DNA of 64,000 bases, from assembly GCF_015679265.1 (NCBI RefSeq), contig NZ_CP064942.1, forward strand, positions 186,001-250,000, written 5' to 3'. This stretch comes from Pontivivens ytuae (GTDB lineage: Bacteria; Pseudomonadota; Alphaproteobacteria; Rhodobacterales; Rhodobacteraceae). The notes below the pieces were generated by a model that had not been told where the DNA came from, searched no databases, and was given only the letters and a program-made list of their open reading frames with translations. Positions 1 through 64,000 of the stretch are shown here, piece after piece; position 1 is the stretch's first letter; each line of letters starts with the position of its first letter. Both the position numbers and the translations under genes were made by a program.

Positions 1-753
1 CTTCCGCCCGGCGCTGACGCTCTCGTAGAGCGCATCGTCGGGGCCAGGCTGGCCGAAGGTCTCGCGATAGGTGCGGCGGAAGCGCTGGATGGAGTCCTCG
101 TCCAGCACGACCTCGGAGACGGGCGCGAGTTCCACCCGGTCGACGGTGTCGGTGGTGCGCTGGCTCTCCGCCTCGAACCGGCGCGCGCCGTCGAGCACGT
201 CGCCGAAGAGGTCGAGACGGACGGGGCCGAGCGGGCCCGGCGGATAGATGTCGATGAGACCGCCGCGCACGGCGTAGTCGCCGGGCTCCGTCACCGTGGG
301 CGTCTGGGAAAAGCCCATGCGGGCGAGCCAGCCGCGCAGCCGCGCCTCATCGAGCCGTCCGCCCACCGTGGCGGTGAAGCTCGCATCGGCCACGGTGCTG
401 CGCGCAGGCACCCGCTGGGTCGCGGCATTGAGCGTGGTCAGCACCACCGCAGGCCGGTCGAAGCCGTCGGCCAGGGCCGCCAGTGTCGCCATACGCCGGG
501 CCGACACCTCGGCATTGGGCGAGATGCGGTCGTAGGGCAGGCAGTCCCAGGCCGGGAACTCCAGCACCGGCAGGTCGGGTGCGACGAACCGCAGCGAGGC
601 GCGCAGGGCCGCGAGCCGGGCATCGTCGCGCGCGACATGGATGAGCGGCGCACCTTCGCGCCGCACATAATCCGCCACGAGCTGAGCGTCGTAGCCCTCG
701 GGCGCGCCGCCGACCAGCACGGAGCCTGTCGTCAGGGGTCCGCCATCCTTCAT
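1..753 (-). CDS. mfd: Transcription-repair coupling factor Mfd (N-terminal part, cut by window edge)
   Basis: Partial gene: the ATG is at 753 on the minus strand and the frame stays open to base 1, giving the first 251 residues of a protein normally about 1,150 aa long. The translation has typical Mfd N-terminal (UvrB-like, damage-recognition) features: FPAWDCLPYDRISPN near residues 75-90, GDYAVRGGLIDIYPPG near 165-180 and RFEAESQRTTDTV near 205. Mfd displaces stalled RNA polymerase from DNA lesions and recruits UvrA; the motor and polymerase-binding domains lie outside the window. A second in-frame ATG is not evident nearby, so this start is well supported. It is head-to-tail behind the membrane-protein gene at 793-1323, possibly read from that promoter. 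Confidence 0.93.
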   Translation of the reverse strand, partial: MKDGGPLTTGSVLVGGAPEGYDAQLVADYVRREGAPLIHVARDDARLAALRASLRFVAPDLPVLEFPAWDCLPYDRISPNAEVSARRMATLAALADGFDRPAVVLTTLNAATQRVPARSTVADASFTATVGGRLDEARLRGWLARMGFSQTPTVTEPGDYAVRGGLIDIYPPGPLGPVRLDLFGDVLDGARRFEAESQRTTDTVDRVELAPVSEVVLDEDSIQRFRRTYRETFGQPGPDDALYESVSAGRK

Positions 754-792
754 GCGCGGCGAGGTAGCCCGCCCGCGCAGCCGCCGCAAGAG

Positions 793-2442
<1,650 letters not shown>

Positions 2443-2943
2443 GTGCCGGTGGCATTAACCGACCTCCCAGTCATAAAGCGCCGCATTGGGCAGCCGCATG
2501 TGGGGTCGATGAAGTGCCGCGAATGCGGAACCATAACAGGCGCGTTCCGGACCAGCGGCATGAGCGAGAGCTACCCGCATTTCTTCTGCGACTGCTGCTC
2601 GAACGTCATCCGGCGCGAAAGCGACTACCACGCCATGCGCGAGGGTGAAGATCCTGCTGTCCTTCTAGCTCGTGTGCGAGAGGACTTACCCGCCTGCTGC
2701 TGTGGTGGCCGGTTCAGACCGGGCGAGGCGCCGAAATGCCCCAACTGCCGGTCGGTATTCAAGCACGAGCACGACGAATTGCGCCGACTGGAGGATCCCG
2801 TGATGATCCTGATGGATGGTGCGGTATTCTACGACGAAACAGGTCCGAGACGGATCTACAGGATCGAGCCTGACAGCGGATTGAAGCTGCGGCAGCTCGT
2901 TAGAGCAAGCTTTCGATGCTTCGGACGGTTCCGTAGCAGTTGA
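2443..2943 (+). CDS. Cysteine-rich zinc-ribbon-like hypothetical protein
   Basis: 166 aa if the GTG at 2443 is used. It directly abuts the hemB stop and has GGAGG about 8 nt upstream. An in-frame ATG at 2509 (MKCRECG) is an alternative that puts a CxxC at the very N-terminus. Cys pairs CRECG, CDCC, CCCGG and CPNC look like two zinc knuckles/ribbons, followed by a featureless C-terminal half. I do not recognise a family. GC content is visibly lower than in neighbours (about 55% in the 60 nt from 2881), which may indicate recent acquisition. It converges on the DUF2237 gene with a 1-nt gap. Function unknown. Confidence 0.6.
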   Translation: MPVALTDLPVIKRRIGQPHVGSMKCRECGTITGAFRTSGMSESYPHFFCDCCSNVIRRESDYHAMREGEDPAVLLARVREDLPACCCGGRFRPGEAPKCPNCRSVFKHEHDELRRLEDPVMILMDGAVFYDETGPRRIYRIEPDSGLKLRQLVRASFRCFGRFRSS

Positions 2944-2944
2944 G

Positions 2945-3319
2945 TCAGATATCCACCGCGTGCTGCTTCAGTGTCTCGAAGTCGCAGACCTCCAGCGCCC
3001 TCTGGTGGGTGGCGGCGAGCAGGACCTGGGGGGCGCAGCCCTCGGCGGCGGCCTGTGCCCAGCGGGCGGCGCAGAGGCACCAGTGGTCGCCCGCCTTCAG
3101 CCCCGCGAAGCCGTATTCGGGCCTCGGCGTCGACAGGTCATTGCCCACGTATTTCGAGAAGGCGAGGAACTCCTCGGTCATCACCGCGCAGACGGTGTGG
3201 GAGCCGGTATCCTCCGCGCAGGTGTCGCATTTCCCGTTGCGGTACCAGCCCGTCACCGGGTCCGCGCCGCAGACGATCAGGGGCTGGCCGAAGACGTTGA
3301 GGCTCTCGTCCGGGGTCAT
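2945..3319 (-). CDS. DUF2237 family protein
   Basis: 124 aa, the usual size for DUF2237. Matching features are [14 protein letters not shown] at the N-terminus, [19 protein letters not shown], the block [20 protein letters not shown] and the C-terminal [16 protein letters not shown]. Several conserved cysteines and a CLCAARW motif are present. The biochemical function is unknown to me. Its ATG overlaps the rpe stop codon by four bases (ATGA), so it is translationally coupled to rpe and in the same transcript. Confidence 0.88.
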
Positions 3320-4017
3320 GCCATCACCCCGACCGCCTGCTCGGCCGCCGCGCGGATCGCGCGGATGTTCTCACCATAGGGTGCGGGGTTCGAGACGGAG
3401 CCGCCCTTGAACACCGCCGAACCCGCGACCAGCACGTCGGCTCCCGCCGCCGCGACCTTGGGGGCGGTGGCGGGCGTCACACCGCCGTCGATCTCGATAT
3501 GGATCGGGCGAGCGCCGATGAGGGCGCGGAGCTGGCGGACCTTCTCCACCTGGCTCTCGATGAAGCTCTGCCCGCCGAAACCGGGGTTCACCGTCATCAC
3601 GCAGATCAGGTCGATCTGGTCGAGCACGTACTCGACCGCGCTCGCGGGCGTGGAGGGGTTCAGCGCCACCCCGGCCTTGCAGCCGAGCGCCCGGATCGCC
3701 TGGAGCGAGCGGTGGAGGTGCGGTCCGGCCTCCGCATGGACGGTCAGCACGTCCGCCCCGGCCTTCGCGAACGCCTCCAGATAGGGATCGGCAGGCGCGA
3801 TCATCAGGTGGACGTCCATCACGCCCTTGATATGCGGGCGGATCGCCGCACAGGTCGCCGGGCCAAAGGTGATGTTGGGCACGAAATGCCCGTCCATCAC
3901 GTCCACATGCACCCAGTCCGCGCCCTGCCCCTCGATCGCCTCGCATTCCGCACCGAAATTGGCGAAGTCGGCGGACAGGATGGACGGGGCGATCTTGATC
4001 GAGCGGTCGAAGGTCAT
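3316..4017 (-). CDS. rpe: Ribulose-phosphate 3-epimerase
   Basis: 233 aa TIM-barrel enzyme interconverting D-ribulose 5-phosphate and D-xylulose 5-phosphate (pentose phosphate pathway, Calvin cycle). Motifs: [14 protein letters not shown] (N-term), [18 protein letters not shown] with the catalytic Asp and metal-binding His, [16 protein letters not shown], and the second catalytic Asp in EIDGGV. The same frame is open far upstream, to 5535, but that extension is antisense to sodB and the phosphoesterase and is not protein-like, so the ATG at 4017 is the real start. Overlaps the DUF2237 gene by 4 nt. Divergent from sodB. Confidence 0.95.
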
Positions 4018-4167
4018 GGGCAGGGCTCCTTGGTCTGCCGCTGATGTAGCCCCCATCGCGACGGCCCGCAACGCGACCCTTTCCACGGGCTCAACAAGAC
4101 GTATATGGCGGAGCAGCCGGGCCATGGTGCCCGTGCCAACGCGCAAACTCTGACAGGGAGCCGAAAA

Positions 4168-4767
4168 ATGGCCTTCACTCTTCCCGACCTGCCCTATTCC
4201 CACGACGCGCTCGCCGATCTCGGCATGAGCCGGGAGACGCTGGAGTACCACCACGACATCCACCACAAGGCCTATGTCGACAACGGCAACAAGGCGATCG
4301 AAGGGACGGAGTGGGAAGGCAAGTCCGTCGAGGAGATCGTGAAGGGCACCTACCAGGCCGGTGCGGTCGCGCAGAACGGCATCTTCAACAACGCCTCCCA
4401 GTTCTGGAACCACAACCAGTTCTGGGAGATGATGGGCCCGGGCCAGACCGGCATGCCGGGTGAGCTGGAAAGCGCGATTACCGAGAGCTTCGGCTCGGTC
4501 GACAAGTTCAAGGACGAGTTCAAGGCGGCCGGCGCGGGCCAGTTCGGCTCCGGCTGGGCGTGGCTGGTGAAGGACACCGACGGCTCGCTGAAGGTCACCA
4601 AGACCGAGAACGGCGTGAACCCGCTCTGCTTCGACCAGACGGCGCTGCTGGGCTGCGATGTGTGGGAGCACTCCTACTACATCGATTTCCGCAACAAGCG
4701 ACCGGCTTACCTGGATAACTTCCTGGAGAAGCTGGTGAACTGGGAGAATGTCGCCTCCCGCCTCTGA
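4168..4767 (+). CDS. sodB: Superoxide dismutase (Fe-type)
   Basis: 199 aa, full length. It disproportionates superoxide in the cytoplasm. N-terminal helical domain: [21 protein letters not shown] with the first metal-ligand His ([12 protein letters not shown]); second ligand His in [12 protein letters not shown]-terminal metal-binding block [19 protein letters not shown] with the Asp and His ligands. Sequence features such as [12 protein letters not shown] and [12 protein letters not shown] suggest the Fe-type, though cambialistic use cannot be excluded from sequence. Start ATG 4168 is preceded by AGGGAG. Followed after 3 nt by the metallophosphoesterase gene. Confidence 0.94.
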
Positions 4768-4770
4768 GCG

Positions 4771-5649
4771 ATGCACCTTCTGAAGGTCTATGCGAAGGGC
4801 ACCCGGCGCGGTGCCCTTCGTCGTTTTGCGCGATGGGCGGTGGAGCCGTCGCTGCGCTTCGACGTGGTGCGCCATGTGGTGCGGAGCGAGCGGTGGGCGG
4901 GCGCGCCGCTGCGGATCGTCGTGATCTCGGACCTGCACGCGCAGGTGCCGGTGATGGGGTTGGAGCGGGTGGCGCGGATCGTGGCGCGGGCCAATGCGCT
5001 GGGGGCCGACATCATGCTGCTGCCGGGCGACGTCTCCTTCGGGCTGAAGCGGATGCCGCGTCGTCCGCATCCCGAGGAGGTGGTGCAGGTTCTCGCTCGG
5101 CTGGAGGCGCCGCTGGGCCGCTATGCGGTGCTCGGCAACCACGACTGGCGGGAGGATTACGCGGCTCTGCGCGACCAGCCGCACCTGCCCCGGATCGGCC
5201 GCGCGCTGGAAGCCGCGGGCATCCCGGTGCTCGAGAACCGCGCGGTTCGGATCGAGCGGGCGGGCGGAGCCTTCTGGCTCGCCGGGATGGGCACGGAGCG
5301 GATCTTCGGCGAGGGGCGGCTCGATCCCGGGACGGCGGATCTGGACGCGACGCTGGCGGCGATCAGGGGCGATGACCCCGCGATCCTGATGATGCACGAG
5401 CCCGATCCCTTTCCGCAGGTGCCCGAGCGGATCGCGCTGAGTGTCTGCGGGCATACCCATGGCGGGCAGCTCACCGCCTTCGGGCGGGCGCTGGTCGTGC
5501 CCTCGCGGCACGGCACCCGTTACGCCTACGGGCACATCCGGGAGGGCGGTCGGGATCTGGTGGTGTCCGGCGGGCTTGGCTGCTCGACGATCCCACTTCG
5601 TCTAGGGCGGATGCCCGAGATCACGGTGGTCGAGCTGAGCTCCGCTTGA
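4771..5649 (+). CDS. Calcineurin-like metallophosphoesterase
   Basis: 292 aa. All five metallophosphoesterase blocks are present in order: ISDLHAQ (about residue 52), LLPGDVS, the GNHDW motif near residue 123, MMHEPD, and GHTHGGQL near 227. This points to a dinuclear-metal phosphodiesterase/phosphatase of the YaeI/YkuE-like group, whose members are often membrane-associated; the basic, hydrophobic N-terminus (residues 1-45) may attach to the membrane. The substrate is not deducible. The ATG lies 3 nt after the sodB stop, suggesting co-transcription. The gene ends just before a strong inverted repeat at 5659-5723. Confidence 0.85.
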
Positions 5650-5658
5650 GGGAGCGGA

Positions 5659-5723
5659 GGGCAGCGCCCGACCCGTAGGTGGGCGAGAAGCGCCCGCCCT
5701 GGGGGGCGGGTCGGGCGCTGCCC
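5659..5723. terminator. Long inverted repeat between convergent genes, likely bidirectional terminator
   Basis: Perfect 17-bp arms GGGCAGCGCCCGACCCG (5659-5675) and its complement (5707-5723) enclose 31 nt. That loop contains its own small hairpin: GGGCG at 5681-5685 and CGCCC at 5691-5695. It lies between the stop of the metallophosphoesterase (+) and the stop of the LOG gene (-). There is no clear T-run on either side, so it may be a factor-assisted terminator or an mRNA 3'-end stabiliser. Confidence 0.65.
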
Positions 5724-5760
5724 GGCCTGTCAGCCCGGCGGAACAGCTTTTCTGCGCGCT

Positions 5761-6321
5761 CTACTCCGCGTACCGGTCCAGCACCTTCATCGCCTCCTCC
5801 ACCGTTTCGGTCACCGTTAGGAACGCCCGGAAACTCGGCTCGGCGAAGCCCTGTGCGATCACGTGGTCGATCAGTGCCACCAGACCGTCCCAGTAGCCGT
5901 TGATGTTCAGGAGCACGATGGGCCGGTCGTGGAGACCCAGCTGCCGCCAGGTCAGCACCTCGAAGAGCTCGTCAAGCGTCCCCGGCCCGCCCGGCAGCGC
6001 CAGGACCGCGCCGGAATTGGCGAACATCACCGTCTTTCGCGTGTGCATGTTGTCGGTCACGACGTACTTGTCCGCGTCGCGCTTGCCGAATTCCCGGTCG
6101 ACGAGGTGCTGGGGAATGACGCCGAAAACCTCGCCGCCCGCGTCCTGAGCGGCCTTGGCCACCGCGCCCATAAGCCCGATCTCGCCTGCGCCCCAGACCA
6201 CGCGCCAGCCGCGGCGTGCGATCTCGCGGCCCGCGGCCTCGGCGCTCGCGCGGAAGTCAGGATCGGACCCGTTGCGGGAGCCGCAAAACACGCACACACT
6301 CAGGGGGATGGCGGATGTCAT
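5761..6321 (-). CDS. LOG-family protein (cytokinin riboside 5'-monophosphate phosphoribohydrolase-like, TIGR00730)
   Basis: 186 aa Rossmann-fold protein. The N-terminus SVCVFCGSRNGSDP, the central GWRVVWGAGEIGLMGAVA and the signature PGGPGTLDELFEVLTWRQLG (PGGxGTxxE with catalytic Arg/Glu region) define the LOG family. These enzymes cleave nucleoside 5'-monophosphates to base plus ribose 5-phosphate; in bacteria they act on AMP and related nucleotides. The ATG at 6321 was chosen because upstream sequence in this frame is antisense to the LysM gene leader and not conserved-looking. Divergent from the LysM-protein gene. Confidence 0.9.
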   Translation of the reverse strand: MTSAIPLSVCVFCGSRNGSDPDFRASAEAAGREIARRGWRVVWGAGEIGLMGAVAKAAQDAGGEVFGVIPQHLVDREFGKRDADKYVVTDNMHTRKTVMFANSGAVLALPGGPGTLDELFEVLTWRQLGLHDRPIVLLNINGYWDGLVALIDHVIAQGFAEPSFRAFLTVTETVEEAMKVLDRYAE

Positions 6322-6455
6322 GTGACCTCGTTGCCTCAGATGGAAGGGTGACGGGCAGGCCGTCGTCGGCAAGAGATTGCCTGACCGTGACATTACTATA
6401 ACAGTGTGCGCAAAATACGAGGGTGGATGAACGCCCCCGGACAAATTGCGGGACC
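6322..6455. promoter_or_regulatory. Divergent promoter region between LOG and LysM genes
   Basis: 134-nt divergent intergenic region, more AT-rich than its surroundings near 6390-6420. It contains a perfect 5-bp inverted repeat GGCAA/TTGCC (6368-6381) and a TATAAC hexamer at 6397-6402 that could be a -10 element; no properly spaced -35 is convincing. On the opposite strand TATAGT (6400-6395) could serve the LOG gene. Promoter assignment is tentative. Confidence 0.35.
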
Positions 6456-7709
6456 ATGATGTCGGGAACCAACGGAAAACGGATCGCACTCGGGATCGGG
6501 GCAGTCGGGGTGGCTGTCGCGATCTGGCTCTTGTGGTCCATGCAGCAGGGCGCCGACGCGCCGACCGACATCGTCGCATCGCAGCAGGAGCTGCCCGCCG
6601 AGGACGATGCGCCGGCGCGCGACACCAACACCGTCATCGTGACCGCGGAGCCGGCCGAAACCACGCCGCCGAGCGACGAGGCCGACGAGGCGCCAAGCAC
6701 GACGACCGCCGAGGTGCCGGGCGCGGACCTCCTTCCCGCCGTTCCCGTCGAGGAAGAACCGGTGACGCCACCCGCGGCCCGCGTCCTGCAGACCGATGAG
6801 GCAGACGAGACCGTCCCGGCGGAGGAGACCGAGGTCGCCTCGGCCGACGCGCCCGAAACGGAGGCCCCTGCCGAGGAAGCCGCTGACGAGACCGCACCCA
6901 CCTTCGACCTCGTCCGGGTCGAGCCCGACGGCTCCACCGTCATCGCCGGCCGTGCCGAGCCCGGCACCGAGGTCAACGTCACCGCCGATGGCGAGGTGAT
7001 CGGCACCGCGATCGCGGGCAGCGGCGGCGAGTTCGTGGCCCTCGTCGACACGCCGCAGACCGGCCTCGCCCAGGAGCTGCGGCTCGAGACCGAAGGGGCC
7101 GACGGCAACACCAGCCGGTCCGAGGAAACCGTGATCGTCCTGGTCGAGCCCGAGGCGGAGACGGAGGAAGACCCTGCCCCGCCGGTCGTGCTTCTCTCCA
7201 CACCCGAGGCGACGGAGGTGCTGCAGGCCCCCGATCCGGGGCCGAGCGACCAGATCGTGCTCGACGCGATCTCCTATTCCAACACCGGCGGCGTGGTGCT
7301 GAGCGGGCGCGGCACGCCCGGCGCCTCGGCCCGGATCTACGCCAACGGGCGCCCGGTCTCCTTCACCTCGATCGGGGCGGACGGCACCTGGTCGGTGGTG
7401 GTCGAGACGCTGACGACCGGCAACTACACCCTGCGCGTCGACGAGCTCGCCGCTGACGGAAGCGTGACCAGCCGCGCCGAAAGCCCCTTCCGCCGGGAGG
7501 AGCCGGAGCTCGTCGCCGCGGCCCAGACCGAGGCGAGCACGGCGTTCCAGCAGATCGTCGTCCAGCCGGGCAACAACCTGTGGACCATCGCGCGGGAGCG
7601 GTACGGCGACGGGTTCCTCTACACGCAGATCTTCACGGCCAATGCCGACCAGATCCGCAACCCCGACCTGATCTATCCGGGCCAGATCTTCACCCTTCCC
7701 GAAGACTGA
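6456..7709 (+). CDS. Membrane-anchored LysM domain protein with Ig-like repeats
   Basis: About 417 aa. The N-terminus (KRIALGIGAVGVAVAIWLLW) is a single membrane anchor, followed by a long acidic Ala/Glu/Pro/Thr-rich linker (residues about 40-150). Next come two related Ig/BapA-like modules (GSTVIAGRAEPGTEVNVTAD and GGVVLSGRGTPGASARIYAN) and a C-terminal LysM domain (VVQPGNNLWTIARERYGDG..NPDLIYPGQIFTLP). The architecture fits a periplasmic peptidoglycan-binding protein tethered to the inner membrane. Two adjacent ATGs (6456, 6459) and an upstream ATG (6423, preceded by GAGG) are possible starts; I prefer 6456 because it puts the basic residues just before the anchor. It directly precedes the ECF sigma gene. 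The function is not known to me. Confidence 0.8.
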   Translation: MMSGTNGKRIALGIGAVGVAVAIWLLWSMQQGADAPTDIVASQQELPAEDDAPARDTNTVIVTAEPAETTPPSDEADEAPSTTTAEVPGADLLPAVPVEEEPVTPPAARVLQTDEADETVPAEETEVASADAPETEAPAEEAADETAPTFDLVRVEPDGSTVIAGRAEPGTEVNVTADGEVIGTAIAGSGGEFVALVDTPQTGLAQELRLETEGADGNTSRSEETVIVLVEPEAETEEDPAPPVVLLSTPEATEVLQAPDPGPSDQIVLDAISYSNTGGVVLSGRGTPGASARIYANGRPVSFTSIGADGTWSVVVETLTTGNYTLRVDELAADGSVTSRAESPFRREEPELVAAAQTEASTAFQQIVVQPGNNLWTIARERYGDGFLYTQIFTANADQIRNPDLIYPGQIFTLPED

Positions 7710-7792
7710 GCGCGCGCCGCGCGACTTGACAGAAGCCGTCCCGCGGGTGCCGAGTGGGGCCACACGCATGCACTCAGGGGACCCCCCGGCCC

Positions 7793-8347
7793 GTGACCGC
7801 AGAAGAACTGGAACACCTGCTCGCGCGCTGCGCGCTGGGCGATCGTGCCGCGTTTTCCGCGCTCTACGATCGCACGTCCGCGAAACTGTTCGGCGTGTGC
7901 CTCCGTATCTTGAAGGAGCGCGCCGCGGCGGAGGAGGTCCTGCAGGAGGTCTACATCAAGATCTGGCGCGCGGCGGGCCGCTACCGCGCCGGCGGCTACA
8001 GCCCCATTAGCTGGATGGTCGCCATCGCGCGCAATGCCGCCATCGACCGGCTGCGCCAGAGGAGGGATACCGAGGTGGAGATCGACAAGGCGATCGCGAT
8101 CGCCGACCCGGCCCCGGGGCCGGAGGCGGCAGCACTCGCCGCCGACACCCGCCGCAGGATCGACGACTGCCTCGGCGAGCTTGAGGTCGCGCGGGCCGAC
8201 GCGGTGCGCGGCGCCTATCTCGACGGGCTGACCTACAAGGAGCTCGCCACCCGACACGGGGTCCCGCTCAACACCATGCGCACCTGGCTGCGGCGCGCGC
8301 TGATCGCCCTGCGCACCTGCATGGGTGGCACCGGAGGCGCGCGATGA
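7793..8347 (+). CDS. ECF-type RNA polymerase sigma factor
   Basis: 184 aa from the GTG at 7793 (an alternative GTG is at 7754). Region 2 is visible in FSALYDRTSAKLFGVCLRIL and AEEVLQEVYIKIWRAAGRYR, with PISWMVAIARNAAIDRLR at 2.4; region 4 with its helix-turn-helix is LDGLTYKELATRHGVPLNTM..WLRRALIALR. There is no region 1.1 or 3, so it is group 4 (ECF). The stop overlaps the start of the anti-sigma gene (ATGA), a classic coupled pair. A TTGACA hexamer at 7726-7731 could be a -35 for this operon, but no -10 is clear. Its regulon is unknown. Confidence 0.9.
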   Translation: MTAEELEHLLARCALGDRAAFSALYDRTSAKLFGVCLRILKERAAAEEVLQEVYIKIWRAAGRYRAGGYSPISWMVAIARNAAIDRLRQRRDTEVEIDKAIAIADPAPGPEAAALAADTRRRIDDCLGELEVARADAVRGAYLDGLTYKELATRHGVPLNTMRTWLRRALIALRTCMGGTGGAR

Positions 8348-9054
8348 GCGAGCGCACCGAAGAGCAGCCGCCCGAGGAGGGCTACCTCGCCGCCGAGCTC
8401 GCCCTCGATCTACTCGAGGGCGAGGCGCGGGCCGCGGCGCTGGCGCGGGCGAGCTATGACCCCGACTTCGCGGCGCAAGTGGCCGGCTGGCGGCAGCGGC
8501 TCACGCAGCTCGACTACGAGTTCGCCGAGGTGAGCCCGCCACCGGCAATCAAGAGCGCGCTCGAAGAGTATCTGTTCGAAGAGCGGGAGGAGGATGTCTC
8601 CCTCCTCGCCCGGTTGTGGCGCGGCGCCGCGCTGTGGCGCGGGATCGCCGTCGCAGGCGTGCTCGCCGCCGTCTTCTTCGCGGTGCGGCCGGTGCTGCTT
8701 CCCCCGCCCGCAGAGCCCCCGCTCGTCACCGCGCTCTACTCGGTCGACGGCAGTCTCGGCGTCCTCGGCCTCTACGATCGGGAGGCCGCGGTGCTGCGCC
8801 TCAACCGCGTGGCTGGAGCTGCGTCACCGGGTCGCGAGCTGGAGCTGTGGTTCGCGCCCGATGCGGAGGCGGCGCCGCGCTCGCTCGGCCTCATCACCGA
8901 TGCCGCCCGGGTCGACGTTCCCCTGCCCGCAGATCTCGCGCAGAGCGTTGGTCCCGCTGGATATTTCGCGATCAGCGACGAGCCTCCGGGCGGCTCCCCG
9001 ACCGGCGCGCCGACGGGCGCGATCCTGGCCATCGGACCCATCGCGCCGATCTGA
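8344..9054 (+). CDS. Anti-sigma factor, RskA-like
   Basis: 236 aa. The N-terminal cytoplasmic part (residues 1-90, helical: YLAAELALDLLEGEARAAAL) is the likely sigma-binding domain. A single transmembrane segment near residues 99-115 (GIAVAGVLAAVFFAV) follows, then a periplasmic RskA-type domain with LELWFAPDAEAAPRSLGLI and PTGAPTGAILAIGPI at the end. It probably sequesters the ECF sigma encoded immediately upstream at the membrane and releases it on proteolysis or an envelope signal. Overlaps that gene by 4 nt. The usual zinc-binding HxxxCxxC is absent. Confidence 0.87.
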   Translation: MSERTEEQPPEEGYLAAELALDLLEGEARAAALARASYDPDFAAQVAGWRQRLTQLDYEFAEVSPPPAIKSALEEYLFEEREEDVSLLARLWRGAALWRGIAVAGVLAAVFFAVRPVLLPPPAEPPLVTALYSVDGSLGVLGLYDREAAVLRLNRVAGAASPGRELELWFAPDAEAAPRSLGLITDAARVDVPLPADLAQSVGPAGYFAISDEPPGGSPTGAPTGAILAIGPIAPI

Positions 9055-9366
9055 TCGACCCTGATCTTCAAGGGTGTTCACGATTATTTTGCCAATGGTG
9101 ACAGACCATCGGAACCAACCCATCTGTGGTGTGGTTATACTGATATCTGCAACGCAGTGATCAGAATTCACCGGCGGCAAGCGCCCCGGCGGAATGAGGT
9201 AGCAACGTCGCTTTTTCTGCTGCCTCGGCGGCGAGTCGGTTGACAGTTTCATCCCCGACCGGCTCGTCGCCCACTCCCTGTTATCGGTGCCTCATCACCG
9301 CGCTCTCTGGCGAAATCCTCACCACGGCGTTATCTGAGGCGTAGATCGTGCAGGAGCCCGCGCCGA
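9055..9366. promoter_or_regulatory. Intergenic region upstream of the ABC exporter
   Basis: 312 nt without a gene and with lower GC than its surroundings, especially 9075-9150. It holds a GGAAC (9111-9115) followed 18 nt later by GTT, resembling the GGAAC-N16-18-cGTT promoters used by some alphaproteobacterial ECF factors, plus TATACT at 9136-9141 and a TTGACA at 9240-9245. None is decisive. It probably contains the promoter of the exporter gene at 9367. Confidence 0.35.
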
Positions 9367-11184
9367 ATGACAGCCCAGACAGATCCGCCACGCGCCGACG
9401 GCTCCGTCCTGCCGAAGGTCGTGCCGTATCTCTGGCCCGCCGGGCAGCCGGAGATGAAGGTTCGGGTCGTCGCGGCCCTCCTGATGCTGGTGCTCGCCAA
9501 GATCATCACGCTGGCCACGCCTCTCTTCTTCGCCAATGCCGTCGATGCGCTGGGGGGCGAGCCCGACACGAGCTTCCTTCTGTTCGTCGGGCCGGTGGCC
9601 CTGGTCATCGGCTTCGGCCTCGCGCGGACCGGCCAGGTCTTCTTCGCCCAGCTGCGCGACGCGGTCTTTGCCAAGGTCGGCCAGCGGGCGCTGCGGCGGC
9701 TGGCGATCGAGACCTTCGAGCACATCCACGCCCTCTCGCTGCGCTATCACATCACGCGCAAGACCGGGGGCCTGAGCCGGATCATCGAGCGGGGGGTGAA
9801 GGGCGTCGACTTCCTCCTGCGCTTCGTCCTCTTCTCCATCGGGCCGCTGATCGTCGAGCTGACGCTGATGGCGGGCATCTTCTGGTACATGTTCGGGCCG
9901 ATCTACGCGGTGGTCGTGCTGGCCACGATCGGGCTCTACACCGCCTTCACCTTCCAGGTCACCGAGTGGCGCGTCGCGATCCGGCGCCGGATGAACGAGC
10001 GCGACACCGACGCGAACCAGAAGGCGATCGACAGCCTCCTGAACTTCGAGACGGTGAAGTATTTCGGCGCCGAACGGCGGGAGGCCGCGCGCTACGACGG
10101 GTCGATGGAGGGCTACGAGCGCGAGGCGATCAAGACCGCCCTCTCGCTGACCGCCCTCAACTTCGGCCAGTCCCTCATCATCACCGGCGGCCTCGTCATC
10201 GTGCTGGTGATGGCGGCGCGCGGCGTCGTGGCGGGGGATCTGACGGTCGGCGAGTTCACGGCCGTGAACCTCTACATGATGCAGATCACCATGCCGCTGA
10301 ACTTCCTCGGCACCGTCTATCGGGAGATCCGGCAGGCGCTCGTCGACATGGGGGAGATGTTCGGCCTCTTGGAGCAGCCGGCGGAGATCACGGACAAGCC
10401 CGACGCGCCGGATATCGACGTGAAGGGCGGGCGGATCGAGCTCGACAACGTGCGCTTTGACTATGACGGCGACCGGCAGATCCTGAAGGGCATCACCCTC
10501 GACGTGCCGCCCGGGGACACGGTGGCGCTGGTCGGGCATTCGGGCTCGGGCAAGTCCACCATCGGGCGGCTGCTCTTCCGCTTCTACGACGTGACCGGGG
10601 GTGCCATCCGCATCGATGGGCAGGACCTGCGCGACGTGACGCAGGAGAGCCTTCGCTGCGCCATCGGCGTCGTGCCGCAGGACACGGTGCTCTTCAACGA
10701 CACGGTCGGCTACAACATCGCCTATGGCCGCCCCGGTGCCACGCAGGAGGAGATTGAGGAGGCCGCGCGGGCCGCCCGCATTCACGACTTCATCGCGAGC
10801 CTGCCCGAGGGCTACGACACCAAGGTGGGCGAGCGCGGGCTGAAGCTGTCAGGTGGTGAGAAGCAGCGCGTGGGCATCGCCCGCACCATCCTGAAGAACC
10901 CGCCGATCCTGCTGCTCGACGAGGCCACATCGGCGCTCGATACGGAGACCGAGCAAGGCATACAGGACAGCCTCACGGAGATGGGCGAGGGCCGCACGGT
11001 CATCACCATCGCCCACCGGCTCTCCACCATCGTGCACGCCGACCGGATCGTGGTGCTCGACGCGGGCGAGGTGGCTGAGCAGGGCACCCACGAGGAGCTG
11101 ATCGCCCTCAACGGCCGCTACGCCCGCATGTGGGCCCGCCAGGCCGCCGAGGAGGATGAGCAGGAAGGCGTGGCCGCGGAGTAG
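9367..11184 (+). CDS. Atm1-type ABC exporter (permease-ATPase half-transporter)
   Basis: 605 aa. The N-terminal membrane domain (residues about 35-310) has six hydrophobic segments and the Atm1-family features [17 protein letters not shown] and [19 protein letters not shown]. The C-terminal ATPase domain has Walker [11 protein letters not shown]-loop [12 protein letters not shown], signature LSGGEKQR, Walker [13 protein letters not shown] and the switch His in TIAHRLSTI. Bacterial and mitochondrial Atm1 proteins export glutathione-linked compounds and serve metal detoxification or Fe-S maturation. It works as a homodimer in the inner membrane. Start ATG with AGGAG upstream. It stands alone as a transcription unit. 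Confidence 0.92.
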
Positions 11185-11190
11185 GCGGCC

Positions 11191-11371
11191 GTCCCGGACC
11201 CGATCCGGGACCGTTTGCTCCACTCCTTGCGCTTGGAGGACGGAGACCCAGGAAAGGATCCGAATGGCTGGTGCCCACCATACCACCGTCCCGGCCGCAG
11301 CGCCGGGACCGCTCACTCCCTAAAAACCCGCCGTTCATCGAAACCCGAAGACCCCGGATCAAGTCCGGGGT
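11191..11371. repeat. Dispersed palindromic repeat cluster (REP-like), copy region 1
   Basis: Three palindromes in the 373-nt gap between convergent genes. GTCCCGGA/TCCGGGAC lies at 11191-11211 and GTCCCGGC/GCCGGGAC at 11288-11309. ACCCCGGA/TCCGGGGT lies at 11351-11371. A degenerate piece follows near 11456. The same core arms recur at four other places in this window. Nothing else gene-like is visible in 11185-11557. Confidence 0.75.
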
Positions 11372-11522
11372 GGTGCGGTTCCTTAGAGGACCGTTACTGC
11401 CAGCAGGTACGGGGCGGCGAATCGAGAGATCTCTGGTCAGCGAAGACCGATCGAACTCCGGGACAAACGCCGGGATCGCAGCGGCTGCCCTTCCACCGAA
11501 GCAGCAGGACCGAGTGGCACCG

Positions 11523-11553
11523 CTCTCTCTTCTCCAAATATCCCCGCCGGAGG
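11523..11553 (-). repeat. Short 3'-end motif copy (CCTCCGGCGGGGATATTTGG...)
   Basis: Read on the minus strand, immediately after the stop of the Mth938-like gene, the sequence is GCCTCCGGCGGGGATATTTG followed by a purine-rich tail GAGAAGAGAG. The same motif, with variations, occurs at 15711, 17908, 22943, 37918 and 49113, usually just downstream of genes. Confidence 0.7.
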
Positions 11554-11557
11554 CCGG

Positions 11558-11914
11558 TCAGCCGGCCACCACCGGGAACACCGCTGCCGCGATGCGCCGC
11601 CCTTCGCTCAGGAGCACGTTGTAGGTGCGGCAGGCCGAGGGCGAGGACATGACCTCGACGCCCATCCCGGCGGCCTCCAGCTCGGCGACCAGATCCTCGG
11701 GCGGGTTGGCGATGTCCGCGCCCATGCCGAGCAGCACGACGTCGATCGCCTCGGCCTCCGCGACCAGCGGGGCGGCCTCACCCGACCAGGCGACGGGGCC
11801 GGAGGGCAGCAAGGCCGCTCCGCCCTCGATCACCTGGCCGCCGACGCGGAAGAAGCCCTCGCCGTAGCCGTCCACCGGCTTCGATCCGTCATAGGTGATC
11901 TCGTTCAGTCGCAT
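11558..11914 (-). CDS. Mth938-like domain protein (DUF498/NDUFAF3-type fold)
   Basis: 118 aa. Features of the Mth938 fold: the N-terminal IxxY..GFFRVGGQVIEGGAALLP, central VDVVLLGMGADIANPPEDL-like strand-turn, and C-terminal SACRTYNVLLSEGRRIAAAV. Family members are small single-domain proteins; the eukaryotic relative NDUFAF3 is a complex I assembly factor, but the bacterial role is not established. In many alphaproteobacteria this gene follows yajC-secD-secF, as here, where it is the last gene of that minus-strand operon with a TauE gene in between. Confidence 0.88.
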   Translation of the reverse strand: MRLNEITYDGSKPVDGYGEGFFRVGGQVIEGGAALLPSGPVAWSGEAAPLVAEAEAIDVVLLGMGADIANPPEDLVAELEAAGMGVEVMSSPSACRTYNVLLSEGRRIAAAVFPVVAG

Positions 11915-11924
11915 GGTCTTTCCT

Positions 11925-12677
11925 TCAGTCGAACAGCGGCAGGCCCGTCAGGATCGCGAGCGCGATCACCGCGTAGGCGATGCGGCGGTAGGTCGTCTCG
12001 GCCTCGGGGCGGAACATGGCCTGCCCGATCCGTCCCGCCACCATGTATGGCACCACCAGAAGCGCGCCAGCGGCCAAAGCGCGCGCCGTCAGCAACCCCT
12101 GCGCCCAGAGCACGCCGATCAGGATGATGCCGAGGAGGTTGAGAAAGAGGAGCGTGTTGGCCCGCACCTTCTCCGCCCCCGAGGGGCCGGCGAGGTAGAA
12201 GAGTATGACGACCGGACCGGTGAGCCCCGTCATCCCACCTATCAGCCCCGCCCCACCGCCGAGACCGACGAGACCCGGCCGCCGCACCGTGCCGCGCCAG
12301 CGCCAGCCGGCGATCAGGGCGGCGAGGGTGATGACGGCGACGCCCGCGACGGTCCAGCGCAGCGCCTCCTGCGGCACGATCTTGAGCAGCGCCACGCCGA
12401 TCGGGGACAGGACCGCCGCGCCGAGCAGCAAGAGCCCTACTTCCCCGCGATCCGCCTGCCGCCAGGCTCGCGGCACCAGCGAGACGGTCGTCCCGAGCGC
12501 TGTCACCGACATCGCCACGATCGCCTCCTCGACCGGCAGAACGGTGGTGGCCACCGGCAGGAAGATCAGTGCCGCGCCAAAGCCTGCAAAGCCGAGCACC
12601 AGCCCGGCCGCGACGATGGCGAGAACAACGAGAAAGAAACCGGGGGTGGCCGCGACCGCCCCCAGCGCCTCAGGCAT
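11925..12677 (-). CDS. Sulfite exporter TauE/SafE family permease
   Basis: 250 aa, almost entirely hydrophobic with about eight predicted helices. The family's glycine-rich repeats are visible: VLGFAGFGAALIFLPV near the N-terminus and GGGAGLIGGMTGLTGPVVIL in the middle. TauE/SafE proteins move organic or inorganic sulfur anions or other small anions across the inner membrane; the substrate cannot be told here. ATG at 12677 overlaps the secF end by 8 nt, so it is translationally coupled. A TTG at 12689 is less likely. The gene sits between secF and the Mth938 gene. Confidence 0.88.
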   Translation of the reverse strand: MPEALGAVAATPGFFLVVLAIVAAGLVLGFAGFGAALIFLPVATTVLPVEEAIVAMSVTALGTTVSLVPRAWRQADRGEVGLLLLGAAVLSPIGVALLKIVPQEALRWTVAGVAVITLAALIAGWRWRGTVRRPGLVGLGGGAGLIGGMTGLTGPVVILFYLAGPSGAEKVRANTLLFLNLLGIILIGVLWAQGLLTARALAAGALLVVPYMVAGRIGQAMFRPEAETTYRRIAYAVIALAILTGLPLFD

Positions 12678-13659
12678 CGATATGGGCAAACTTCGTGCCG
12701 CCCTTCGGCCCGCCGCCGCTGCCGTCCTTCGACCAGTCGCGCTTCACGTCGAGGCGCAGCAGGATCGGGGCGGCGACGAAGACCGAGGAATAGGTCCCGA
12801 TGATGACGCCCCAGATCATCGCGAAGGTGAAGCCGCGGATCACCTCGCCGCCCAGCACGTAGAGCGAGATCAGCGCGAGCAGCGTGGTGACGGAGGTCAT
12901 CAGGGTCCGGCTCAGCGTCTCGTTGAGCGACAGGTTCAGCACGTCGCGCAGCGCCTTCTTCTTGTAGCGGCGCAGGTTCTCCCGCACCCGGTCGAAGACG
13001 ACGACAGTGTCGTTCAGCGAATAGCCGACGATGGTCAGGATGGCGGCGATGATGGCGAGATTGAACTCAATGCCCAGCAGACTGAAGATCCCGATCGTCA
13101 ACACCACGTCGTGCACCAGTGCCGCCACGGCCCCCAGCGCGAACTGCCACTCGAAGCGCAGCCAGATGTAGAAGAGCACGGCGCCCACGGCGAGACAGAC
13201 GGCGAGCGCGCCGGCGCGGACCAGCTCGCCCGAGACCTTGGCCCCGACGCTTTCGGTGGCCAGGATCGTGAGGCCCGCGAACTCGGCCCGAAGAGCCTCG
13301 ACGACGCGGTTGATCGTCTCCTGCTGGATCGCCTCCGCCCCGTCCTGCTGCTCGATGCGGATCATCGCGGCGTTGGCGGCGGCACCGGTGAGATCGGCCG
13401 CCGGATCGCTGATCTCGCTGACCGTCACGTCGCCCACGTCGAGCTCACCGAGGAGCGCGCGGTAGTCCTCCGTCGCCACCGGCTCCACCGTCTCGGTCAT
13501 GATCATCGAGCCGCCGCGGAAGTCGATGCCGTAGTTCAGGCCGACGGTGAAGAACAGCACGATGGAGGCGATGACCGCGATCAGCGACAGGCCGAAGGTT
13601 GCGGCCTGGATCTTGAAGAAATCGAGGGTCGTGCCCTGCGGCACCAGTCTCAGGCGCAT
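12670..13659 (-). CDS. secF: Protein translocase subunit SecF
   Basis: 329 aa. It works with SecD to support SecYEG-driven export from the periplasmic side using the proton gradient. Features: RLVPQGTTLDFFK at the N-terminus, first TM segment, NYGIDFRGGSMIM (SecD/F signature), a periplasmic domain to about residue 135, then five C-terminal TM segments with IVGYSLNDTVVVFDRVRENL. The long C-terminal tail after the last helix (DVKRDWSKDGSGG..) is basic. The frame extends upstream to 13761 inside secD, but the ATG at 13659 is 1 nt after the secD stop and gives the normal length. Confidence 0.95.
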   Translation of the reverse strand: MRLRLVPQGTTLDFFKIQAATFGLSLIAVIASIVLFFTVGLNYGIDFRGGSMIMTETVEPVATEDYRALLGELDVGDVTVSEISDPAADLTGAAANAAMIRIEQQDGAEAIQQETINRVVEALRAEFAGLTILATESVGAKVSGELVRAGALAVCLAVGAVLFYIWLRFEWQFALGAVAALVHDVVLTIGIFSLLGIEFNLAIIAAILTIVGYSLNDTVVVFDRVRENLRRYKKKALRDVLNLSLNETLSRTLMTSVTTLLALISLYVLGGEVIRGFTFAMIWGVIIGTYSSVFVAAPILLRLDVKRDWSKDGSGGGPKGGTKFAHIDA

Positions 13660-13660
13660 G

Positions 13661-15292
13661 TCAAACCTCGATAGTCTTGGGCCGCCGCGCGTCGAACCAC
13701 GTGACCACGAAGAGCCGCGTGACGAAGAGCGCGGTGAAGACGCTGGTGATGATCCCGACACCCAGCGTGACGGCGAAGCCGCGCACCGGGCCGGAGCCGA
13801 TGGCGAACAGGATCACGGCGGCGATGAAGGTGGTGATGTTGGCGTCGACGATGGCCGAGAACGCCTTGTCGTAGCCCTGCTGGATGGCGCGGGCGGGGCC
13901 TTTCGCCGATTTCAGCTCTTCGCGTATTCGCTCGAAGATCAGCACGTTGGCGTCCACGGCCATGCCGACCGTCAGCACGATCCCGGCGATGCCCGGCAGG
14001 GTCAAAGTGGCGCCGAGCACCGAAAGCACTGCGAAGATCATCGAGACGTTGAGGATCAGGGCCACGTTCGCGAAGAGCCCGAAGAGCCCGTAACTCAGCG
14101 CCATGAAGACGAGCACCGCGGCGAAGGCCACCATGGTGGCGAGCCGCCCTGCTTCGATGGAGTCTGCGCCAAGCTCCGGCCCGATGGTCCGCTGTTCGAG
14201 CACCACGATCTCCGCCGGCAGCGCACCGGAGCGCAGCAGGATCGCGAGGTTGTTGGAGCTTTCGGGCGTGAACTGTCCGGTGATGATGCCTGAGCCGCCG
14301 GGAATGGCGCTCTGGATCCGCGGGGCCGAGATCACCTCGTCATCCAGCACGATGGCGAAGGGCTGGCCGATATTGGCGGCGGTGTAGTCCCCGAATATCC
14401 GCGCGCCGGTCGCGTTGAAGCGGAAGGTGACGGCAGGCCGGTTGTTCTGATCGAAGCCCGGCTGCGCGTCCACGAGCTGCTCGCCCGACACGATGGGACG
14501 ACGTGTTAACACATAGAACGTGCCGGGTTCATCCACGGACGGCAGCACCATGTTGCCCCCACCCGGCCGCGCATTTTCGTCCGACGTGACGCTCACAACC
14601 TCGTGAAAGCCGAGGCGCGCGGTGGTCCCGATGATGTCGATGACCTCTTGGGCGGAGCCGACGCCGGGCACCTGAATCAGGATGCGGTCCGAGCCCTGCC
14701 GCTGGATCGTGGGCTCCCGCGTGCCGGTCTCGTCTACCCGGCGGCGCACGATCTCGACGGACTGGAGCAGCGTGCGGTTGTCGGTCGCCGCCTTCTCCTC
14801 ATCGCTGAGGCGGATGCGGATGCGGTCGCTGCCCTCGGGCACGATCTCGATATCGGTCTGGCCGATGCCGGTGAGCGTGGTGATCGGCGTCGCCAGCGTG
14901 CGCAGCGCCGTGACGGCGGCATCCTGCCCCGCGGGCTCACCGATGCGGAGCAGGAGCTCGCCTTCGACCGTGTCGACGCGGCGCACGGTGCCCACCTCAT
15001 CGCGGATGTCGCGCAGCACGCGCAGCGCCTCGGGGAAGATCCCCTCCATCCGCTCCTGATAGACGTCCTCGACCTGCACCTCGACCAGCAGATGCGCGCC
15101 GCCGCGCAGGTCGAGCCCGAGGTTCACCAGGCTCGATGGCAGGAACCCGGGCCAGGTCCCGCTCTCCCCCTCGGCGATGGCGTCGTTCGACGCTTCGACC
15201 TGGCTGTAGAACAGATTGGGGGCGGAAAACACCAGCGCGGCGAGGCAGAGGACCACCACGCCGAGCTTCTTCCAGAGCGGGAAGTCGAGCAT
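13661..15292 (-). CDS. secD: Protein translocase subunit SecD
   Basis: 543 aa. Partner of SecF in the SecDF accessory complex. Features in order: N-terminal TM helix (LGVVVLCLAALVFSAPNLFY), the LGLDLRGGAHLLVEV signature, a large periplasmic region with P1-type repeats, FTPESSNNLAILLRSGALPA before the C-terminal six-helix block, and GMAVDANVLIFERIREEL in that block. Starts 3 nt downstream of the yajC stop and ends 1 nt before the secF start, a compact yajC-secD-secF operon on the minus strand. Confidence 0.96.
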   Translation of the reverse strand: MLDFPLWKKLGVVVLCLAALVFSAPNLFYSQVEASNDAIAEGESGTWPGFLPSSLVNLGLDLRGGAHLLVEVQVEDVYQERMEGIFPEALRVLRDIRDEVGTVRRVDTVEGELLLRIGEPAGQDAAVTALRTLATPITTLTGIGQTDIEIVPEGSDRIRIRLSDEEKAATDNRTLLQSVEIVRRRVDETGTREPTIQRQGSDRILIQVPGVGSAQEVIDIIGTTARLGFHEVVSVTSDENARPGGGNMVLPSVDEPGTFYVLTRRPIVSGEQLVDAQPGFDQNNRPAVTFRFNATGARIFGDYTAANIGQPFAIVLDDEVISAPRIQSAIPGGSGIITGQFTPESSNNLAILLRSGALPAEIVVLEQRTIGPELGADSIEAGRLATMVAFAAVLVFMALSYGLFGLFANVALILNVSMIFAVLSVLGATLTLPGIAGIVLTVGMAVDANVLIFERIREELKSAKGPARAIQQGYDKAFSAIVDANITTFIAAVILFAIGSGPVRGFAVTLGVGIITSVFTALFVTRLFVVTWFDARRPKTIEV

Positions 15293-15295
15293 TGC

Positions 15296-15625
15296 TCAGT
15301 CCTTCGCGGGTTCGGTTTTCGACAGCACCTGGGCGACGGTGTTCTTGACGACGCGGACCTTGACGCCCTCAGCGAGTTCCACCTCGACCTCGTTGTCCTC
15401 CTTCACCTTCACGACCTTGCCGATCAGCCCGCCCTGCGTGACGACCTGGTCGCCGCGGCGCAGCGCCTCGACCATGTTCCGGTGCTCCTTCATCCGCTTT
15501 TGCTGCGGGCGGATCAGCAGGAAGTACATGATCGCGAAGATCAGGATGATCGGCAGGAAGGAGGCAAGGCCGGAGCCGGCGCCACCGGCAGCCTGCGCGT
15601 AGGCGGGGGTCACGATCATGGGCAT
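15296..15625 (-). CDS. yajC: Preprotein translocase subunit YajC
   Basis: 109 aa single-span protein. The Ala/Gly-rich N-terminus (TPAYAQAAGGAGSG) is followed by the typical helix LPIILIFAIMYFLLIRPQQK and a cytoplasmic part with MVEALRRGDQVVTQGGLIGKV. YajC associates with SecDF. Two closely spaced ATGs (15625, 15619) are possible; the second is better spaced from an AAGGG. First gene of the sec operon, divergent from serS. Confidence 0.94.
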   Translation of the reverse strand: MPMIVTPAYAQAAGGAGSGLASFLPIILIFAIMYFLLIRPQQKRMKEHRNMVEALRRGDQVVTQGGLIGKVVKVKEDNEVEVELAEGVKVRVVKNTVAQVLSKTEPAKD

Positions 15626-15710
15626 CCCTTATCGTTGGGGTGTCTAGGGTCGCGCGGAACGTATAGCGCCCCATGGGCGGGTGCAAGGCGGGGTGGCGGA
15701 TGGTCCGATC

Positions 15711-15733
15711 GCGTATTTGGGGAAAGATGAAGG
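15711..15733 (+). repeat. Short motif copy (GCGTATTTGG..AAAGATGAAG)
   Basis: In the 178-nt divergent region between yajC and serS, GCGTATTTGG followed by GGAAAGATGAAGG matches the tail half of the 3'-end motif family found at 11523, 22943 and 49113. This copy is not next to a gene end. The remaining intergenic bases presumably hold the yajC and serS promoters; I see no convincing -35/-10 pair. Confidence 0.5.
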
Positions 15734-15803
15734 CCGAGGCGATTGCGCGGGCAGGCGCGATTGCGCATAAGGCGCCGGCGACGTTCAGAAACCGGAGGAC
15801 ACC

Positions 15804-17093
15804 ATGCACGACATCCGCATGATCCGCGACAATCCCGACGCCTTCGATGCCGCGCTTGCGCGGCGCGGCGAGGCTGCGGTGTCCTCCGAACTGCTCGCCA
15901 TCGACGCCCGGCGGCGCGCCGCGATCCAGGCGGCGGAGGCGGCGCTTCAGGAGCGCAACCGCGCCTCGAAGGAGGTCGGCGCCGCCAAGGGCCGGGGCGA
16001 CGAAGCGGAATTCGAGCGCCTGCGCGCGCTTGTGGCCGAGAAGAAGGACGAGATCGCCCGGCTGGAGGAGGAGGCCAAGGCCGCGCAGGAGGAGCTCGAC
16101 GACCACCTGATGCGCCTGCCCAACCTGCCCTATGACAGCGTGCCCGACGGTGCGGACGAGGCCGACAATGTCGAGCTGCGCCGCTGGGGCACGCCGCCGG
16201 AATTCGACTTCACGCCGAAGGAGCATTACGAGCTCCCCGCTGCCAAGGGCCTCGATTTCGAAACGGCGGCGAAGCTGTCCGGCGCGCGCTTCGTGGTGCT
16301 GCGCGGCGCGATGGCGCGGCTGCACCGCGCGCTCGCCCAGTTCATGATCGATGTGCACGTCAACGAGAACGGGCTGGAGGAGACGGCGACCCCCGTCCTC
16401 GTGCGCGACGAGGCGATGCTGGGCACCGACAAGCTGCCCAAGTTCGGCGACGACAGCTACCAGACCACCAATGGCTGGTGGCTGATCCCGACCTCCGAAG
16501 TGACGCTCACCTATTCGGTGGCGGGCGAGATCCTCGATGCGGCCACCCTGCCCCGCCGCATGACGGCGCACACCCTGTGCTTCCGCTCCGAGGCGGGGAG
16601 CGCGGGGCGTGACACCGCCGGAATGCTGCGTCACCACCAGTTCGAGAAGGTGGAGATGGTCTCGATCACCCACCCGGACGAGAGCGACGCGGAGCTCGAG
16701 CGCATGACCCGCTGTGCGGAGGACATCCTGGAGCGGCTCGGCCTGCCCTATAGGACGGTCGTGCTCTGCACCGGAGACATGGGCTTCGGCGCGCGGCGCA
16801 CCCATGACATCGAGGTCTGGCTGCCGGGCCAGGACACCTACCGCGAGATCTCGTCCTGCTCGACCACGGGTGCCTTCCAGGCCCGGCGGATGAATGCCCG
16901 CTTCCGGCCCGAGGGTGGCGGCAAGCCCGAGTTCGTCCACACGCTCAATGGCTCCGGCCTCGCGGTGGGCCGCACGCTGATCGCGGTGCTGGAGAACGGG
17001 CAGCAGGCGGACGGCTCCGTGCTGCTGCCCCAGGCGCTGCACCCCTATCTGGGCGGCAAGACCCGGGTCACGGCGGAGGGTGTGCTGGCGTGA
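15804..17093 (+). CDS. serS: Seryl-tRNA synthetase
   Basis: 429 aa, full length. Charges tRNA-Ser (and tRNA-Sec where present). The N-terminus [22 protein letters not shown] leads into the long antiparallel coiled-coil arm (residues about 30-105, rich in Glu/Lys/Ala) that binds the tRNA variable arm. The catalytic core has class II motif 2 ([20 protein letters not shown]) and motif 3 ([19 protein letters not shown]). RBS GGAGGACACC precedes the ATG. Its stop codon overlaps the GTG start of the following nucleotidyltransferase gene. Confidence 0.97.
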
Positions 17094-17878
17094 CGACTAT
17101 CCCGGCGGAAGCGCGGGCGCGGGTCGAGGCTGCGCTCGACGCCATCGCCGTTGACGACGCGGTGCGCATCCCGATCGCGATCGAAAGCGGCTCACGCGCC
17201 TGGGGTTTTCCGTCGCCCGACAGCGACTACGACGCGCGGTTCATCTACTTGCGGGCTCCGGAGCGCTATCTGCGGCTGGAGCGGGATCGCGACGTGATCG
17301 AGCGGGAGATCACTGGCGATCTCGACGTGAACGGCTGGGATCTCGGCAAGGCACTGCGGCTGATCCTGAAGTCGAACGCGGTGGTGCTGGAATGGCTGCA
17401 ATCGCCGATCCGCTACCGCGACCACCCGGAGCTGCGGGCAGCACTCCTAGAGTTCGCAGAGCGCGCGCTCGATCGGCGGGCACTGACATGGCACTACCTG
17501 CGCCTCGCCGACGGAGCGCGGAAGGCCGCGGGCGATGGGCAAGAGGTGAAACTGAAGAAACTGTTCTACGCGCTGCGCCCGGCCCTGGCTCTCACTTGGC
17601 TGGAGCAGCGCACCGACCCGCCGCCGATGCAGATCGGCGCACTGATGTCCGGGCTGGAGCTGCCACAGGGGCTTCAGGATGAAACCGACGCACTCATAGC
17701 GCGCAAGGCCCGGACACGGGAACTCGGCACTGCGCCGGCGCCGCAAACCATCGTGGCTTTCGTCCGTGACGCGTTGGAGCAGGCGGCAGCGAGGACCTCC
17801 GAACCCCGGGATCGAACCCAACCAGACCTGCGAGAAGAGGCGGAGGACATCTTTCGCCACTGGGTCTACGCCGTCTGA
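17090..17878 (+). CDS. RlaP-type predicted nucleotidyltransferase (DNA polymerase beta superfamily)
   Basis: 262 aa. The N-terminal half has the pol-beta nucleotidyltransferase signature [20 protein letters not shown], with the GSR and the two metal-binding Asp of DxD (SDYD). Then [20 protein letters not shown] and the helical C-terminal half typical of the RlaP family (PF10127), proposed to act in RNA repair. The target is unknown. The GTG start at 17090 overlaps the serS stop by four bases, so it appears translationally coupled to a tRNA synthetase. The last 40 residues ([21 protein letters not shown]) are charged and probably flexible. Confidence 0.82.
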
Positions 17879-17907
17879 ACTGTGGCGCCATCGGCATCTG
17901 CGCCACT

Positions 17908-17940
17908 TTCCAGCTTGTTCCAAATATCCTCGCCGAAGGC
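17908..17940 (-). repeat. Degenerate copy of the short 3'-end motif
   Basis: Minus-strand reading GCCTTCGGCGAGGATATTTG then GAACAAGCTGGAA: same layout as the 11523 and 49113 copies with three or four changes. It lies about 30 nt after the stop of the RlaP-type gene, but in opposite orientation to it. The rest of 17879-18061 shows nothing beyond the RBS of the next gene. Confidence 0.45.
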
Positions 17941-18061
17941 CTTCGCCAGAGGCGAAGTCGGCAGCGCGAAACGACATTCGGAGGCACCACGGCATGATCC
18001 GGGTGGAGGAGATCCGCCGGCGGACGCAATGTCCCCGGGACAGCGTCCCGAGGAGTTTGCC

Positions 18062-18529
18062 ATGCCGATCCGCTTCCACGCCTTGCCCACCGACGAGGTC
18101 CGTGCCGTCCAACGGGGCGGTCCCGATTTCTGGGGAGGCGCGCCAGACCGGGCCATCAGCGACGGGGACGGTGTGCCTTGTCGGCACTGCTTGAAACCGG
18201 TGCCTGCGGGGGCCGCGTACCTCACTCTCGCCTGGCGGCCCTTTCCCGAAGCGCAGCCCTATGCCGAGGTCGGGCCGATCTTCCTGTGTGCCGAGGAGTG
18301 CGAAGCGCCCGCGCCATCGGCGAAGATCCCGGCCTTCCTCACCAGTCCCGACTACCTGATCAAGGGCTACACCGCCGATCACCGGATCTGCTACGGCACG
18401 GGCGCCATCGTGCCGACCAGCAGTATTCCGGAGGCGGCGGAGCGGATCCTCGAGGACCCCGATGTCGCTTTCGTGGATGTGCGTTCGGCGCGGAACAACT
18501 GCTTCCATGTGCGCATCACACGTCCGTAA
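18062..18529 (+). CDS. DUF1203 domain protein
   Basis: 155 aa from the ATG at 18062, which has AGGAG 8 nt upstream; the longer frame from 17882 is low-complexity. Typical DUF1203 features: N-terminal FxALPTDEVRAVQRGGPD, a CRHC pair near residue 40, AYLTLAWRPFP, FLCAEECE, YLIKGYTADHRICYGTGAIV and a C-terminal VRSARNNCFHVRI. Conserved Cys/His residues suggest metal binding. The molecular function is unknown. Same strand as, but loosely spaced from, neighbours. Confidence 0.85.
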   Translation: MPIRFHALPTDEVRAVQRGGPDFWGGAPDRAISDGDGVPCRHCLKPVPAGAAYLTLAWRPFPEAQPYAEVGPIFLCAEECEAPAPSAKIPAFLTSPDYLIKGYTADHRICYGTGAIVPTSSIPEAAERILEDPDVAFVDVRSARNNCFHVRITRP

Positions 18530-18593
18530 GGAGGTGTTGGCCCAGGGCCGCCGGGGCGATATCTCGGATTGGGCAACAAAGCGGCGGTTCCCC

Positions 18594-19289
18594 ATGCGTT
18601 ACCTCGTCCTCGGCCTCGCCATCGTCTTTGCGCTGGTGCCGTTTCTCACCCCGTTCGACGGCTTCGACCCCGAGGCGTTTCCGGTCCCGCAGGAGGATCC
18701 GCCGATCCAGCCTGCGGGCTGGGCCTTCGCGATCTGGGGACCGATCTACCTCGCCCTCATCGCCCACGGCGCGCGGCAGGTGCTGCGCCCAAAGCTTGAG
18801 GACCGGACGATCCGGCCGCCGCTGATCCTGTCGCTCGGCGTAGGCTCCGTCTGGCTGCCGATTGCGCAGGTGAGCCCGGTCTGGGCGACGATCCTCATCA
18901 CGCTGATGCTGGGCGGCGCGCTCTCCGCTCTTCTCGTCGGGCGGGCGGCGCGGGATCCGTGGCTCACCGACCTGCCACTGGGGCTCTATGCGGGCTGGCT
19001 GAGTGCGGCGACGGGCGTGTCGCTCGCACTCCTCTGCGCAGGCTACGGCTTCGTCTTCGACGCGTCGGGCTGGGGCTACGTGTTCCTGGTCATCGTCATC
19101 GGGCTCGCCGCGATGTACCAGCTCGGCCTCGGCTTCGTGCCGGGCTATGCCACGGCGGTGGCCTGGGCGCTGCTGGGGGTGATCGCGACCAACATGGATG
19201 GCAGCCGCGGCATGGTCGCGCTCGCCACCCTGGGCATCGTGCTGATCGCCGGTGTCCTTATCGCCACGCGGGGGCGCAAAACCGCCTGA
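18594..19289 (+). CDS. TspO/MBR-like (tryptophan-rich sensory protein-like) membrane protein
   Basis: 231 aa, seven or so hydrophobic segments. After the first helix comes IQPAGWAFAIWGPIYLALIA, which resembles the PxxWxFxIWGxIY region seen in distant TspO relatives, though classical TspO proteins are only about 160 aa. Probably an inner-membrane protein; ligand and role unknown. The ATG at 18594 was chosen because the upstream part of the frame overlaps the DUF1203 gene and is not hydrophobic. The Shine-Dalgarno is weak. Confidence 0.7.
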   Translation: MRYLVLGLAIVFALVPFLTPFDGFDPEAFPVPQEDPPIQPAGWAFAIWGPIYLALIAHGARQVLRPKLEDRTIRPPLILSLGVGSVWLPIAQVSPVWATILITLMLGGALSALLVGRAARDPWLTDLPLGLYAGWLSAATGVSLALLCAGYGFVFDASGWGYVFLVIVIGLAAMYQLGLGFVPGYATAVAWALLGVIATNMDGSRGMVALATLGIVLIAGVLIATRGRKTA

Positions 19290-19356
19290 GATGCTGGACC
19301 GTTCCGGGCGCCCTCTTTAGTGCTGGGGCTAGGCAAGACGGCGGAGATCTCGACCC

Positions 19357-20148
19357 ATGCGCATCCTCATCACCAATGACGACGGCATCACCGCCCCGGG
19401 CCTGAAGGTGGCCGAAGCCATTGCGGAGGAGATCGCGGGACCCGACGGCGAGGTCTGGGTCGTCGCCCCCGCCTTCGAGCAGTCCGGCGTCGGCCACTGC
19501 ATCAGCTACATCCGCCCCATGCGTCTGGAAAGACACGGAGAACGCCGTTTCGCCGTGGAGGGCTCCCCGGCCGATTGCGTCATGGCGGGCCTCTTCGAGG
19601 TGATGAAGGACAATCCGCCGGATCTCGTCCTGTCGGGCGTGAACCGGGGGCATAACGTGGCCGAGGACACGCTCTATTCCGGCACGATCGGCGGCGCGAT
19701 GGAGGCGGCGATCCACCAGGTGCGCGCCATCGCGATGTCGCAGTACTACAGCGCGGAGACCTGGCAGGCCGAGGACGGGTTCGCCACCGCCCGTGCCCAT
19801 GGCGCGCGCATCGTCCGCCAGCTCTACGACAAGGCCCGGTGGGAGGTCGAAGGGCGCTACGGCGTCTTCTACAACGTGAACTTCCCCGCTCTTCTAGATC
19901 CGGCGGAGGTCAAGGGCACCGTCGCCACGCGGCAGGGCGAGCGCGGCGGCTCGCCCTTCGGGCTGGAGCCGCAGACGGCCCCGAACGGCCGCCGCTACCT
20001 CTGGATCAAGCACGGTATGGGCAACGCCACCTGCGCGCCCGGCACGGACGCGCGCGAGGCCCTCGAAGGCAGCATCACGGTCACGCCACTGCGCGCGGAC
20101 CTGACGGCACGCGATCTCGTCGACGGGCTGGACGAGCTGCTGGCATGA
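19357..20148 (+). CDS. surE: 5'/3'-nucleotidase SurE
   Basis: 263 aa. Metal-dependent phosphatase acting on nucleoside monophosphates. Signature regions: ILITNDDGITAPGLKVA (metal-binding Asp-Asp at residues about 8-9), VVAPAFEQSGVGHCIS (Ser), and LVLSGVNRGHNVAEDTLYSGTIGGAM split by the Asn ligand. First gene of surE-pcm-NlpD-like, an order also found in gammaproteobacteria. Overlaps pcm by ATGA. Confidence 0.95.
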   Translation: MRILITNDDGITAPGLKVAEAIAEEIAGPDGEVWVVAPAFEQSGVGHCISYIRPMRLERHGERRFAVEGSPADCVMAGLFEVMKDNPPDLVLSGVNRGHNVAEDTLYSGTIGGAMEAAIHQVRAIAMSQYYSAETWQAEDGFATARAHGARIVRQLYDKARWEVEGRYGVFYNVNFPALLDPAEVKGTVATRQGERGGSPFGLEPQTAPNGRRYLWIKHGMGNATCAPGTDAREALEGSITVTPLRADLTARDLVDGLDELLA

Positions 20149-20804
20149 CGCCCGAGGAGGAACGCGAGGCCCGCATGGCCTTCGTCATGTCGCTGCGCCG
20201 GAACGGCGTGCGCGACCGCGCGGTGCTCGACGCGATCGAGGCGGTGCCGCGCGAGGCGTTCCTCGACGGGATCTTCAAGGCGCGCGCGCTGGAGGACATC
20301 CCCCTCCCGATCTCCTGCGGACAGACGATCAGCCAGCCCTCGGTGGTCGGGCTGATGACCCAGGCCTTGGACCTGAACCCACGCTGCAAGGTGCTGGAGG
20401 TGGGCGCGGGCTCCGGCTACCAGGCGGCGGTGCTCGCGAAGCTCGCGCGGCGGGTCTACACCATCGAGCGGCACCGCCCGCTGTCGCGGCAGGCGCGGGC
20501 GGCTCTCGCGGCGATCGGGGCCGACAACGTGACCGTCATCACCGGCGACGGCACCTCCGGCCTGCCCGAACAATCCCCCTTCGACCGCATCATCGTTACC
20601 GCCGCGGCCGAGGACCCGCCGCAGGTTCTGATCGACCAATTGCGCGTCGGTGGCGTCATCGTGATCCCGGTGGGCCAGTCGGACACCGTCCAGCATCTCA
20701 TAAAAGGGGTGAAGACCGAGGACGGTATGGAGTATACTGAACTGGGCGACGTGCGTTTTGTTCCGCTTCTCGAAGGCGTGGCGGACGATCTGGCGGACGG
20801 ATAG
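20145..20804 (+). CDS. pcm: Protein-L-isoaspartate O-methyltransferase
   Basis: 219 aa. Methylates L-isoaspartyl residues with S-adenosylmethionine to start repair of damaged proteins. The substrate-side motif ISCGQTISQPSVVGLMTQAL, SAM-binding VLEVGAGSGYQAAVLAKLA and FDRIIVTAAAEDPPQVLIDQ are all present. The longer frame starting at 19839 overlaps surE; the ATG at 20145 overlaps the surE stop by 4 nt and gives the usual length. Confidence 0.95.
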   Translation: MTPEEEREARMAFVMSLRRNGVRDRAVLDAIEAVPREAFLDGIFKARALEDIPLPISCGQTISQPSVVGLMTQALDLNPRCKVLEVGAGSGYQAAVLAKLARRVYTIERHRPLSRQARAALAAIGADNVTVITGDGTSGLPEQSPFDRIIVTAAAEDPPQVLIDQLRVGGVIVIPVGQSDTVQHLIKGVKTEDGMEYTELGDVRFVPLLEGVADDLADG

Positions 20805-20871
20805 ACCCGAAAACTTTGAGGCAAGACAGTCGACCCGCAAAGGGTCCGAGCAAACAGGAAAGTTCCACGCG

Positions 20872-22323
20872 ATGACGCGCATCCGCATGATCCCGCATAC
20901 CCGCTCCGGGCTGCTTATGCTCGGCAGCGCCCTCCTCCTCGCCGCCTGCACCGAAACCGGCGACGGCACCGTCGCTCCGGTCGTGTTCCGCGGCTCCGAC
21001 CCCGCGCCGGGCGTGACGAGTGCCGCCCCGGTGGTCGCCAGCGCCGGCACCGTCGACGGGCGCGGCATCATCGACCGCGGCAGCTACCAGACGATCCAGG
21101 TGGTCGAGGGCGACAGCGTGGCGACCGTCGCGCAGCGCGCCGGTCTGCCTGAAGGCGAGCTCGCCGCCTACAATGGCCTGCCCGCCGGCTACAACCCCGT
21201 CGCGGGCGAGGAGCTGGTGCTGCCGCCGCGCGCCGACCGCTACGCAAGCGTCGCGGCCGGAACGCCGAGCAGCGCGGACGGGTGGAGCCTCGACCTCGCC
21301 CAGGCCGCCATCGACCGGGCCGGACAGGCGCCGGTCCAGCAGGACGTGCTCGCGCCCACCGCGGGTGTCGAGCCCCTGCCTGCCGCCGCCCCCGCAGCGA
21401 CCGGCGCAGTGGCGAGCAATGCGGTCCGCCACTCGGTCGCCCCGGGCGAGACGCTCTATTCCATCGCGCGTTCCTACAACACGCCGGTCACGGCACTCGC
21501 CGACTGGAACAGCCTCGGCGCCGACTTCGCGCTGAGCCCCGGTCAAGTGATCGAGATCCCGCCCGCGGGCGCCACCGGCACGGTCGTGGCGAGCGTGCCG
21601 CCCGTCGCCCTGCCGCAATCGACGACGCCGGTGGGCGCGGACACACCGCTGCCGGGCTCCGGCGCGGGCGCACTGACGCCGCCGCCCTCGTCCGCCGAGC
21701 CGCTGCCCGACGACATCACCCTCGCCGTGGAGCGGCCCGCGAGCCCCAATCTCGACCAGTATCGTTCGGGCGCGGGTACCGAGGTCGCGACGGCGACCGA
21801 GGCGGCACCGGTGACCTCATCACCTGCGCCTGCTGCACCGGCCACCGCTGCTCCGGTCGCAGCCGCACCCGCGGCGACGGCCCCGGTGGAAACCGAGGTC
21901 GCGTCCCTGCCGCCCGGAACGGCGACGGATGCCGAATCCGCCCCGGCACCGGTCGCCTCCAACGCGGTCTTCGTGCCGCCGGTCGACGGGCCCGTCCTGC
22001 GCGGCTACGCCCCCACGGGCGGTGCGAACCGCAACGAGGGCATCGACTTCGCCGCCGCCGCCGGTACGTCGGTGCGTGCGGCCGGTGATGGCGAGGTGGT
22101 GCTGGTCTCCCGCTCCGTCGGCGATCTCGACACCATCGTGATGGTCCGCCACCCCAACAACCTCGTGACAGTCTATGGCCGCATCACCGGGGTGACGGTG
22201 GCGCGCGGCGACAGCGTCTCGCGCGGGCAGAGCATCGGGGTCGTCGCCGACCGGAGCGAGCCCTCGGTCCAGTTCCAGGTCCGCCGTGGCATGCAGCACA
22301 CGAACCCCGCCGAATACCTTTGA
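20872..22323 (+). CDS. NlpD-like lipoprotein: two LysM domains plus degenerate LytM (M23) domain
   Basis: 483 aa. The N-terminus has a lipoprotein signal ending LLLAAC. LysM 1 lies near residues 65-120 (QTIQVVEGDSVATVAQRAGL), LysM 2 near 185-230 (VRHSVAPGETLYSIARSYNT), then an Ala/Pro/Thr-rich linker and a C-terminal LytM domain. The catalytic metal ligands of M23 peptidases appear replaced: NEGIDF instead of HxGxD-type, and VQFQVR where HLHFE is expected. This is the pattern of amidase activators such as E. coli NlpD and EnvC rather than an active endopeptidase. It follows surE-pcm, as nlpD does in E. coli. RBS AGGAAAG. Confidence 0.88.
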   Translation: MTRIRMIPHTRSGLLMLGSALLLAACTETGDGTVAPVVFRGSDPAPGVTSAAPVVASAGTVDGRGIIDRGSYQTIQVVEGDSVATVAQRAGLPEGELAAYNGLPAGYNPVAGEELVLPPRADRYASVAAGTPSSADGWSLDLAQAAIDRAGQAPVQQDVLAPTAGVEPLPAAAPAATGAVASNAVRHSVAPGETLYSIARSYNTPVTALADWNSLGADFALSPGQVIEIPPAGATGTVVASVPPVALPQSTTPVGADTPLPGSGAGALTPPPSSAEPLPDDITLAVERPASPNLDQYRSGAGTEVATATEAAPVTSSPAPAAPATAAPVAAAPAATAPVETEVASLPPGTATDAESAPAPVASNAVFVPPVDGPVLRGYAPTGGANRNEGIDFAAAAGTSVRAAGDGEVVLVSRSVGDLDTIVMVRHPNNLVTVYGRITGVTVARGDSVSRGQSIGVVADRSEPSVQFQVRRGMQHTNPAEYL

Positions 22324-22940
22324 ACCCGCCTCGCCCACGCGCCATCCTGTTCGACGTGGGCGAGACACTGGTGGATGAGACCACCTGTTGGAGCTGCTGG
22401 GCCGACGCGATGCGCGTCCCGCGGCTCACTTTCTTCACGGTGCCCGGCGCCCTGATCGCGCAAGGCCGGTCGCACCGCGCAGTCTTCTCCCATTTCGACC
22501 CCGACTTCGATCCGGCGCGGGAGGACGCGGGCGAGCCCTACGAGATCCCGGCCACTAGCCTCTACCCCGACGCCCTGCCCTGCATCGCCGCATTGCGGGC
22601 GCAGGGCCTCTTCGTCGGGATCGCGGGAAACCAGCCGAAGGGCTCCGAGGCCGCGCTCGCCCGCGTTGGGATCGAGGCCGATGGCCTCGGCTCTTCCCAT
22701 ACCTGGGGAGTCTCGAAACCCGACACGCGCTTCTTCGACCGGATCGTGGCGGAAAGCGGCTTCGCCCCGGCGGAGGTGGTCCATGTCGGCGACCGCTACG
22801 ACAACGACGTCGCCCCGGCCAGGGCGGCGGGCCTGCGCGCCATCTGGCTGCACCGCGGCCCCTGGGCCCACCTTCGCACCGCACCAGCCCACGTTGAACG
22901 TATCGACAGCCTCACAGAGCTCCCGACGCGACTCGCCTGA
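22320..22940 (+). CDS. HAD-superfamily hydrolase
   Basis: 206 aa. Motif I FDVGETLVDE (DxGxT/D with first Asp), motif II GIAGNQ, motif III Lys in WGVSKPDTRFF and motif IV VGDRYDNDVAPARAAG are in order, with a helical cap between I and II. It is a phosphatase of small metabolites, substrate unknown. Motif I has DVGET rather than DxDxT, so the second Asp is Gly-Glu shifted, an uncommon variant. The start is TTG overlapping the stop of the NlpD-like gene (TTGA). Confidence 0.82.
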   Translation: MNPPRPRAILFDVGETLVDETTCWSCWADAMRVPRLTFFTVPGALIAQGRSHRAVFSHFDPDFDPAREDAGEPYEIPATSLYPDALPCIAALRAQGLFVGIAGNQPKGSEAALARVGIEADGLGSSHTWGVSKPDTRFFDRIVAESGFAPAEVVHVGDRYDNDVAPARAAGLRAIWLHRGPWAHLRTAPAHVERIDSLTELPTRLA

Positions 22941-22942
22941 TC

Positions 22943-22978
22943 CTTCATCTTTCCGGCCAATACGCCCGCCGGAGGCGG
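22943..22978 (-). repeat. Short 3'-end motif copy
   Basis: Between convergent genes. Minus-strand reading CGCCTCCGGCGGGCGTATTG then GCCGGAAAGATGAAG, directly downstream of the thioesterase gene that ends at 22989. Same family as 11523 and 49113. Confidence 0.7.
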
Positions 22979-22988
22979 TCCTGCCCTC

Positions 22989-23498
22989 TCACCCCTCCTG
23001 CGGCATGAGAAAGTGCACCGACGCCTCGGCGAAGAGCTTGGAGCGGTCGTCCTGCCAGGCCTCGGCTCGAACCGAGGCATAGCGCCGCCCGGCGCGCGTG
23101 ATCGTGGCGCGGGCATAGGCGTCGCGCGGCAGGCCGGAGCGGAGGTAGTCCACGGTGATGTCGATCACCTTGGGCCAGCCGGGGAAGTCTCCGGCCTCGA
23201 TCCGTTCGGCAGCCACGCCGCCGGATTCCATCCGCTCCCAGACCTGCGACCACATCAGTTCCATCAATGCCGCTGACTCAAGAAACGCCCCGATCGCCCC
23301 ACCGTGGAGCGCGGGCAGCATCGGGTTGCCGATCAGGTGATCGGAATAGGAGAGCACAGCGGTCAGCTCGTTCCCCCGCCGCTCGAAGGAGATGCCCATG
23401 AACTCCATGTAGGGCACCGAGCCCGTCAGCCGCTCCAGGGCCGCATCCCGGCGCGACTTCACCACCTGGACCGGCTCGGGCCGGGGCCGCGCGCTCAT
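22989..23498 (-). CDS. PaaI-like hotdog-fold thioesterase 1
   Basis: 169 aa. The hotdog signature is LPALHGGAIGAFLESAALME (HGG with downstream Glu) followed by a central DITVDYLRSGLPRDAYARAT strand pair. It likely hydrolyses an acyl-CoA; the substrate is unknown. ATGA overlap with the upstream thioesterase gene makes a coupled pair, unusual in that both are complete single-domain hotdog proteins of related sequence and may form a heteromer. Confidence 0.87.
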   Translation of the reverse strand: MSARPRPEPVQVVKSRRDAALERLTGSVPYMEFMGISFERRGNELTAVLSYSDHLIGNPMLPALHGGAIGAFLESAALMELMWSQVWERMESGGVAAERIEAGDFPGWPKVIDITVDYLRSGLPRDAYARATITRAGRRYASVRAEAWQDDRSKLFAEASVHFLMPQEG

Positions 23499-23956
23499 GC
23501 CGTCTCTCCGATCTTGGTGCCGCGCCCCTCGACGGTGAAGGCCCCGTTGGCCTGCGCCACCGGATTGTCGGGATCGCCGTCATGGGCGATGGCGCGCACG
23601 AAGGCGACATTGCGGGTGATACGGTAGCATTCGGCGCGCGCGGTCACCGGCTGCTCCGGCGTTGCCGCGCGCATGTAATCGATGCGCAGGTCGATGGTCG
23701 CGGTGCCGCCCGGCGCCTTGGGATGGGTCATTACCGCCGTCCCGCAGCACCCGTCCAGAAGCGTCGTGATCACCCCGCCATGCATCACGCCGGTCGCCGG
23801 ATCGCCCACCAGCTTCCGGTCGTAAGGCACGGACATCACGGCCAAACCGTCTCCGATCTCGTGCACGTGCATGCCGAGTGCGGCGGAGTGCGGGATCACC
23901 GCCGTCATCCTCCGCGCCATCTCCAGCCGGGGATCGTCGGTCTGCCTGTCGCTCAT
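23495..23956 (-). CDS. PaaI-like hotdog-fold thioesterase 2
   Basis: 153 aa from the ATG at 23956; the frame continues upstream to 24007 with unlikely sequence. Hotdog signature GVMHGGVITTLLDGCCGTAV and strand TIDLRIDYMRAATPEQPVTA. It has the same arrangement as the neighbouring thioesterase gene and probably arose by duplication. Acyl-CoA thioesterase of unknown substrate. First gene of the two-gene minus-strand operon, divergent from the MerR gene at 24123. Confidence 0.87.
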   Translation of the reverse strand: MSDRQTDDPRLEMARRMTAVIPHSAALGMHVHEIGDGLAVMSVPYDRKLVGDPATGVMHGGVITTLLDGCCGTAVMTHPKAPGGTATIDLRIDYMRAATPEQPVTARAECYRITRNVAFVRAIAHDGDPDNPVAQANGAFTVEGRGTKIGETA

Positions 23957-24080
23957 CGGGGCCTCGCTGCATTCGGTCGCCGCACCATATAGGCTGCCCC
24001 GCCGCACCGCGTCGAGGCCATCAACCTTCCCCTACGAAAGCCTTGCAACCCTTGATTTTCACAGATGCACTACGACAATA

Positions 24081-24091
24081 GACGTAACGTC
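24081..24091. promoter_or_regulatory. Palindrome GACGTAACGTC upstream of MerR gene 1
   Basis: Perfect 5-bp inverted repeat with a 1-bp centre, 32 nt upstream of the MerR start, in a locally AT-richer stretch containing TTGATT (24052-24057) that could be a -35. The ACGT half-sites match the style of sites bound by MerR regulators of branched-chain/fatty-acid catabolism (ACGT-N-ACGT). Likely autoregulatory or controlling the divergent thioesterase operon; inferred only. Confidence 0.5.
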
Positions 24092-24122
24092 ACCAAGAAC
24101 GAAAAAACGGGGAGCGCACCGA

Positions 24123-24512
24123 ATGAGTGAGCAAAAACAGACTCTTCAGGAGATGTGCGAGGAATTCGAGGTGACACCGCGCACGCTGCGCTACTACGAA
24201 TACATCGAACTTCTCTCGCCCGAGCGCGAAGGGCGCAAGCGTCTCTACGGTCCGCGGGAACGCGCCCGGCTCACCCTGATCCTGCGCGGTCGTCGCTTCG
24301 GCTTCAGCCTCGAGGAGATCCGTCAGTGGCTGGAACTCTACGAGCTGGAGGACAACCAGACCACGCAATATCGCGAGTGGATCGACCTCTCGACCCGTCA
24401 GATCACCGAGCTGGAAAGCCGGAAAAAGGAGCTGGATGAGGCGATTACCGAGCTCAAGCGCCTGCGCAGCGTGGCCGAGGACGCGCTCGCCGAGCAGCAG
24501 CAGGCCGGCTAG
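24123..24512 (+). CDS. MerR-family transcriptional regulator 1
   Basis: 129 aa. N-terminal winged-helix domain: LQEMCEEFEVTPRTLRYYEY, then RLYGPRERARLTLILRGRRF and GFSLEEIRQWLELYELED. A C-terminal coiled coil for dimerisation lies at residues about 85-125. No Cys cluster for metal or redox sensing is present, so it is more like the regulators of fatty-acid or amino-acid catabolism. It is a close paralogue of the MerR protein at 28208. Its stop codon TAG shares bases CTAG with the convergent glycosyltransferase stop. Confidence 0.9.
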   Translation: MSEQKQTLQEMCEEFEVTPRTLRYYEYIELLSPEREGRKRLYGPRERARLTLILRGRRFGFSLEEIRQWLELYELEDNQTTQYREWIDLSTRQITELESRKKELDEAITELKRLRSVAEDALAEQQQAG

Positions 24513-25489
24513 CGCTCACCGCGCCGTTCGGCGGCCTTGCGCGCGCGCCGCGCATCCTGCCTCGCATTCCGTTTCGCACTGTAGCCGGGCACCCTGTGCC
24601 CCTCGATGCTGCCCGCCAGATGGGTGGCGATCGCCTCGATACTGTCGAAGGGCGCGCGGTCGCGCAGCATCCGCTCCACCACGCGCCGCCCCAGAAGCTG
24701 ATCGGGCCGGTGCACGCTGTTCCGGTGGTAGTGCAGGATGTTGGTCCCGAAGGGCACCCGCGCCTGCTTGCGAACGAGCGACATGTTCCACGAACCGTCG
24801 AGCGGCGCGATCTGCTCCGGCTCCATCAGCCCCGCCAGCGTTCCGAGCGCGATCTGGTCGAGCCAGGGCCGCTTATTCCGCACGTAGGGCGCGTGGTCGA
24901 GCCGCTGAGCGATGTCGAGCCACGCTTCGGCGAAGGGCATGTCCCCGCCGGGTCCGTACCGCGCACCATTGCGATAGAGGACGACGCCGCCGTTGAAATG
25001 GGGGAAGCCGCCGTGCCGCGCCAGCACATCCTCCCCGCGCGCCCCGACCGCGCGGTAGGCGTCGTGCCAGCGGTTCTGCCGGTTCGCCCCCCACATGCCG
25101 AAGCTGCTCGGCAGCGCCGCCAGCAGCGCCTCGCCCGCCGCGGCCACCGGATCGCAGCGGCGCAGCACCATCGTGTCGGTGTCGAGGAACAGCGTCCAGT
25201 CCGAGGGGCGCGGCGTGAGGCAGGCGAGGATCTTGTTGCCATGCCGGTAGGGCGTCGCGAAGCCGGCGCGCTTGCGCCGGAAGGTGGCGACCTCGACGCC
25301 GTTGCGCTCATGAAAATCGAGCACGTCGCGGCTGACGTTGTCGATGGCGCGCGCCGGAACGTGGGCGCTGATCTCGATCAGTCCGGGCGGGAAGTGGTGC
25401 AGGAGGGAGCTCACGAGAAAGACGGACTGCCACTCGAACTTGCCCACATCGATGACGAAGACGACGGAGAGCGCCCCGGGCTTCGGCAT
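24509..25489 (-). CDS. Putative glycosyltransferase (GT-A-like fold)
   Basis: 326 aa. N-terminal strand LSVVFVIDVGKFEWQSVFLV, a central FLDTDTMVLRR containing a DxD metal/nucleotide-sugar motif, GGFPHFNGGVVLYRNG with conserved Asn-Gly-Gly, and WLDQIALGTLAG. These are hallmarks of retaining GT-A transferases such as family 8-like enzymes. Acceptor and donor cannot be predicted. The C-terminal 25 residues are highly basic (SAKRNARQDARRARKAAERR), possibly contacting membrane or nucleic acid. Downstream of murI on the same strand but 112 nt away. Confidence 0.72.
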   Translation of the reverse strand: MPKPGALSVVFVIDVGKFEWQSVFLVSSLLHHFPPGLIEISAHVPARAIDNVSRDVLDFHERNGVEVATFRRKRAGFATPYRHGNKILACLTPRPSDWTLFLDTDTMVLRRCDPVAAAGEALLAALPSSFGMWGANRQNRWHDAYRAVGARGEDVLARHGGFPHFNGGVVLYRNGARYGPGGDMPFAEAWLDIAQRLDHAPYVRNKRPWLDQIALGTLAGLMEPEQIAPLDGSWNMSLVRKQARVPFGTNILHYHRNSVHRPDQLLGRRVVERMLRDRAPFDSIEAIATHLAGSIEGHRVPGYSAKRNARQDARRARKAAERRGER

Positions 25490-25601
25490 CGCGCGCCTGT
25501 GCGCGGTCGCGCGGTTCCAGATGTCTGCGAGGGCGTAGATGGCGGCTCTCCGGCTTCGGTGCGCCCGGTCTAATCGCTCTCGCAGGCGGAGAGAAGCCCG
25601 C

Positions 25602-26423
25602 TCAGGCGGGGCGGAAGCGATAGTCCTCGCCAGTCAGGGCGCGGGCGGCGGCGGACACCGCCTCAGGATCGCCGCTGGTCAGGCAGGTGAGGGCTGCGCC
25701 ATGGCCTGCGCGCTGAGGATGGCGCTGCAGGTAATCGGCGAGGCTCGCGGCCACGAGGTCGGGCTGGGAGAGGATCTCGACCCCCTCCGGCAAGCCGGCG
25801 GCAAAGGCGTCGCGGACCAGCGGATAGTGGGTGCAGCCCAGGAAGGCGCGCTCGGGGCAGGCCCCGGCGGCCTGCTGCGCGAAGCCGCGGGCGAGCTCCC
25901 GCGCGTCGGCGTGCCGCGCCTCCTCCAGTGCATCGACGAGGCCGGGGCACGCGACCTGCGTAACCTCGACGCCGCGCGCGCGGAAGGCGAGCTCGCGCGG
26001 AAACGCTCCGCTCGCTACCGTCGCGGGCGTGGCGAAGACCGCGATGCGCAGGCCCGCGAGATCGACCGGCGGGCCGTCCGCCGCCCAGGGCCGCCCGGTC
26101 AGCGCCTCGATGACCGGGACGAAGACACCGAGGACCCGCTTTTCGGGATGCTCTCGCGCCAGCCAACCCTCCTGCAGGCCGCGCAACGCGACGGCGGCCG
26201 CCGTGTTGCAGGCGAGGATGACGAGTTCGCAGCCTTCCGCGAACAGCCGCTCCACGCTGGCCTGCGTCAGCGCCGAGATCTCCGCCGGGCTGCGCACGCC
26301 ATAGGGCGCGTTGGCGTGATCGCCGAGATAGACGAAGGGCCGGTCGGGCAGGCGCGCGCGCAGGGCGGCAAGCGTCGTCAGGCCGCCATGGCCGCTGTCG
26401 AAGACACCGATCGGTCCGCTCAT
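25602..26423 (-). CDS. murI: Glutamate racemase
   Basis: 273 aa. Converts L- to D-glutamate for peptidoglycan. Motifs: GVFDSGHGGLTTLAALRARL (N-terminal), catalytic Cys 1 in VILACNTAAAVALRG, and catalytic Cys 2 in AFLGCTHYPLVRDAF. The frame is open a further 1.5 kb upstream antisense to the LysR gene, but the ATG at 26423 overlaps the LysR stop by 4 nt and gives normal length. Coupled to the LysR regulator, an unusual partner for murI. Confidence 0.93.
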   Translation of the reverse strand: MSGPIGVFDSGHGGLTTLAALRARLPDRPFVYLGDHANAPYGVRSPAEISALTQASVERLFAEGCELVILACNTAAAVALRGLQEGWLAREHPEKRVLGVFVPVIEALTGRPWAADGPPVDLAGLRIAVFATPATVASGAFPRELAFRARGVEVTQVACPGLVDALEEARHADARELARGFAQQAAGACPERAFLGCTHYPLVRDAFAAGLPEGVEILSQPDLVAASLADYLQRHPQRAGHGAALTCLTSGDPEAVSAAARALTGEDYRFRPA

Positions 26424-27316
26424 GAGGTCTCCAGTCCCAGGGCCGCGTGGCTCTCGGCCAAGGCCGCGCGCAGCCACGCCGCGAAGGCCGCGCATTTCGG
26501 GGGCAACCGCGGCTCGCCCGCCCGCGTCACCATCCAGTAGGAGGCGCCGGTGTCGAGCACGCCGGGCCGCGCGATCACAAGCTGGCCGCGCGCGATAGCA
26601 TCCCCCGCCAGCGTCGGCCAGGCGAGGAACACCCCCTGCCCCGCGATCGCCGCATCGAGGCAGAGCGCCCCATCGGAATAGACCGGGCCGGGCGGACCGG
26701 CGGGCTCCGCATTGCCCGACGCCTGCCGCCACGCGGCCCACCAGTCCGGGCCGTTGCGGTCGACCAGCATCGGGATCTCGGCGAGCGGCCGCTCCGCCAG
26801 CGCCGGGCTGCAGACCGGGAAGACGTATTGCCGGGCGAGCCGCTCCGCCCGCACGCCGCGCCACGGGCCTCGCCCCACCCGGATCGCGAGATCGGTGTCG
26901 GAGCGGTCGAGATCGACCATCTCCACCGCCGCATCGATCCTCAGCGAGAGCTCGGGATGCGCCGCCGCGAAGTCCTGCACCCGCCAGACCAGCCATTTCG
27001 AGGCGAAGATCGGCGCGACGGAGACGGTGAGCGTCCCCTGCCCCGCCTGCCGCGCGCGCCGGACCGCGGCGGCGAGCAAGCCGAAGCCGCGGCCAAGCTC
27101 GTCGGCCACCTCGGCCCCCAGCGGCGTCGGGACAAGGTGGCCCGCACCGCGATCGAAGAGCGTGCAGCCGAGCTGCGCCTCCGCCCGCCGCACATGCTGG
27201 CTGACCGCACCGGGGGTCACGCCCAGCAGGGCCGCGGCACCGGCCAGCGAGCCCTCCCGCGCCACGGCCTCCACCGCGCGCAGGCCGTTCAGGTGGATGC
27301 GACTGAGCTCGTTCAT
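26420..27316 (-). CDS. LysR-family transcriptional regulator (GcvA-like)
   Basis: 298 aa. N-terminal helix-turn-helix: LNGLRAVEAVAREGSLAGAA and GVTPGAVSQHVRRAEAQLGC, then the effector-binding domain with LTVSVAPIFASKWLVWRVQD and the GcvA-type WRGVRAERLARQYVFPV. It is divergent from a 47-aa gene and upstream of murI. The intergenic 27317-27405 is AT-rich with TTTTTCTAAAC and GAAAACTCCTCCTAGAAAC, where LysR sites (T-N11-A) would be expected. Target and effector unknown. Confidence 0.88.
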   Translation of the reverse strand: MNELSRIHLNGLRAVEAVAREGSLAGAAALLGVTPGAVSQHVRRAEAQLGCTLFDRGAGHLVPTPLGAEVADELGRGFGLLAAAVRRARQAGQGTLTVSVAPIFASKWLVWRVQDFAAAHPELSLRIDAAVEMVDLDRSDTDLAIRVGRGPWRGVRAERLARQYVFPVCSPALAERPLAEIPMLVDRNGPDWWAAWRQASGNAEPAGPPGPVYSDGALCLDAAIAGQGVFLAWPTLAGDAIARGQLVIARPGVLDTGASYWMVTRAGEPRLPPKCAAFAAWLRAALAESHAALGLETS

Positions 27317-27405
27317 GCAGTTTTTCTAAACCTGCGGCCAATCCTTCTCCAGTGAAAACTCCTCCTAGAAACGGTAGAGGCTGAGAAAATCTGAAAGGAC
27401 AGCTC

Positions 27406-27549
27406 ATGTGGCGCACCCTTCTCGCCGCGCTCCGCAGGCCACCGGCCCCCGCACCCGACCCGTTCGACCATCCCGAGATCCGGCGTATGACACAGCACGA
27501 ACGCGACGACCTGCCATCACCGCTTCGTGAGGCGCTGCGCCGCCGCTGA
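27406..27549 (+). CDS. Small hypothetical protein (47 aa)
   Basis: Starts ATG at 27406 with AAAGGAC 7 nt upstream and ends TGA at 27549. The sequence opens MWRTLLAALRRPPAPAPDPF with a short amphipathic segment, then DHPEIRRMTQHERDDLPSP and a basic end. Good RBS, proper GC-rich codon use and divergent position from a LysR gene support a real gene. I think I have seen similar small ORFs beside LysR genes in Rhodobacteraceae but cannot name a family. Confidence 0.6.
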   Translation: MWRTLLAALRRPPAPAPDPFDHPEIRRMTQHERDDLPSPLREALRRR

Positions 27550-27624
27550 AACTCCCGCACCGTCGGCTTCGTGGCTGAGATCGCGCCGGGCACGGACCCG
27601 GGGCCTGATCGAAAGGGAGATGTC

Positions 27625-28032
27625 ATGAGACCCGCAATCCTTCTTGCAAGCCTGCTCGCCGCCGCGCCGCTCTTCGCCGCGGGGCACACCACGCTGGGCG
27701 TCAGCGCCATGGACCAGGACGTGTCGGGCGGCACCGTCGTCGCGGACAGCGTCGTGGCCCCGGCCAATGGCTGGATGGTCGTGCACCGCACGGACGCGGA
27801 CCGCACGCCCGGCCCCGTGGTCGGCCACGCGCCCCTGCGCGCGGGCGCAAATGCCGAGGTGACCGCGATCCTGACCGAAGATGTCACCCCCGGCGACATG
27901 CTGATGTTGATGATCCACGGCGAGGACGGCGGGACGCAGACCGGCATCTTCGAATACACCCTCGGCGCGCCGGAGGACGGGCCCTACCGCCTCGACGGCG
28001 ATCTGGTGATGACGGTCATCACCGCGCAGTGA
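27625..28032 (+). CDS. Exported DUF7282-domain protein
   Basis: 135 aa with a signal peptide (MRPAILLASLLAAAPLFAAG) and a mature domain containing VVADSVVAPANGWMVVHRTD, PVVGHAPLRAGANAEVTAIL and VTPGDMLMLMIHGEDGG. These blocks match the DUF7282 pattern of small extracytoplasmic beta-rich proteins. Function unknown. ATG 27625 has AAAGGGAGA upstream; the longer frame from 27571 removes the signal peptide's position and is unlikely. Followed by tandem hairpins. Confidence 0.72.
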   Translation: MRPAILLASLLAAAPLFAAGHTTLGVSAMDQDVSGGTVVADSVVAPANGWMVVHRTDADRTPGPVVGHAPLRAGANAEVTAILTEDVTPGDMLMLMIHGEDGGTQTGIFEYTLGAPEDGPYRLDGDLVMTVITAQ

Positions 28033-28038
28033 GGCGAT

Positions 28039-28097
28039 CCGGTGCGCGCGTCCCCCCTTCCCGCGCACCGGGGCGGATGGCAGCCCCGCCATCCGCC
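28039..28097. terminator. Two tandem perfect hairpins
   Basis: Hairpin 1: CCGGTGCGCG (28039-28048) with CGCGCACCGG (28062-28071), 13-nt loop. Hairpin 2 begins at the next base: GGCGGATGGC (28072-28081) with GCCATCCGCC (28088-28097), 6-nt loop. They lie 7 nt after the stop of the DUF7282 gene. Likely transcription terminator; no T-run follows. Confidence 0.65.
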
Positions 28098-28126
28098 GCC
28101 TCTCGTTCCGTGACGTTGCGTGAAGC

Positions 28127-28142
28127 TTTACGTGAACGTCAA
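28127..28142. promoter_or_regulatory. Probable operator for MerR regulator 2: TTTACGTGAACGTCAA
   Basis: A 16-bp near-palindrome (TTTACGT-GA-ACGTCAA, one mismatch), 65 nt upstream of the MerR start and just before TTGACG (28144-28149). Sites of the form TTnACGTnnACGTnAA are known for LiuR-type MerR regulators of acyl-CoA catabolism, and the genes downstream are acyl-CoA enzymes. Assignment is by pattern and context. Confidence 0.65.
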
Positions 28143-28207
28143 CTTGACGGTTGAAACCCCCTCGGCGCATTGGCACGTTCCCGCCAAGACCTGAAAAGGG
28201 GTAACCG

Positions 28208-28603
28208 ATGAGCGAGACCTTCAGCACGATCGGCCAGATGTGCGCCGAGTTCGATGTCACCCCGCGCACCCTGCGCTTCTACGAATCCAAGGAACTGCTC
28301 TTTCCCGTGCGCGACGGCTCGCGCCGGCTCTTCACCCGCCGCGACCGCGCGCGGTTGAAGCTGATCCTGCAGGGCAAGCGCTTCGGCTTCAGCCTGGAGG
28401 AGATCCGGCAGCTCCTCGACCTCTACGACATCGGCGACCAGCAGCGCACCCAGCTTGCCCGCACCTACGAGGTCGCGATGGAGCGGCTGAGCGCGATGAA
28501 GGCCCAGCGCGACGAACTGACGGCGGCCATCGGCGAGCTCGAAGAGCAGATGGAAACCGCCCGCGACATCCTGCGCGCCCGCGGTGTCGCCGTGGCCGCG
28601 TAA
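28208..28603 (+). CDS. MerR-family regulator 2, likely of the beta-oxidation genes
   Basis: 131 aa. DNA-binding domain IGQMCAEFDVTPRTLRFYES and GFSLEEIRQLLDLYDIGD, and a C-terminal coiled coil (residues about 85-125). Closely similar to MerR protein 1 at 24123 (shared VTPRTLR.YE and RFGFSLEEIRQ). No metal-binding Cys. It precedes the acyl-CoA dehydrogenase gene by 49 nt on the same strand, so it probably controls the fatty-acid degradation block, as LiuR/PsrA-type regulators do. Operator candidate at 28127. Confidence 0.88.
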   Translation: MSETFSTIGQMCAEFDVTPRTLRFYESKELLFPVRDGSRRLFTRRDRARLKLILQGKRFGFSLEEIRQLLDLYDIGDQQRTQLARTYEVAMERLSAMKAQRDELTAAIGELEEQMETARDILRARGVAVAA

Positions 28604-28652
28604 CAATCAAGAATGACGGCTCCGCGCCGCACCTAGTCCTACGGAGAGAGAC

Positions 28653-30428
28653 ATGCCCTTCTACGAGCCCACGACCAAAGACCTCGACTTCGTTCTCCAC
28701 GATGTCCTGAAGGTGAACGAGCAGGACATCCCCGGCTTCGACGAGATGGACCGCGACTTCACCGGTGCGGTGCTCGAAGAGGCCGGCAAGATCGCGCGCG
28801 ACGTGCTCGCCCCGCTCAACAGGGTGGGCGACGAGCAGGGCTGCAAGCTGGAAAACGGCGTGGTGCGCGTGCCGGAGGGCTTCGAGGATGCGGTGAACGT
28901 GTTGCGCGACGGCGGCTGGACCGGCTTCGACTGCGATCCGGAATATGGCGGCCAGGGCATGCCCTACACGCTGTCGGTCGCGGTGGGTGAAATGCACTCC
29001 TCGGCCAACATGGCGCTGATGATGTATCCGGGCCTGACCCACGGCGCCTATGCCGCGATCCACGCCCACGGCTCGGACGAGCAGAAGGCGACCTATCTGC
29101 CGAACCTCGTGAGCTTCAAGTGGGGCGGCACCATGAACCTGACGGAGCCGCAGTGCGGCACCGATCTGGGCCTGATCCGCACCAAGGCGGAACCGCAGGA
29201 CGACGGCACCTACAAGATCACCGGTCAGAAGATCTGGATCTCCGCCGGTGAGCACGAGATGGCCGAGAACATCATCCACCTCGTCCTCGCCAAGATCCCC
29301 GGCGGTCCCGAGGGCGTAAAGGGCATCTCCCTCTTCATCGTGCCGAAGTTCATGGTGAAGGAAGACGGCTCCCTCGGTGAGCGCAACGCGGTGTCCTGCG
29401 GCGGCCTCGAGGAGAAGATGGGCATCCACGGCAACGCCACCTGCGTGATGAACTACGACGGCGCCACCGGCTTCCTGATCGGAGAGCAGCACAAGGGCTT
29501 GCGCGCCATGTTCACGATGATGAACGAAGCGCGCCTCGGGGTGGGCATGCAGGGTCTCGGCCAGGCCTCGGTCGCCTACCAGAATGCCCTCGCCTTCGCG
29601 AAGGACCGCATTCAGGGCCGCGCCGTGACCGGCACCAAGGAGCCGGAGAAGGCCGCCGACAGCATCATCCACTACCCGGACGTGCGCCGGATGCTGATGG
29701 ACCAGAAGAGCTTCGTCGAGGGCGGCCGTGCGTTCATGCTCTGGGCCGCGACGATGATCGACCGCTCGCACCGCAACGACGACGCGGATGCCGAAGGTCT
29801 GGTCTCGCTCCTCATCCCGGTCGTGAAGTCCTTCCTGACGGAGAAGGGTCTGGATGCGGCGATCTCCGCCCAGCAGGTCTATGGCGGCTCCGGCTTCACC
29901 AAGGAGTGGGGTGCGGAGCAGTTCGTCCGCGACTGCCGCATCGCCCTGATCTACGAGGGCACGAACGGCATCCAGGCGCTCGATCTGGTGGGCCGCAAGC
30001 TCGCCTCCGACAACGGCAAGCACGTCATGGCCTTCTTCGAGCTGGTGAAGTCCTTCATCAAGGAGAACGGCGACGACGAGCGGATGACCGAGTTCCTCGA
30101 GCCGCTGAAGGCCGCATCGAAGGACCTGCAGGCCGCGGGCATGTGGTTCATGCAGAACGGCATGAAGAACCCCGACGACGCGCTGTCCGGCGCGCAGGAC
30201 TTCCTCAACATGTTCGGCCATGTCTGCCTCGGCCTGATGTGGGCCCGGATCGCGAAGGCGTCCTACGCCGCACTCGACGCGGGCACCGGCGACAAGGAGT
30301 TCTATGAGAGCAAGCTGGTTACGGGCCGTTATTACATGACCCGCAAACTGCCGGAGACGGGCCTGCTGCTGACCCGCGTCCAGGCGGGTGGCGAGACCAT
30401 CATGGCGCTCGAAGCCGCCAATTTCTGA
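28653..30428 (+). CDS. Acyl-CoA dehydrogenase (long form with C-terminal extension)
   Basis: 591 aa, longer than classic medium-chain enzymes (about 385 aa). It matches the ~600-aa FadE-like type with an extra C-terminal domain. FAD-binding signature [18 protein letters not shown], substrate region [15 protein letters not shown], active-site Glu region [18 protein letters not shown], then a helical C-terminal domain (residues about 460-591). Catalyses alpha,beta-dehydrogenation of acyl-CoA in beta-oxidation, passing electrons to ETF. RBS GGAGAGAGAC. Confidence 0.93.
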
Positions 30429-30450
30429 GGCCCCGGGCCTCACGCATATC

Positions 30451-30489
30451 GCCCCCTCCCCCTCGCGGGGGGAGGGTTGGGGAGGGGGC
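30451..30489. repeat. G/C-tract inverted repeat between acyl-CoA dehydrogenase genes
   Basis: GCCCCCTCCCC (30451-30461) pairs perfectly with GGGGAGGGGGC (30479-30489). The 17-nt loop contains a smaller CCCTC/GGGGG fold. It may stabilise or terminate the upstream mRNA, tuning expression between the two dehydrogenases. It is distinct from the other repeats in the window. Confidence 0.6.
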
Positions 30490-30564
30490 AGTCCCCCACA
30501 CTTCGCGGGGCACCTCCCCGCACACCAAAGGCCCGCCAGAGGCCGCACCAAAGGGAGCCCGACG

Positions 30565-31719
30565 ATGACCTTCCAGAACCTCAAGTCCGACTGGATGACC
30601 GACGAGCACGTGATGCTCGAGGACATGACGCGGGAGTTCATCGCCGAGAAATGGGCCCCCCGCATGGAAAAGTGGCGCCATGACGGGATCATGGAGCGGG
30701 AGACCTGGCTGGAGGCCGGCGAGGTCGGGCTGCTCGGCTCCTCCATCCCCGAGGAATTCGGCGGCTCGGGCGGCGACTTCTCCCACGACGCGGTGATCCT
30801 GATGGAGGGCTCCCGCGCAAACCTCGCGAGCTGGGGCTACGGCATCCACACGCCCATCGTCGCGCACTACATCATCGCCTACGGCACCGACGAGCAGAAG
30901 GCGCGCTGGCTGCCCAAGATGGTGACGGGCGAGCTGGTCGGCGCGCTGGCGATGACCGAGCCCTCCACCGGCTCGGACGTCCAGTCGATCAAGACGCGCG
31001 CGGTGAAATCCGGCAACGCCTACCGCATGACCGGCTCCAAGATCTTCATCACCAACGGCCAGCACGCCAACCTGATCCTGGTCGCGGCCAAGACCGATCC
31101 GAGCCAGGGGGCGAAGGGCATCTCGCTCATGGCGCTGGAAACGGACAACGCGGAGGGTTTCCGCCGCGGCCGCAACCTCGACAAGGTCGGGTTGAAGGCC
31201 GCCGACACCTCCGAACTCTTCTTCGACGAGGTGGAGATCGCGCCGGAAAACCTGCTCGGCGGGGTGGAGAACCAGGGCTTCTACCAGATGATGCAGCAGC
31301 TCCCGCAGGAGCGGCTGGTGATCGGCACCGGCGCCGTGGGTGCCATGGAAGGTGCCGTGCGCCGCACCATCGACTACTGCAATGAGCGGGAGGCCTTCGG
31401 CGGCAACCTCCTCCAATTCCAGAACACGCGCTTCAAGCTGTCGGAGTGCAAGACGAACACGGTCGCCGCCCGCGCCTTCAACGACGCCTGCATCGCGGCC
31501 CATGTCCGCGGCGAGCTCAGCGTCGAGACGGCGGCGATGAACAAGTACTGGCTCGCCGACATGCAGAACAAGGTGATCGACGAGTGCCTGCAACTCTTCG
31601 GCGGATACGGCTACATGATGGAGTATCCCATCGCCGAGATGTGGGCCGACGCGCGGGTGCAGAAGATCTACGGCGGCACCAACGAGATCATGAAGGAGAT
31701 CATCGGGCGGGGACTTTGA
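30565..31719 (+). CDS. Acyl-CoA dehydrogenase (short form)
   Basis: 384 aa, canonical length. Blocks: [20 protein letters not shown] (FAD/substrate), [18 protein letters not shown], a central flavin block with [17 protein letters not shown], and active-site region [18 protein letters not shown] at the C-terminus. The ATG at 30565 has AAGGGA; upstream frame to 30388 runs through the inverted repeat. Partner of the longer dehydrogenase, probably with different chain-length preference. Confidence 0.93.
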
Positions 31720-31737
31720 GCGTGGCGTGAACGCGGG

Positions 31738-31835
31738 CGGTCCCGGCGCATTGGCCGGGACGGATCCGCGCGAGGAACCGCCCCGGACCTGATCCGGGGC
31801 CGTCTGGAAAGGTCCCGGCGCAACGGCTGGGACGG
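31738..31835. repeat. Dispersed palindromic repeat cluster (REP-like), copy region 2
   Basis: Three palindromes between the acyl-CoA dehydrogenase and GST genes: GTCCCGGC/GCCGGGAC at 31740-31761, GCCCCGGA/TCCGGGGC at 31780-31800, and GTCCCGGC/GCTGGGAC (one mismatch) at 31812-31833. Same arms as at 11191, 46460, 55638 and 62144. Confidence 0.8.
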
Positions 31836-31851
31836 TGGCAAGGAACAGCAC

Positions 31852-32478
31852 ATGGCCGAGTACCAGCTCCACTGCTTCGCCCAGTCGGGCAACGCCTACA
31901 AGGTGGCCCTCATGCTCGAACTATCGGGCTGCGACTGGGAGCCCGTCTTCGTCGACTTCTTCAAGGGCGCGGCCCGCACGCCCGAGTTTCGCGAGATCAA
32001 TGCGATGGGCGAGGTTCCTGTGCTCGACCACGGCGAAACCCGCATCTGCCAGTCCGGCGTCGCCCTCGACTACCTCGCCAAGCAGACCGGCCAGTTCGCC
32101 CCGGCCGACGAGGCGGAGGGGCGCGAGGTGCTGCGCTGGATCCTGTGGGACAACCACAAGCTCTCCACCCAGATCGGGATGACCCGCTTCCTGATGAACT
32201 TCCTGCCGGAGGAGAAGCGCAACCCGGACGTCATCGCCTTCGCCCAGGGCCGGCTCAAGGCCGCCTACGCGGTGCTGAACGACCATCTCGAAGGCCGTGA
32301 CTGGATCGCCGCGGACCGTCCCACCATCGCGGACCTGTCCTGCTGCTCCTATCTGTATTATCCGGAGCCCTTCGGCTTCGATCGGGCAGAGTGGCCGAAC
32401 ATCGCCGCGTGGCTCGACCGCGTGGCGGACCTGCCGAAGTGGCAGCATCCCTATGACCTGATGCCCGGCGCGAAATGA
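31852..32478 (+). CDS. Glutathione S-transferase family protein
   Basis: 208 aa. Thioredoxin-like N-terminal domain with YQLHCFAQSGNAYKVALMLE (the Ser after FAQ sits at the catalytic Ser/Tyr position), then EINAMGEVPVLDHGETRIC and QSGVALDYLAKQTG, and a helical C-terminal domain with DRPTIADLSCCSYLYY. Conjugates or reduces via glutathione; substrate unknown. Directly precedes a small membrane protein gene by 7 nt. Confidence 0.9.
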   Translation: MAEYQLHCFAQSGNAYKVALMLELSGCDWEPVFVDFFKGAARTPEFREINAMGEVPVLDHGETRICQSGVALDYLAKQTGQFAPADEAEGREVLRWILWDNHKLSTQIGMTRFLMNFLPEEKRNPDVIAFAQGRLKAAYAVLNDHLEGRDWIAADRPTIADLSCCSYLYYPEPFGFDRAEWPNIAAWLDRVADLPKWQHPYDLMPGAK

Positions 32479-32485
32479 GGATCGA

Positions 32486-32830
32486 ATGACCGCACTCTGG
32501 TGGATTGCAGCACTGTTCCTGACGGGCCTCGCCCTCGTCATCCAGCCGGCGCGCGAGGCGCAGCCCGACACGAGCAACATGGACCCCGAGAACCCGCTGA
32601 TGCCCGCCGCGGCACAGGTGGTGGCCGGAATCTCCTTCGTGTCCGCCTGTCTCCTCCTGATGGTCGAGGCGGGCGTCGTGCTGCCGATGGGGGTAATCGT
32701 CGTGCTCTACGTCGCCTATCGGCTCGCCCCTACGACGCGCAGCCTCATCCCCCTCTACCGGTGGCAATTCGCGATCGCAGCACTCGGCACGCTCGCCGTG
32801 GCGCGTCTATGGTATTCCTGGATCAGCTAA
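32486..32830 (+). CDS. Hypothetical small membrane protein
   Basis: 114 aa. Four hydrophobic segments: ALWWIAALFLTGLALVI (1-20), VVAGISFVSACLLLMV (46-61), VLPMGVIVVLYVAYRL (65-80) and WQFAIAALGTLAVARLW (93-110). ATG with a GAGGAT upstream. The overlapping frame 32500-32850 is a shadow. No recognised family; sandwiched between GST and thiolase genes, so probably part of the operon. Confidence 0.7.
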   Translation: MTALWWIAALFLTGLALVIQPAREAQPDTSNMDPENPLMPAAAQVVAGISFVSACLLLMVEAGVVLPMGVIVVLYVAYRLAPTTRSLIPLYRWQFAIAALGTLAVARLWYSWIS

Positions 32831-32846
32831 AGAAAGGCGGATCGAA

Positions 32847-34058
32847 ATGACCGAAGCCTATATCTACGACAGCGTGCGGACCCCGCGCGGCAAGGGCCGG
32901 AAGGACGGCTCGCTGCACGAGGTGACCTCCGCCCGTCTCTCCGCCGAAGTGCTCAACGAGCTCAAGAACCGCAACGATCTGGCGACGGACGAGATCGAGG
33001 ACGTGATCTGGGGCAACGTCACCCAGGTCGGCGAGCAGGGCGGCTGCCTCGCACGCACCGCGGTGCTCTATTCCGACTTCGACGAGAAGGCGCCGGGCCT
33101 CTCGATCAACCGCTTCTGCGCGAGCGGGATGGAGGCCGTGAACCTCGCCGCCAACCAGGTGAAGGGCGGCGCGGGCCATGCCTATATCGCCGGTGGGGTT
33201 GAGATGATGGGCCGCGTGCCGATGGGCTCCGACGGGGCGGCTATCGCGGTCGATCCCTCCGTCGCCATGAAGACCTATTTCGTGCCCCAGGGCATCGGCG
33301 CGGACATCATCGCGACGAAGTACGGCTTTTCCCGCGACGATACCGACGCCTACGCGGTCGAGTCTCAGAAACGTGCCGCAAAGGCCTGGGAAGAAGGGCG
33401 TTTCAAGAAGTCCGTCATGACGGTGAAGGACCAGAACGGCCTGCCTATCCTAGACCATGACGAGTACATGCGCCCGGGCACCGACATGCAGTCGCTCGGC
33501 GGCCTGAAGCCCGCCTTCAAGGAGATGGGCGAGGTCATGCCCGGCTTCGACAACATCGCCCTCCTGAAGTATCCGGAGCTCGAGAAGGTCAACCACGTCC
33601 ACCACGCGGGCAACTCCTCGGGCATCGTCGACGGCTCCGCGGGGCTGCTCATCGGCTCCAAGGAGTTCGGCGAGAAGCACGGGCTGAAGGCGCGCGCCAG
33701 GATCAAGGCAACCGCCAAGATCGGCACCGATCCGACCATCATGCTGACCGGCCCCGTCCCTGTGACCGAGAAGATCCTCAAGGACACCGGCATGGCGATC
33801 TCCGACTTCGACCTCTTCGAGGTGAACGAGGCCTTCGCATCGGTCGTGCTGCGCTTCATGCAGGCCTTCGACGTCGACCACGACAAGGTCAACGTGAACG
33901 GTGGCGCGATCGCCATGGGTCACCCGCTGGGCGCGACCGGCGCGATGATCATCGGCACGGCCCTCGACGAGTTGGAGCGTACCGGCAAGGGCACGGCGCT
34001 CGCCACGCTCTGCGTCGCGTCGGGCATGGGCGCGGCCACCATCATCGAGCGGGTGTGA
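32847..34058 (+). CDS. Acetyl-CoA C-acyltransferase (thiolase)
   Basis: 403 aa. Catalytic Cys in SINRFCASGMEAVNLAA, His in VNEAFASVVLRF/NVNGGAIAMGHPLGATGA, second Cys in LATLCVASGMGAATIIE. Cleaves 3-ketoacyl-CoA in the last step of beta-oxidation (beta-subunit of a FadI/FadA-like complex with the FadJ-type protein downstream). RBS AAAGGCGG. Stop followed by TTGATG start of the NTF2-like gene. Confidence 0.93.
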   Translation: MTEAYIYDSVRTPRGKGRKDGSLHEVTSARLSAEVLNELKNRNDLATDEIEDVIWGNVTQVGEQGGCLARTAVLYSDFDEKAPGLSINRFCASGMEAVNLAANQVKGGAGHAYIAGGVEMMGRVPMGSDGAAIAVDPSVAMKTYFVPQGIGADIIATKYGFSRDDTDAYAVESQKRAAKAWEEGRFKKSVMTVKDQNGLPILDHDEYMRPGTDMQSLGGLKPAFKEMGEVMPGFDNIALLKYPELEKVNHVHHAGNSSGIVDGSAGLLIGSKEFGEKHGLKARARIKATAKIGTDPTIMLTGPVPVTEKILKDTGMAISDFDLFEVNEAFASVVLRFMQAFDVDHDKVNVNGGAIAMGHPLGATGAMIIGTALDELERTGKGTALATLCVASGMGAATIIERV

Positions 34059-34061
34059 TTG

Positions 34062-34505
34062 ATGCATCTGGCGGGCGTCGAGAAAACGCTTGAGACGTTC
34101 CGGTCGGCCTTCGAGGCTGGCCGGCACGACGAGTGGTCGGAGCTCTACGATACGAGCGTCGTCCTCATGCGACCCCACCAGACGCTGGTCTGCGACGGCC
34201 CGACCGAGATGCTCGCTATCGGCAAGAACGTGCACGAGACCTATTCGAAGCTGGGCCTTGCCCGGATCGAGATGGATCTGCGCGACGTCCGCTCCTTCGA
34301 GCACGGCATCGTCATGGCCGACGTGCGCTGGCGCTACCAGACCGGGGAAGGCGAGGAGATCATCCGCTTCGACTGCACCTACGGTCTGCGGCGGCGGGCG
34401 GGCGGCTACAAGATCTCGCTGCACATCCCGCACAACGAGGCGGTCCGCCGCCCGATGTTCCTGGAAACCGCCGATCCCGACCTCCTGATCGGGGGCGAGG
34501 TGTGA
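34062..34505 (+). CDS. NTF2-like (SnoaL/DUF4440-type) protein
   Basis: 147 aa. N-terminal helix LETFRSAFEAGRHDEWSELY and a cone-shaped alpha+beta fold pattern with IVMADVRWRYQTGEG and YGLRRRAGGYKISLHIPH fit the nuclear transport factor 2 fold. Such proteins are varied small-ligand binders or isomerases; no function can be assigned. ATG at 34062 (or TTG at 34059 overlapping the thiolase stop). It overlaps the cupin gene by 4 nt. No membrane or signal segments. Confidence 0.78.
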   Translation: MHLAGVEKTLETFRSAFEAGRHDEWSELYDTSVVLMRPHQTLVCDGPTEMLAIGKNVHETYSKLGLARIEMDLRDVRSFEHGIVMADVRWRYQTGEGEEIIRFDCTYGLRRRAGGYKISLHIPHNEAVRRPMFLETADPDLLIGGEV

Positions 34506-34984
34506 GCGTCGTCCGCCCTTCCGATGCGCCGCGCTATAGCGGGCCGGACGCGGCGGAGCCGTTCGGCGGGCCGCTCGGCACCTACGAGGGCCGCGCCATC
34601 GGACAGGCCGCGGGGCTGAGGCATCTCGGTGCGAATGTCGAGACGCTCGATCCCGGCGCGGCCTCCTCGCACCGCCACTGGCACAGCGGGACGGACGAAC
34701 TCGTCGTGGTGCTCGACGGCGTGCTGACGCTGATCGACGACGGTGGCGAAACGCAGATGCAGTCCGGCGAGATCGCAGCCTTCCCGGCCGGGGTCGAGAA
34801 CGGTCATCACCTGGTGAACCGGTCCGACGCCCCCGCGCGCTTTCTCGTGGTCGGAAGTCGTGCCTCGCGAGACCGCTGCCACTACGCCGATCTCGATCTC
34901 GTCCTGCACACCGATAACGGCCGGTCGTGGCTGACGCGGCGCGACGGCACCAGAATAGAACCCACTCAGGGAGGAGCGGCATGA
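34502..34984 (+). CDS. Cupin-domain protein
   Basis: 160 aa from a GTG overlapping the NTF2-like stop (GTGA). Cupin motif 1: SSHRHWHSGTDELVVVLDGV (two His and a Glu equivalent), motif 2: FPAGVENGHHLVNRS. So it is a metal-binding beta-barrel, possibly a dioxygenase, isomerase or sensor. The region after motif 2 (CHYADLDLVLHTDNGRSWL) is conserved-looking but unassigned. Overlaps a 26-codon frame at its end. Confidence 0.83.
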   Translation: MSVVRPSDAPRYSGPDAAEPFGGPLGTYEGRAIGQAAGLRHLGANVETLDPGAASSHRHWHSGTDELVVVLDGVLTLIDDGGETQMQSGEIAAFPAGVENGHHLVNRSDAPARFLVVGSRASRDRCHYADLDLVLHTDNGRSWLTRRDGTRIEPTQGGAA

Positions 34985-35061
34985 CCCTCTCCCAATACGG
35001 TATCGACACGGGTGGCGCGGCCGCGCTCACCCGGGATCTGCTGATCGGAGGCGGATTTTGA
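34981..35061 (+). CDS. Possible 26-aa micro-ORF
   Basis: ATG overlaps the cupin stop (ATGA) and the TGA overlaps the TTG start of the NADAR gene. Reads MTLSQYGIDTGGAAALTRDL then LIGGGF. It may be a real small peptide, a translational coupling relay, or the remnant of a gene disrupted by the NADAR insertion. No similarity recognised. Confidence 0.25.
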   Translation: MTLSQYGIDTGGAAALTRDLLIGGGF

Positions 35062-35633
35062 GCGCCTTTCATCTTGCCCCTCCTCCGGCCGATATTGGAG
35101 TTCGGCCGGACCAATGGGTCTTTTTCTGGAAGGGCCCGTTCAGCCAGTGGCACATGTCCACGTTCAAGGTTTGGGGCAAGCGGTTCGAATGCGCCGAGCA
35201 GGCGATGATGTACGGCAAGGCACATCTCTTCGGCGATGGAAAGATCGCCGGAGAGATCCTCAAAACCGATGATCCGGGCCGGCAGAAGGCTCTTGGCCGC
35301 AAGGTTCGAGGCTTCGACGAAGAAACGTGGAGCGCCGAGCGCGTACGGATCGTCGCCGAAGTGAGCCTCGCGAAATACGAACAGAACCGGGGCTTGCGAC
35401 GCAAGCTGCTTCAAACGGGCGAGCGCCCGCTCGCGGAAGCCAGCCCCATCGACTTCATCTGGGGCATCGGCCTCGACGCGACGAATGCGTCGCAGACACC
35501 AACGGATCAATGGCCAGGTGCGAACCTGCTTGGCCGCGTGCTCATGGGCGTCCGCGATGTCATGCGCGACGCCCACACCAACGAAATTCCGGCTGTTGAG
35601 CCGACAGGAATCATGAAAGAGGGAAGCTCATGA
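35058..35633 (+). CDS. NADAR-family protein (YbiA-like ADP-ribose/N-glycosidase)
   Basis: 191 aa. Core YbiA/NADAR features: DQWVFFWKGPFSQWHMSTFK, then FECAEQAMMYGKAHLFGDG, KALGRKVRGFDEETWSAERV, and FIWGIGLDATNA near the C-terminus. Family members cleave N-glycosidic bonds and include riboflavin-pathway enzymes and DarT1-linked ADP-ribosylguanine hydrolases. TTG start with GGAGGCGGA upstream; overlaps the fadJ-like ATG. GC is lower in parts (about 57-58% in the 60-nt lines from 35101 and 35221). Confidence 0.83.
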   Translation: MSAFHLAPPPADIGVRPDQWVFFWKGPFSQWHMSTFKVWGKRFECAEQAMMYGKAHLFGDGKIAGEILKTDDPGRQKALGRKVRGFDEETWSAERVRIVAEVSLAKYEQNRGLRRKLLQTGERPLAEASPIDFIWGIGLDATNASQTPTDQWPGANLLGRVLMGVRDVMRDAHTNEIPAVEPTGIMKEGSS

Positions 35634-37837
35634 CCATCTTCCACTACGACGTCGACGCCGACGGCATCGCGACGCTGACCTGGGACCTGCCTGGCAAGTC
35701 CATGAACGTGATGACGCTGGAGGGCCTTCAGGAGCTCAATGACGGGCTCGACAAGGCCTTCGCGGATGAGAGCGTGAAGGGCGTCGTCATCACCTCCGCG
35801 AAGAAGGATTTTGCGGGCGGCATGGACCTCAACATCCTCGCCAAGATGCGCGAGGATGCGGGCGACGAACCCGCCAAGGGCCTCTTCGACGGCACGATGC
35901 GGATGCACCACCTGCTGCGCAAGATCGAGCGCAACAACATGGATGCGAAGACCAACAAGGGCGGCAAGCCCGTCGCCTGGGCCTGCCCCGGCACCGCCGC
36001 GGGCATCGGGCTGGAGATCGGCCTCGCCTGCCACCGCCGCTTCGTCGCGGACAACCCGAAGGCCAAGATCGGCCTGCCCGAGATCATGGTCGGCATCTTC
36101 CCCGGCGCGGGCGGCACCACGCGCCTGATCCACATGCTGGGCGTTATGAACGCGTCCCAGTTCCTGCTCGAAGGCAAGATGGTCGAGCCGAAGAAGGCGA
36201 AGGGCGCGGGCCTGGTCGACGAGGTCGTGCCTGCCGATGAGCTGCTGAGCGCGGCGAAGGAATGGGTGAAGGGCGCGACCGACGCCGACATCGTGAAGCC
36301 GTGGGACGCCAAGGGCTACAAGATGCCCGGCGGCGCGGCCTACCACCCCGCAGGCTTCCAGACCTTCGTCGGCGCGACCGCGATGGTGCACGGCAAGACG
36401 CAGGGTGCCTTCCCGGCGGCCAAGGCGCTTCTTTCCGCCGCCTACGAGATGACCATGGTGCCGTTCGATGTGGCGCTGAAGATCGAGGCGCGCTGGTTCA
36501 CCAAGGTCCTGATGAACCCGTCCTCCGCCGCGATGATCCGTTCGCTCTTCCTCAACAAGGAAGCGCTGGAGAAGGGCGCGAACCGCCCCGACGTGGCCGA
36601 TCAGACGGTGAAGAAGGTCGGCATCCTCGGCGCGGGCATGATGGGCGCGGGCATCGCCTATGTCTCCGCCAATGCGGGCATCGAGGTCGTGCTGATCGAC
36701 CAGAAGCAGGAGGCCGCGGACAAGGGCAAGTCCTACTCCGAGGGCCTGCTCGACAAGGGCATGAAGCGCGGCAAAGTGACGGAGGAGAAGAAGGCCGAGG
36801 TGCTCGGCCGCATCACCGCGACCACGGACTATGCGCACCTCGCCGATTGCGACCTGATCGTCGAGGCAGTCTTCGAGGATGTCGGCGTCAAGGCGACCGT
36901 GACCAAGGCCGTGGAAGAGGTGATCGGGGAGGACTGCATCTTCGCCACGAACACCTCCACCCTGCCGATCACGGAGCTTGCCAAGGCGTCGAAAAACCCT
37001 GAGCAGTTCATCGGCATCCACTTCTTCTCGCCCGTCGACAAGATGCTGCTGGTCGAGATCATCAAGGGGGCCGAGACCGGCGACCGTGCCGTGGCCAAGG
37101 CGCTCGATTTCGTGCGCCAGATCCGCAAGACGCCGATCGTGGTGAACGACGCCCGCTTCTTCTACGCCAACCGCTGCATCATTCCCTACGTGAACGAGGG
37201 CGCGCGGATGGTGGCCGAGGGCGTCGAGCCCGCGCTGATCGAGAATGCGGCCAAGCAGCTCGGCATGCCGCTCGGGCCCCTTCAGCTCACCGACGAGACC
37301 TCGATCGACCTCGGCTACAACATCATGAAAGCGACCAAGGCCGCGATGGGCGACGCCTATCCGCAGTCCGGCGCGGACGACGTGATCACCGCGCTCTACG
37401 AGGCCGGGCGGCTCGGCCGCAAGGCCAATGCGGGCTTCTACGAGTACGACGAGAAGGGCAAGCGCCAGCTGTTGTGGGAGGGCCTGCGCGCGCAGTGGCC
37501 GAACGCCGAGGAGCAGCCGGACCTCGTGACCGTGCAGCACCGCCTCGCCATGGCGCAGGTGCTCGAGGCCGTGCGCGCGCTGGAGGAGGACGTGCTCCTC
37601 GACATTCGCGAGGGCGATGTGGGCGCGATCCTCGGCTGGGGCTTCATGCCCTGGTCCGGCGGCCCGTTCTCCTGGCTCGACATCCTCGGCGCCGAGCGGG
37701 CGGTGGCGATCTGCGACGACCTGACCGCGCGCTTCGGCGAGCGGTTCACCACGCCGGAGCTGCTGCGCGACCTCGCGGCGAAAGGCGACAGCTTCTACGG
37801 GCGCTTCGGTCCGGAGGCTGCGAAGGCCGCGGCCTGA
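35630..37837 (+). CDS. FadJ-type bifunctional enoyl-CoA hydratase / 3-hydroxyacyl-CoA dehydrogenase
   Basis: 735 aa. N-terminal crotonase domain (residues 1-190) with SAKKDFAGGMDLNILAKM and the acidic residue of LPEIMVGIFPGAGGTTRL. NAD-binding domain from about 325 with GILGAGMMGAGIAYVSANAG, then HFFSPVDKMLLVEIIKGA and the C-terminal hydroxyacyl-CoA dehydrogenase domain (IDLGYNIMKATK). It performs hydration and oxidation in beta-oxidation and pairs with the thiolase upstream. ATG overlaps the NADAR stop by 4 nt. Confidence 0.94.
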   Translation: MTIFHYDVDADGIATLTWDLPGKSMNVMTLEGLQELNDGLDKAFADESVKGVVITSAKKDFAGGMDLNILAKMREDAGDEPAKGLFDGTMRMHHLLRKIERNNMDAKTNKGGKPVAWACPGTAAGIGLEIGLACHRRFVADNPKAKIGLPEIMVGIFPGAGGTTRLIHMLGVMNASQFLLEGKMVEPKKAKGAGLVDEVVPADELLSAAKEWVKGATDADIVKPWDAKGYKMPGGAAYHPAGFQTFVGATAMVHGKTQGAFPAAKALLSAAYEMTMVPFDVALKIEARWFTKVLMNPSSAAMIRSLFLNKEALEKGANRPDVADQTVKKVGILGAGMMGAGIAYVSANAGIEVVLIDQKQEAADKGKSYSEGLLDKGMKRGKVTEEKKAEVLGRITATTDYAHLADCDLIVEAVFEDVGVKATVTKAVEEVIGEDCIFATNTSTLPITELAKASKNPEQFIGIHFFSPVDKMLLVEIIKGAETGDRAVAKALDFVRQIRKTPIVVNDARFFYANRCIIPYVNEGARMVAEGVEPALIENAAKQLGMPLGPLQLTDETSIDLGYNIMKATKAAMGDAYPQSGADDVITALYEAGRLGRKANAGFYEYDEKGKRQLLWEGLRAQWPNAEEQPDLVTVQHRLAMAQVLEAVRALEEDVLLDIREGDVGAILGWGFMPWSGGPFSWLDILGAERAVAICDDLTARFGERFTTPELLRDLAAKGDSFYGRFGPEAAKAAA

Positions 37838-37859
37838 TCCAGGCCCGATTCCAAGAGTG

Positions 37860-37887
37860 GGGGCGGGGCCTGAGGCTCCGCCCCTTT
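37860..37887 (+). terminator. Rho-independent-like terminator after fadJ-type gene
   Basis: 11-bp stem (37860-37870 with 37874-37884, one G-T pair) and 3-nt loop TGA, followed by TTT. It begins 22 nt after the stop. It would end the long beta-oxidation transcript. Confidence 0.8.
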
Positions 37888-37917
37888 CGCATCGCCCGGC
37901 GGCGGTCGTCGGATTTG

Positions 37918-37940
37918 CGTATTTGAAGAGAGTGATACGG
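37918..37940 (+). repeat. Short 3'-end motif copy
   Basis: GCGTATTTGAAGAGAGTGA and following bases about 80 nt after the fadJ-type stop, preceded by a C/G-rich stretch (CCCGGCGGCGGTCGTCGG). Same tail form as the 15711 copy. Confidence 0.5.
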
Positions 37941-37979
37941 GGCGGGGCGCTCTGGAGCCGCGCAGGCGTCTTTGCCTGA

Positions 37980-39035
37980 TCAGCCTACCAGACGGGGACG
38001 GTCGAGCAGGTTGATCTCCGCTGGCGTCAGGCAGAGCCGCGCGGCGCCACCCGCAACCGGCGGGCGGGGCGCCATGTCGAATGCCCCTTCCCCGGCCAGC
38101 AACGTCTCCGCCGCGTAGCCGTTCGCGAAGATCACCTCGTGCCGGTCGAGCATCAGGTGATGATAGGTCACCTCCTCCAGCAACAGGCTGACCACGCCGG
38201 GTGAAAGCGCTAGCAGGGCCTTTGCCGGCACGAAGCATTCCTCCACCGCGAAGAGCGGCAGGCATTCCGGCCGCCGCAGCACCATCCGGTGGTTGCGCGA
38301 GACGTGGAGGGGCGCGTGTCCCGCAATGGGCGGCAGCACCACGGGTGCCACGTCGCGCCGCTCGCGCAGCGTACGGGGCCGGATGCGGCGGACAAGGTTG
38401 GCCCCCACCGGCCGCGGCCCCCGATCGGCCGTGACCACCAGATCACCCGGCCGCAACCGCTCGATCGGGCACGCCCCAGTCGGCGTCGCGATCAGCGTGC
38501 CGCTGCGAAAGCAGGGGATGTCAGAATAGGGCGTGTTGCCGTTGTCCGACGTGGAGTCGACCGTCAGTGCCGTTCCGGGTGGGGGAGGCGGACCATCGGT
38601 GGTGTAGCCCGCCGTGACGAGATCGCTGTTGCCACTTCCGGGCGGATTGAAGCGGATCGCGAGGAAGCGGTAGCTGTTCCCCTCCGCATCGCTCGCCACG
38701 AAAGCGAACTCCGACTGGATCTGGCTGCCTGCCGGGATCGTCTGGCTCGTGGGACCCGAGCCGGTATCGACCGTCAGAGTGATCGCCTCGTTCGTCACCT
38801 GGCTGCGGCCGGTCCCGTCCTGGAACACGATACTGTTGGGCACACCGCCGGAGCCCGATGTCGTCCCGCTATCGGTATCGGACACCGACAGCGTCTGGCC
38901 GCTCTCACTGCCCACGGCGATGTCGTCGTTGACGCTCAGCGTATCGTCACCGTTGGTGTCGCCGGAGCCGAAGGCCTGGTCGCCCCCGACCGTCAGGTTG
39001 AAGGCGCTGAACACGAAGATATTGAAGTCGGCCAC
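37980..39035 (-). CDS. Hint-domain protein (Hedgehog/intein-type)
   Basis: 351 aa. N-terminal half is Gly/Ser/Thr/Asp-rich with calcium-binding-like DTNGDDTL and short beta repeats. From about residue 175 comes a Hint module: IPCFRSGTLIATPTGACPIE (Cys1 of autocatalysis), LRPGDLVVTADRGPRPVGAN, PIAGHAPLHVSRNHRMVLRR with the His of block B, and an FVPAKALL loop. Such proteins are common in Rhodobacteraceae as secreted or surface proteins. No signal peptide is evident. Convergent with the fadJ-type gene. Confidence 0.8.
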   Translation of the reverse strand: MADFNIFVFSAFNLTVGGDQAFGSGDTNGDDTLSVNDDIAVGSESGQTLSVSDTDSGTTSGSGGVPNSIVFQDGTGRSQVTNEAITLTVDTGSGPTSQTIPAGSQIQSEFAFVASDAEGNSYRFLAIRFNPPGSGNSDLVTAGYTTDGPPPPPGTALTVDSTSDNGNTPYSDIPCFRSGTLIATPTGACPIERLRPGDLVVTADRGPRPVGANLVRRIRPRTLRERRDVAPVVLPPIAGHAPLHVSRNHRMVLRRPECLPLFAVEECFVPAKALLALSPGVVSLLLEEVTYHHLMLDRHEVIFANGYAAETLLAGEGAFDMAPRPPVAGGAARLCLTPAEINLLDRPRLVG

Positions 39036-39106
39036 GCACCTGTCCCCGAATGGCGTTACACGACCTTTCCTCGGTCAGCGCACCTTCGGAGTCCATGCAC
39101 TAAAGT

Positions 39107-39937
39107 TCAGAGGCTTAACGAAACCTCACGTCGGCCCGCGAGATCCGTCACGTATTGCCAGGCGACGCGGCCCGAGCGGGCGCCGCGCGTCTGCTGCCAC
39201 TCGATCGCCTCGGCCCGCAGGGTCTCGTCGTCGATCTCGATCCCGTAGCGGTCGCAATAGCCGCGGATCATGGCGAGGTATTCGTCCTGCGAGCAGGCGT
39301 GGAAGCCGAGCCACAGGCCGAACCGGTCGGAGAGGCTCACCTTCTCCTCCACCGCTTCCGAGGGGTTGATGGCCGAGCCGCGCTCGTTCTCGATCATGTC
39401 GCGGGGCATCAGGTGGCGGCGGTTGGAGGTGGCGTAGAAGATCACGTTCTCCGGCCGCCCTTCGATCCCGCCGTCGAGCACCGCCTTCAGGCTCTTGTAA
39501 TGGGCGTCGTCATGGGAAAACGACAGGTCGTCGCAGAAGAGCAGGAAGCGCCGCTCGACACACCGCAGCAGGTTCAGGAGCCGCCCGATGGAGGGCAGAT
39601 CCTCCCGGTGGATCTCAACGAGGACGGTGCCCTGCCCCGCCTCCGCGTGGGCGGCCTTGACGAGGCTCGACTTGCCCATGCCCCGCGCGCCCCAGAGCAG
39701 CACGTTGTTGGCGGGCAGGCCGCGCGCGAATTGCGCGGTGTTGGCGACGAGCGTGTCGCGCGCCCGCGAGATGCCGACCAGCAGGTCGAGCGGCACACGG
39801 GCCACCTCCGCCACCGGCTCCAACCAGTCGGGCTCCACATGCCAGACATAGGCGGAGGCGCTCCAATTCGGAGCAGGTGCGGGGGGCGGGCTGATCCGTT
39901 CGAGGGCCGCCGCGATCCGCTCCAGCGGATCAGCCAA
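39107..39937 (-). CDS. DUF815 ATP-binding protein
   Basis: 276 aa starting TTG at 39937 with GGAGG 9 nt upstream; the frame to 40009 overlaps tatC. P-loop LLWGARGMGKSSLVKAAHAE, Walker B-like FLLFCDDLSFSHDD, and a sensor-type region SLSDRFGLWLGFHACSQDEY mark the AAA-like DUF815 family. The substrate or partner is unknown. It overlaps the end of tatC by 8 nt. Confidence 0.87.
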   Translation of the reverse strand: MADPLERIAAALERISPPPAPAPNWSASAYVWHVEPDWLEPVAEVARVPLDLLVGISRARDTLVANTAQFARGLPANNVLLWGARGMGKSSLVKAAHAEAGQGTVLVEIHREDLPSIGRLLNLLRCVERRFLLFCDDLSFSHDDAHYKSLKAVLDGGIEGRPENVIFYATSNRRHLMPRDMIENERGSAINPSEAVEEKVSLSDRFGLWLGFHACSQDEYLAMIRGYCDRYGIEIDDETLRAEAIEWQQTRGARSGRVAWQYVTDLAGRREVSLSL

Positions 39938-40766
39938 GCTCGGCTTCCTCCCGCGCCCGCTTGCGCTCCACGGCCATGACCAGCCAGATCGAGATCTCGT
40001 AGAGCGCATAGACCACGACGAAGAGGATGACCTGCGTGATCACATCGGGCGGCGTCACGAGGGCCGCAACGACGAGGATGCCGACGACGGCGTACTTGCG
40101 CACGTTCTTCAGCCCTTCGGCACTTACCAGCCCGGCCATGCCCATCAGCGTCAGCAGTACCGGAAGCTGGAAGCAGATGCCGAAGGCGAAGATGAACTTC
40201 AGCGAGATATCCAGCGTCTCCCGCACGGAGCCGAGGAAGACCGTCGTCAGCTCGTCATCGGCGGCGACCACGTCTTCCGCCCCCTGCCCCGTCACCAGCG
40301 TCGTCAGCGCCGGGATCACGTCCGAGAATCCAATGAAGAAGTTCATGGCGAGCGGCGTGACCACGTAATGCGCGAACGCCGCACCTGCGAGAAACAGCAT
40401 CGGCGAGGCGACGATGAAGGGCAGGAACGCCCCCTTCTCTTCGCGATAGAGCCCGGGCGCCACGAACCGCCACATCTGGTAGGCGATCACCGGGAAGCTG
40501 ACGGCGAGCCCGGTCAGCAGCGAGATCCGGATCAGGACGAAGAACTTCTCCTGCGGTGCCGTGAAGATCAGCCGCGGGTCCTCGCCGCGCGCGCGCAGCA
40601 CGTCGGCAATGGGCTCGGAGATGAAGTTCAGCACCGCTTCCGAGAAATAGAACGTGATCACGATCCCGATCAGCAGTGCGAGCACCGAGCGGATGATGCG
40701 CGTGCGCAGCTCCGCAAGATGCTCGACCAGCGGCATGGCGGAGCCGTCGATATCCTCGTCCTTCAT
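39930..40766 (-). CDS. tatC: Sec-independent protein translocase TatC
   Basis: 278 aa with six transmembrane segments. TatC signature: PLVEHLAELRTRIIRSVLAL, VFVLIRISLL-type loops, and the C-terminal FVVVYALYEISIWLVMAVER. Twin-arginine receptor subunit that recognises folded exported proteins. A Lys/Arg-rich tail follows (RKRAREEAELG). Downstream of tatB with 7 nt between. Confidence 0.94.
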   Translation of the reverse strand: MKDEDIDGSAMPLVEHLAELRTRIIRSVLALLIGIVITFYFSEAVLNFISEPIADVLRARGEDPRLIFTAPQEKFFVLIRISLLTGLAVSFPVIAYQMWRFVAPGLYREEKGAFLPFIVASPMLFLAGAAFAHYVVTPLAMNFFIGFSDVIPALTTLVTGQGAEDVVAADDELTTVFLGSVRETLDISLKFIFAFGICFQLPVLLTLMGMAGLVSAEGLKNVRKYAVVGILVVAALVTPPDVITQVILFVVVYALYEISIWLVMAVERKRAREEAELG

Positions 40767-40773
40767 CGGCGGG

Positions 40774-41205
40774 TCACTTCTTGGGCTCGGCCGGAACCGG
40801 CTCGGCGGCGGGCTCCGGATCGGGCATCTCGTCGAAATGGGGCTCGGTCGCGGCCGACTTCGCCGCGGCGGCCTCGGCGCGCTTGGCGGCCTCTTCCTCG
40901 GCGATCGGGTCGGGCTCGGTCATCATCGAGTTCGCGTAGGCCCGCGCGGATTTCGTGGCCTGGCCCAGCGGATCGGTCGCGGCCTTCACGCCCTGGCTCA
41001 CGCCGTCCATCGCCTTCTTGACGTCCTGCAGCTCGGACTGGCGGGCCGCGTCGTTCATGGCGTTCTGGAACTGGCGCGCCATGCCGCGGGCCTTGCCGAC
41101 ATACTGCCCCACGGTGCGGAACATCTTCGGCAGGTCCTTCGGGCCGACGACGATCAGGGCGACGACGCCCACGATCACCATCTCGTAGAAACCGATGTCG
41201 AACAT
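40774..41205 (-). CDS. tatB: Sec-independent protein translocase TatB
   Basis: 143 aa. N-terminal helix MFDIGFYEMVIVGVVALIVV, then the conserved GPKDLPKMFRTVGQYVGKAR and an amphipathic helix, and a low-complexity Ala/Glu/Pro C-terminus (EEAAKRAEAAAAKSAATEPH). TatB is part of the receptor complex with TatC. Lies 21 nt after tatA. Confidence 0.93.
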   Translation of the reverse strand: MFDIGFYEMVIVGVVALIVVGPKDLPKMFRTVGQYVGKARGMARQFQNAMNDAARQSELQDVKKAMDGVSQGVKAATDPLGQATKSARAYANSMMTEPDPIAEEEAAKRAEAAAAKSAATEPHFDEMPDPEPAAEPVPAEPKK

Positions 41206-41226
41206 GGGGTCCGCCCCCGGCCGCGC

Positions 41227-41460
41227 TTACGCGCGGTCCTTCTGGACCTCGGCCTCCTGCTCGGCCTCGGTACGCGGGGTCACGTCCTTGGCCTCCTCGA
41301 TCTTCTTGTCCTCGTCCGCGCCCTCGGCCATGCCGCGCTTGAACGAGGTGATGCCCTTGCCGACATCGCCCATGAGCTGGGAAATCTTGCCGCGGCCGAA
41401 CAGCACCAGCACGACGACGGCGATGAGAAGAAGACCGGGAACCCCGATATTGTTGAGCAT
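41227..41460 (-). CDS. tatA: Sec-independent protein translocase TatA
   Basis: 77 aa. Single membrane helix [20 protein letters not shown] with the typical FG hinge, amphipathic helix [20 protein letters not shown] and charged tail. Forms the protein-conducting assembly. First gene of the tatA-tatB-tatC-DUF815 minus-strand operon. Upstream 41461-41744 is divergent intergenic DNA whose promoters I cannot pin down. Confidence 0.93.
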
Positions 41461-41744
41461 TTGCGCACCCTCCTGCGACTGTCTGCGCCGGGTTGCGCCC
41501 CGGTCCTGTTCCGTTGCTCCCTATGTATGAGGTTTCGCGGAGGCCTTCAAACCCAATTGTGGACGCGCCAGGCTCAGATTAGCGCGAGCAGGCCCCGCTT
41601 CTTCTTGCCTTGCTTCTTCGTCTACAGGGCACGTGTCATCGAGACAGACCGTTTTTTGCAGGGAAACTCCGTCGGAGAAGGCTGCCCCGCGTTGTCGCGC
41701 CGGGCCTGCGCGCCTATACCCGAATGACAGCGAGGGAGGTTGCG

Positions 41745-42302
41745 ATGGCATTGACCCAGACACCGGCGGGCGAGATGGGATGGCCCGCGGCGGAGTTCGG
41801 CCTGCCCGGCGTCGACGGGCGCGACTGGTCGGTGGGCGATCTGCGCGGGGTGCGCGGGCTGGTGCTCTTCTTCATCTGCAACCACTGCCCTTATGTGAAG
41901 GCCGTCGCGGACCGGCTGGCGCTGACCGGGGCGGAGCTGCAGCGGCGGGGCTACGGGGTCGCGGCCATCTGCTCCAACGATCCGGTGGCCTATCCGGAGG
42001 ACGATTTCGAGCACATGGCGGCCTTCGCCCGGCAGCATGAATTCCCGTTTCCCTATCTGCATGACGAGAGCCAGGCGGTCGCGCGCACCTACGGCGCGGT
42101 CTGCACGCCCGACATCTTCGCCTTCGACGCGATGCTGACCCTGCGCTATCGCGGGCGGCTCGACTCCGCGGGCAAGGCGGCGGCGGGGGCGGAGACGGTG
42201 CCCGAACTGCTCGACGCGCTGACGCTGATCGAGCGGACCGGGCACGGGCCGGAGGTTCAGCACGCCTCCATCGGCTGCTCCATCAAGTGGAAGGCCGCGT
42301 GA
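41745..42302 (+). CDS. Thioredoxin/peroxiredoxin-like (AhpC/TSA redoxin) protein
   Basis: 185 aa. Redoxin fold with the CNHCPYVK motif (CxxC, residues 46-49) in LVLFFICNHCPYVKAVADRL, and GAVCTPDIFAFDAMLTLRYR with the cis-Pro loop. RBS GGGAGG 5 nt before the ATG. First gene of a plus-strand operon with gph, folP and glmM by 4-nt overlaps. Likely thiol redox role; the target is unknown. Confidence 0.88.
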   Translation: MALTQTPAGEMGWPAAEFGLPGVDGRDWSVGDLRGVRGLVLFFICNHCPYVKAVADRLALTGAELQRRGYGVAAICSNDPVAYPEDDFEHMAAFARQHEFPFPYLHDESQAVARTYGAVCTPDIFAFDAMLTLRYRGRLDSAGKAAAGAETVPELLDALTLIERTGHGPEVQHASIGCSIKWKAA

Positions 42303-42958
42303 GGCTCGTCATCGACCTCGACGAGACGCTGGTGAACAGCGTGCCGACGCTGGCGGCGGCGGCGAACGTGGTGCTGGGCGAGCTCGGCCGCGCGCCGATG
42401 AGTGCCGAGGACTACGTCGCGCATGTCGGCTGGGGCATGCGCGCGCAGATCAAGGGCGTGCTGGAGGCGACGGGCGGTGTGCCCGGCGGCGATGTCGGGC
42501 CCTACCTGCGGCGGATGATCGAGGTCTATGCCGCCGATCCCCTGGGCGAGACGCGGCCCTATCCGGGTGCGCGCGCGGCGCTGGAGCTGCTGGTGGAGCG
42601 CGGCCATGCGCTCGCCGTCTGCACCCAGAAGCCCGAGGCCCAGGCGCGCGAGATCCTGGAGCGGCTCGACCTTGTGCCGCCGATCACCGGGCTGACGGGG
42701 GCCGGGACGCTCGACGTGCTGAAGCCCGATCCGGCGATGCTGCACCACGCGGCGGGACAGCTTCCCGGCGAGGCGCCGGTCGTGATGATCGGCGACAGCA
42801 CCGTGGATGCGCAGACGGCACAGAACGCGGGCGTGCCGTTCCTGCTCTTCGCACCCGCGGGCCGGGCGAAATCCGCGGACGTCCCGGCGCAGGGCCGCTT
42901 CGCCGCGTGGTCCGAGCTGCCGGATCTGGTCGCCCGGCTGGAGGCGCAGGCCGCATGA
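42299..42958 (+). CDS. HAD hydrolase, phosphoglycolate phosphatase-like
   Basis: 219 aa from the GTG at 42299 (overlaps the redoxin stop). Motif I LVIDLDETLVNS, motif II (Thr) AVCTQKPEAQ, motif III Lys in LDVLKPDPAMLHHA and motif IV IGDSTVDAQTAQNAG. The cap domain lies at residues 15-80. Best match is the phosphoglycolate phosphatase/Gph group; it removes 2-phosphoglycolate or related phosphate esters. Overlaps folP start by 4 nt. Confidence 0.88.
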   Translation: MRLVIDLDETLVNSVPTLAAAANVVLGELGRAPMSAEDYVAHVGWGMRAQIKGVLEATGGVPGGDVGPYLRRMIEVYAADPLGETRPYPGARAALELLVERGHALAVCTQKPEAQAREILERLDLVPPITGLTGAGTLDVLKPDPAMLHHAAGQLPGEAPVVMIGDSTVDAQTAQNAGVPFLLFAPAGRAKSADVPAQGRFAAWSELPDLVARLEAQAA

Positions 42959-43983
42959 TCCGGGCGCGTCCGCTGGTGCAGTCCGGCCCCCGGCCCTCCG
43001 ACGCCCTGCCGCTCGCCGGCGGGCCGCTCTGGTTTCGCGATGTGGAAATGCTGGTGCGCGGCCGGCCGCCGCGCTTCATCCCCGCGCAGACCCTCGACGA
43101 TGAGACCGCCGAGCGGCTGAGTGCGCCGCGGGCGCCGGTTGCGGGGCTCGCGATGGATCGCCCGCATGTCATGGGCATCCTGAACGCGACGCCCGACAGC
43201 TTTTCGGACGGCGGCGACCACGTGCAGGTCGATGTCGCGGTGGCCGCGGCCGAGCGCATGGCGGGCGAGGGCGTCTCCATCCTCGATATCGGGGGCGAGA
43301 GCACGCGGCCCGGGGCCGAAACCGTCGCCGAGCCGGAGGAGGTGACCCGCGTCCTGCCCGTGATCGAGGCGGTGCGCGAGGAGCTGCAGACCCCGATCTC
43401 CATCGACACGCGCAAGTCGCGGGTGGCCCGCGCGGCCCTGGCAGCGGGGGCAGATATCTTCAACGACGTCTCGGCGCTGACCTTCGACGGTCAGAGCCTC
43501 GATGTCGTTCGGCGCACCGGCGCCCCGGTCTGCCTGATGCATGCGCAGGGCGATCCGCAGACCATGCAGGACGCGCCCCACTACAAGGATGTGCTGCTCG
43601 ACGTCTACGACTGGCTGGAGCGGCGGGTGCTGATGATCGAGGCGCATGGTGTGCGCCGCGACCGCATGCTGATCGATCCCGGCATCGGCTTCGGCAAGAC
43701 GCTGGAGCACAACCTCGCGCTGTTGCGCGGGCTGTCGCTGTTCCACGGGCTCGGCTGCCCGGTGCTGGTCGGCGCCTCCCGCAAGCGCTTCATCGGGACC
43801 ATCGCGGGGGTGGAGGACGCCAAGGCGCGCGATCCCGGCAGCCATGCGGTGCTGGCGGCCGCGCTCGGGCAGGGGGTGCAGGTCGTGCGCGTCCATGATA
43901 CGGGCGGCGCCATGCAAACGCTGCGCCTGTGGCGCGCGCTCAACGACCCGAACTGGGGCGGAGCACAGGGGGGACAGACATGA
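42955..43983 (+). CDS. folP: Dihydropteroate synthase
   Basis: 342 aa; the N-terminal 75 residues are an extension over the usual 270-280 aa. Motifs: [49 protein letters not shown] and [16 protein letters not shown], plus the pterin-binding KRFIGTI. Joins pABA and DHPPP in folate synthesis. Overlaps gph and glmM. Confidence 0.94.
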
Positions 43984-45305
43984 CACGCAAGCTCTTCGGC
44001 ACCGACGGTGTGCGCGGCCGGGCGAACGGTGCGACGATGAACGCGGAGATGGCCATGCGGCTCGGCATGGCCGCGGGGGCGTATTTCCGGAACGGCGACC
44101 ACGCGCACCAGGTGGTGATCGGCAAGGACACGCGCCGGTCGGGCTACATGCTGGAGACGGCGATGACGGCGGGCTTCAACGCCGTGGGTATGTCCTCGCT
44201 GATGTTCGGTCCGCTGCCGACGCCCGCGGTGGGGATGCTGACGCGCTCCATGCGGGCGGATCTGGGCGTGATGATCTCGGCCAGTCACAACTCCTTCGAG
44301 GATAACGGCATCAAGTTCTTCGGCCCCGATGGCTACAAGCTCGACGATGCGGCGGAGGCGGAGATCGAGCGGCTGGTGGCCGAGACGCCGTCGCTGGCGC
44401 CGCCGCGGGGCATCGGACGCTCCCGCCGGGTCGAGGACGGCGTCGGGCGCTACGCGGAATTCGTGAAGACGACGATCCCGCGCAACCTGCGTCTGTCCGG
44501 TCTGCGGGTGGTGCTCGATTGCGCCAACGGGGCCGCCTACAAGGTCGCGCCGCAGGTGTTGTGGGAACTCGGGGCCGAGGTGATCCCGATCGGCGTCGCG
44601 CCCGATGGCTACAACATCAACCTCAATTGCGGTTCCACCGATACGCGGGCCGCAGCGAAGGCGGTGGTGGATTACCGCGCCGATATCGGCCTCTGTCTCG
44701 ACGGGGACGCGGACCGGATCATCGTGCTCGACGAGACCGGGCGGCAGGCCGATGGCGACCAGATCATGGCGCTGATCGCGAGCCGCCGGCTGGAGCCGGG
44801 CGACAGCCTCGTGACCACGGTGATGTCGAATATGGGGCTGGAGCGGTACCTGAAGGGCCGCGGCGTCGGCCTCAAGCGCACCAAGGTCGGCGACCGCTAC
44901 GTGGTGGAGGAGATGCGCGCGGGCGGCTGGCGTCTCGGTGGCGAGCAATCGGGGCACATCGTGCTGACCGACGTGGCGACGACCGGCGACGGGCTCGTCG
45001 CGGCCCTTCAGGTGCTCGCGGCGCTGGTCGAGACCGGGAAGAAGGCGAGCGACCTGCTGCATGTCTTCGAGCCGGTGCCACAGCTTCTGAAGAACGTCCG
45101 CTTCTCCGGCGGTGCGCCGCTGGAGCAGGCCAGCGTGAAGAGCGCCATCGCCGACGGGGAGAAGCGCTTCGCCGATCGTGGCCGCCTGGTGATCCGGGCG
45201 AGCGGGACCGAGCCGCTGATCCGCGTGATGGGCGAATGCGAGGACCCGAAGCTCCTCGAAAAGGTCGTCGACGACATCGCTGCCGCCGTCGCATCCGCTG
45301 ACTGA
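43980..45305 (+). CDS. glmM: Phosphoglucosamine mutase
   Basis: 441 aa. Active-site Ser in [20 protein letters not shown], metal loop [12 protein letters not shown], and phosphate-binding [14 protein letters not shown] near the C-terminus. Converts glucosamine-6-P to glucosamine-1-P for peptidoglycan and LPS precursors. ATG overlaps folP stop. Last gene of the operon, followed by an inverted repeat at 45325-45359. Confidence 0.96.
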
Positions 45306-45324
45306 GTTTGCCTGAGAGGGTAGT

Positions 45325-45359
45325 GGGTCAGGCGGGCCTCACCCCGCTCCGCCTGACCC
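45325..45359 (+). terminator. Inverted repeat after glmM
   Basis: Perfect 11-bp arms GGGTCAGGCGG (45325-45335) and CCGCCTGACCC (45349-45359), 13-nt loop, starting 20 nt after the glmM stop. No T-tract. Confidence 0.65.
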
Positions 45360-45637
45360 TAGTGACGGTCGGTCCGGTCGGTCCGAATATGCCTCAGATC
45401 CGGACCACCCCATCCCCGGACCGTTCCGTGCGGCGGGCGTGCTCGCCTGAACGGTACCGACGAATTGACCATGCGCGCCGACGCCCCAGTTCGCATCTGC
45501 CGAAGGGGTCAGCGGTTCGCGAAAACGGAGTTTATGAACCACGGATCACGGCCATAAACTTTAGGATGATGGCTGCTGGGCGGGGTTTATGAGTCGGAAT
45601 GGGCCGCCATATGGCTTTGAAACAAGGGAGGAATGGC
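45360..45637. promoter_or_regulatory. Gap before the SDR gene
   Basis: About 278 nt, lower GC from 45530 on, with no gene I can support. It ends with AAGGGAGG, the RBS of the SDR gene, which has an in-frame but unlikely earlier start at 45599. A promoter is expected but not recognised. Confidence 0.3.
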
Positions 45638-46417
45638 ATGGATCTCGGCATCAGGGGCAAGAAGGCGATCGTGTGTGCGAGCTCGAAGGGGCTTGGCCGC
45701 GGATGTGCGGAGGCGCTGGCGGCGGCGGGCGTGGATCTCGTGTTGAACGCGCGGACCGCATCGACTCTGGAGGAAACGGCGGAGGCGATCCGCGCCGCAC
45801 ACGGCGTCGAGGTGAAGACCGTCGCCTGTGACATCACGACGGAGGAGGGCCGCGCCGAAGTGCTCGACGTGTTGCCCGATCCGGACATCCTGGTGAACAA
45901 CGCGGGCGGCCCGCCGCCGGGTCTCTGGTCCGACTGGGACATCGCGGATTTCGAGGCGGCGCTGCATGCCAACATGCTGACCCCGATCATGCTGATGAAG
46001 CACACGCTGCCGAAGATGATCGACAAGGGCTGGGGCCGGGTCGTCAACATCACCTCCCAATCGGTGAAGGCGCCGATTCCCGTGCTGGGCCTGTCGAACT
46101 CCGCCCGGGCAGGGCTGACGGGCTATGTCGCAGGCACCGCGCGACAGGTGGCCGAGCATGGGGTGAACATCAACAACCTCCTGCCCGGCATCCACGCGAC
46201 GGACCGCGCGGTGGCGCTCGACGGCGGCGTGGTCGAGAAGGAGGGCATCACGATGGAGGAGGCCAAGCGCCGCCGCGAGGCGACGATCCCCGCGCGCCGC
46301 TACGGCACGTCGGAGGAGTTCGGCGCGGTCTGCGCCTTCCTTTGCTCGCAGCATGCGGGCTTCATCGTGGGGCAGAACATCCTGCACGACGGTGGCGGGG
46401 TGAACGCGACGCTTTAG
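45638..46417 (+). CDS. Atypical SDR-family protein lacking canonical Tyr/Lys
   Basis: 259 aa. Rossmann nucleotide-binding start AIVCASSKGLGRGCAEALAA and NNAG motif (ILVNNAGGPPPG) are intact, and catalytic Ser is in NITSQSVKAPIPVLGLSNSA. Where YxxxK should follow, the sequence reads LSNSARAGLTGY, so both catalytic residues appear absent or displaced. C-terminal dimer region EEFGAVCAFLCSQHAGFIVG. Possibly a non-canonical reductase or regulatory protein. RBS GGGAGG. Confidence 0.85.
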   Translation: MDLGIRGKKAIVCASSKGLGRGCAEALAAAGVDLVLNARTASTLEETAEAIRAAHGVEVKTVACDITTEEGRAEVLDVLPDPDILVNNAGGPPPGLWSDWDIADFEAALHANMLTPIMLMKHTLPKMIDKGWGRVVNITSQSVKAPIPVLGLSNSARAGLTGYVAGTARQVAEHGVNINNLLPGIHATDRAVALDGGVVEKEGITMEEAKRRREATIPARRYGTSEEFGAVCAFLCSQHAGFIVGQNILHDGGGVNATL

Positions 46418-46459
46418 GGGGCTTCGCGATTTTCAGCTTGCCGCGTCTTGATACGAGCG

Positions 46460-46598
46460 GTCCCGGCTCTTCGGCCGGGACGGTCACAAAGGGTACCGCC
46501 CCGGACTTGATCCGGGGCCGCTCCTTTCGATTTTCGATGTCGTGACTCGGACAGACCGTAGCAACAGGAACTGAACGGTCCCGGCGCTAGGCCGGGAC
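46460..46598. repeat. Dispersed palindromic repeat cluster (REP-like), copy region 3
   Basis: GTCCCGGC/GCCGGGAC at 46460-46481, GCCCCGGA/TCCGGGGC at 46498-46518, and GTCCCGGC/GCCGGGAC at 46578-46598, in the gap between the convergent SDR and GcvT-like genes. It shows the paired A-B layout most clearly: cggt...ggt, about 16 nt, then accg...ccg. Confidence 0.8.
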
Positions 46599-46628
46599 GG
46601 TTGCGATCGGCTTCGGCGCCCTCTCACT

Positions 46629-47732
46629 TCACAGAAACGGCAGCTCCCGCAGCTCCACGGGGGCGGAGCGGCCGTCCGGCAGGATCGTGTCGAGCGCGGC
46701 GCCCGGCTCCACCTCGCGTGAGACCAGCGCGAGGCCGATGGTCTTGCCCATCCGGGGGGAGGGCGCCGTCGCCGTGATCTCGCCGACGCGACGGTTGCCC
46801 GAGGTCAGCGTCAGCCGCTCCGCATGGCTGTCGGGCGCGGCCTTGGGGAACACGACGCCGAGCTGGTGGCGCTTCGGACCCCGCGCCGCCTCGGCCTGCA
46901 GCGCCGGCAGGCCGATCACGTCGGCGTCGATCTCGAGGTCCACGAACCGCTCCATCCGCACCTCGAAGGGCGTCGTCGCATCGTCGGTGTCCGCGCCGAC
47001 CGAAAGCAGCCCGCTCTCGATCCGCTCCGACGGGTTCGGGGCGCCGGGCCCGATGTCGTAGGGCGCGCCCGCCTCTGCCACCCGGTTCCACAGCTCCGTC
47101 GCCCGGCGCGAGTCGCGCAGGTAGAGCTCGAACCCGCCCTGCTTCGACCAGCCGGAGCGGGCGAGGACGAGGGGGATGTCGCCCAGCCGCTCCTCCCGAA
47201 AGCCGAAATGGCGGATCGCGCGGATGTCCTCGCCGAAGAGATCGGCGATCACGTCCTCCGCCTTCGGGCCCTGCACGGCGAGGGGGGCGATGTCCTCCTC
47301 CTCCACCTCGACGTCGAGCCGCCGCTCCGCCGCCACCGCGCGCGCCCAGAGCAGCACGTCGCTGTCGGCGATGAAGAGCCAGATCGTCCCGTCCTCGTGG
47401 AGCAGCAGCACCGGATCGTTGATCAACACCCCGCGGTGATCGCAGAGCGCGACATAGCGGCCCTGGCCCGGCTTCAGCTTCGAGAGCTCCCGGCAGCACA
47501 GCGCCTGTGCGAGCCGCTGCGCATCGGGTCCCTTCAGCGCGATCTGCCGCTCCACCGCCACGTCCCACATGGCGACGCCATCGATGAGGCGCCGATACTC
47601 CGCCTGCGGATCGCCATAGCTCGTGGGCATCAGCATGTGGTTGTAGGTGGTGAAACTGGTCACGCCCGCGGCCACCGTCGCCGCATGGTAGGGGCTGCGC
47701 CGGATCCGCGTTCCCATCGAGATGCCGTACAT
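46629..47732 (-). CDS. GcvT/DmdA-like aminomethyltransferase-fold protein
   Basis: 367 aa from the ATG at 47732 with GGGAGG upstream. Folate-binding aminomethyltransferase fold: YNHMLMPTSYGDPQAEYRRL, GVAMWDVAVERQIALKGPDA, LAVQGPKAEDVIADLFGE, and ARSGWSKQGGFELYLRDS. The N-terminal YNHML pattern and SKQGGFE block resemble DMSP demethylase DmdA, but such features also occur in other GcvT paralogues, so DmdA activity is not certain. Either way, a tetrahydrofolate-dependent methyl or aminomethyl transferase is likely. Divergent from the ABC ATPase gene. Confidence 0.72.
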   Translation of the reverse strand: MYGISMGTRIRRSPYHAATVAAGVTSFTTYNHMLMPTSYGDPQAEYRRLIDGVAMWDVAVERQIALKGPDAQRLAQALCCRELSKLKPGQGRYVALCDHRGVLINDPVLLLHEDGTIWLFIADSDVLLWARAVAAERRLDVEVEEEDIAPLAVQGPKAEDVIADLFGEDIRAIRHFGFREERLGDIPLVLARSGWSKQGGFELYLRDSRRATELWNRVAEAGAPYDIGPGAPNPSERIESGLLSVGADTDDATTPFEVRMERFVDLEIDADVIGLPALQAEAARGPKRHQLGVVFPKAAPDSHAERLTLTSGNRRVGEITATAPSPRMGKTIGLALVSREVEPGAALDTILPDGRSAPVELRELPFL

Positions 47733-47895
47733 CGAGGTCCTCCCGTCGTTTTTCCGGCCATCCTGCGGGAGGTGTCGCGGGGATTTCGCCTCCATGGGCG
47801 ACGGGCGGGACGTCGCTTTTCGCCTGCCCTTGCTCCGGCCGCGGGGCATTGCTATTTCGGAGATGAACCCGAGCGATTTGCTAGGAAAAGCGGTC

Positions 47896-49032
<1,137 letters not shown>

Positions 49033-49112
49033 GGCACGCTCCGACCACGGCCGCCCGTGCCGGGCCGGAGCGCCACTCTCTCTTCGCGGTCATCGGCGAG
49101 CCAGCTAAGGCC

Positions 49113-49144
49113 CTCTCTCTTCGTCAAATATCCCCGCCGGAGGC
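49113..49144 (-). repeat. Short 3'-end motif overlapping the folB stop
   Basis: Minus-strand reading GCCTCCGGCGGGGATATTTG then ACGAAGAGAG. Here the motif encodes the last residues of the FolB-like protein (..SGGDI) and its TGA stop, so coding sequence and repeat are fused. Confidence 0.7.
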
Positions 49145-49957
49145 TGCCGCCGTTCGCATCCCGCCGTCCGACCCGAGCGTCTCGACCTCGCCCGCGCCAA
49201 GCTCCCGCGCGAGCCAGTCCGCCAAGGCGATAGGCTCGGCTTCCGGCGGCACGGCGGCGGCGAGCACGAGTTTCGACGGCGCCCAGAGGCAGACGAGGCC
49301 CTGCCCCAGCGCCCAGTCGATCTCCGTCCGGCTGGCGGCGACGGTAAAGCGCGGGTCGCGCCCCGCCAGCTCCCACGCGGCCTGCTCCATGGCGAGCAGC
49401 GTCAGGCGCCGCCCCGCCTCACCGGCCACGTCGGGCGCCTGCTCGGGCGGCAGAACGACGACCGCGGGACCGGTCAGCGCCCGGTGATCCGCCCCTGCCT
49501 CCAGCCGCACCACACGCGGCGCGGGGCCGTCGGGGGCCTGCGCCAACACATCCTCGCGCCGCCGCACGATCTCCACGCCCAGCGCGCCGGGGATGCGGTC
49601 GAGCTTCTCGACCCGGACGAAGACGCGCCGCGCCCGCCGGTCAGAAACCGACCGCGCCGCGATCCCTTCGGCCAGCGTTTCCAAGAGGTTGAGCCGCCGC
49701 TCCGCCAGCTCCGCCTCCACCGCACCGACCAGCGTGTCGTAGCTCAGCACGCTGTCGACGTCGTCGCCCTCGGCACTCGCCGCGACCTCCAGCACGATGT
49801 CGAAGCGCAGGCGCTGGGTCTGGCCGCGCTCGCTCTCGAACGCACCGATCTCGACCGCGCGGACGTAGTCGCGCACCGAGATGCGGTCGGGCCACTCGGC
49901 CTCCGCCGCGGCCCGCTCGGCCAAGGGAGAAAACGCGGTGAGAAGATCGTCGGCCAT
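49124..49957 (-). CDS. folB: Dihydroneopterin aldolase with unusual C-terminal extension
   Basis: 277 aa; FolB is normally about 120. Residues about 25-140 contain the FolB fold: ISVRDYVRAVEIGAFESERG, DDVDSVLSYDTLVGAVEAEL, then NLLETLAEGIAARSVSDRR and FVRVEKLDRIPGALGVEI. The C-terminal 140 residues have no family I recognise (LTLLAMEQAAWELAGRDPRF, GLVCLWAPSKLVLAAAV). Makes 6-hydroxymethyl-dihydropterin for folate. No RBS is striking; ATG at 49957. The last codons come from the 3'-end motif. Confidence 0.83.
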   Translation of the reverse strand: MADDLLTAFSPLAERAAAEAEWPDRISVRDYVRAVEIGAFESERGQTQRLRFDIVLEVAASAEGDDVDSVLSYDTLVGAVEAELAERRLNLLETLAEGIAARSVSDRRARRVFVRVEKLDRIPGALGVEIVRRREDVLAQAPDGPAPRVVRLEAGADHRALTGPAVVVLPPEQAPDVAGEAGRRLTLLAMEQAAWELAGRDPRFTVAASRTEIDWALGQGLVCLWAPSKLVLAAAVPPEAEPIALADWLARELGAGEVETLGSDGGMRTAAASGGDI

Positions 49958-50127
49958 GCCGGTCCCCCGAAGATTTGTCCCCGTCGCCCTAGCCTGCGCC
50001 GCCCCTGCTCACAAGCGCGGAACCGACCCGCAGCGCCGCTTTCCGGCCCTCGCTTGACAAAACCGGGAGGCACGCTCAGGTTGCTGCAAATCCGGCGCGC
50101 CCTTGCGCGCTTTTTTGAGACCACCCA

Positions 50128-50146
50128 TATGCTCAACGTGAGCATA
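50128..50146. promoter_or_regulatory. Perfect palindrome TATGCTCA-ACG-TGAGCATA upstream of nadA
   Basis: 8-bp perfect arms with a 3-bp centre, 24 nt upstream of the nadA ATG; a TTGACA lies at 50054-50059. It likely is the operator of a repressor of NAD synthesis. NadQ-type regulators of alphaproteobacterial nadABC bind sites of TATnCTCA...TGAG type as I recall, but that match is from memory and unverified. Confidence 0.7.
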
Positions 50147-50169
50147 ACAATGTCGGGAGGAGCGGCACC

Positions 50170-51225
50170 ATGTTCCTGAACGCCAATACCAAGGCCGAGG
50201 CCGCGCGCGCCGAGCTTGCCGCGCATTACGACCTGGAACCCTCCGAGGCCGCGATGCGCGCCACCGCGGCGCAGTACGACATCGTCAAGGACGTGATCCC
50301 CGAGCCCGACTGGATGGGCTTTGCCCCCTACGTGCGGGAGATCAATCGGCTCAAGAAGGAGAAGGACGCCGTCGTCCTCGCGCACAACTACATGACGCCC
50401 GAGATCTTCCACGGCGTGGCGGACGTGGCCGGTGACAGTCTGCAACTGGCGATCGAGGCCACGAAGGTCCGTCAGCAGACGATTATCCAGTGCGGCGTGC
50501 ACTTCATGGCTGAGACGTCGAAGATCCTGAACCCGCAGAAGACCGTCCTGATCCCCGACAGCCGTGCAGGCTGCTCGCTCGCCTCCTCGATTACCGCCGC
50601 GGATATCGCGAAGATGCGGGCGGATTACCCCGGCGCACAGGTGGTCAGCTACGTAAACACCACCGCCGCGGTGAAAGCGGCCTCCGACATCTGCTGCACC
50701 TCCTCCAACGCGCTGGCCATTGTCGAGGCGCAGCCGGGCGACACCGTCATCATGACGCCCGACGGATACCTCGCGCAGAACATCGCCGCCCAGTCTACCA
50801 AGCGCGTGGTCTACTGGGAGGGCGCGTGCATCGTTCACGAACAATTCACCGCCGAAGAGCTGCGCGCCTTCCGCGAGGGCTATCCGGGTGTGGCCATCAT
50901 CGCGCACCCCGAATGCCCGCCTGAAGTGGTCGCCGAGGCCGATTTCACGGGCTCCACCGCCGGCATGATCCAGTGGGTGAAGACCAACCGCCCCGAAAAG
51001 GTCGTCATGGTCACCGAGTGTTCGATGAGCGACAATGTGGCGGCAGAGACACCGGACGTGGATTTCGTCCGCCCGTGCAACATCTGTCCCCATATGAAAC
51101 GCATCAGCCTCGAGAACATCCTCTGGTCGCTGCACTCCGGAACGGAGGAGGTGACCGTGCCCGAGGAGCTGCTCGCCCCCGCTCGCCGCGCGGTCGAGCG
51201 GATGATCGAGGTCACGAATTCCTGA
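50170..51225 (+). CDS. nadA: Quinolinate synthase A
   Basis: 351 aa. [4Fe-4S] enzyme condensing iminoaspartate with dihydroxyacetone phosphate to quinolinate. Cluster cysteines in [25 protein letters not shown] and [18 protein letters not shown]; substrate segment [26 protein letters not shown]. It needs NadB for its substrate; nadB lies two genes downstream. Confidence 0.95.
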
Positions 51226-51271
51226 CGCGGTCCGCGTTCACCGCATCCTTGGACAGATTGGGGACTAGTCC

Positions 51272-51940
51272 ATGCTTCGCATCTTCACGCTCATCTTCGC
51301 CCTGGCCCTTCCGGGGGCCGCCCTTGCCTGCCAGCCGCTGCCGCTCGGCTCGCAATTCGACGTGGAGCTGCCGCGCGACGGCAGCCACAACCCGGCGCTC
51401 TTCAACCTCGCGGTGCTGCATGCGGTGAACACCGCGCGCTGCAATGCGGGCCTGCCGCTGCTCGCGGTCGAACCGGGGCTGAACAATGCCGCGCAGAAGC
51501 ATTCCGACGATATGGTCCGGCTCGGCTTCTTCGACCACGCCTCCCCGGTGCCGGGGCGCGAGACGCTGGTCGCGCGGGTCCAGGCCGAGGGGCTGCAGCC
51601 CAACCGCGTCGCGGAGAATATCGGGCAGGACTACATGGTCCAGTACGAGCAGGGCCGCGACTACCGCGTGCTCAGCGCCGCCGAGTGCCGCTTCACCTAT
51701 GAGCGCGGCGTCGGGCTGACCGACCGGGCACAGGGCCTCGTCGGCCGCACCCCGGCCGAGATCCCGCGCCAGACCTATGCGAGTGCGGGCCGCTCGCTGG
51801 TCGAGGGCTGGCTGGCAAGCTCCGAGCACCGCTCCAACCTGCTCGACCCCGCCTTCAGCCGCCACGGCGCAGGCTTCGCCGTGACGGAGGAGGAGACGCT
51901 GTGCGGTCGCCTCATCGCCACCCAGGTGCTCCTTCAGTGA
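51272..51940 (+). CDS. Exported CAP/SCP-domain protein
   Basis: 222 aa with signal peptide MLRIFTLIFALALPGAALA. CAP fold: AVLHAVNTARCNAGLPLLAV, AAQKHSDDMVRLGFFDHASP (His and Glu-type residues), PNRVAENIGQDYMVQYEQ and LVEGWLASSEHRSNLLDPAF. Secreted, function unknown. Sits between nadA and nadB, 46 and 48 nt from each, which is odd for a NAD operon. Confidence 0.85.
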   Translation: MLRIFTLIFALALPGAALACQPLPLGSQFDVELPRDGSHNPALFNLAVLHAVNTARCNAGLPLLAVEPGLNNAAQKHSDDMVRLGFFDHASPVPGRETLVARVQAEGLQPNRVAENIGQDYMVQYEQGRDYRVLSAAECRFTYERGVGLTDRAQGLVGRTPAEIPRQTYASAGRSLVEGWLASSEHRSNLLDPAFSRHGAGFAVTEEETLCGRLIATQVLLQ

Positions 51941-51988
51941 CGCCAGGCCAAGCTCCCTTCGAGGGTTTCGCCGCGCCGGAGGGGGCGG

Positions 51989-53557
51989 ATGACCGATAAC
52001 GTCTTCGAGGCCGAAGGCACGCTCATCGTCGGCGCGGGCCTTGCGGGGCTCTTCACCGCCTTGAAGCTCGCCCCGCGGCCCTGCACGGTCCTCTCGCCCG
52101 AACCGATCGGCGTCGGTGCCTCCTCGGCCTGGGCGCAGGGCGGCATCGCGGCTGCCGTGGGCCTCGGCGACACGGCGGCTGCCCACGCGCTCGACACCAT
52201 TGCGGCAGGGGCCGGGCTGGTGGACGAGACCGTCGCCCGCTTCGTGACGGAGGAGGCCGCGGCCCGCATCTTCGACCTGCTCGATTACGGCGCACCCTTC
52301 GACAAGGACAGCGAGGGCAAGCTCCTGCAATCGCGCGAGGCCGCCCATTCGGCGAGCCGCGTGGTTCGCGTCTCCGGCGACCAGGCCGGGCGCGCGATCA
52401 TGGATGCGCTGATCCGCACCGCCCACGCCACCCCGTCGATCCGGCTGATCGAGAACGTGGTGGTCGACGACCTCGCCGTCGCCGATGGCCATGTGGTCGG
52501 GGCGCTGGCCCGTCGCACGGACGATCCGATGGCCTCGCCCGTCCTCTTCCGCGCCTCCGAAGTGGTTCTGGCCACAGGCGGCGTCGGCGGGCTCTTTGCC
52601 GTGACGACCAACCCGGCGCGGGTGCGCGGTCAGGGGCTCGGCCTCGCCGCCCGCGCGGGGGCCGAGTGCATCGACGTGGAGTTCGTCCAGTTCCACCCCA
52701 CCGGCATCGCCGTGGACCGCGACCCCTGCCCGCTCGCCACCGAGGCGCTGCGCGGCCACGGCGCCACCCTGATCGACGAGGACGGCCACCGCTTCGTCTT
52801 AGACACCCATCCCGACGGCGAACTCGCCCCGCGCGACATCGTCGCCCGCGCGATCCACGCGAAGATCATGGCAGGCGGCACCGCACTCCTCGACACACGG
52901 GAGGCCGTGGGTGCGGCCATCCACGAGGAGTTCCCGACCGTCGCGCAGTACTGCAAGGAAGCTGGCATTGACCCGGCCCAGCAGCCTATCCCGGTCCGCC
53001 CCGCGCAGCACTACCACATGGGCGGTGTAAAGACCGACGCGCGGGGCCGCGCCAGCCTGCCGGGCCTCTGGGCCTGCGGTGAGGTCGCGGCCACGGGTCT
53101 GCACGGCGCGAACCGCCTTGCCTCCAACTCGCTGCTCGAAGCCGTGGTCTTCGGCAACCGCATCGCAGCCGATATCAGCAGCCGCGCCGCCGGTTCACTG
53201 CGCGGCCCCGTCACCCTGCCGGATCCCGTCCACGGCCCTGCACCGCGCCGCGAACCGACCAACGCCATTGCGGCACTGCGCAAGACGATGAACGACCATG
53301 TCGGAGTGCTGCGCAGTGCGAAGGGCCTGCGCACCGCGCTGCGCCAGATCCGCAAGGTCGCCGACGCGCATGCCGGCGGCTCCCGCGCGCTCCTCAACAT
53401 GACCGACGCCGCCACGCTGATCACCGCCGCCGCTCTGCTGCGCGAAGAAAGCCGCGGCGGCCATTTCCGCGAGGACTTCCCGGAGCCGGTCGAGGCCCAG
53501 CGCACCCGTCGCCCGATCACCCTGACCGAGGCGCTGAAGCTCCGCGCGACCGCCTAG
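51989..53557 (+). CDS. nadB: L-aspartate oxidase
   Basis: 522 aa. FAD-binding start LIVGAGLAGLFTALKLAPRP, then SSAWAQGGIAAAVGLGDTAA, active-site His/Arg region VEFVQFHPTGIAVDRD, and PAQHYHMGGVKTDARGRASL. Oxidises L-aspartate to iminoaspartate for NadA. nadC is not in the window after it: instead a convergent TetR gene shares CTAG with its stop. Confidence 0.95.
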   Translation: MTDNVFEAEGTLIVGAGLAGLFTALKLAPRPCTVLSPEPIGVGASSAWAQGGIAAAVGLGDTAAAHALDTIAAGAGLVDETVARFVTEEAAARIFDLLDYGAPFDKDSEGKLLQSREAAHSASRVVRVSGDQAGRAIMDALIRTAHATPSIRLIENVVVDDLAVADGHVVGALARRTDDPMASPVLFRASEVVLATGGVGGLFAVTTNPARVRGQGLGLAARAGAECIDVEFVQFHPTGIAVDRDPCPLATEALRGHGATLIDEDGHRFVLDTHPDGELAPRDIVARAIHAKIMAGGTALLDTREAVGAAIHEEFPTVAQYCKEAGIDPAQQPIPVRPAQHYHMGGVKTDARGRASLPGLWACGEVAATGLHGANRLASNSLLEAVVFGNRIAADISSRAAGSLRGPVTLPDPVHGPAPRREPTNAIAALRKTMNDHVGVLRSAKGLRTALRQIRKVADAHAGGSRALLNMTDAATLITAAALLREESRGGHFREDFPEPVEAQRTRRPITLTEALKLRATA

Positions 53558-54111
53558 GCGAGGATCGCCCGCACCGCCGCGGCGATCCGGGCATCCACCT
53601 CCTCCGGGACCGGGCGGCCTGGCAGATAGAGCCGCACCGCGCCCAGCGGCAGGCCCACGAGCGCCAACCGCAACGCCTCCATCCCGAAGCCGTTCCGCGC
53701 CGCGAACTCCGCGATGGCCTGCGCGGCCCCGGCATTCACCGTCTCGATCTCCGAGCGCAACGGCTCGGGCGTTGCCTCCGTCAGGAACTCCGACTGGCGG
53801 CAACAGGACAGGATCACCGCGCGATCCGGCTCCGCCCGGCAGAAGGCGGGCACGGCGCAGGCCGCGGCCATGACGGCCTCCACCCCCTCGCCCTCCAGCT
53901 CCGGCATCACCTGCGTCTGAAACGCCCGCACCGCATCGATGAAGGCGCGCGCCAGCAGCCCCTCCCGCGATTCGTAGCGGTGGTAGAGCGAGCCGATCGA
54001 GACGCCGGCCTCCCCCACCACGTCCTGCAGGATAAGCGTGCCGCGGCGGGCAAGGCCGTGGCCCACCACCGCGAACACCCGCGCCTCGTCTATCGTTGAC
54101 CTCCGCCCCAT
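53554..54111 (-). CDS. TetR-family transcriptional regulator
   Basis: 185 aa. N-terminal HTH: LARRGTLILQDVVGEAGVSI then GSLYHRYESREGLLARAF; the remainder is a ligand-binding helical domain with VMAAACAVPAFCRAEPDRAV. Divergent from the gene at 54159 with a candidate operator between. Ligand unknown. Confidence 0.87.
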   Translation of the reverse strand: MGRRSTIDEARVFAVVGHGLARRGTLILQDVVGEAGVSIGSLYHRYESREGLLARAFIDAVRAFQTQVMPELEGEGVEAVMAAACAVPAFCRAEPDRAVILSCCRQSEFLTEATPEPLRSEIETVNAGAAQAIAEFAARNGFGMEALRLALVGLPLGAVRLYLPGRPVPEEVDARIAAAVRAILA

Positions 54112-54119
54112 AGTAGAGA

Positions 54120-54138
54120 GATTATTCTAGAACGAATC
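54120..54138. promoter_or_regulatory. Candidate TetR operator in divergent region
   Basis: Imperfect palindrome around TTCTAGAA (54125-54132) with GATT at 54120-54123 and AATC at 54135-54138 as outer arms, in a 47-nt AT-rich gap. Likely controls both divergent genes. Confidence 0.5.
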
Positions 54139-54158
54139 CTCGTGTAAAGGAGGCTCCC

Positions 54159-54518
54159 ATGCTGATCGCCGCCGCCATCCTCACCGTGCTCGTCGGTTTC
54201 GCCCACTCGATCCTCGGTGAGCGCCGCCTCATCGCGCCGCTGATCGCCGATCCGGCACTGCCCGTCCCCGTCGGACACCGGACCACGCGGCTCATCCTGC
54301 GCGCGGCCTGGCACGCGACGACGCTGAGCTGGTGGGCGCTCGCGGCCCTCCTCGTCTGGAGCGCTGCGACGCCCGGCACCCGCGCGGTACCGATCGCGGT
54401 CGCGGCCCTCTTCGCCATCTTGGGCCCCTTCTCCCTGATCGCCTCGCGCGGGCGGCATCCGGGCTGGGTCTTCTTCCTGCCCGCGGCGGTCCTCTGCACC
54501 CTCTCCGCCCTCGGCTGA
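54159..54518 (+). CDS. Hypothetical membrane protein next to TetR
   Basis: 119 aa with about four hydrophobic segments (MLIAAAILTVLVGFAHSILG, TLSWWALAALLVW, VPIAVAALFAILGPFSLI, VFFLPAAVLCTLSAL). RBS AAAGGAGG. Probable target of the divergent TetR regulator. Family unrecognised. Confidence 0.72.
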   Translation: MLIAAAILTVLVGFAHSILGERRLIAPLIADPALPVPVGHRTTRLILRAAWHATTLSWWALAALLVWSAATPGTRAVPIAVAALFAILGPFSLIASRGRHPGWVFFLPAAVLCTLSALG

Positions 54519-54611
54519 GGGCCGCCGGGCTTGAAAAGCGCCGCAATCCCTGCACCGTAGGGGCGCAGGTCCTATATGTGACCCAACGGAAAAACACAGG
54601 GAGACCACAAC

Positions 54612-55619
54612 ATGACGCTTCACGGGATGAAGACGCTTCTGGCGGCCGGGGCCGCCACGCTCGCCCTCACCCCCGCCTTCGCGGAACCGGCGGACTACAT
54701 CCTCGCCACAGCCTCGACCGGCGGGACGTACTACCCGGTCGGCGTGGCCCTTGCCACGCTCACCAAGGTGAAGCTGCAGCCGGGTGAGGAGATCGGTATG
54801 TCCGCCATCTCCTCCGCCGGATCGGGCGAGAACATCCGCCTGCTGCGCGAGAACGAGGCGCAGTTCGCGATCCTCCAGGGTCTCTTCGGCTACTACGCCG
54901 CGACCGGCACCGGCCCGCTCGAGGCCGACGGCCCGCAGGAGGAGCTGCGCTCCGTCACCATGCTGTGGCAGAACGTGGAGCACTTCATCCTCGACAGCGA
55001 CCGGGTGGATACGGGCACCATCGCCGACTTCGCCGGGCTCACCGGAGAGCCCATGGCGCTCGGCCGCCGCAACTCCGGCACGATCGGGTCGAACGCGGCC
55101 ATCCTCGGCGGCTTCGACGTGGACATCTACGCCGATTACGAACTCATCGAGGGGGGCTACGGCCCGTCCGCCGAGAGCCTGCAGAACGGCCAGTCGGTGG
55201 GCATCTCCACCCCCGCGGGCGTGCCGGTGGGCGCGGTCAGCCAGCTCTTCGCCTCGGTCGGTGACAGCGTGACGCTCCTCAACTTCACGCCCGAGCAGAT
55301 GACCCAGGCCGATGGCGGCCGCCAGCTCTGGACGGAGTACGTGATCGAGGCGGGCACCTATCCCGGCCAGGACGAGGCGGTGACGACCATCGCGCAGCCC
55401 AACTTCCTCGCCACCCGTGCCGACTTGCCGGATGAGAACGTCTACCTGATCACCAAGACGATCTACGAGAACCTGCCCTTCCTGCAGGCCATCCACCCGG
55501 CGACCCAGGCCATGGCAATCGAGCAGGCCATCGCGGGCCTGCCGCTGCCGCTGCACCCGGGCGCGATCCAGTACTACGAGGAAGTGGGCGTCGAGATCCC
55601 GGACCGCCTGCGTCCCTGA
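54612..55619 (+). CDS. TAXI-family TRAP transporter solute-binding protein
   Basis: 335 aa, signal peptide near MKTLLAAGAATLALTPAFA (ATG 54612 or 54627). TAXI signature: DYILATASTGGTYYPVGVAL, AISSAGSGENIRLLRENEAQ, FAILQGLFGYYAATGTGP, and PEQMTQADGGRQLWTEYVIE. Periplasmic binding protein for dicarboxylates or amino acids. Its fused permease is at 56971, separated by 1.35 kb. RBS AGGGAGACC. Confidence 0.9.
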   Translation: MTLHGMKTLLAAGAATLALTPAFAEPADYILATASTGGTYYPVGVALATLTKVKLQPGEEIGMSAISSAGSGENIRLLRENEAQFAILQGLFGYYAATGTGPLEADGPQEELRSVTMLWQNVEHFILDSDRVDTGTIADFAGLTGEPMALGRRNSGTIGSNAAILGGFDVDIYADYELIEGGYGPSAESLQNGQSVGISTPAGVPVGAVSQLFASVGDSVTLLNFTPEQMTQADGGRQLWTEYVIEAGTYPGQDEAVTTIAQPNFLATRADLPDENVYLITKTIYENLPFLQAIHPATQAMAIEQAIAGLPLPLHPGAIQYYEEVGVEIPDRLRP

Positions 55620-55637
55620 TCTCTTCACGCGCAACAG

Positions 55638-56019
55638 GTCCCGGCCCTGCGGCCGGGACGACAGCTACGTACCGCCCCGGCCCCTGCGCCGGGGCCGTCT
55701 CGTTTCAGGGGAACGCTCCACAATCGTTGCGCTGCGTGCCTTTCCCGTCGGCTTGCGGAGAAAAACAGGAAGGCGCCGAAAGCAGATACAGTCTCCGACA
55801 AACCTGCACATCGCTGGTAGAAGGTCCCGGCTCTTCGGCCGGGACGGTTGCTCCTTTCCCGACCGCCCCGGACTTGATCCGGGGCCGCTCACCAAGAGGC
55901 GCAAAGTTCGATGACGCGGGCCCGACGCCGCGCGAACCCCGACACACACTGCTCCAAACGGTCCCGGCTCTTCGGCCGGGACGGCCCCATGACCACCGGC
56001 CCGGACCCGATCCGGGGCC
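55638..56019. repeat. Dispersed palindromic repeat cluster (REP-like), copy region 4
   Basis: Six palindromes in A-B pairs: 55638-55659 with 55674-55695, 55824-55845 with 55865-55885, and 55961-55982 with 55998-56019 (last one with a mismatch). Largest cluster in the window. The 537-nt gap 55620-56156 holds nothing else I can support. Confidence 0.85.
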
Positions 56020-56156
56020 TTTCGCCTCTTCCCAAACCACATTTCATGCCCCGTTCATGTCGAGGTCAGGCCCCCTCCACCCCCGCTTCCCATCTTGAGC
56101 ACCAGTCGGAAGCGCAGCCGCGCCCGGCCCGAAGCGTCCAGCATGGGAGAGACGAC

Positions 56157-56759
56157 ATGAAACACTTCAAACGCATCCGCTCCGACGTGCCCACCGAGCC
56201 GTTCCTGGCCGAGATCGCCAGCGTCGACGACGCCTGGGCCAATGCCACCGGCCGGCAGGAGAAGATCGCCGTGCAGCGCGAGGCCCTCGCCATTCCGCTG
56301 CGCGGCCTACGCAAGTCGATGATCCACGGCCGCGCCCGCCGCGACGTGCATGAGAGCCGGTGGACCAGCGGCTCGGTCAACTTCCCCAAGGCCCGCGCCT
56401 TCATCGAGGAGGTCGCCGCCGAGCTCGATTGCGACCTCAGCCGGGCGAAGATCGTCTGCCTGCCCGCGGGCCGCCGCGTCTATCCCCACATCGATCGCGG
56501 CGAGTACTACCGCCTGCGCGGGCGCTACCACTTCGTCCTGAAATCCTCCGCCGGGTCCTGGCTGAAGGCCGGTGACGAGGAGGTCCGGATGCGCGAGGGC
56601 GAGCTCTGGTGGTTCGACAACGACGAGATGCACGAAGCCTTCAACGACGGTGACGAGGACCGGATCCACATGATCTTCGATCTGCTGCCTGTCGCACTGC
56701 GCCCGCGGACGGAGGAAGCAGCCCGGAAGGCCCTTGCCGAGCTCGGCGAGGTGGTGTGA
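56157..56759 (+). CDS. Aspartyl/asparaginyl beta-hydroxylase-domain protein
   Basis: 200 aa. Fe(II)/2-oxoglutarate cupin-like fold: CLPAGRRVYPHIDRGEYYRL with the first His, RGRYHFVLKSSAGSWLK, ELWWFDNDEMHEAFNDGDED with the second His. These likely hydroxylate an Asp/Asn side chain or a related small molecule; the target is unknown. RBS GGGAGAG before the ATG at 56157; the earlier frame from 55911 runs through the repeat cluster. Separates the TAXI binding protein from its permease. Confidence 0.85.
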   Translation: MKHFKRIRSDVPTEPFLAEIASVDDAWANATGRQEKIAVQREALAIPLRGLRKSMIHGRARRDVHESRWTSGSVNFPKARAFIEEVAAELDCDLSRAKIVCLPAGRRVYPHIDRGEYYRLRGRYHFVLKSSAGSWLKAGDEEVRMREGELWWFDNDEMHEAFNDGDEDRIHMIFDLLPVALRPRTEEAARKALAELGEVV

Positions 56760-56781
56760 GCCCAATCCGACTGCGCCTCCA

Positions 56782-56899
56782 CGGCGTGCGGGCGTTCCCC
56801 ACAGCGCCCGCACGCCGCATCACAACACAAGACCGCCTTGCCGAGATCGCCTGACCGCCCCTCCCCCGGCGAGAGCGCCCCGGGCCGCCGTCCGGGGCG
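56782..56899. terminator. Two hairpins between hydroxylase and TRAP permease
   Basis: Hairpin 1: CGGCGTGCGGGCG (56782-56794) with CGCCCGCACGCCG (56805-56817), perfect 13-bp stem, 10-nt loop, 22 nt after the hydroxylase stop. Hairpin 2: CGCCCCGG (56876-56883) with CCGGGGCG (56892-56899). Suggests termination and a separate permease promoter. Confidence 0.7.
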
Positions 56900-56970
56900 T
56901 TCGCACGTCTTCCCCTTGATCCCGCGCCCTGAGCCGGGCCAATCTCGCTCGACTGAGAGGGAGGAGCCCG

Positions 56971-59073
56971 ATGATCGACCCCGAAGACGCCGCCTCCGCG
57001 CCGACGCGCCAGCTCAAGGGGGCGCTGAACGTGCTCGTCATCGCGGTGTGCCTCGCGCTGTCGGTGGGCCACCTTTATGTGGCGATCTTCCCCGAGCTGT
57101 CGGAATACACACGCAACGTGCTGCACTTCGCGGGCTTCGCCTTCCTCGCCGCAATCCTCTACCCCGTCCTGCCACGGGAGTACTGCAAGACGAACCCGGT
57201 CTTTCTCACCGCCGATATCGCGCTGGGGCTGGCCGCCGTCGCCTCCGCCCTGTGGTTCGTGATCTCCTACGACCGGCTGACCCTGCCGGGCTGGGATTTC
57301 GGGACGCTCGACTGGATCGCCGGCGGGGTGCTCGTCATCATCGCGACCGAGCTCACGCGCCGCGTCGCGGGGCTGGTGATCCCGGTGCTCATCGTCATCT
57401 CGCTGTCCTACGTGACCTTCCTCGGCCCGATGATCGGCGGGATCTTCAGCTTCCGGGGGCTGAGTGCGGAATCCGCCCTCTGGCGCTCGATCTTCAATGA
57501 CGAGGCGCTGTTCGGCACGATCGCCAGCATCTCCTCGACCTACGTCTTCCTCTTCATCATCTTCGGCAGCTTCCTGATCCGCTCCGGCGCAGGGGAGTTC
57601 GTCATCGACCTCAGCCGCGCCATCGCGGGCAAGCTGGTGGGCGGCCCGGGCCTCGTCGCCGTCATCGCCTCGGGCCTGACCGGCACGATCTCGGGCAGCG
57701 CCATCGCGAACACCGCATCGACCGGCGTCATCACCATCCCGCTGATGAAACGCGCGGGCTTCCCGCCGAAATTCGCGGGCGGGGTGGAGGCGGCGTCCTC
57801 CACCGGTGGGCAGCTCATGCCACCGATCATGGGGGCGGGCGCGTTCGTTATGGCGAGCTTCACCCAGATCCCCTACGAGACCATCGTGGCCGTCGCGGCG
57901 CTGCCCGCGCTCCTCTACTTCCTCACCGTCGCGTTCTTCGTGCGGATCGAGGCGAAGCGTCACCAGCTCCCACCGATGGAGGCGCAGGGCCGCACGCTCT
58001 GGAGCGCCGTGAAATCCGGCGGAGCGAGCTTCATTATCCCCATCGCGGTGCTGATCTTCCTCCTCGTGTCCGGCTTCACGCCGACCTATGCGGCGGTGAT
58101 CGGGATCGTGGCCGTCATCGCCTCCTCCTGGCTCACGCAGAACCCGATGGGGCCGAAAGCGGTGTTCGAGGCGCTCGTCATGGGCGCGCGCAACATGGTC
58201 ATGACCGCCGTGCTGCTCTGCGCCGTGGGGCTCGTGGTCAACGTCATCACCACCGCAGGCATCGGCAACACCTTCTCCCTGATGATCGCGGAGTGGAGCA
58301 ACGGGAACATCCTGATCGCAATCATCCTCGTGGCACTGGCGAGCCTGATCCTCGGCATGGGGCTGCCGGTGACAGCGGCCTATATCGTTCTGGCCACCCT
58401 CTCCGCCCCCGCGCTTGCCGGCATGATCCAGGACCGCGCCGTGGTCGACATGATCGCCGCGGGCAACCTGCCGATGGAGGCGCAGGCGCTCTTCATGCTG
58501 TCGGCGCCCGAGGCGATCCCGCTGCTGGCCGAGGCGATGCCGAGGGCCGAGGCGCAGGCCCTCGTGGGCGCCCTGCCGCTGGAGGTCGCCGCCCCCCTGC
58601 GCGATCTCGTGGTCCAGCGGGAGGTTGCCGTCGCGGCCCTTCTCAGCGCCCACATGATCATCTTCTGGCTCAGCCAGGATTCCAACGTGACGCCGCCCGT
58701 CGCCCTCGCCTCCTTCACCGCCGCGGCCATCGCGAAGTCGAAGCCGATGGCGACCGGCGTGGCGAGCTGGAAGCTCGCCAAAGGCCTCTACATCGTGCCG
58801 GTGCTTTTCGCCTACACGCCGTTCCTGTCCGGCGACTGGCTCGCCGCGTTCACGGTCTTCCTCTTCGGGGTGTTCGGGACCTACGCGCTCGCCGGTGCCT
58901 TCCAGGGCTGCTACGAGCGGGTGATGGGCTGGCCGGCCCGGGCGATCGGCGCCGTGGCGGGCATCGCCTGCCTCTGGCCAGCGAACCTCACGGCCAATCT
59001 GATCGGAGTGGTGATCGTGGTGGCGCTGGTGGCGCTCAATGCGCGGGGCGCGCGCGTGGCGGCCCTCACATAG
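56971..59073 (+). CDS. TRAP transporter fused permease (DctQM-type, TAXI)
   Basis: 700 aa, about 16-18 hydrophobic segments. N-terminal DctQ-like part (residues 1-150) fused to DctM-like part: FLFIIFGSFLIRSGAGEFVI, SGLTGTISGSAIANTASTGV, GGVEAASSTGGQLMPPIMGA, and ILGMGLPVTAAYIVLATLSA. It imports substrate with the TAXI binding protein at 54612 using an ion gradient. RBS GAGGGAGGAG. Confidence 0.92.
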   Translation: MIDPEDAASAPTRQLKGALNVLVIAVCLALSVGHLYVAIFPELSEYTRNVLHFAGFAFLAAILYPVLPREYCKTNPVFLTADIALGLAAVASALWFVISYDRLTLPGWDFGTLDWIAGGVLVIIATELTRRVAGLVIPVLIVISLSYVTFLGPMIGGIFSFRGLSAESALWRSIFNDEALFGTIASISSTYVFLFIIFGSFLIRSGAGEFVIDLSRAIAGKLVGGPGLVAVIASGLTGTISGSAIANTASTGVITIPLMKRAGFPPKFAGGVEAASSTGGQLMPPIMGAGAFVMASFTQIPYETIVAVAALPALLYFLTVAFFVRIEAKRHQLPPMEAQGRTLWSAVKSGGASFIIPIAVLIFLLVSGFTPTYAAVIGIVAVIASSWLTQNPMGPKAVFEALVMGARNMVMTAVLLCAVGLVVNVITTAGIGNTFSLMIAEWSNGNILIAIILVALASLILGMGLPVTAAYIVLATLSAPALAGMIQDRAVVDMIAAGNLPMEAQALFMLSAPEAIPLLAEAMPRAEAQALVGALPLEVAAPLRDLVVQREVAVAALLSAHMIIFWLSQDSNVTPPVALASFTAAAIAKSKPMATGVASWKLAKGLYIVPVLFAYTPFLSGDWLAAFTVFLFGVFGTYALAGAFQGCYERVMGWPARAIGAVAGIACLWPANLTANLIGVVIVVALVALNARGARVAALT

Positions 59074-59074
59074 C

Positions 59075-59107
59075 CACCCCCGGCCGGGACGGGAGGATCC
59101 GGCCGGG
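59075..59107. terminator. Inverted repeat between convergent TRAP permease and small exported protein
   Basis: CCCCCGGCCGG (59075-59085) with CCGGCCGGGGG (59097-59107), perfect 11-bp arms and 11-nt loop, starting 1 nt after the permease stop. Likely bidirectional terminator. Confidence 0.65.
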
Positions 59108-59151
59108 GGCGTCCGGGGTGCATCACACCACGACGCACCCCTGTCGAGGGG

Positions 59152-59415
59152 TCAGGAGCTCGCCGCCTCGATCACTGCCGTGTAGAAATCGCATGCCCCT
59201 TCCGTCGTGCCCTCGGCGGTCATCTGCGCCTGACGCTCCTGCATCTGGATGGTCAGTTCCTGGGCGCGGTTCGGATCGGTCTGGGCCAGCGCCTCCAGCG
59301 CCAGCGTCGCCTCGGAGGCGAGCGCGTCGGCCTGCTCGGGCGTGCATTCCTGCGCGAGAGCAGCCGTGGCGCCAAGGCCGAGGGTCGCGATCATTGCGAT
59401 GAAAATCGTCCGCAT
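59152..59415 (-). CDS. Small exported protein (87 aa)
   Basis: ATG at 59415 with GGAGAC upstream. Signal peptide MRTIFIAMIATLGLGATAAL then ALAQ cleavage site; mature part ECTPEQADALASEATLALEA and MQERQAQMTAEGTTEGACDF with two Cys (one at each end) that could form a disulfide. Helical, periplasmic, function unknown. Confidence 0.72.
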   Translation of the reverse strand: MRTIFIAMIATLGLGATAALAQECTPEQADALASEATLALEALAQTDPNRAQELTIQMQERQAQMTAEGTTEGACDFYTAVIEAASS

Positions 59416-59711
59416 GATGAAGTCTCCAACGGTTCGTAGTGCCGAGGCGCGCGCTTGGGGCCCAGCCCCATCCTGTAACCCGCGTCCCGGGTGACACCTC
59501 TCGTGTCGAGGTGGAACGTGGCCCCGGCGCACCACACCCGCAATTTCAACTTGAAGTTGTAGCGCGCAGTTGAAATGTGATCGGCGGTGTGAAGCGCAAA
59601 ACGGCCGATTTGGGCCATTTGCCGCCCGCCGGGGTCACGCCCGGCCAGGCCCCGACACGCAACGGCCTGCCGGTTTCACCTGCTCGGCAAGGCCCCGCGC
59701 AGGGGCAACGC
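59416..59711. promoter_or_regulatory. Intergenic region with palindrome AATTTCAACT..AGTTGAAAT
   Basis: ATTTCAACT (59543-59551) pairs perfectly with AGTTGAAAT (59568-59576); an inner AACTTGAAGTT (59549-59559) is itself symmetric. This AT-rich spot in GC-rich DNA lies about 128 nt upstream of the 87-aa gene and is a good operator candidate. The rest of the 296-nt gap shows nothing. Confidence 0.5.
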
Positions 59712-60140
59712 TCAATCCTGGGAGGCCAGCGGCGGCCCCTCGCCGCCCAGCACCACCTCGAGCGGCATCTCGAAATTGTCGAAGAAGAGCCAGATCGGCG
59801 TGACTTCACCCGGCAGCGTGTCGAGCTCCTCGAACCGCAGGAACAGGCCGCCCGGCTCCAGGTCCAGCGCATGGCCCGGCGGGATCGCGATCTCGAACAC
59901 CTCCACCGGCTGCTCGTTCACCGTGCCGTAGACGAAGCCGTCCTCGCCGTCCGGCCCGTCCATGCCGTAGAGCGTGATCGGCACGTCCCCCACGTTGTAG
60001 ATGATGCCGTAGAGGTTCCACGCCTCGTCCCCATCCGCATGCAGCTCGGCGTTCACCACCGAGATGCCGATCTGCAGCTCCTGCGCACCGACCTGAGAGG
60101 CGAGCAGGAGGCAGACGAGGAGGGGGAGAACCGCCCTCAC
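59712..60140 (-). CDS. PCu(A)C-like exported protein without canonical copper ligands
   Basis: 142 aa starting GTG at 60140 (overlaps the DppC-type stop by 4 nt). Signal peptide [20 protein letters not shown]. Beta-rich domain with [40 protein letters not shown] and [20 protein letters not shown], resembling the copper chaperone PCu(A)C fold, but the H-M...HxM copper motif is not seen. Perhaps a structural homologue with another role. Confidence 0.7.
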
Positions 60141-61069
60141 CGCCCGCGGATATGCGGGTCCAGCGCATCGCGCAGACCGTCGCCAATGTAGTTGACGCTG
60201 AGAACCGTGAGCGACAGCACCAGCCCCGGCCAGAACACCCGCGCGGGCGTGAGGTCGAGGAAGTCCTTCCCGTCGAAGAGGAGCCGCCCCCAGGTCGGGA
60301 AGTCCGACGGAAAGCCGAGGCCGAGGAAGCTCAGCGCGCTCTCCGTGATGATCGCCGTCGCGATGCCCAGCGTGGCGCTCACCATGATCGGGCTCAGCAC
60401 GTTGGGCAGGATATGCCGCAGGATGATGCGATAGGCGGGCGTCCCGATAGACTTCGCGGCCAGCACGAACTCCCGCTCCTTCAGCGCGAGCACGTCGCCG
60501 CGCACGATGCGCGCGGTCTGCATCCAGCTCGTGATCCCGATGATGAAGACGACGAGCAGGAAGATCCCCGCCTCCGGCCCGAACATCGTGCGCAGCGTGT
60601 CGCGGAAGAGCAGAATGATGACCAGCAGCAGCGGCAGGATCGGCAGGGCGAGGAACAGGTCCGTCAGGCGCATCAGCGGCCCGTCGAGTCGGCGGAAATA
60701 GCCCGCCATCACCCCGATCAGCGTTCCGAGCACGATGGCGATGCCCATCGCGGTCACCCCCACCAGGAGGGAGACGCGGCCCCCCTGCATGACCTGCGCG
60801 AGCACGTCGCGGCCCAGGTTGTCCGTCCCCATAGGATGGGTCCAGGACACCGGCGCGTTGCGCGCCCGGAAATCGAGATAGGTCGGATCGATCGTGTGGA
60901 TGTAGGGCCCCACCGTCACCATCAGCACGATGAAAGTGAAGACGAAGAGCCCCGCCATCGCCCCGCGGTGGGCAGTGAACTGGCTCCACACATCCCGCGC
61001 CAGGGTGCGCGGACGATCCTCCACCGCCTCGACGGCAGCCTCGGCGGTCATGCGGGTCTGGTCACTCAT
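60137..61069 (-). CDS. Dipeptide/oligopeptide ABC permease, DppC-type
   Basis: 310 aa. TM segments with the OppC-type N-terminus, [20 protein letters not shown] (permease signature), [20 protein letters not shown], and [20 protein letters not shown] (EAA loop). Inner-membrane partner of the DppB-type permease. Starts 8 nt before the end of that gene. Confidence 0.93.
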
Positions 61070-62072
61070 AGCGGATCCTCGGGTCCAGGATGCCGTAGAG
61101 GATGTCGGCGATCAGGTTGAAGAGCACGATGAGGATCGCGAAGATGAAGGTCAGCGTCTGCACCAGCGGGATGTCCGCCCCCTGGATGCCGATGATCAGG
61201 AGCTGCCCGATCCCGTTCACGCGGAAGATCTGCTCGGTGATGATCGCCCCGCCGAAGATCGTGGGGATGTTGAGCGCGATCACCGTAACCACCGGGATCA
61301 TCGAGTTGCGCAGCACGTGGATCCAGACCACCACCCGCTCGCCCAGCCCCTTCGCCCGCGCCGTGCGCACGTAGTCCGCACTCAGGTTGTCGAGCATCGA
61401 GGCCCGCATGTAGCGGCTGAGCTGCGCGGCCGTGGCCAGCGCCAGCACCATGGTCGGCATGATCATCTGCTGGATCTGGAACACGAAGCTGTCCCAGTCC
61501 GTCACCCGGTGGTTCGTGTCGTAGATCGAGGGGAACCAGCCGAGGTTGACCGAGAACACCACGATGAACACCAGCCCGGTGAAGAAGGTGGGGATCGAGA
61601 AGCCCACCATGCTCACGAAGGTGCCGATCTGGTCGAACCAGGAATACTGCCGGTAGGCCGAGATCACCCCGATCGGCACCGCGATGATCACCGCGATCAC
61701 CTGCGACATGCCCACCACCCACAGCGTCTGCGGCAGCCGCTCGATGATGAGGTCGACGACCGGCGAGCGCGTTGCCCAGGACGTCACCCTGAGCCGGTCG
61801 CCGTCGCCGAACTGCCAGCCGGTCCAGCCCTCGATCAGGTTCAGCGGCTCGTTGATGAAGAACTGGTTGAGCCAGAGGAGATACCGGATCGCAAACGGTT
61901 CATCGAGGCCCATCGAGGCGCGGATCTGCTCCCGCACCTCCGGCGGGATGGTCAGCGGCAGGTTGCCCGTCGGATCGGACGGCGCAAGGTCGAGGATGGC
62001 AAAGATGATGAAGCTGATGGCCAGGAGCGTCGGGATCGCGAAGAGCAACCGTCTGATGGTATATGCAAACAT
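61062..62072 (-). CDS. Dipeptide/oligopeptide ABC permease, DppB-type
   Basis: 336 aa. N-term MFAYTIRRLLFAIPTLLAIS, INPVV-type periplasmic loop, YVRTARAKGLGERVVVWIHV (EAA loop) and VTVIALNIPTIFGGAIITEQ. First permease of the operon. Promoter probably upstream with the binding protein; a repeat cluster lies between them. Confidence 0.93.
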   Translation of the reverse strand: MFAYTIRRLLFAIPTLLAISFIIFAILDLAPSDPTGNLPLTIPPEVREQIRASMGLDEPFAIRYLLWLNQFFINEPLNLIEGWTGWQFGDGDRLRVTSWATRSPVVDLIIERLPQTLWVVGMSQVIAVIIAVPIGVISAYRQYSWFDQIGTFVSMVGFSIPTFFTGLVFIVVFSVNLGWFPSIYDTNHRVTDWDSFVFQIQQMIMPTMVLALATAAQLSRYMRASMLDNLSADYVRTARAKGLGERVVVWIHVLRNSMIPVVTVIALNIPTIFGGAIITEQIFRVNGIGQLLIIGIQGADIPLVQTLTFIFAILIVLFNLIADILYGILDPRIRYE

Positions 62073-62143
62073 CGGCGTTCCGGGTCATGAGCTTGGGTGA
62101 GGGAAGCGGCGGCGCACCGCCGCTCCGGTTCTTGGCTGCGACC

Positions 62144-62202
62144 GCCCCGGACCTGATCCGGGGCCTCCCCGTAGCGGGGAGGTCCCGGCGCAGGGCCGGG
62201 AC
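62144..62202. repeat. Dispersed palindromic repeat cluster (REP-like), copy region 5
   Basis: GCCCCGGA/TCCGGGGC (62144-62164), CCTCCCC/GGGGAGG (62164-62182) and GTCCCGGC/GCCGGGAC (62182-62202), contiguous, between the binding-protein and permease genes. Orientation B then A, reverse of region 3. Confidence 0.8.
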
Positions 62203-62216
62203 GGCCGGGTCTCAGA

Positions 62217-63911
62217 TCACTCCGCGCGGGACCAGTCAGCGATGTTCCACAGCTCGCTGTCCCACTCGTTCATCAGCACGCCTTCGAGGCTCGCGGCCTT
62301 CGCCGACACGCCGCCACGGTGCACCAGCGGGATGATCGCGCCCGCATCCATCAGCATGTCGTTCATCTGGATCGCGAGGGCGGCCCGATCCTCCAGCGCC
62401 GCGGTCTCGCCCATCTGCTCGACCAGCGCATCGTATTCCGGCGTGCAGAAGCGCGGCATGTTGGAGCCGAGCCACTGGTTCTCCGGGCTCGGGATCTCGT
62501 TACAGGCCCAGTTGGCCATGTACCGCTCCGGGTCCGTGCCGTCGAAATTGTTGGTGTACATCTCCAGATCGGCGAAGAACTTCTGGAAGGTGTCCGGGCT
62601 CGACTGGTCGCCGCCGAAGAAGACGGAGGCGTCGATGTTGCGCAGCTCCGTCTCCACGCCGATCTGCTCCCACATCTGCTTGAGGAACGCCTGCGTGCCC
62701 TGCCGCACCGAGTTGGTGGAGGTCTGGAACAGCACGCTCAGACGCTCGCCATCCTTGGTGCGCACCCCGTCGGAGCCCATCTCCCAACCCGCCTCATCGA
62801 GCAGGCGGTTCGCCTCCTCCGGGTTGTACTCCAGGCACCAGTCGTTGTTGGTGGAGGCATAGATCTCCGGCGCCGGCAGAACGTTGCAGGTCGGACGCCC
62901 CGCATCGCCGTAGCCCGCTTCCACCAAGATCTCGCGGTCGATGGCGAGCGACAGCGCCCGCGTCACGGCCGGATCCGTCAGGAAGGGGTGCGGATGGGCG
63001 AGCGTCGCCCGCTCCTCACCCAGTGCCGGATCCGGATCGGTGAAGTTGACCATGATCCGCTCGACCGAGGTGCCGAAGGCGGAGACCAGCTCACCCTGCC
63101 CCGCAGCCGCCATCTGGCGCAGGATCTCGGGCTCGACCTGCAGGTTCCAGGCGTAATCGAACTCGCCCGTCTCCAGCACGGAACGCGCGGCGGAGGCCGC
63201 ATCGCCGCCGCCCTTGAAGTTCACGGTGGCAAAGGCGGGCTTTGCCGGATCGCGGTAGTTCGCGTTCGCCTCGAAGGTCGCGACGTCGTTCGCCTTGAAG
63301 TCGGTCACGACGAAGGGGCCGGTGCCGATCGGGGCGAAGTTCTCGTCGGTGCAGGTCGGCGCCCGCTCACCGAGGCAGTTCTCGAACTGGGCCTTCTGGA
63401 TGATCGGGGACTGCGCGCCCACGAACGGACCGTAGGGGAAGGGCTTCGGGACGCTGAACGTGATGCGGATCGTGCGATCGTCGACCGCCTCCACGCTCTC
63501 GACGTCGGTGTAGTTGGAGAGCTGCGCACAGCCGCCCGCGGGGTCGGTGCAGTACTGCCAGCTGAAGACCGCGTCCTCCGCCGTCAGCGGGGTGCCGTCC
63601 GACCACGTGATCCCTTCGGAGATCGTCCAGGTGATCTGCGTCAGGTCCTCGGACACGCCGCCGTTCTCGACCGTCGGGATCTCGTCGACGAGCCAGGGCA
63701 CCATGTTGCCGACCTCGTCGTAGCGCGCGAGCGGCTCGATCACGAGGGAGGCGGCCTCCAGCTCCTTGGTCCCGCCGGACAGGTAGGGGTTCAGGATGGA
63801 GGGCGCCTGCCAGTAGATGATGTTCAGTTGGCCGTCGCTGGCCCGCTCGGCCTGCGCCGCGGTCGCGGCGACCAGCGCCGTGGCGCTAGCGAGGAGGGTC
63901 GTGAGCTTCAT
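62217..63911 (-). CDS. Peptide-type ABC transporter substrate-binding protein
   Basis: 564 aa with signal peptide MKLTTLLASATALVAATAAQ. SBP family 5 features: IIYWQAPSILNPYLSGGTKE, WTISEGITWSDGTPLTAEDA, GPFVVTDFKANDVATFEANA, VTRALSLAIDREILVEAGYG, and MNDMLMDAGAIIPLVHRGG. Delivers peptides or other small molecules to the DppB/C-type permeases. No ATPase gene is in the window; it may follow downstream of the permeases elsewhere. The 89 nt before the start show no clear promoter. Confidence 0.92.
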   Translation of the reverse strand: MKLTTLLASATALVAATAAQAERASDGQLNIIYWQAPSILNPYLSGGTKELEAASLVIEPLARYDEVGNMVPWLVDEIPTVENGGVSEDLTQITWTISEGITWSDGTPLTAEDAVFSWQYCTDPAGGCAQLSNYTDVESVEAVDDRTIRITFSVPKPFPYGPFVGAQSPIIQKAQFENCLGERAPTCTDENFAPIGTGPFVVTDFKANDVATFEANANYRDPAKPAFATVNFKGGGDAASAARSVLETGEFDYAWNLQVEPEILRQMAAAGQGELVSAFGTSVERIMVNFTDPDPALGEERATLAHPHPFLTDPAVTRALSLAIDREILVEAGYGDAGRPTCNVLPAPEIYASTNNDWCLEYNPEEANRLLDEAGWEMGSDGVRTKDGERLSVLFQTSTNSVRQGTQAFLKQMWEQIGVETELRNIDASVFFGGDQSSPDTFQKFFADLEMYTNNFDGTDPERYMANWACNEIPSPENQWLGSNMPRFCTPEYDALVEQMGETAALEDRAALAIQMNDMLMDAGAIIPLVHRGGVSAKAASLEGVLMNEWDSELWNIADWSRAE

Positions 63912-64000
63912 AGCTGTTCTCCGTGTTGGACTTCGATTTTATCGTTATCGCGCAATGGGCTTGCGTCTTGTTCTTGATCAACCAGGTGGCAGGCCGTGAC

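Follow-up and report, generated by a model that had tools for sequence, protein, structure and literature searches.

The palindromic repeats scattered between the genes of Pontivivens ytuae are probably a REP-type, non-autonomous family of a CGTC-like branch, borne by DNA hairpins and kept downstream of genes, with a putative mover and a putative function. Dispersal is favoured by the single asymmetric unit, the heterodimers, the placement at gene 3' ends, the presence or absence of copies between sister species and the frequent joining of the repeat, at a constant register, to a long-hairpin module and to CGTC-tagged palindromes.

Copies in the 64-kb window

The window, meaning the whole 64-kb stretch of DNA that was analysed, was searched with the exact pattern GYCCCGGM-N(3-8)-KCCGGGRC. 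Fourteen palindromes matched, all within the five regions named in the preliminary description, as against a mean of 0.05 (maximum 1) in 60 dinucleotide shuffles of the window. Eight are of type A (T:A outer stem pair), four of type B (C:G outer pair) and two have mixed stems, with loops of 5–6 nt throughout. All 14 lie outside called genes, the calls having been made by an iterated caller that agrees with Pfam matches on the flanking genes. Three imperfect copies, identified by eye, account for the other region edges.

The first region holds a mixed-stem unit with a T:A outer and an A:T inner pair (11191–11211, + strand), a type A unit with its ACC head at the left (11288–11309, +) and an imperfect type B-like unit (ACCCCGGATCAAGTCCGGGGT; 11351–11371, −). 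In the second, a type A unit (31740–31761, −) stands head-to-head with a type B unit (31780–31800, +), and an imperfect type A unit with one mismatch is found at 31812–31833 (−). The third comprises a type A unit (46460–46481, −) head-to-head with a type B unit (46498–46518, +), which is in turn tail-to-tail, with 59 nt between, with a further type A unit (46578–46598, −). The fourth begins after a TAXI substrate-binding protein gene with a type A unit (55638–55659, −), followed by a mixed-stem unit with C:G outer and inner pairs (55674–55695, +), a type A unit (55824–55845, −) head-to-head with a type B unit (55865–55885, +), another type A unit (55961–55982, −) and an imperfect type B unit with a ctttcg tail at about 55999–56019 (+). 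In the fifth, a type B unit (62144–62164, +) and a type A unit (62182–62202, −) lie tail-to-tail.

The repeat unit and its dimers

Genome-wide, the copies share a single oriented consensus, ACC-GYCCCGGM-loop-KCCGGGRC-C(T/G)(T/C)T, in which the stem takes two forms. The unit is asymmetric, with an ACC head, an 8-bp stem, a loop of 5–6 nt and a tail such as CTTTC, CGCTC or CGTTC. The flanking CGGT/ACCG noted earlier is real, being the conserved head, which was present as ACC in 111 of 126 units; the commonest other heads listed include none of CGTC type. Loop length follows the stem, at 5 nt in 39/41 type B units and 6 nt in 59/63 type A units. Orientation was set by the flanks and checked independently by the loops, which agreed in 102 units, disagreed in none and left 24 undecided. 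When both variable stem positions were left free, they were complementary in 132 of 135 cases each (67.9 and 63.8 expected), with no G-T pair at the outer position and one at the inner. This near-absence of G-T pairs is closer to what symmetry in DNA would give than to what pairing in RNA would.

Taking ACC as the head, 26 dimers are tail-to-tail, 12 head-to-head and one direct, and they show preferred spacings. BIMEs consist of units that alternate in orientation, separated by spacers of a shorter and a longer kind, a layout that the dimers resemble; the REP/BIME-like architecture first proposed for the repeats is supported. The outer stem pair is unlike in 36 of 39 dimers (19.6 expected), a value reached in 0 of 20,000 permutations. 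This preference for unlike stems could reflect instability of perfect long palindromes during replication. RNA folding still gave a long cross-paired hairpin in 5/12 head-to-head and 15/26 tail-to-tail heterodimers, indicating that unlike stems weaken the long palindrome but do not remove it, and a complete block on cross-pairing was ruled out on these grounds. Homodimers are present in two relatives, G013 and G023.

Genome-wide count and gene context

The whole genome contains 213 exact palindromes, compared with 3 for a control in which the pattern was read backwards; for strict type B the counts are 42 and 0. A high copy number is supported. The claim of extragenic placement in the preliminary description also held, with 125 of 126 exact copies outside called ORFs in 526 kb of the genome (the window, ten 20-kb stretches taken blind and others chosen around copies), and the remaining copy reaching 13 nt into a called ORF at its 3' end.

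Repeat-bearing gaps avoid divergent genes (3/73 vs 77/226, P = 4e-8) and are enriched between convergent ones (36 convergent and 34 tandem, vs 20 and 129; P = 6e-9). Of 55 units in tandem gaps, 39 are closer to the stop of the upstream gene (P = 0.003). Among 18 lone units in convergent gaps, the tail faces away from the nearer gene in 13 and towards it in 5, and the orientation of lone units in tandem gaps is split 11 to 10.

Relatives and other genomes

Exact palindromes vary widely across sister species, with 213 in this genome (G000) and 7, 33 and 4 in the others. The ACC-headed form numbers 185 here, and none of the other genomes in a draw of 394 from the family has more than 7; the sister species G001 and G002 were outside that draw, and the ACC head occurs in 0 of 14 G002 copies examined. 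No other genome searched carries the ACC-headed repeat in abundance.

At site 62144, G000 has a dimer, G002 a diverged dimer, and G001 and G003 none. No target-site duplication was seen by eye at this aligned insertion; the sister genomes are only ~71–82% identical in long matches, which blurs the junctions and leaves loss inseparable from gain. The gap between the TAXI and DctM genes, compared by eye, holds different palindromes in G000 and G003, another hairpin in G001 and remnants in G002. Farther afield, the same A/B cores occur with CGTC/TGTC tags at two Wenzhouxiangella loci (L031 and L038). The tail-to-tail spacers of Wenzhouxiangella and G000 are equal in length but not significantly similar in sequence (P = 0.26 and 0.52), and a shared origin for them was rejected.

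A long-hairpin module

The A/B dimer is often joined, in order, to a long-hairpin module of ~150 bp with a 16-bp covarying stem. The distance from module to type B unit is exactly 19 nt at four places, and an exact A/B palindrome lies near 17 of 25 modules (5.1 expected, maximum 12 in 500). CGTC-type palindromes adjoin A/B in 8/8 cases found, in a sample enriched for A/B. A related feature overlooked in the preliminary description lies in the window at 5658–5745 (+), where a compact form of the module, with an outer GGGCAGCGCCCGACCC stem and the next hairpin, stands between convergent genes (cmsearch model R1, 55.5 bits, E = 1.8e-8; fold −64.7 kcal/mol).

At the DNA level, the module is matched in 201 of the 394 family genomes, 129 of them at E below 1e-6. 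A class-wide draw of 385 genomes gave four matches, all in the window's family, and the 3' third of the module matches plasmids of Leisingera, Phaeobacter, Sulfitobacter, Ruegeria, Tritonibacter and Paroceanicella; both results fit the Rhodobacterales setting proposed earlier. In Phaeobacter inhibens, a plasmid carries a module between rfbB and rfbD. None of 25 classed gaps bearing the module in other genomes is divergent, and its orientation to genes (11 same, 19 opposite) shows no clear bias. The module was not found in phage records or in 56.7 kb covering nine named loci (rather than whole genomes) that show the A-B pattern, and no target-site duplication was seen by eye in its flanks. Rfam 15 covariance models gave no match in the window at the gathering threshold, and in eight loci selected because they carry composite copies, an unrelated TPP riboswitch was the sole hit with E up to 1. 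In open-access text, the core letters of neither the palindrome nor the module stem were found, nor was the composite in print there by topic; the repeat was likewise not found in passages from a Ruegeria sRNA paper.

We tentatively suggest that these parts form an undescribed composite palindromic mobile element of the Rhodobacteraceae, in which a long hairpin (~150 bp, with its covarying 16-bp stem), old in the family, was joined in this lineage, at a constant register, to dimers of REP and CGTC type. The element would be spread by machinery neither Y1/RAYT nor IS110.

Comparison with known repeats

Caulobacter intergenic repeats (CIR), which Chen and Shapiro reportedly described in 2003, are said to be long intergenic repeats in an alphaproteobacterium linked to CcrM methylation sites. 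The rhizobial RIMEs and ABC palindromes (PMC2573895) are likewise intergenic multi-palindrome families in Alphaproteobacteria, the comparison being with their description in part of that source. The preliminary description knew of no named family to match. A near kind does exist in the CGTC-tagged REPs (Di Nocera et al., 2013; PMC3733652), although not all of their defining features are present here. According to the portions of that paper used here, they occur mostly in Alphaproteobacteria, lack a dedicated transposase and have stems of 8–9 bp with AT in the first two positions and loops of 4–5 nt. Shared features are the 8-bp stems, the 5-nt loop of type B, inverted dimers with a heterodimer preference in some of its families, and intergenic sites between tandem and convergent genes. 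By the same portions, the repeat differs in its head (ACC, not CGTC, TGTC or CCTC), its stem start (G-T or G-C, as set by the search pattern, not AT), its tail (C(T/G)(T/C)T, not CCA), the 6-nt loop of type A and the excess of tail-to-tail over head-to-head dimers (26/12), where head-to-head predominate and tail-to-tail are rare among CGTC-tagged REPs.

Origin and possible function

The preliminary description had proposed that a RAYT (Y1) transposase drives the repeats, and their inverted doublets do resemble REPINs. This reading is highly improbable and, save for a RAYT that may since have been lost, largely refuted: PF01797 was not found in this genome by a search that was positive in E. 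coli and Caulobacter, nor in G001–G003, G006, G013 and G023 (G002, G006, G013 and G023 being the relatives richest in palindromes among 60 searched). Compared with the BIMEs, GTAG REPs and REPINs of E. coli and Pseudomonas, as outlined in part of PMC3116915, the units also lack the GTAG tag, and no RAYT gene was found. With respect to other movers, IS110-type elements target REPs and dRS3 repeats, and PF02371 was searched for that reason; it was not found in G000 and an IS110-type mover was rejected. No mover was thus found among the two classes searched, Y1 and IS110.

Another explanation, which we regard as unlikely, is that the repeats serve the host as transcription terminators or 3'-end mRNA stabilisers and were retained and multiplied for this role, functional selection accounting for their similarity. 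A 3'-end function would equally yield the avoidance of divergent gaps, and it is supported by the convergent enrichment, the proximity of tandem-gap units to upstream stops, the outward tails of lone convergent-gap units, the module's absence from divergent gaps elsewhere and the varied filling of the TAXI-DctM gap. However, termination would require neither a conserved ACC head and loop nor conserved dimer spacing, copy number differs between sister species, and neither the lone tandem-gap units nor the module has a clear orientation bias. An intrinsic terminator in particular was rejected, as there is no U-tract (the tails hold at most a few T) and no orientation bias in tandem gaps. More doubtful still is a role as sites, scattered over gene ends, to which a nucleoid or supercoiling protein (gyrase, IHF-like) would bind. 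The oriented head, the preferred spacings and the preference for convergent genes, between which supercoils are expected to collide, would suit such sites, but patchy presence in relatives is odd for the sites of a conserved protein.

We therefore favour dispersal of a REP-type repeat. The dimer or composite would spread as a unit by folding as single-stranded DNA, the substrate of an enzyme that may be neither Y1/RAYT nor IS110-type or may now be lost. Copies would persist behind genes, where insertion does least harm; in that position the hairpins may additionally terminate or protect transcripts coming from either side.

The repeats belong to a known broad kind, being REP-like, and are unusually multiplied here; what is new is an ordered composite in which the A/B dimer and the long-hairpin module are often combined. 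How CGTC-type REPs multiply with no dedicated transposase is left open in the portions of PMC3733652 considered, and a complete single-contig genome with strong expansion, copy-poor sisters and no Y1 or IS110 found narrows the candidates for a mover. The near-exclusive pairing of unlike stems similarly bears on the heterodimer preference that those portions leave unexplained. In the Rhodobacteraceae, annotation seems to have missed the long-hairpin module.

Dispersed repeats, unit anatomy and dimer grammar

The two palindromes of the preliminary description were present in all five regions of the window for which they had been claimed (G000:C1:186001-250000, on the single 4.20-Mb contig of the P. 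ytuae genome, G000). There were 14 exact copies (8 type A, 4 type B and 2 with mixed stems), whereas 60 dinucleotide shuffles of the window averaged 0.05. They are dispersed well beyond it, bearing out the expected high genome-wide copy number: G000 holds 213 pattern matches against 3 for a backwards control, and 42 strict type B matches against 0. None of the 14 copies lay within a called gene, also as claimed. In a Pfam check of the gene caller, six of the first ten ORFs had hits, all on the called strand (ABC transporter, acyl-CoA dehydrogenase, GST, short-chain dehydrogenase, TAXI-type binding protein and DctM), the other four being competing frames without hits; in a later scan, 7 of 7 called ORFs had hits.

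Unit anatomy was derived from 126 exact copies across 526 kb of G000, comprising the window, 30 type-B loci, 30 stretches at listed copies and ten blind 20-kb stretches. The unit is asymmetric, running from an ACC head through GYCCCGGM-loop-KCCGGGRC to a C(T/G)(T/C)T tail, the ACC count being partly built in because orientation was taken from the flanks. Orientation by loops alone agreed with the flanks for 102 units and disagreed for 0, with 24 undecided. Type A has an inner C:G pair and most commonly a CGAAGC loop; type B has an inner A:T pair and loops of the CNTGA kind. With both variable stem positions left free, 132 of 135 copies were complementary at each. Mismatches comprised no G-T and two C-with-A (wobble on the opposite strand) at the outer position, and one G-T and one C-A at the inner. 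This near-lack of G-T pairs points, weakly, to symmetry at the DNA level rather than to RNA pairing.

Neighbouring units follow an orientation grammar. Among 39 pairs no more than 70 nt apart, 26 were tail-to-tail, 12 head-to-head and 1 direct, with 30-32 nt between stems in 13 of the 26 tail-to-tail pairs and 13-20 nt in head-to-head pairs. Partners had unlike outer stem pairs (T:A or C:G) in 36 of 39 dimers against 19.6 expected, and identical stems in 2 against 13.5 expected (0 of 20,000 permutations in each case). In the dimers listed, A with C:G goes with B carrying T:A, so it looks as though unlikeness, not one set letter, is maintained, although the unlike-stem dimers may be the heritage of a few founder dimers.

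Placement relative to genes

All but one of the exact copies in the 526-kb sample (125/126) fell outside called ORFs, and the copies sit preferentially at gene ends. Among intergenic segments 70 bases or longer in this copy-enriched sample, gaps with copies comprised 36 convergent, 34 tandem, 3 divergent and 1 unclassed, against 20, 129, 77 and 24, respectively, for gaps with neither copies nor the long-hairpin module described below. Copies avoid divergent gaps (P 4e-8), in a sample copy-enriched by design, and prefer convergent over tandem gaps (P 6e-9), lengths being unmatched in both comparisons (medians 273.5 and 143). Within the window and ten blind stretches only, none of the 11 classed gaps holding copies or the module were divergent, against 39 of 129 lacking both (P 0.03). 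Lone units in tandem gaps took the two orientations without preference (11 vs 10); of the 18 in convergent gaps, 13 had the tail directed away from the nearer gene.

A larger composite and its long-hairpin module

The flanks of tail-to-tail dimers are also repeated, BLAST grouping together 120 of the 373 intergenic segments of the sample. In the B-to-A direction, this composite keeps a register of a ~150-bp module, a 19-nt link, B, ~31 nt and A, often followed by CGTC-type palindromes (CGTCATCCTCGGG...CCCGAGGATC). An exact A/B palindrome lay near 17 of 25 sampled modules, where 5.1 would be expected given how rich in A/B this sample is; the other 8 had none nearby. One composite copy lies near a TPP riboswitch (L028:1956-2049; RF00059, 65.9 bits).

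The module arms, GGGCCGCGCCCGACCT and AGGTCGGGCGCGGCCC, form a 16-bp stem and covary. In 30 sequences (22 from 21 other genomes and 8 from G000, taken from the 41 copies, out of 59 places, that were full-length and scored higher), 97.7% of 480 cells were paired, against 33-48% in slid controls, and 5 of 16 pairs were changed on both sides; these are counts, not probabilities, because the sequences are kin. A covariance model gave at least 98 matches at no fewer than 81 distinct places in G000 (e.g., L008:1332-1482), a lower bound since scoring covered 150 of 7,736 first-look candidates. Other shapes include a compact ~86-nt form (matched by the model at window 5658-5745) and forms with an extra hairpin inside the 3' arm. 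The module had no match in Rfam or among phage records. Its avoidance of divergent gaps in G000 is weaker (3 of 23 classed gaps, P 0.06); in other genomes it lay between divergent genes at 0 of 25 classed places (6 further places unclassed), these classes being rough because the gene caller was based on G000 codon usage.

A DNA search with one composite copy, scoring two candidates per genome, matched 201 of 394 Rhodobacteraceae genomes at E up to 1e-3, 129 of them below 1e-6. Among the matches listed, nearly all fell in the module, mostly in its 3' part, and the weak ones may reflect chance likeness of GC-rich hairpins. A class-wide draw, with stricter filters and up to seven candidates per genome, found the module in 4 of 385 genomes, every one of this family; one more (fifth) family genome among those listed had no match. 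Copies in other genomes lie at L152-L180; among named records, the module is carried by plasmids of Leisingera, Phaeobacter, Sulfitobacter, Paroceanicella, Ruegeria and Tritonibacter. No plasmid match listed covered more than 42% of the query, the matched part being the 3' arm and the hairpin after it; by eye, the entire stem is present in Phaeobacter inhibens P57, Leisingera sp. M527 and L. methylohalidivorans.

Relatives and orthologous sites

The ACC-headed pattern occurred 185 times in G000, the next counts being 7 (G013) and 6 (G354), with any match in 58 of 394 family genomes, a draw in which G003 was the sole sister species. The head was found in 0 of 14 exact copies examined in the sister species G002. 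Headless counts were 213 in G000 and 7, 33 and 4 in its sisters G001, G002 and G003; among other relatives, G013 had 92 (control 6), G023 57 (control 13) and G006 25 (control 1).

Presence varies at an orthologous site. At window position 62144, G000 carries a dimer, G002 an altered version, and G001 and G003 none. Adjoining this dimer of two of the four sister species is a separate GC hairpin (AGCGGCGGCGCACCGCCGCT, window 62105-62124), found at the same position in all four and perhaps a resident terminator. Between the TAXI binding-protein gene and dctM (window 55620-56770; L129-L131), differing hairpins or remnants occupy the gap in three sister species, and in G000 it also contains an additional aspartyl/asparaginyl beta-hydroxylase gene (56157-56759).

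Affinities and proposed mechanism

The REP-like reading of the preliminary description stands, as architecture and habits match REPs, the closest being the CGTC-tagged REPs (PMC3733652). The G000 unit differs from these in tag, AT stem base, tail and dimer polarity, and is therefore not filed as a member. Identical cores occur in pairs elsewhere: in Wenzhouxiangella they bear CGTC or TGTC tags (L031 and L038; tail-to-tail spacers of 31 nt in L031), in a Parcubacteria MAG (L032) the tags are TGTC, and in a gammaproteobacterial MAG contig (L033) the pair, at a spacer of 30 nt, has no tag. Such tagged cores make a common origin with the CGTC-tagged REPs likely. For these four contigs, transfer across distant groups and misbinning are both possible. 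The A-B pattern scan, which may leave out G000 itself, gave nine contigs, also including four Rhodobacteraceae contigs and, in addition, Labrenzia.

A RAYT transposase had been proposed as the driver, but G000-G003, G006, G013 and G023 gave zero Y1 (PF01797) matches. IS110 transposases were found in G002, G003 and G013, and none in G000, G001, G006 or G023. The dimer or composite would spread via folded single strands handled by some enzyme, with repeats tolerated, or mildly useful, behind genes. Unlike stems may evade clearance of long hairpins, as suggested in PMC3733652. Predicted folds fit this idea only partly, since cross-pairing persists in 20 of the 38 head-to-head and tail-to-tail heterodimers, usually with fewer base pairs (15-20) than at the two checked G023 homodimer sites (21 and 19).

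One Leisingera plasmid site shows full, truncated, diverged, hairpin-only and remnant states (seven of 17 matching records). L. aquaemixtae strains (L195 and L196 vs L191) differ there by part of the long hairpin, which fits gain or loss and offers a ready natural comparison for either.
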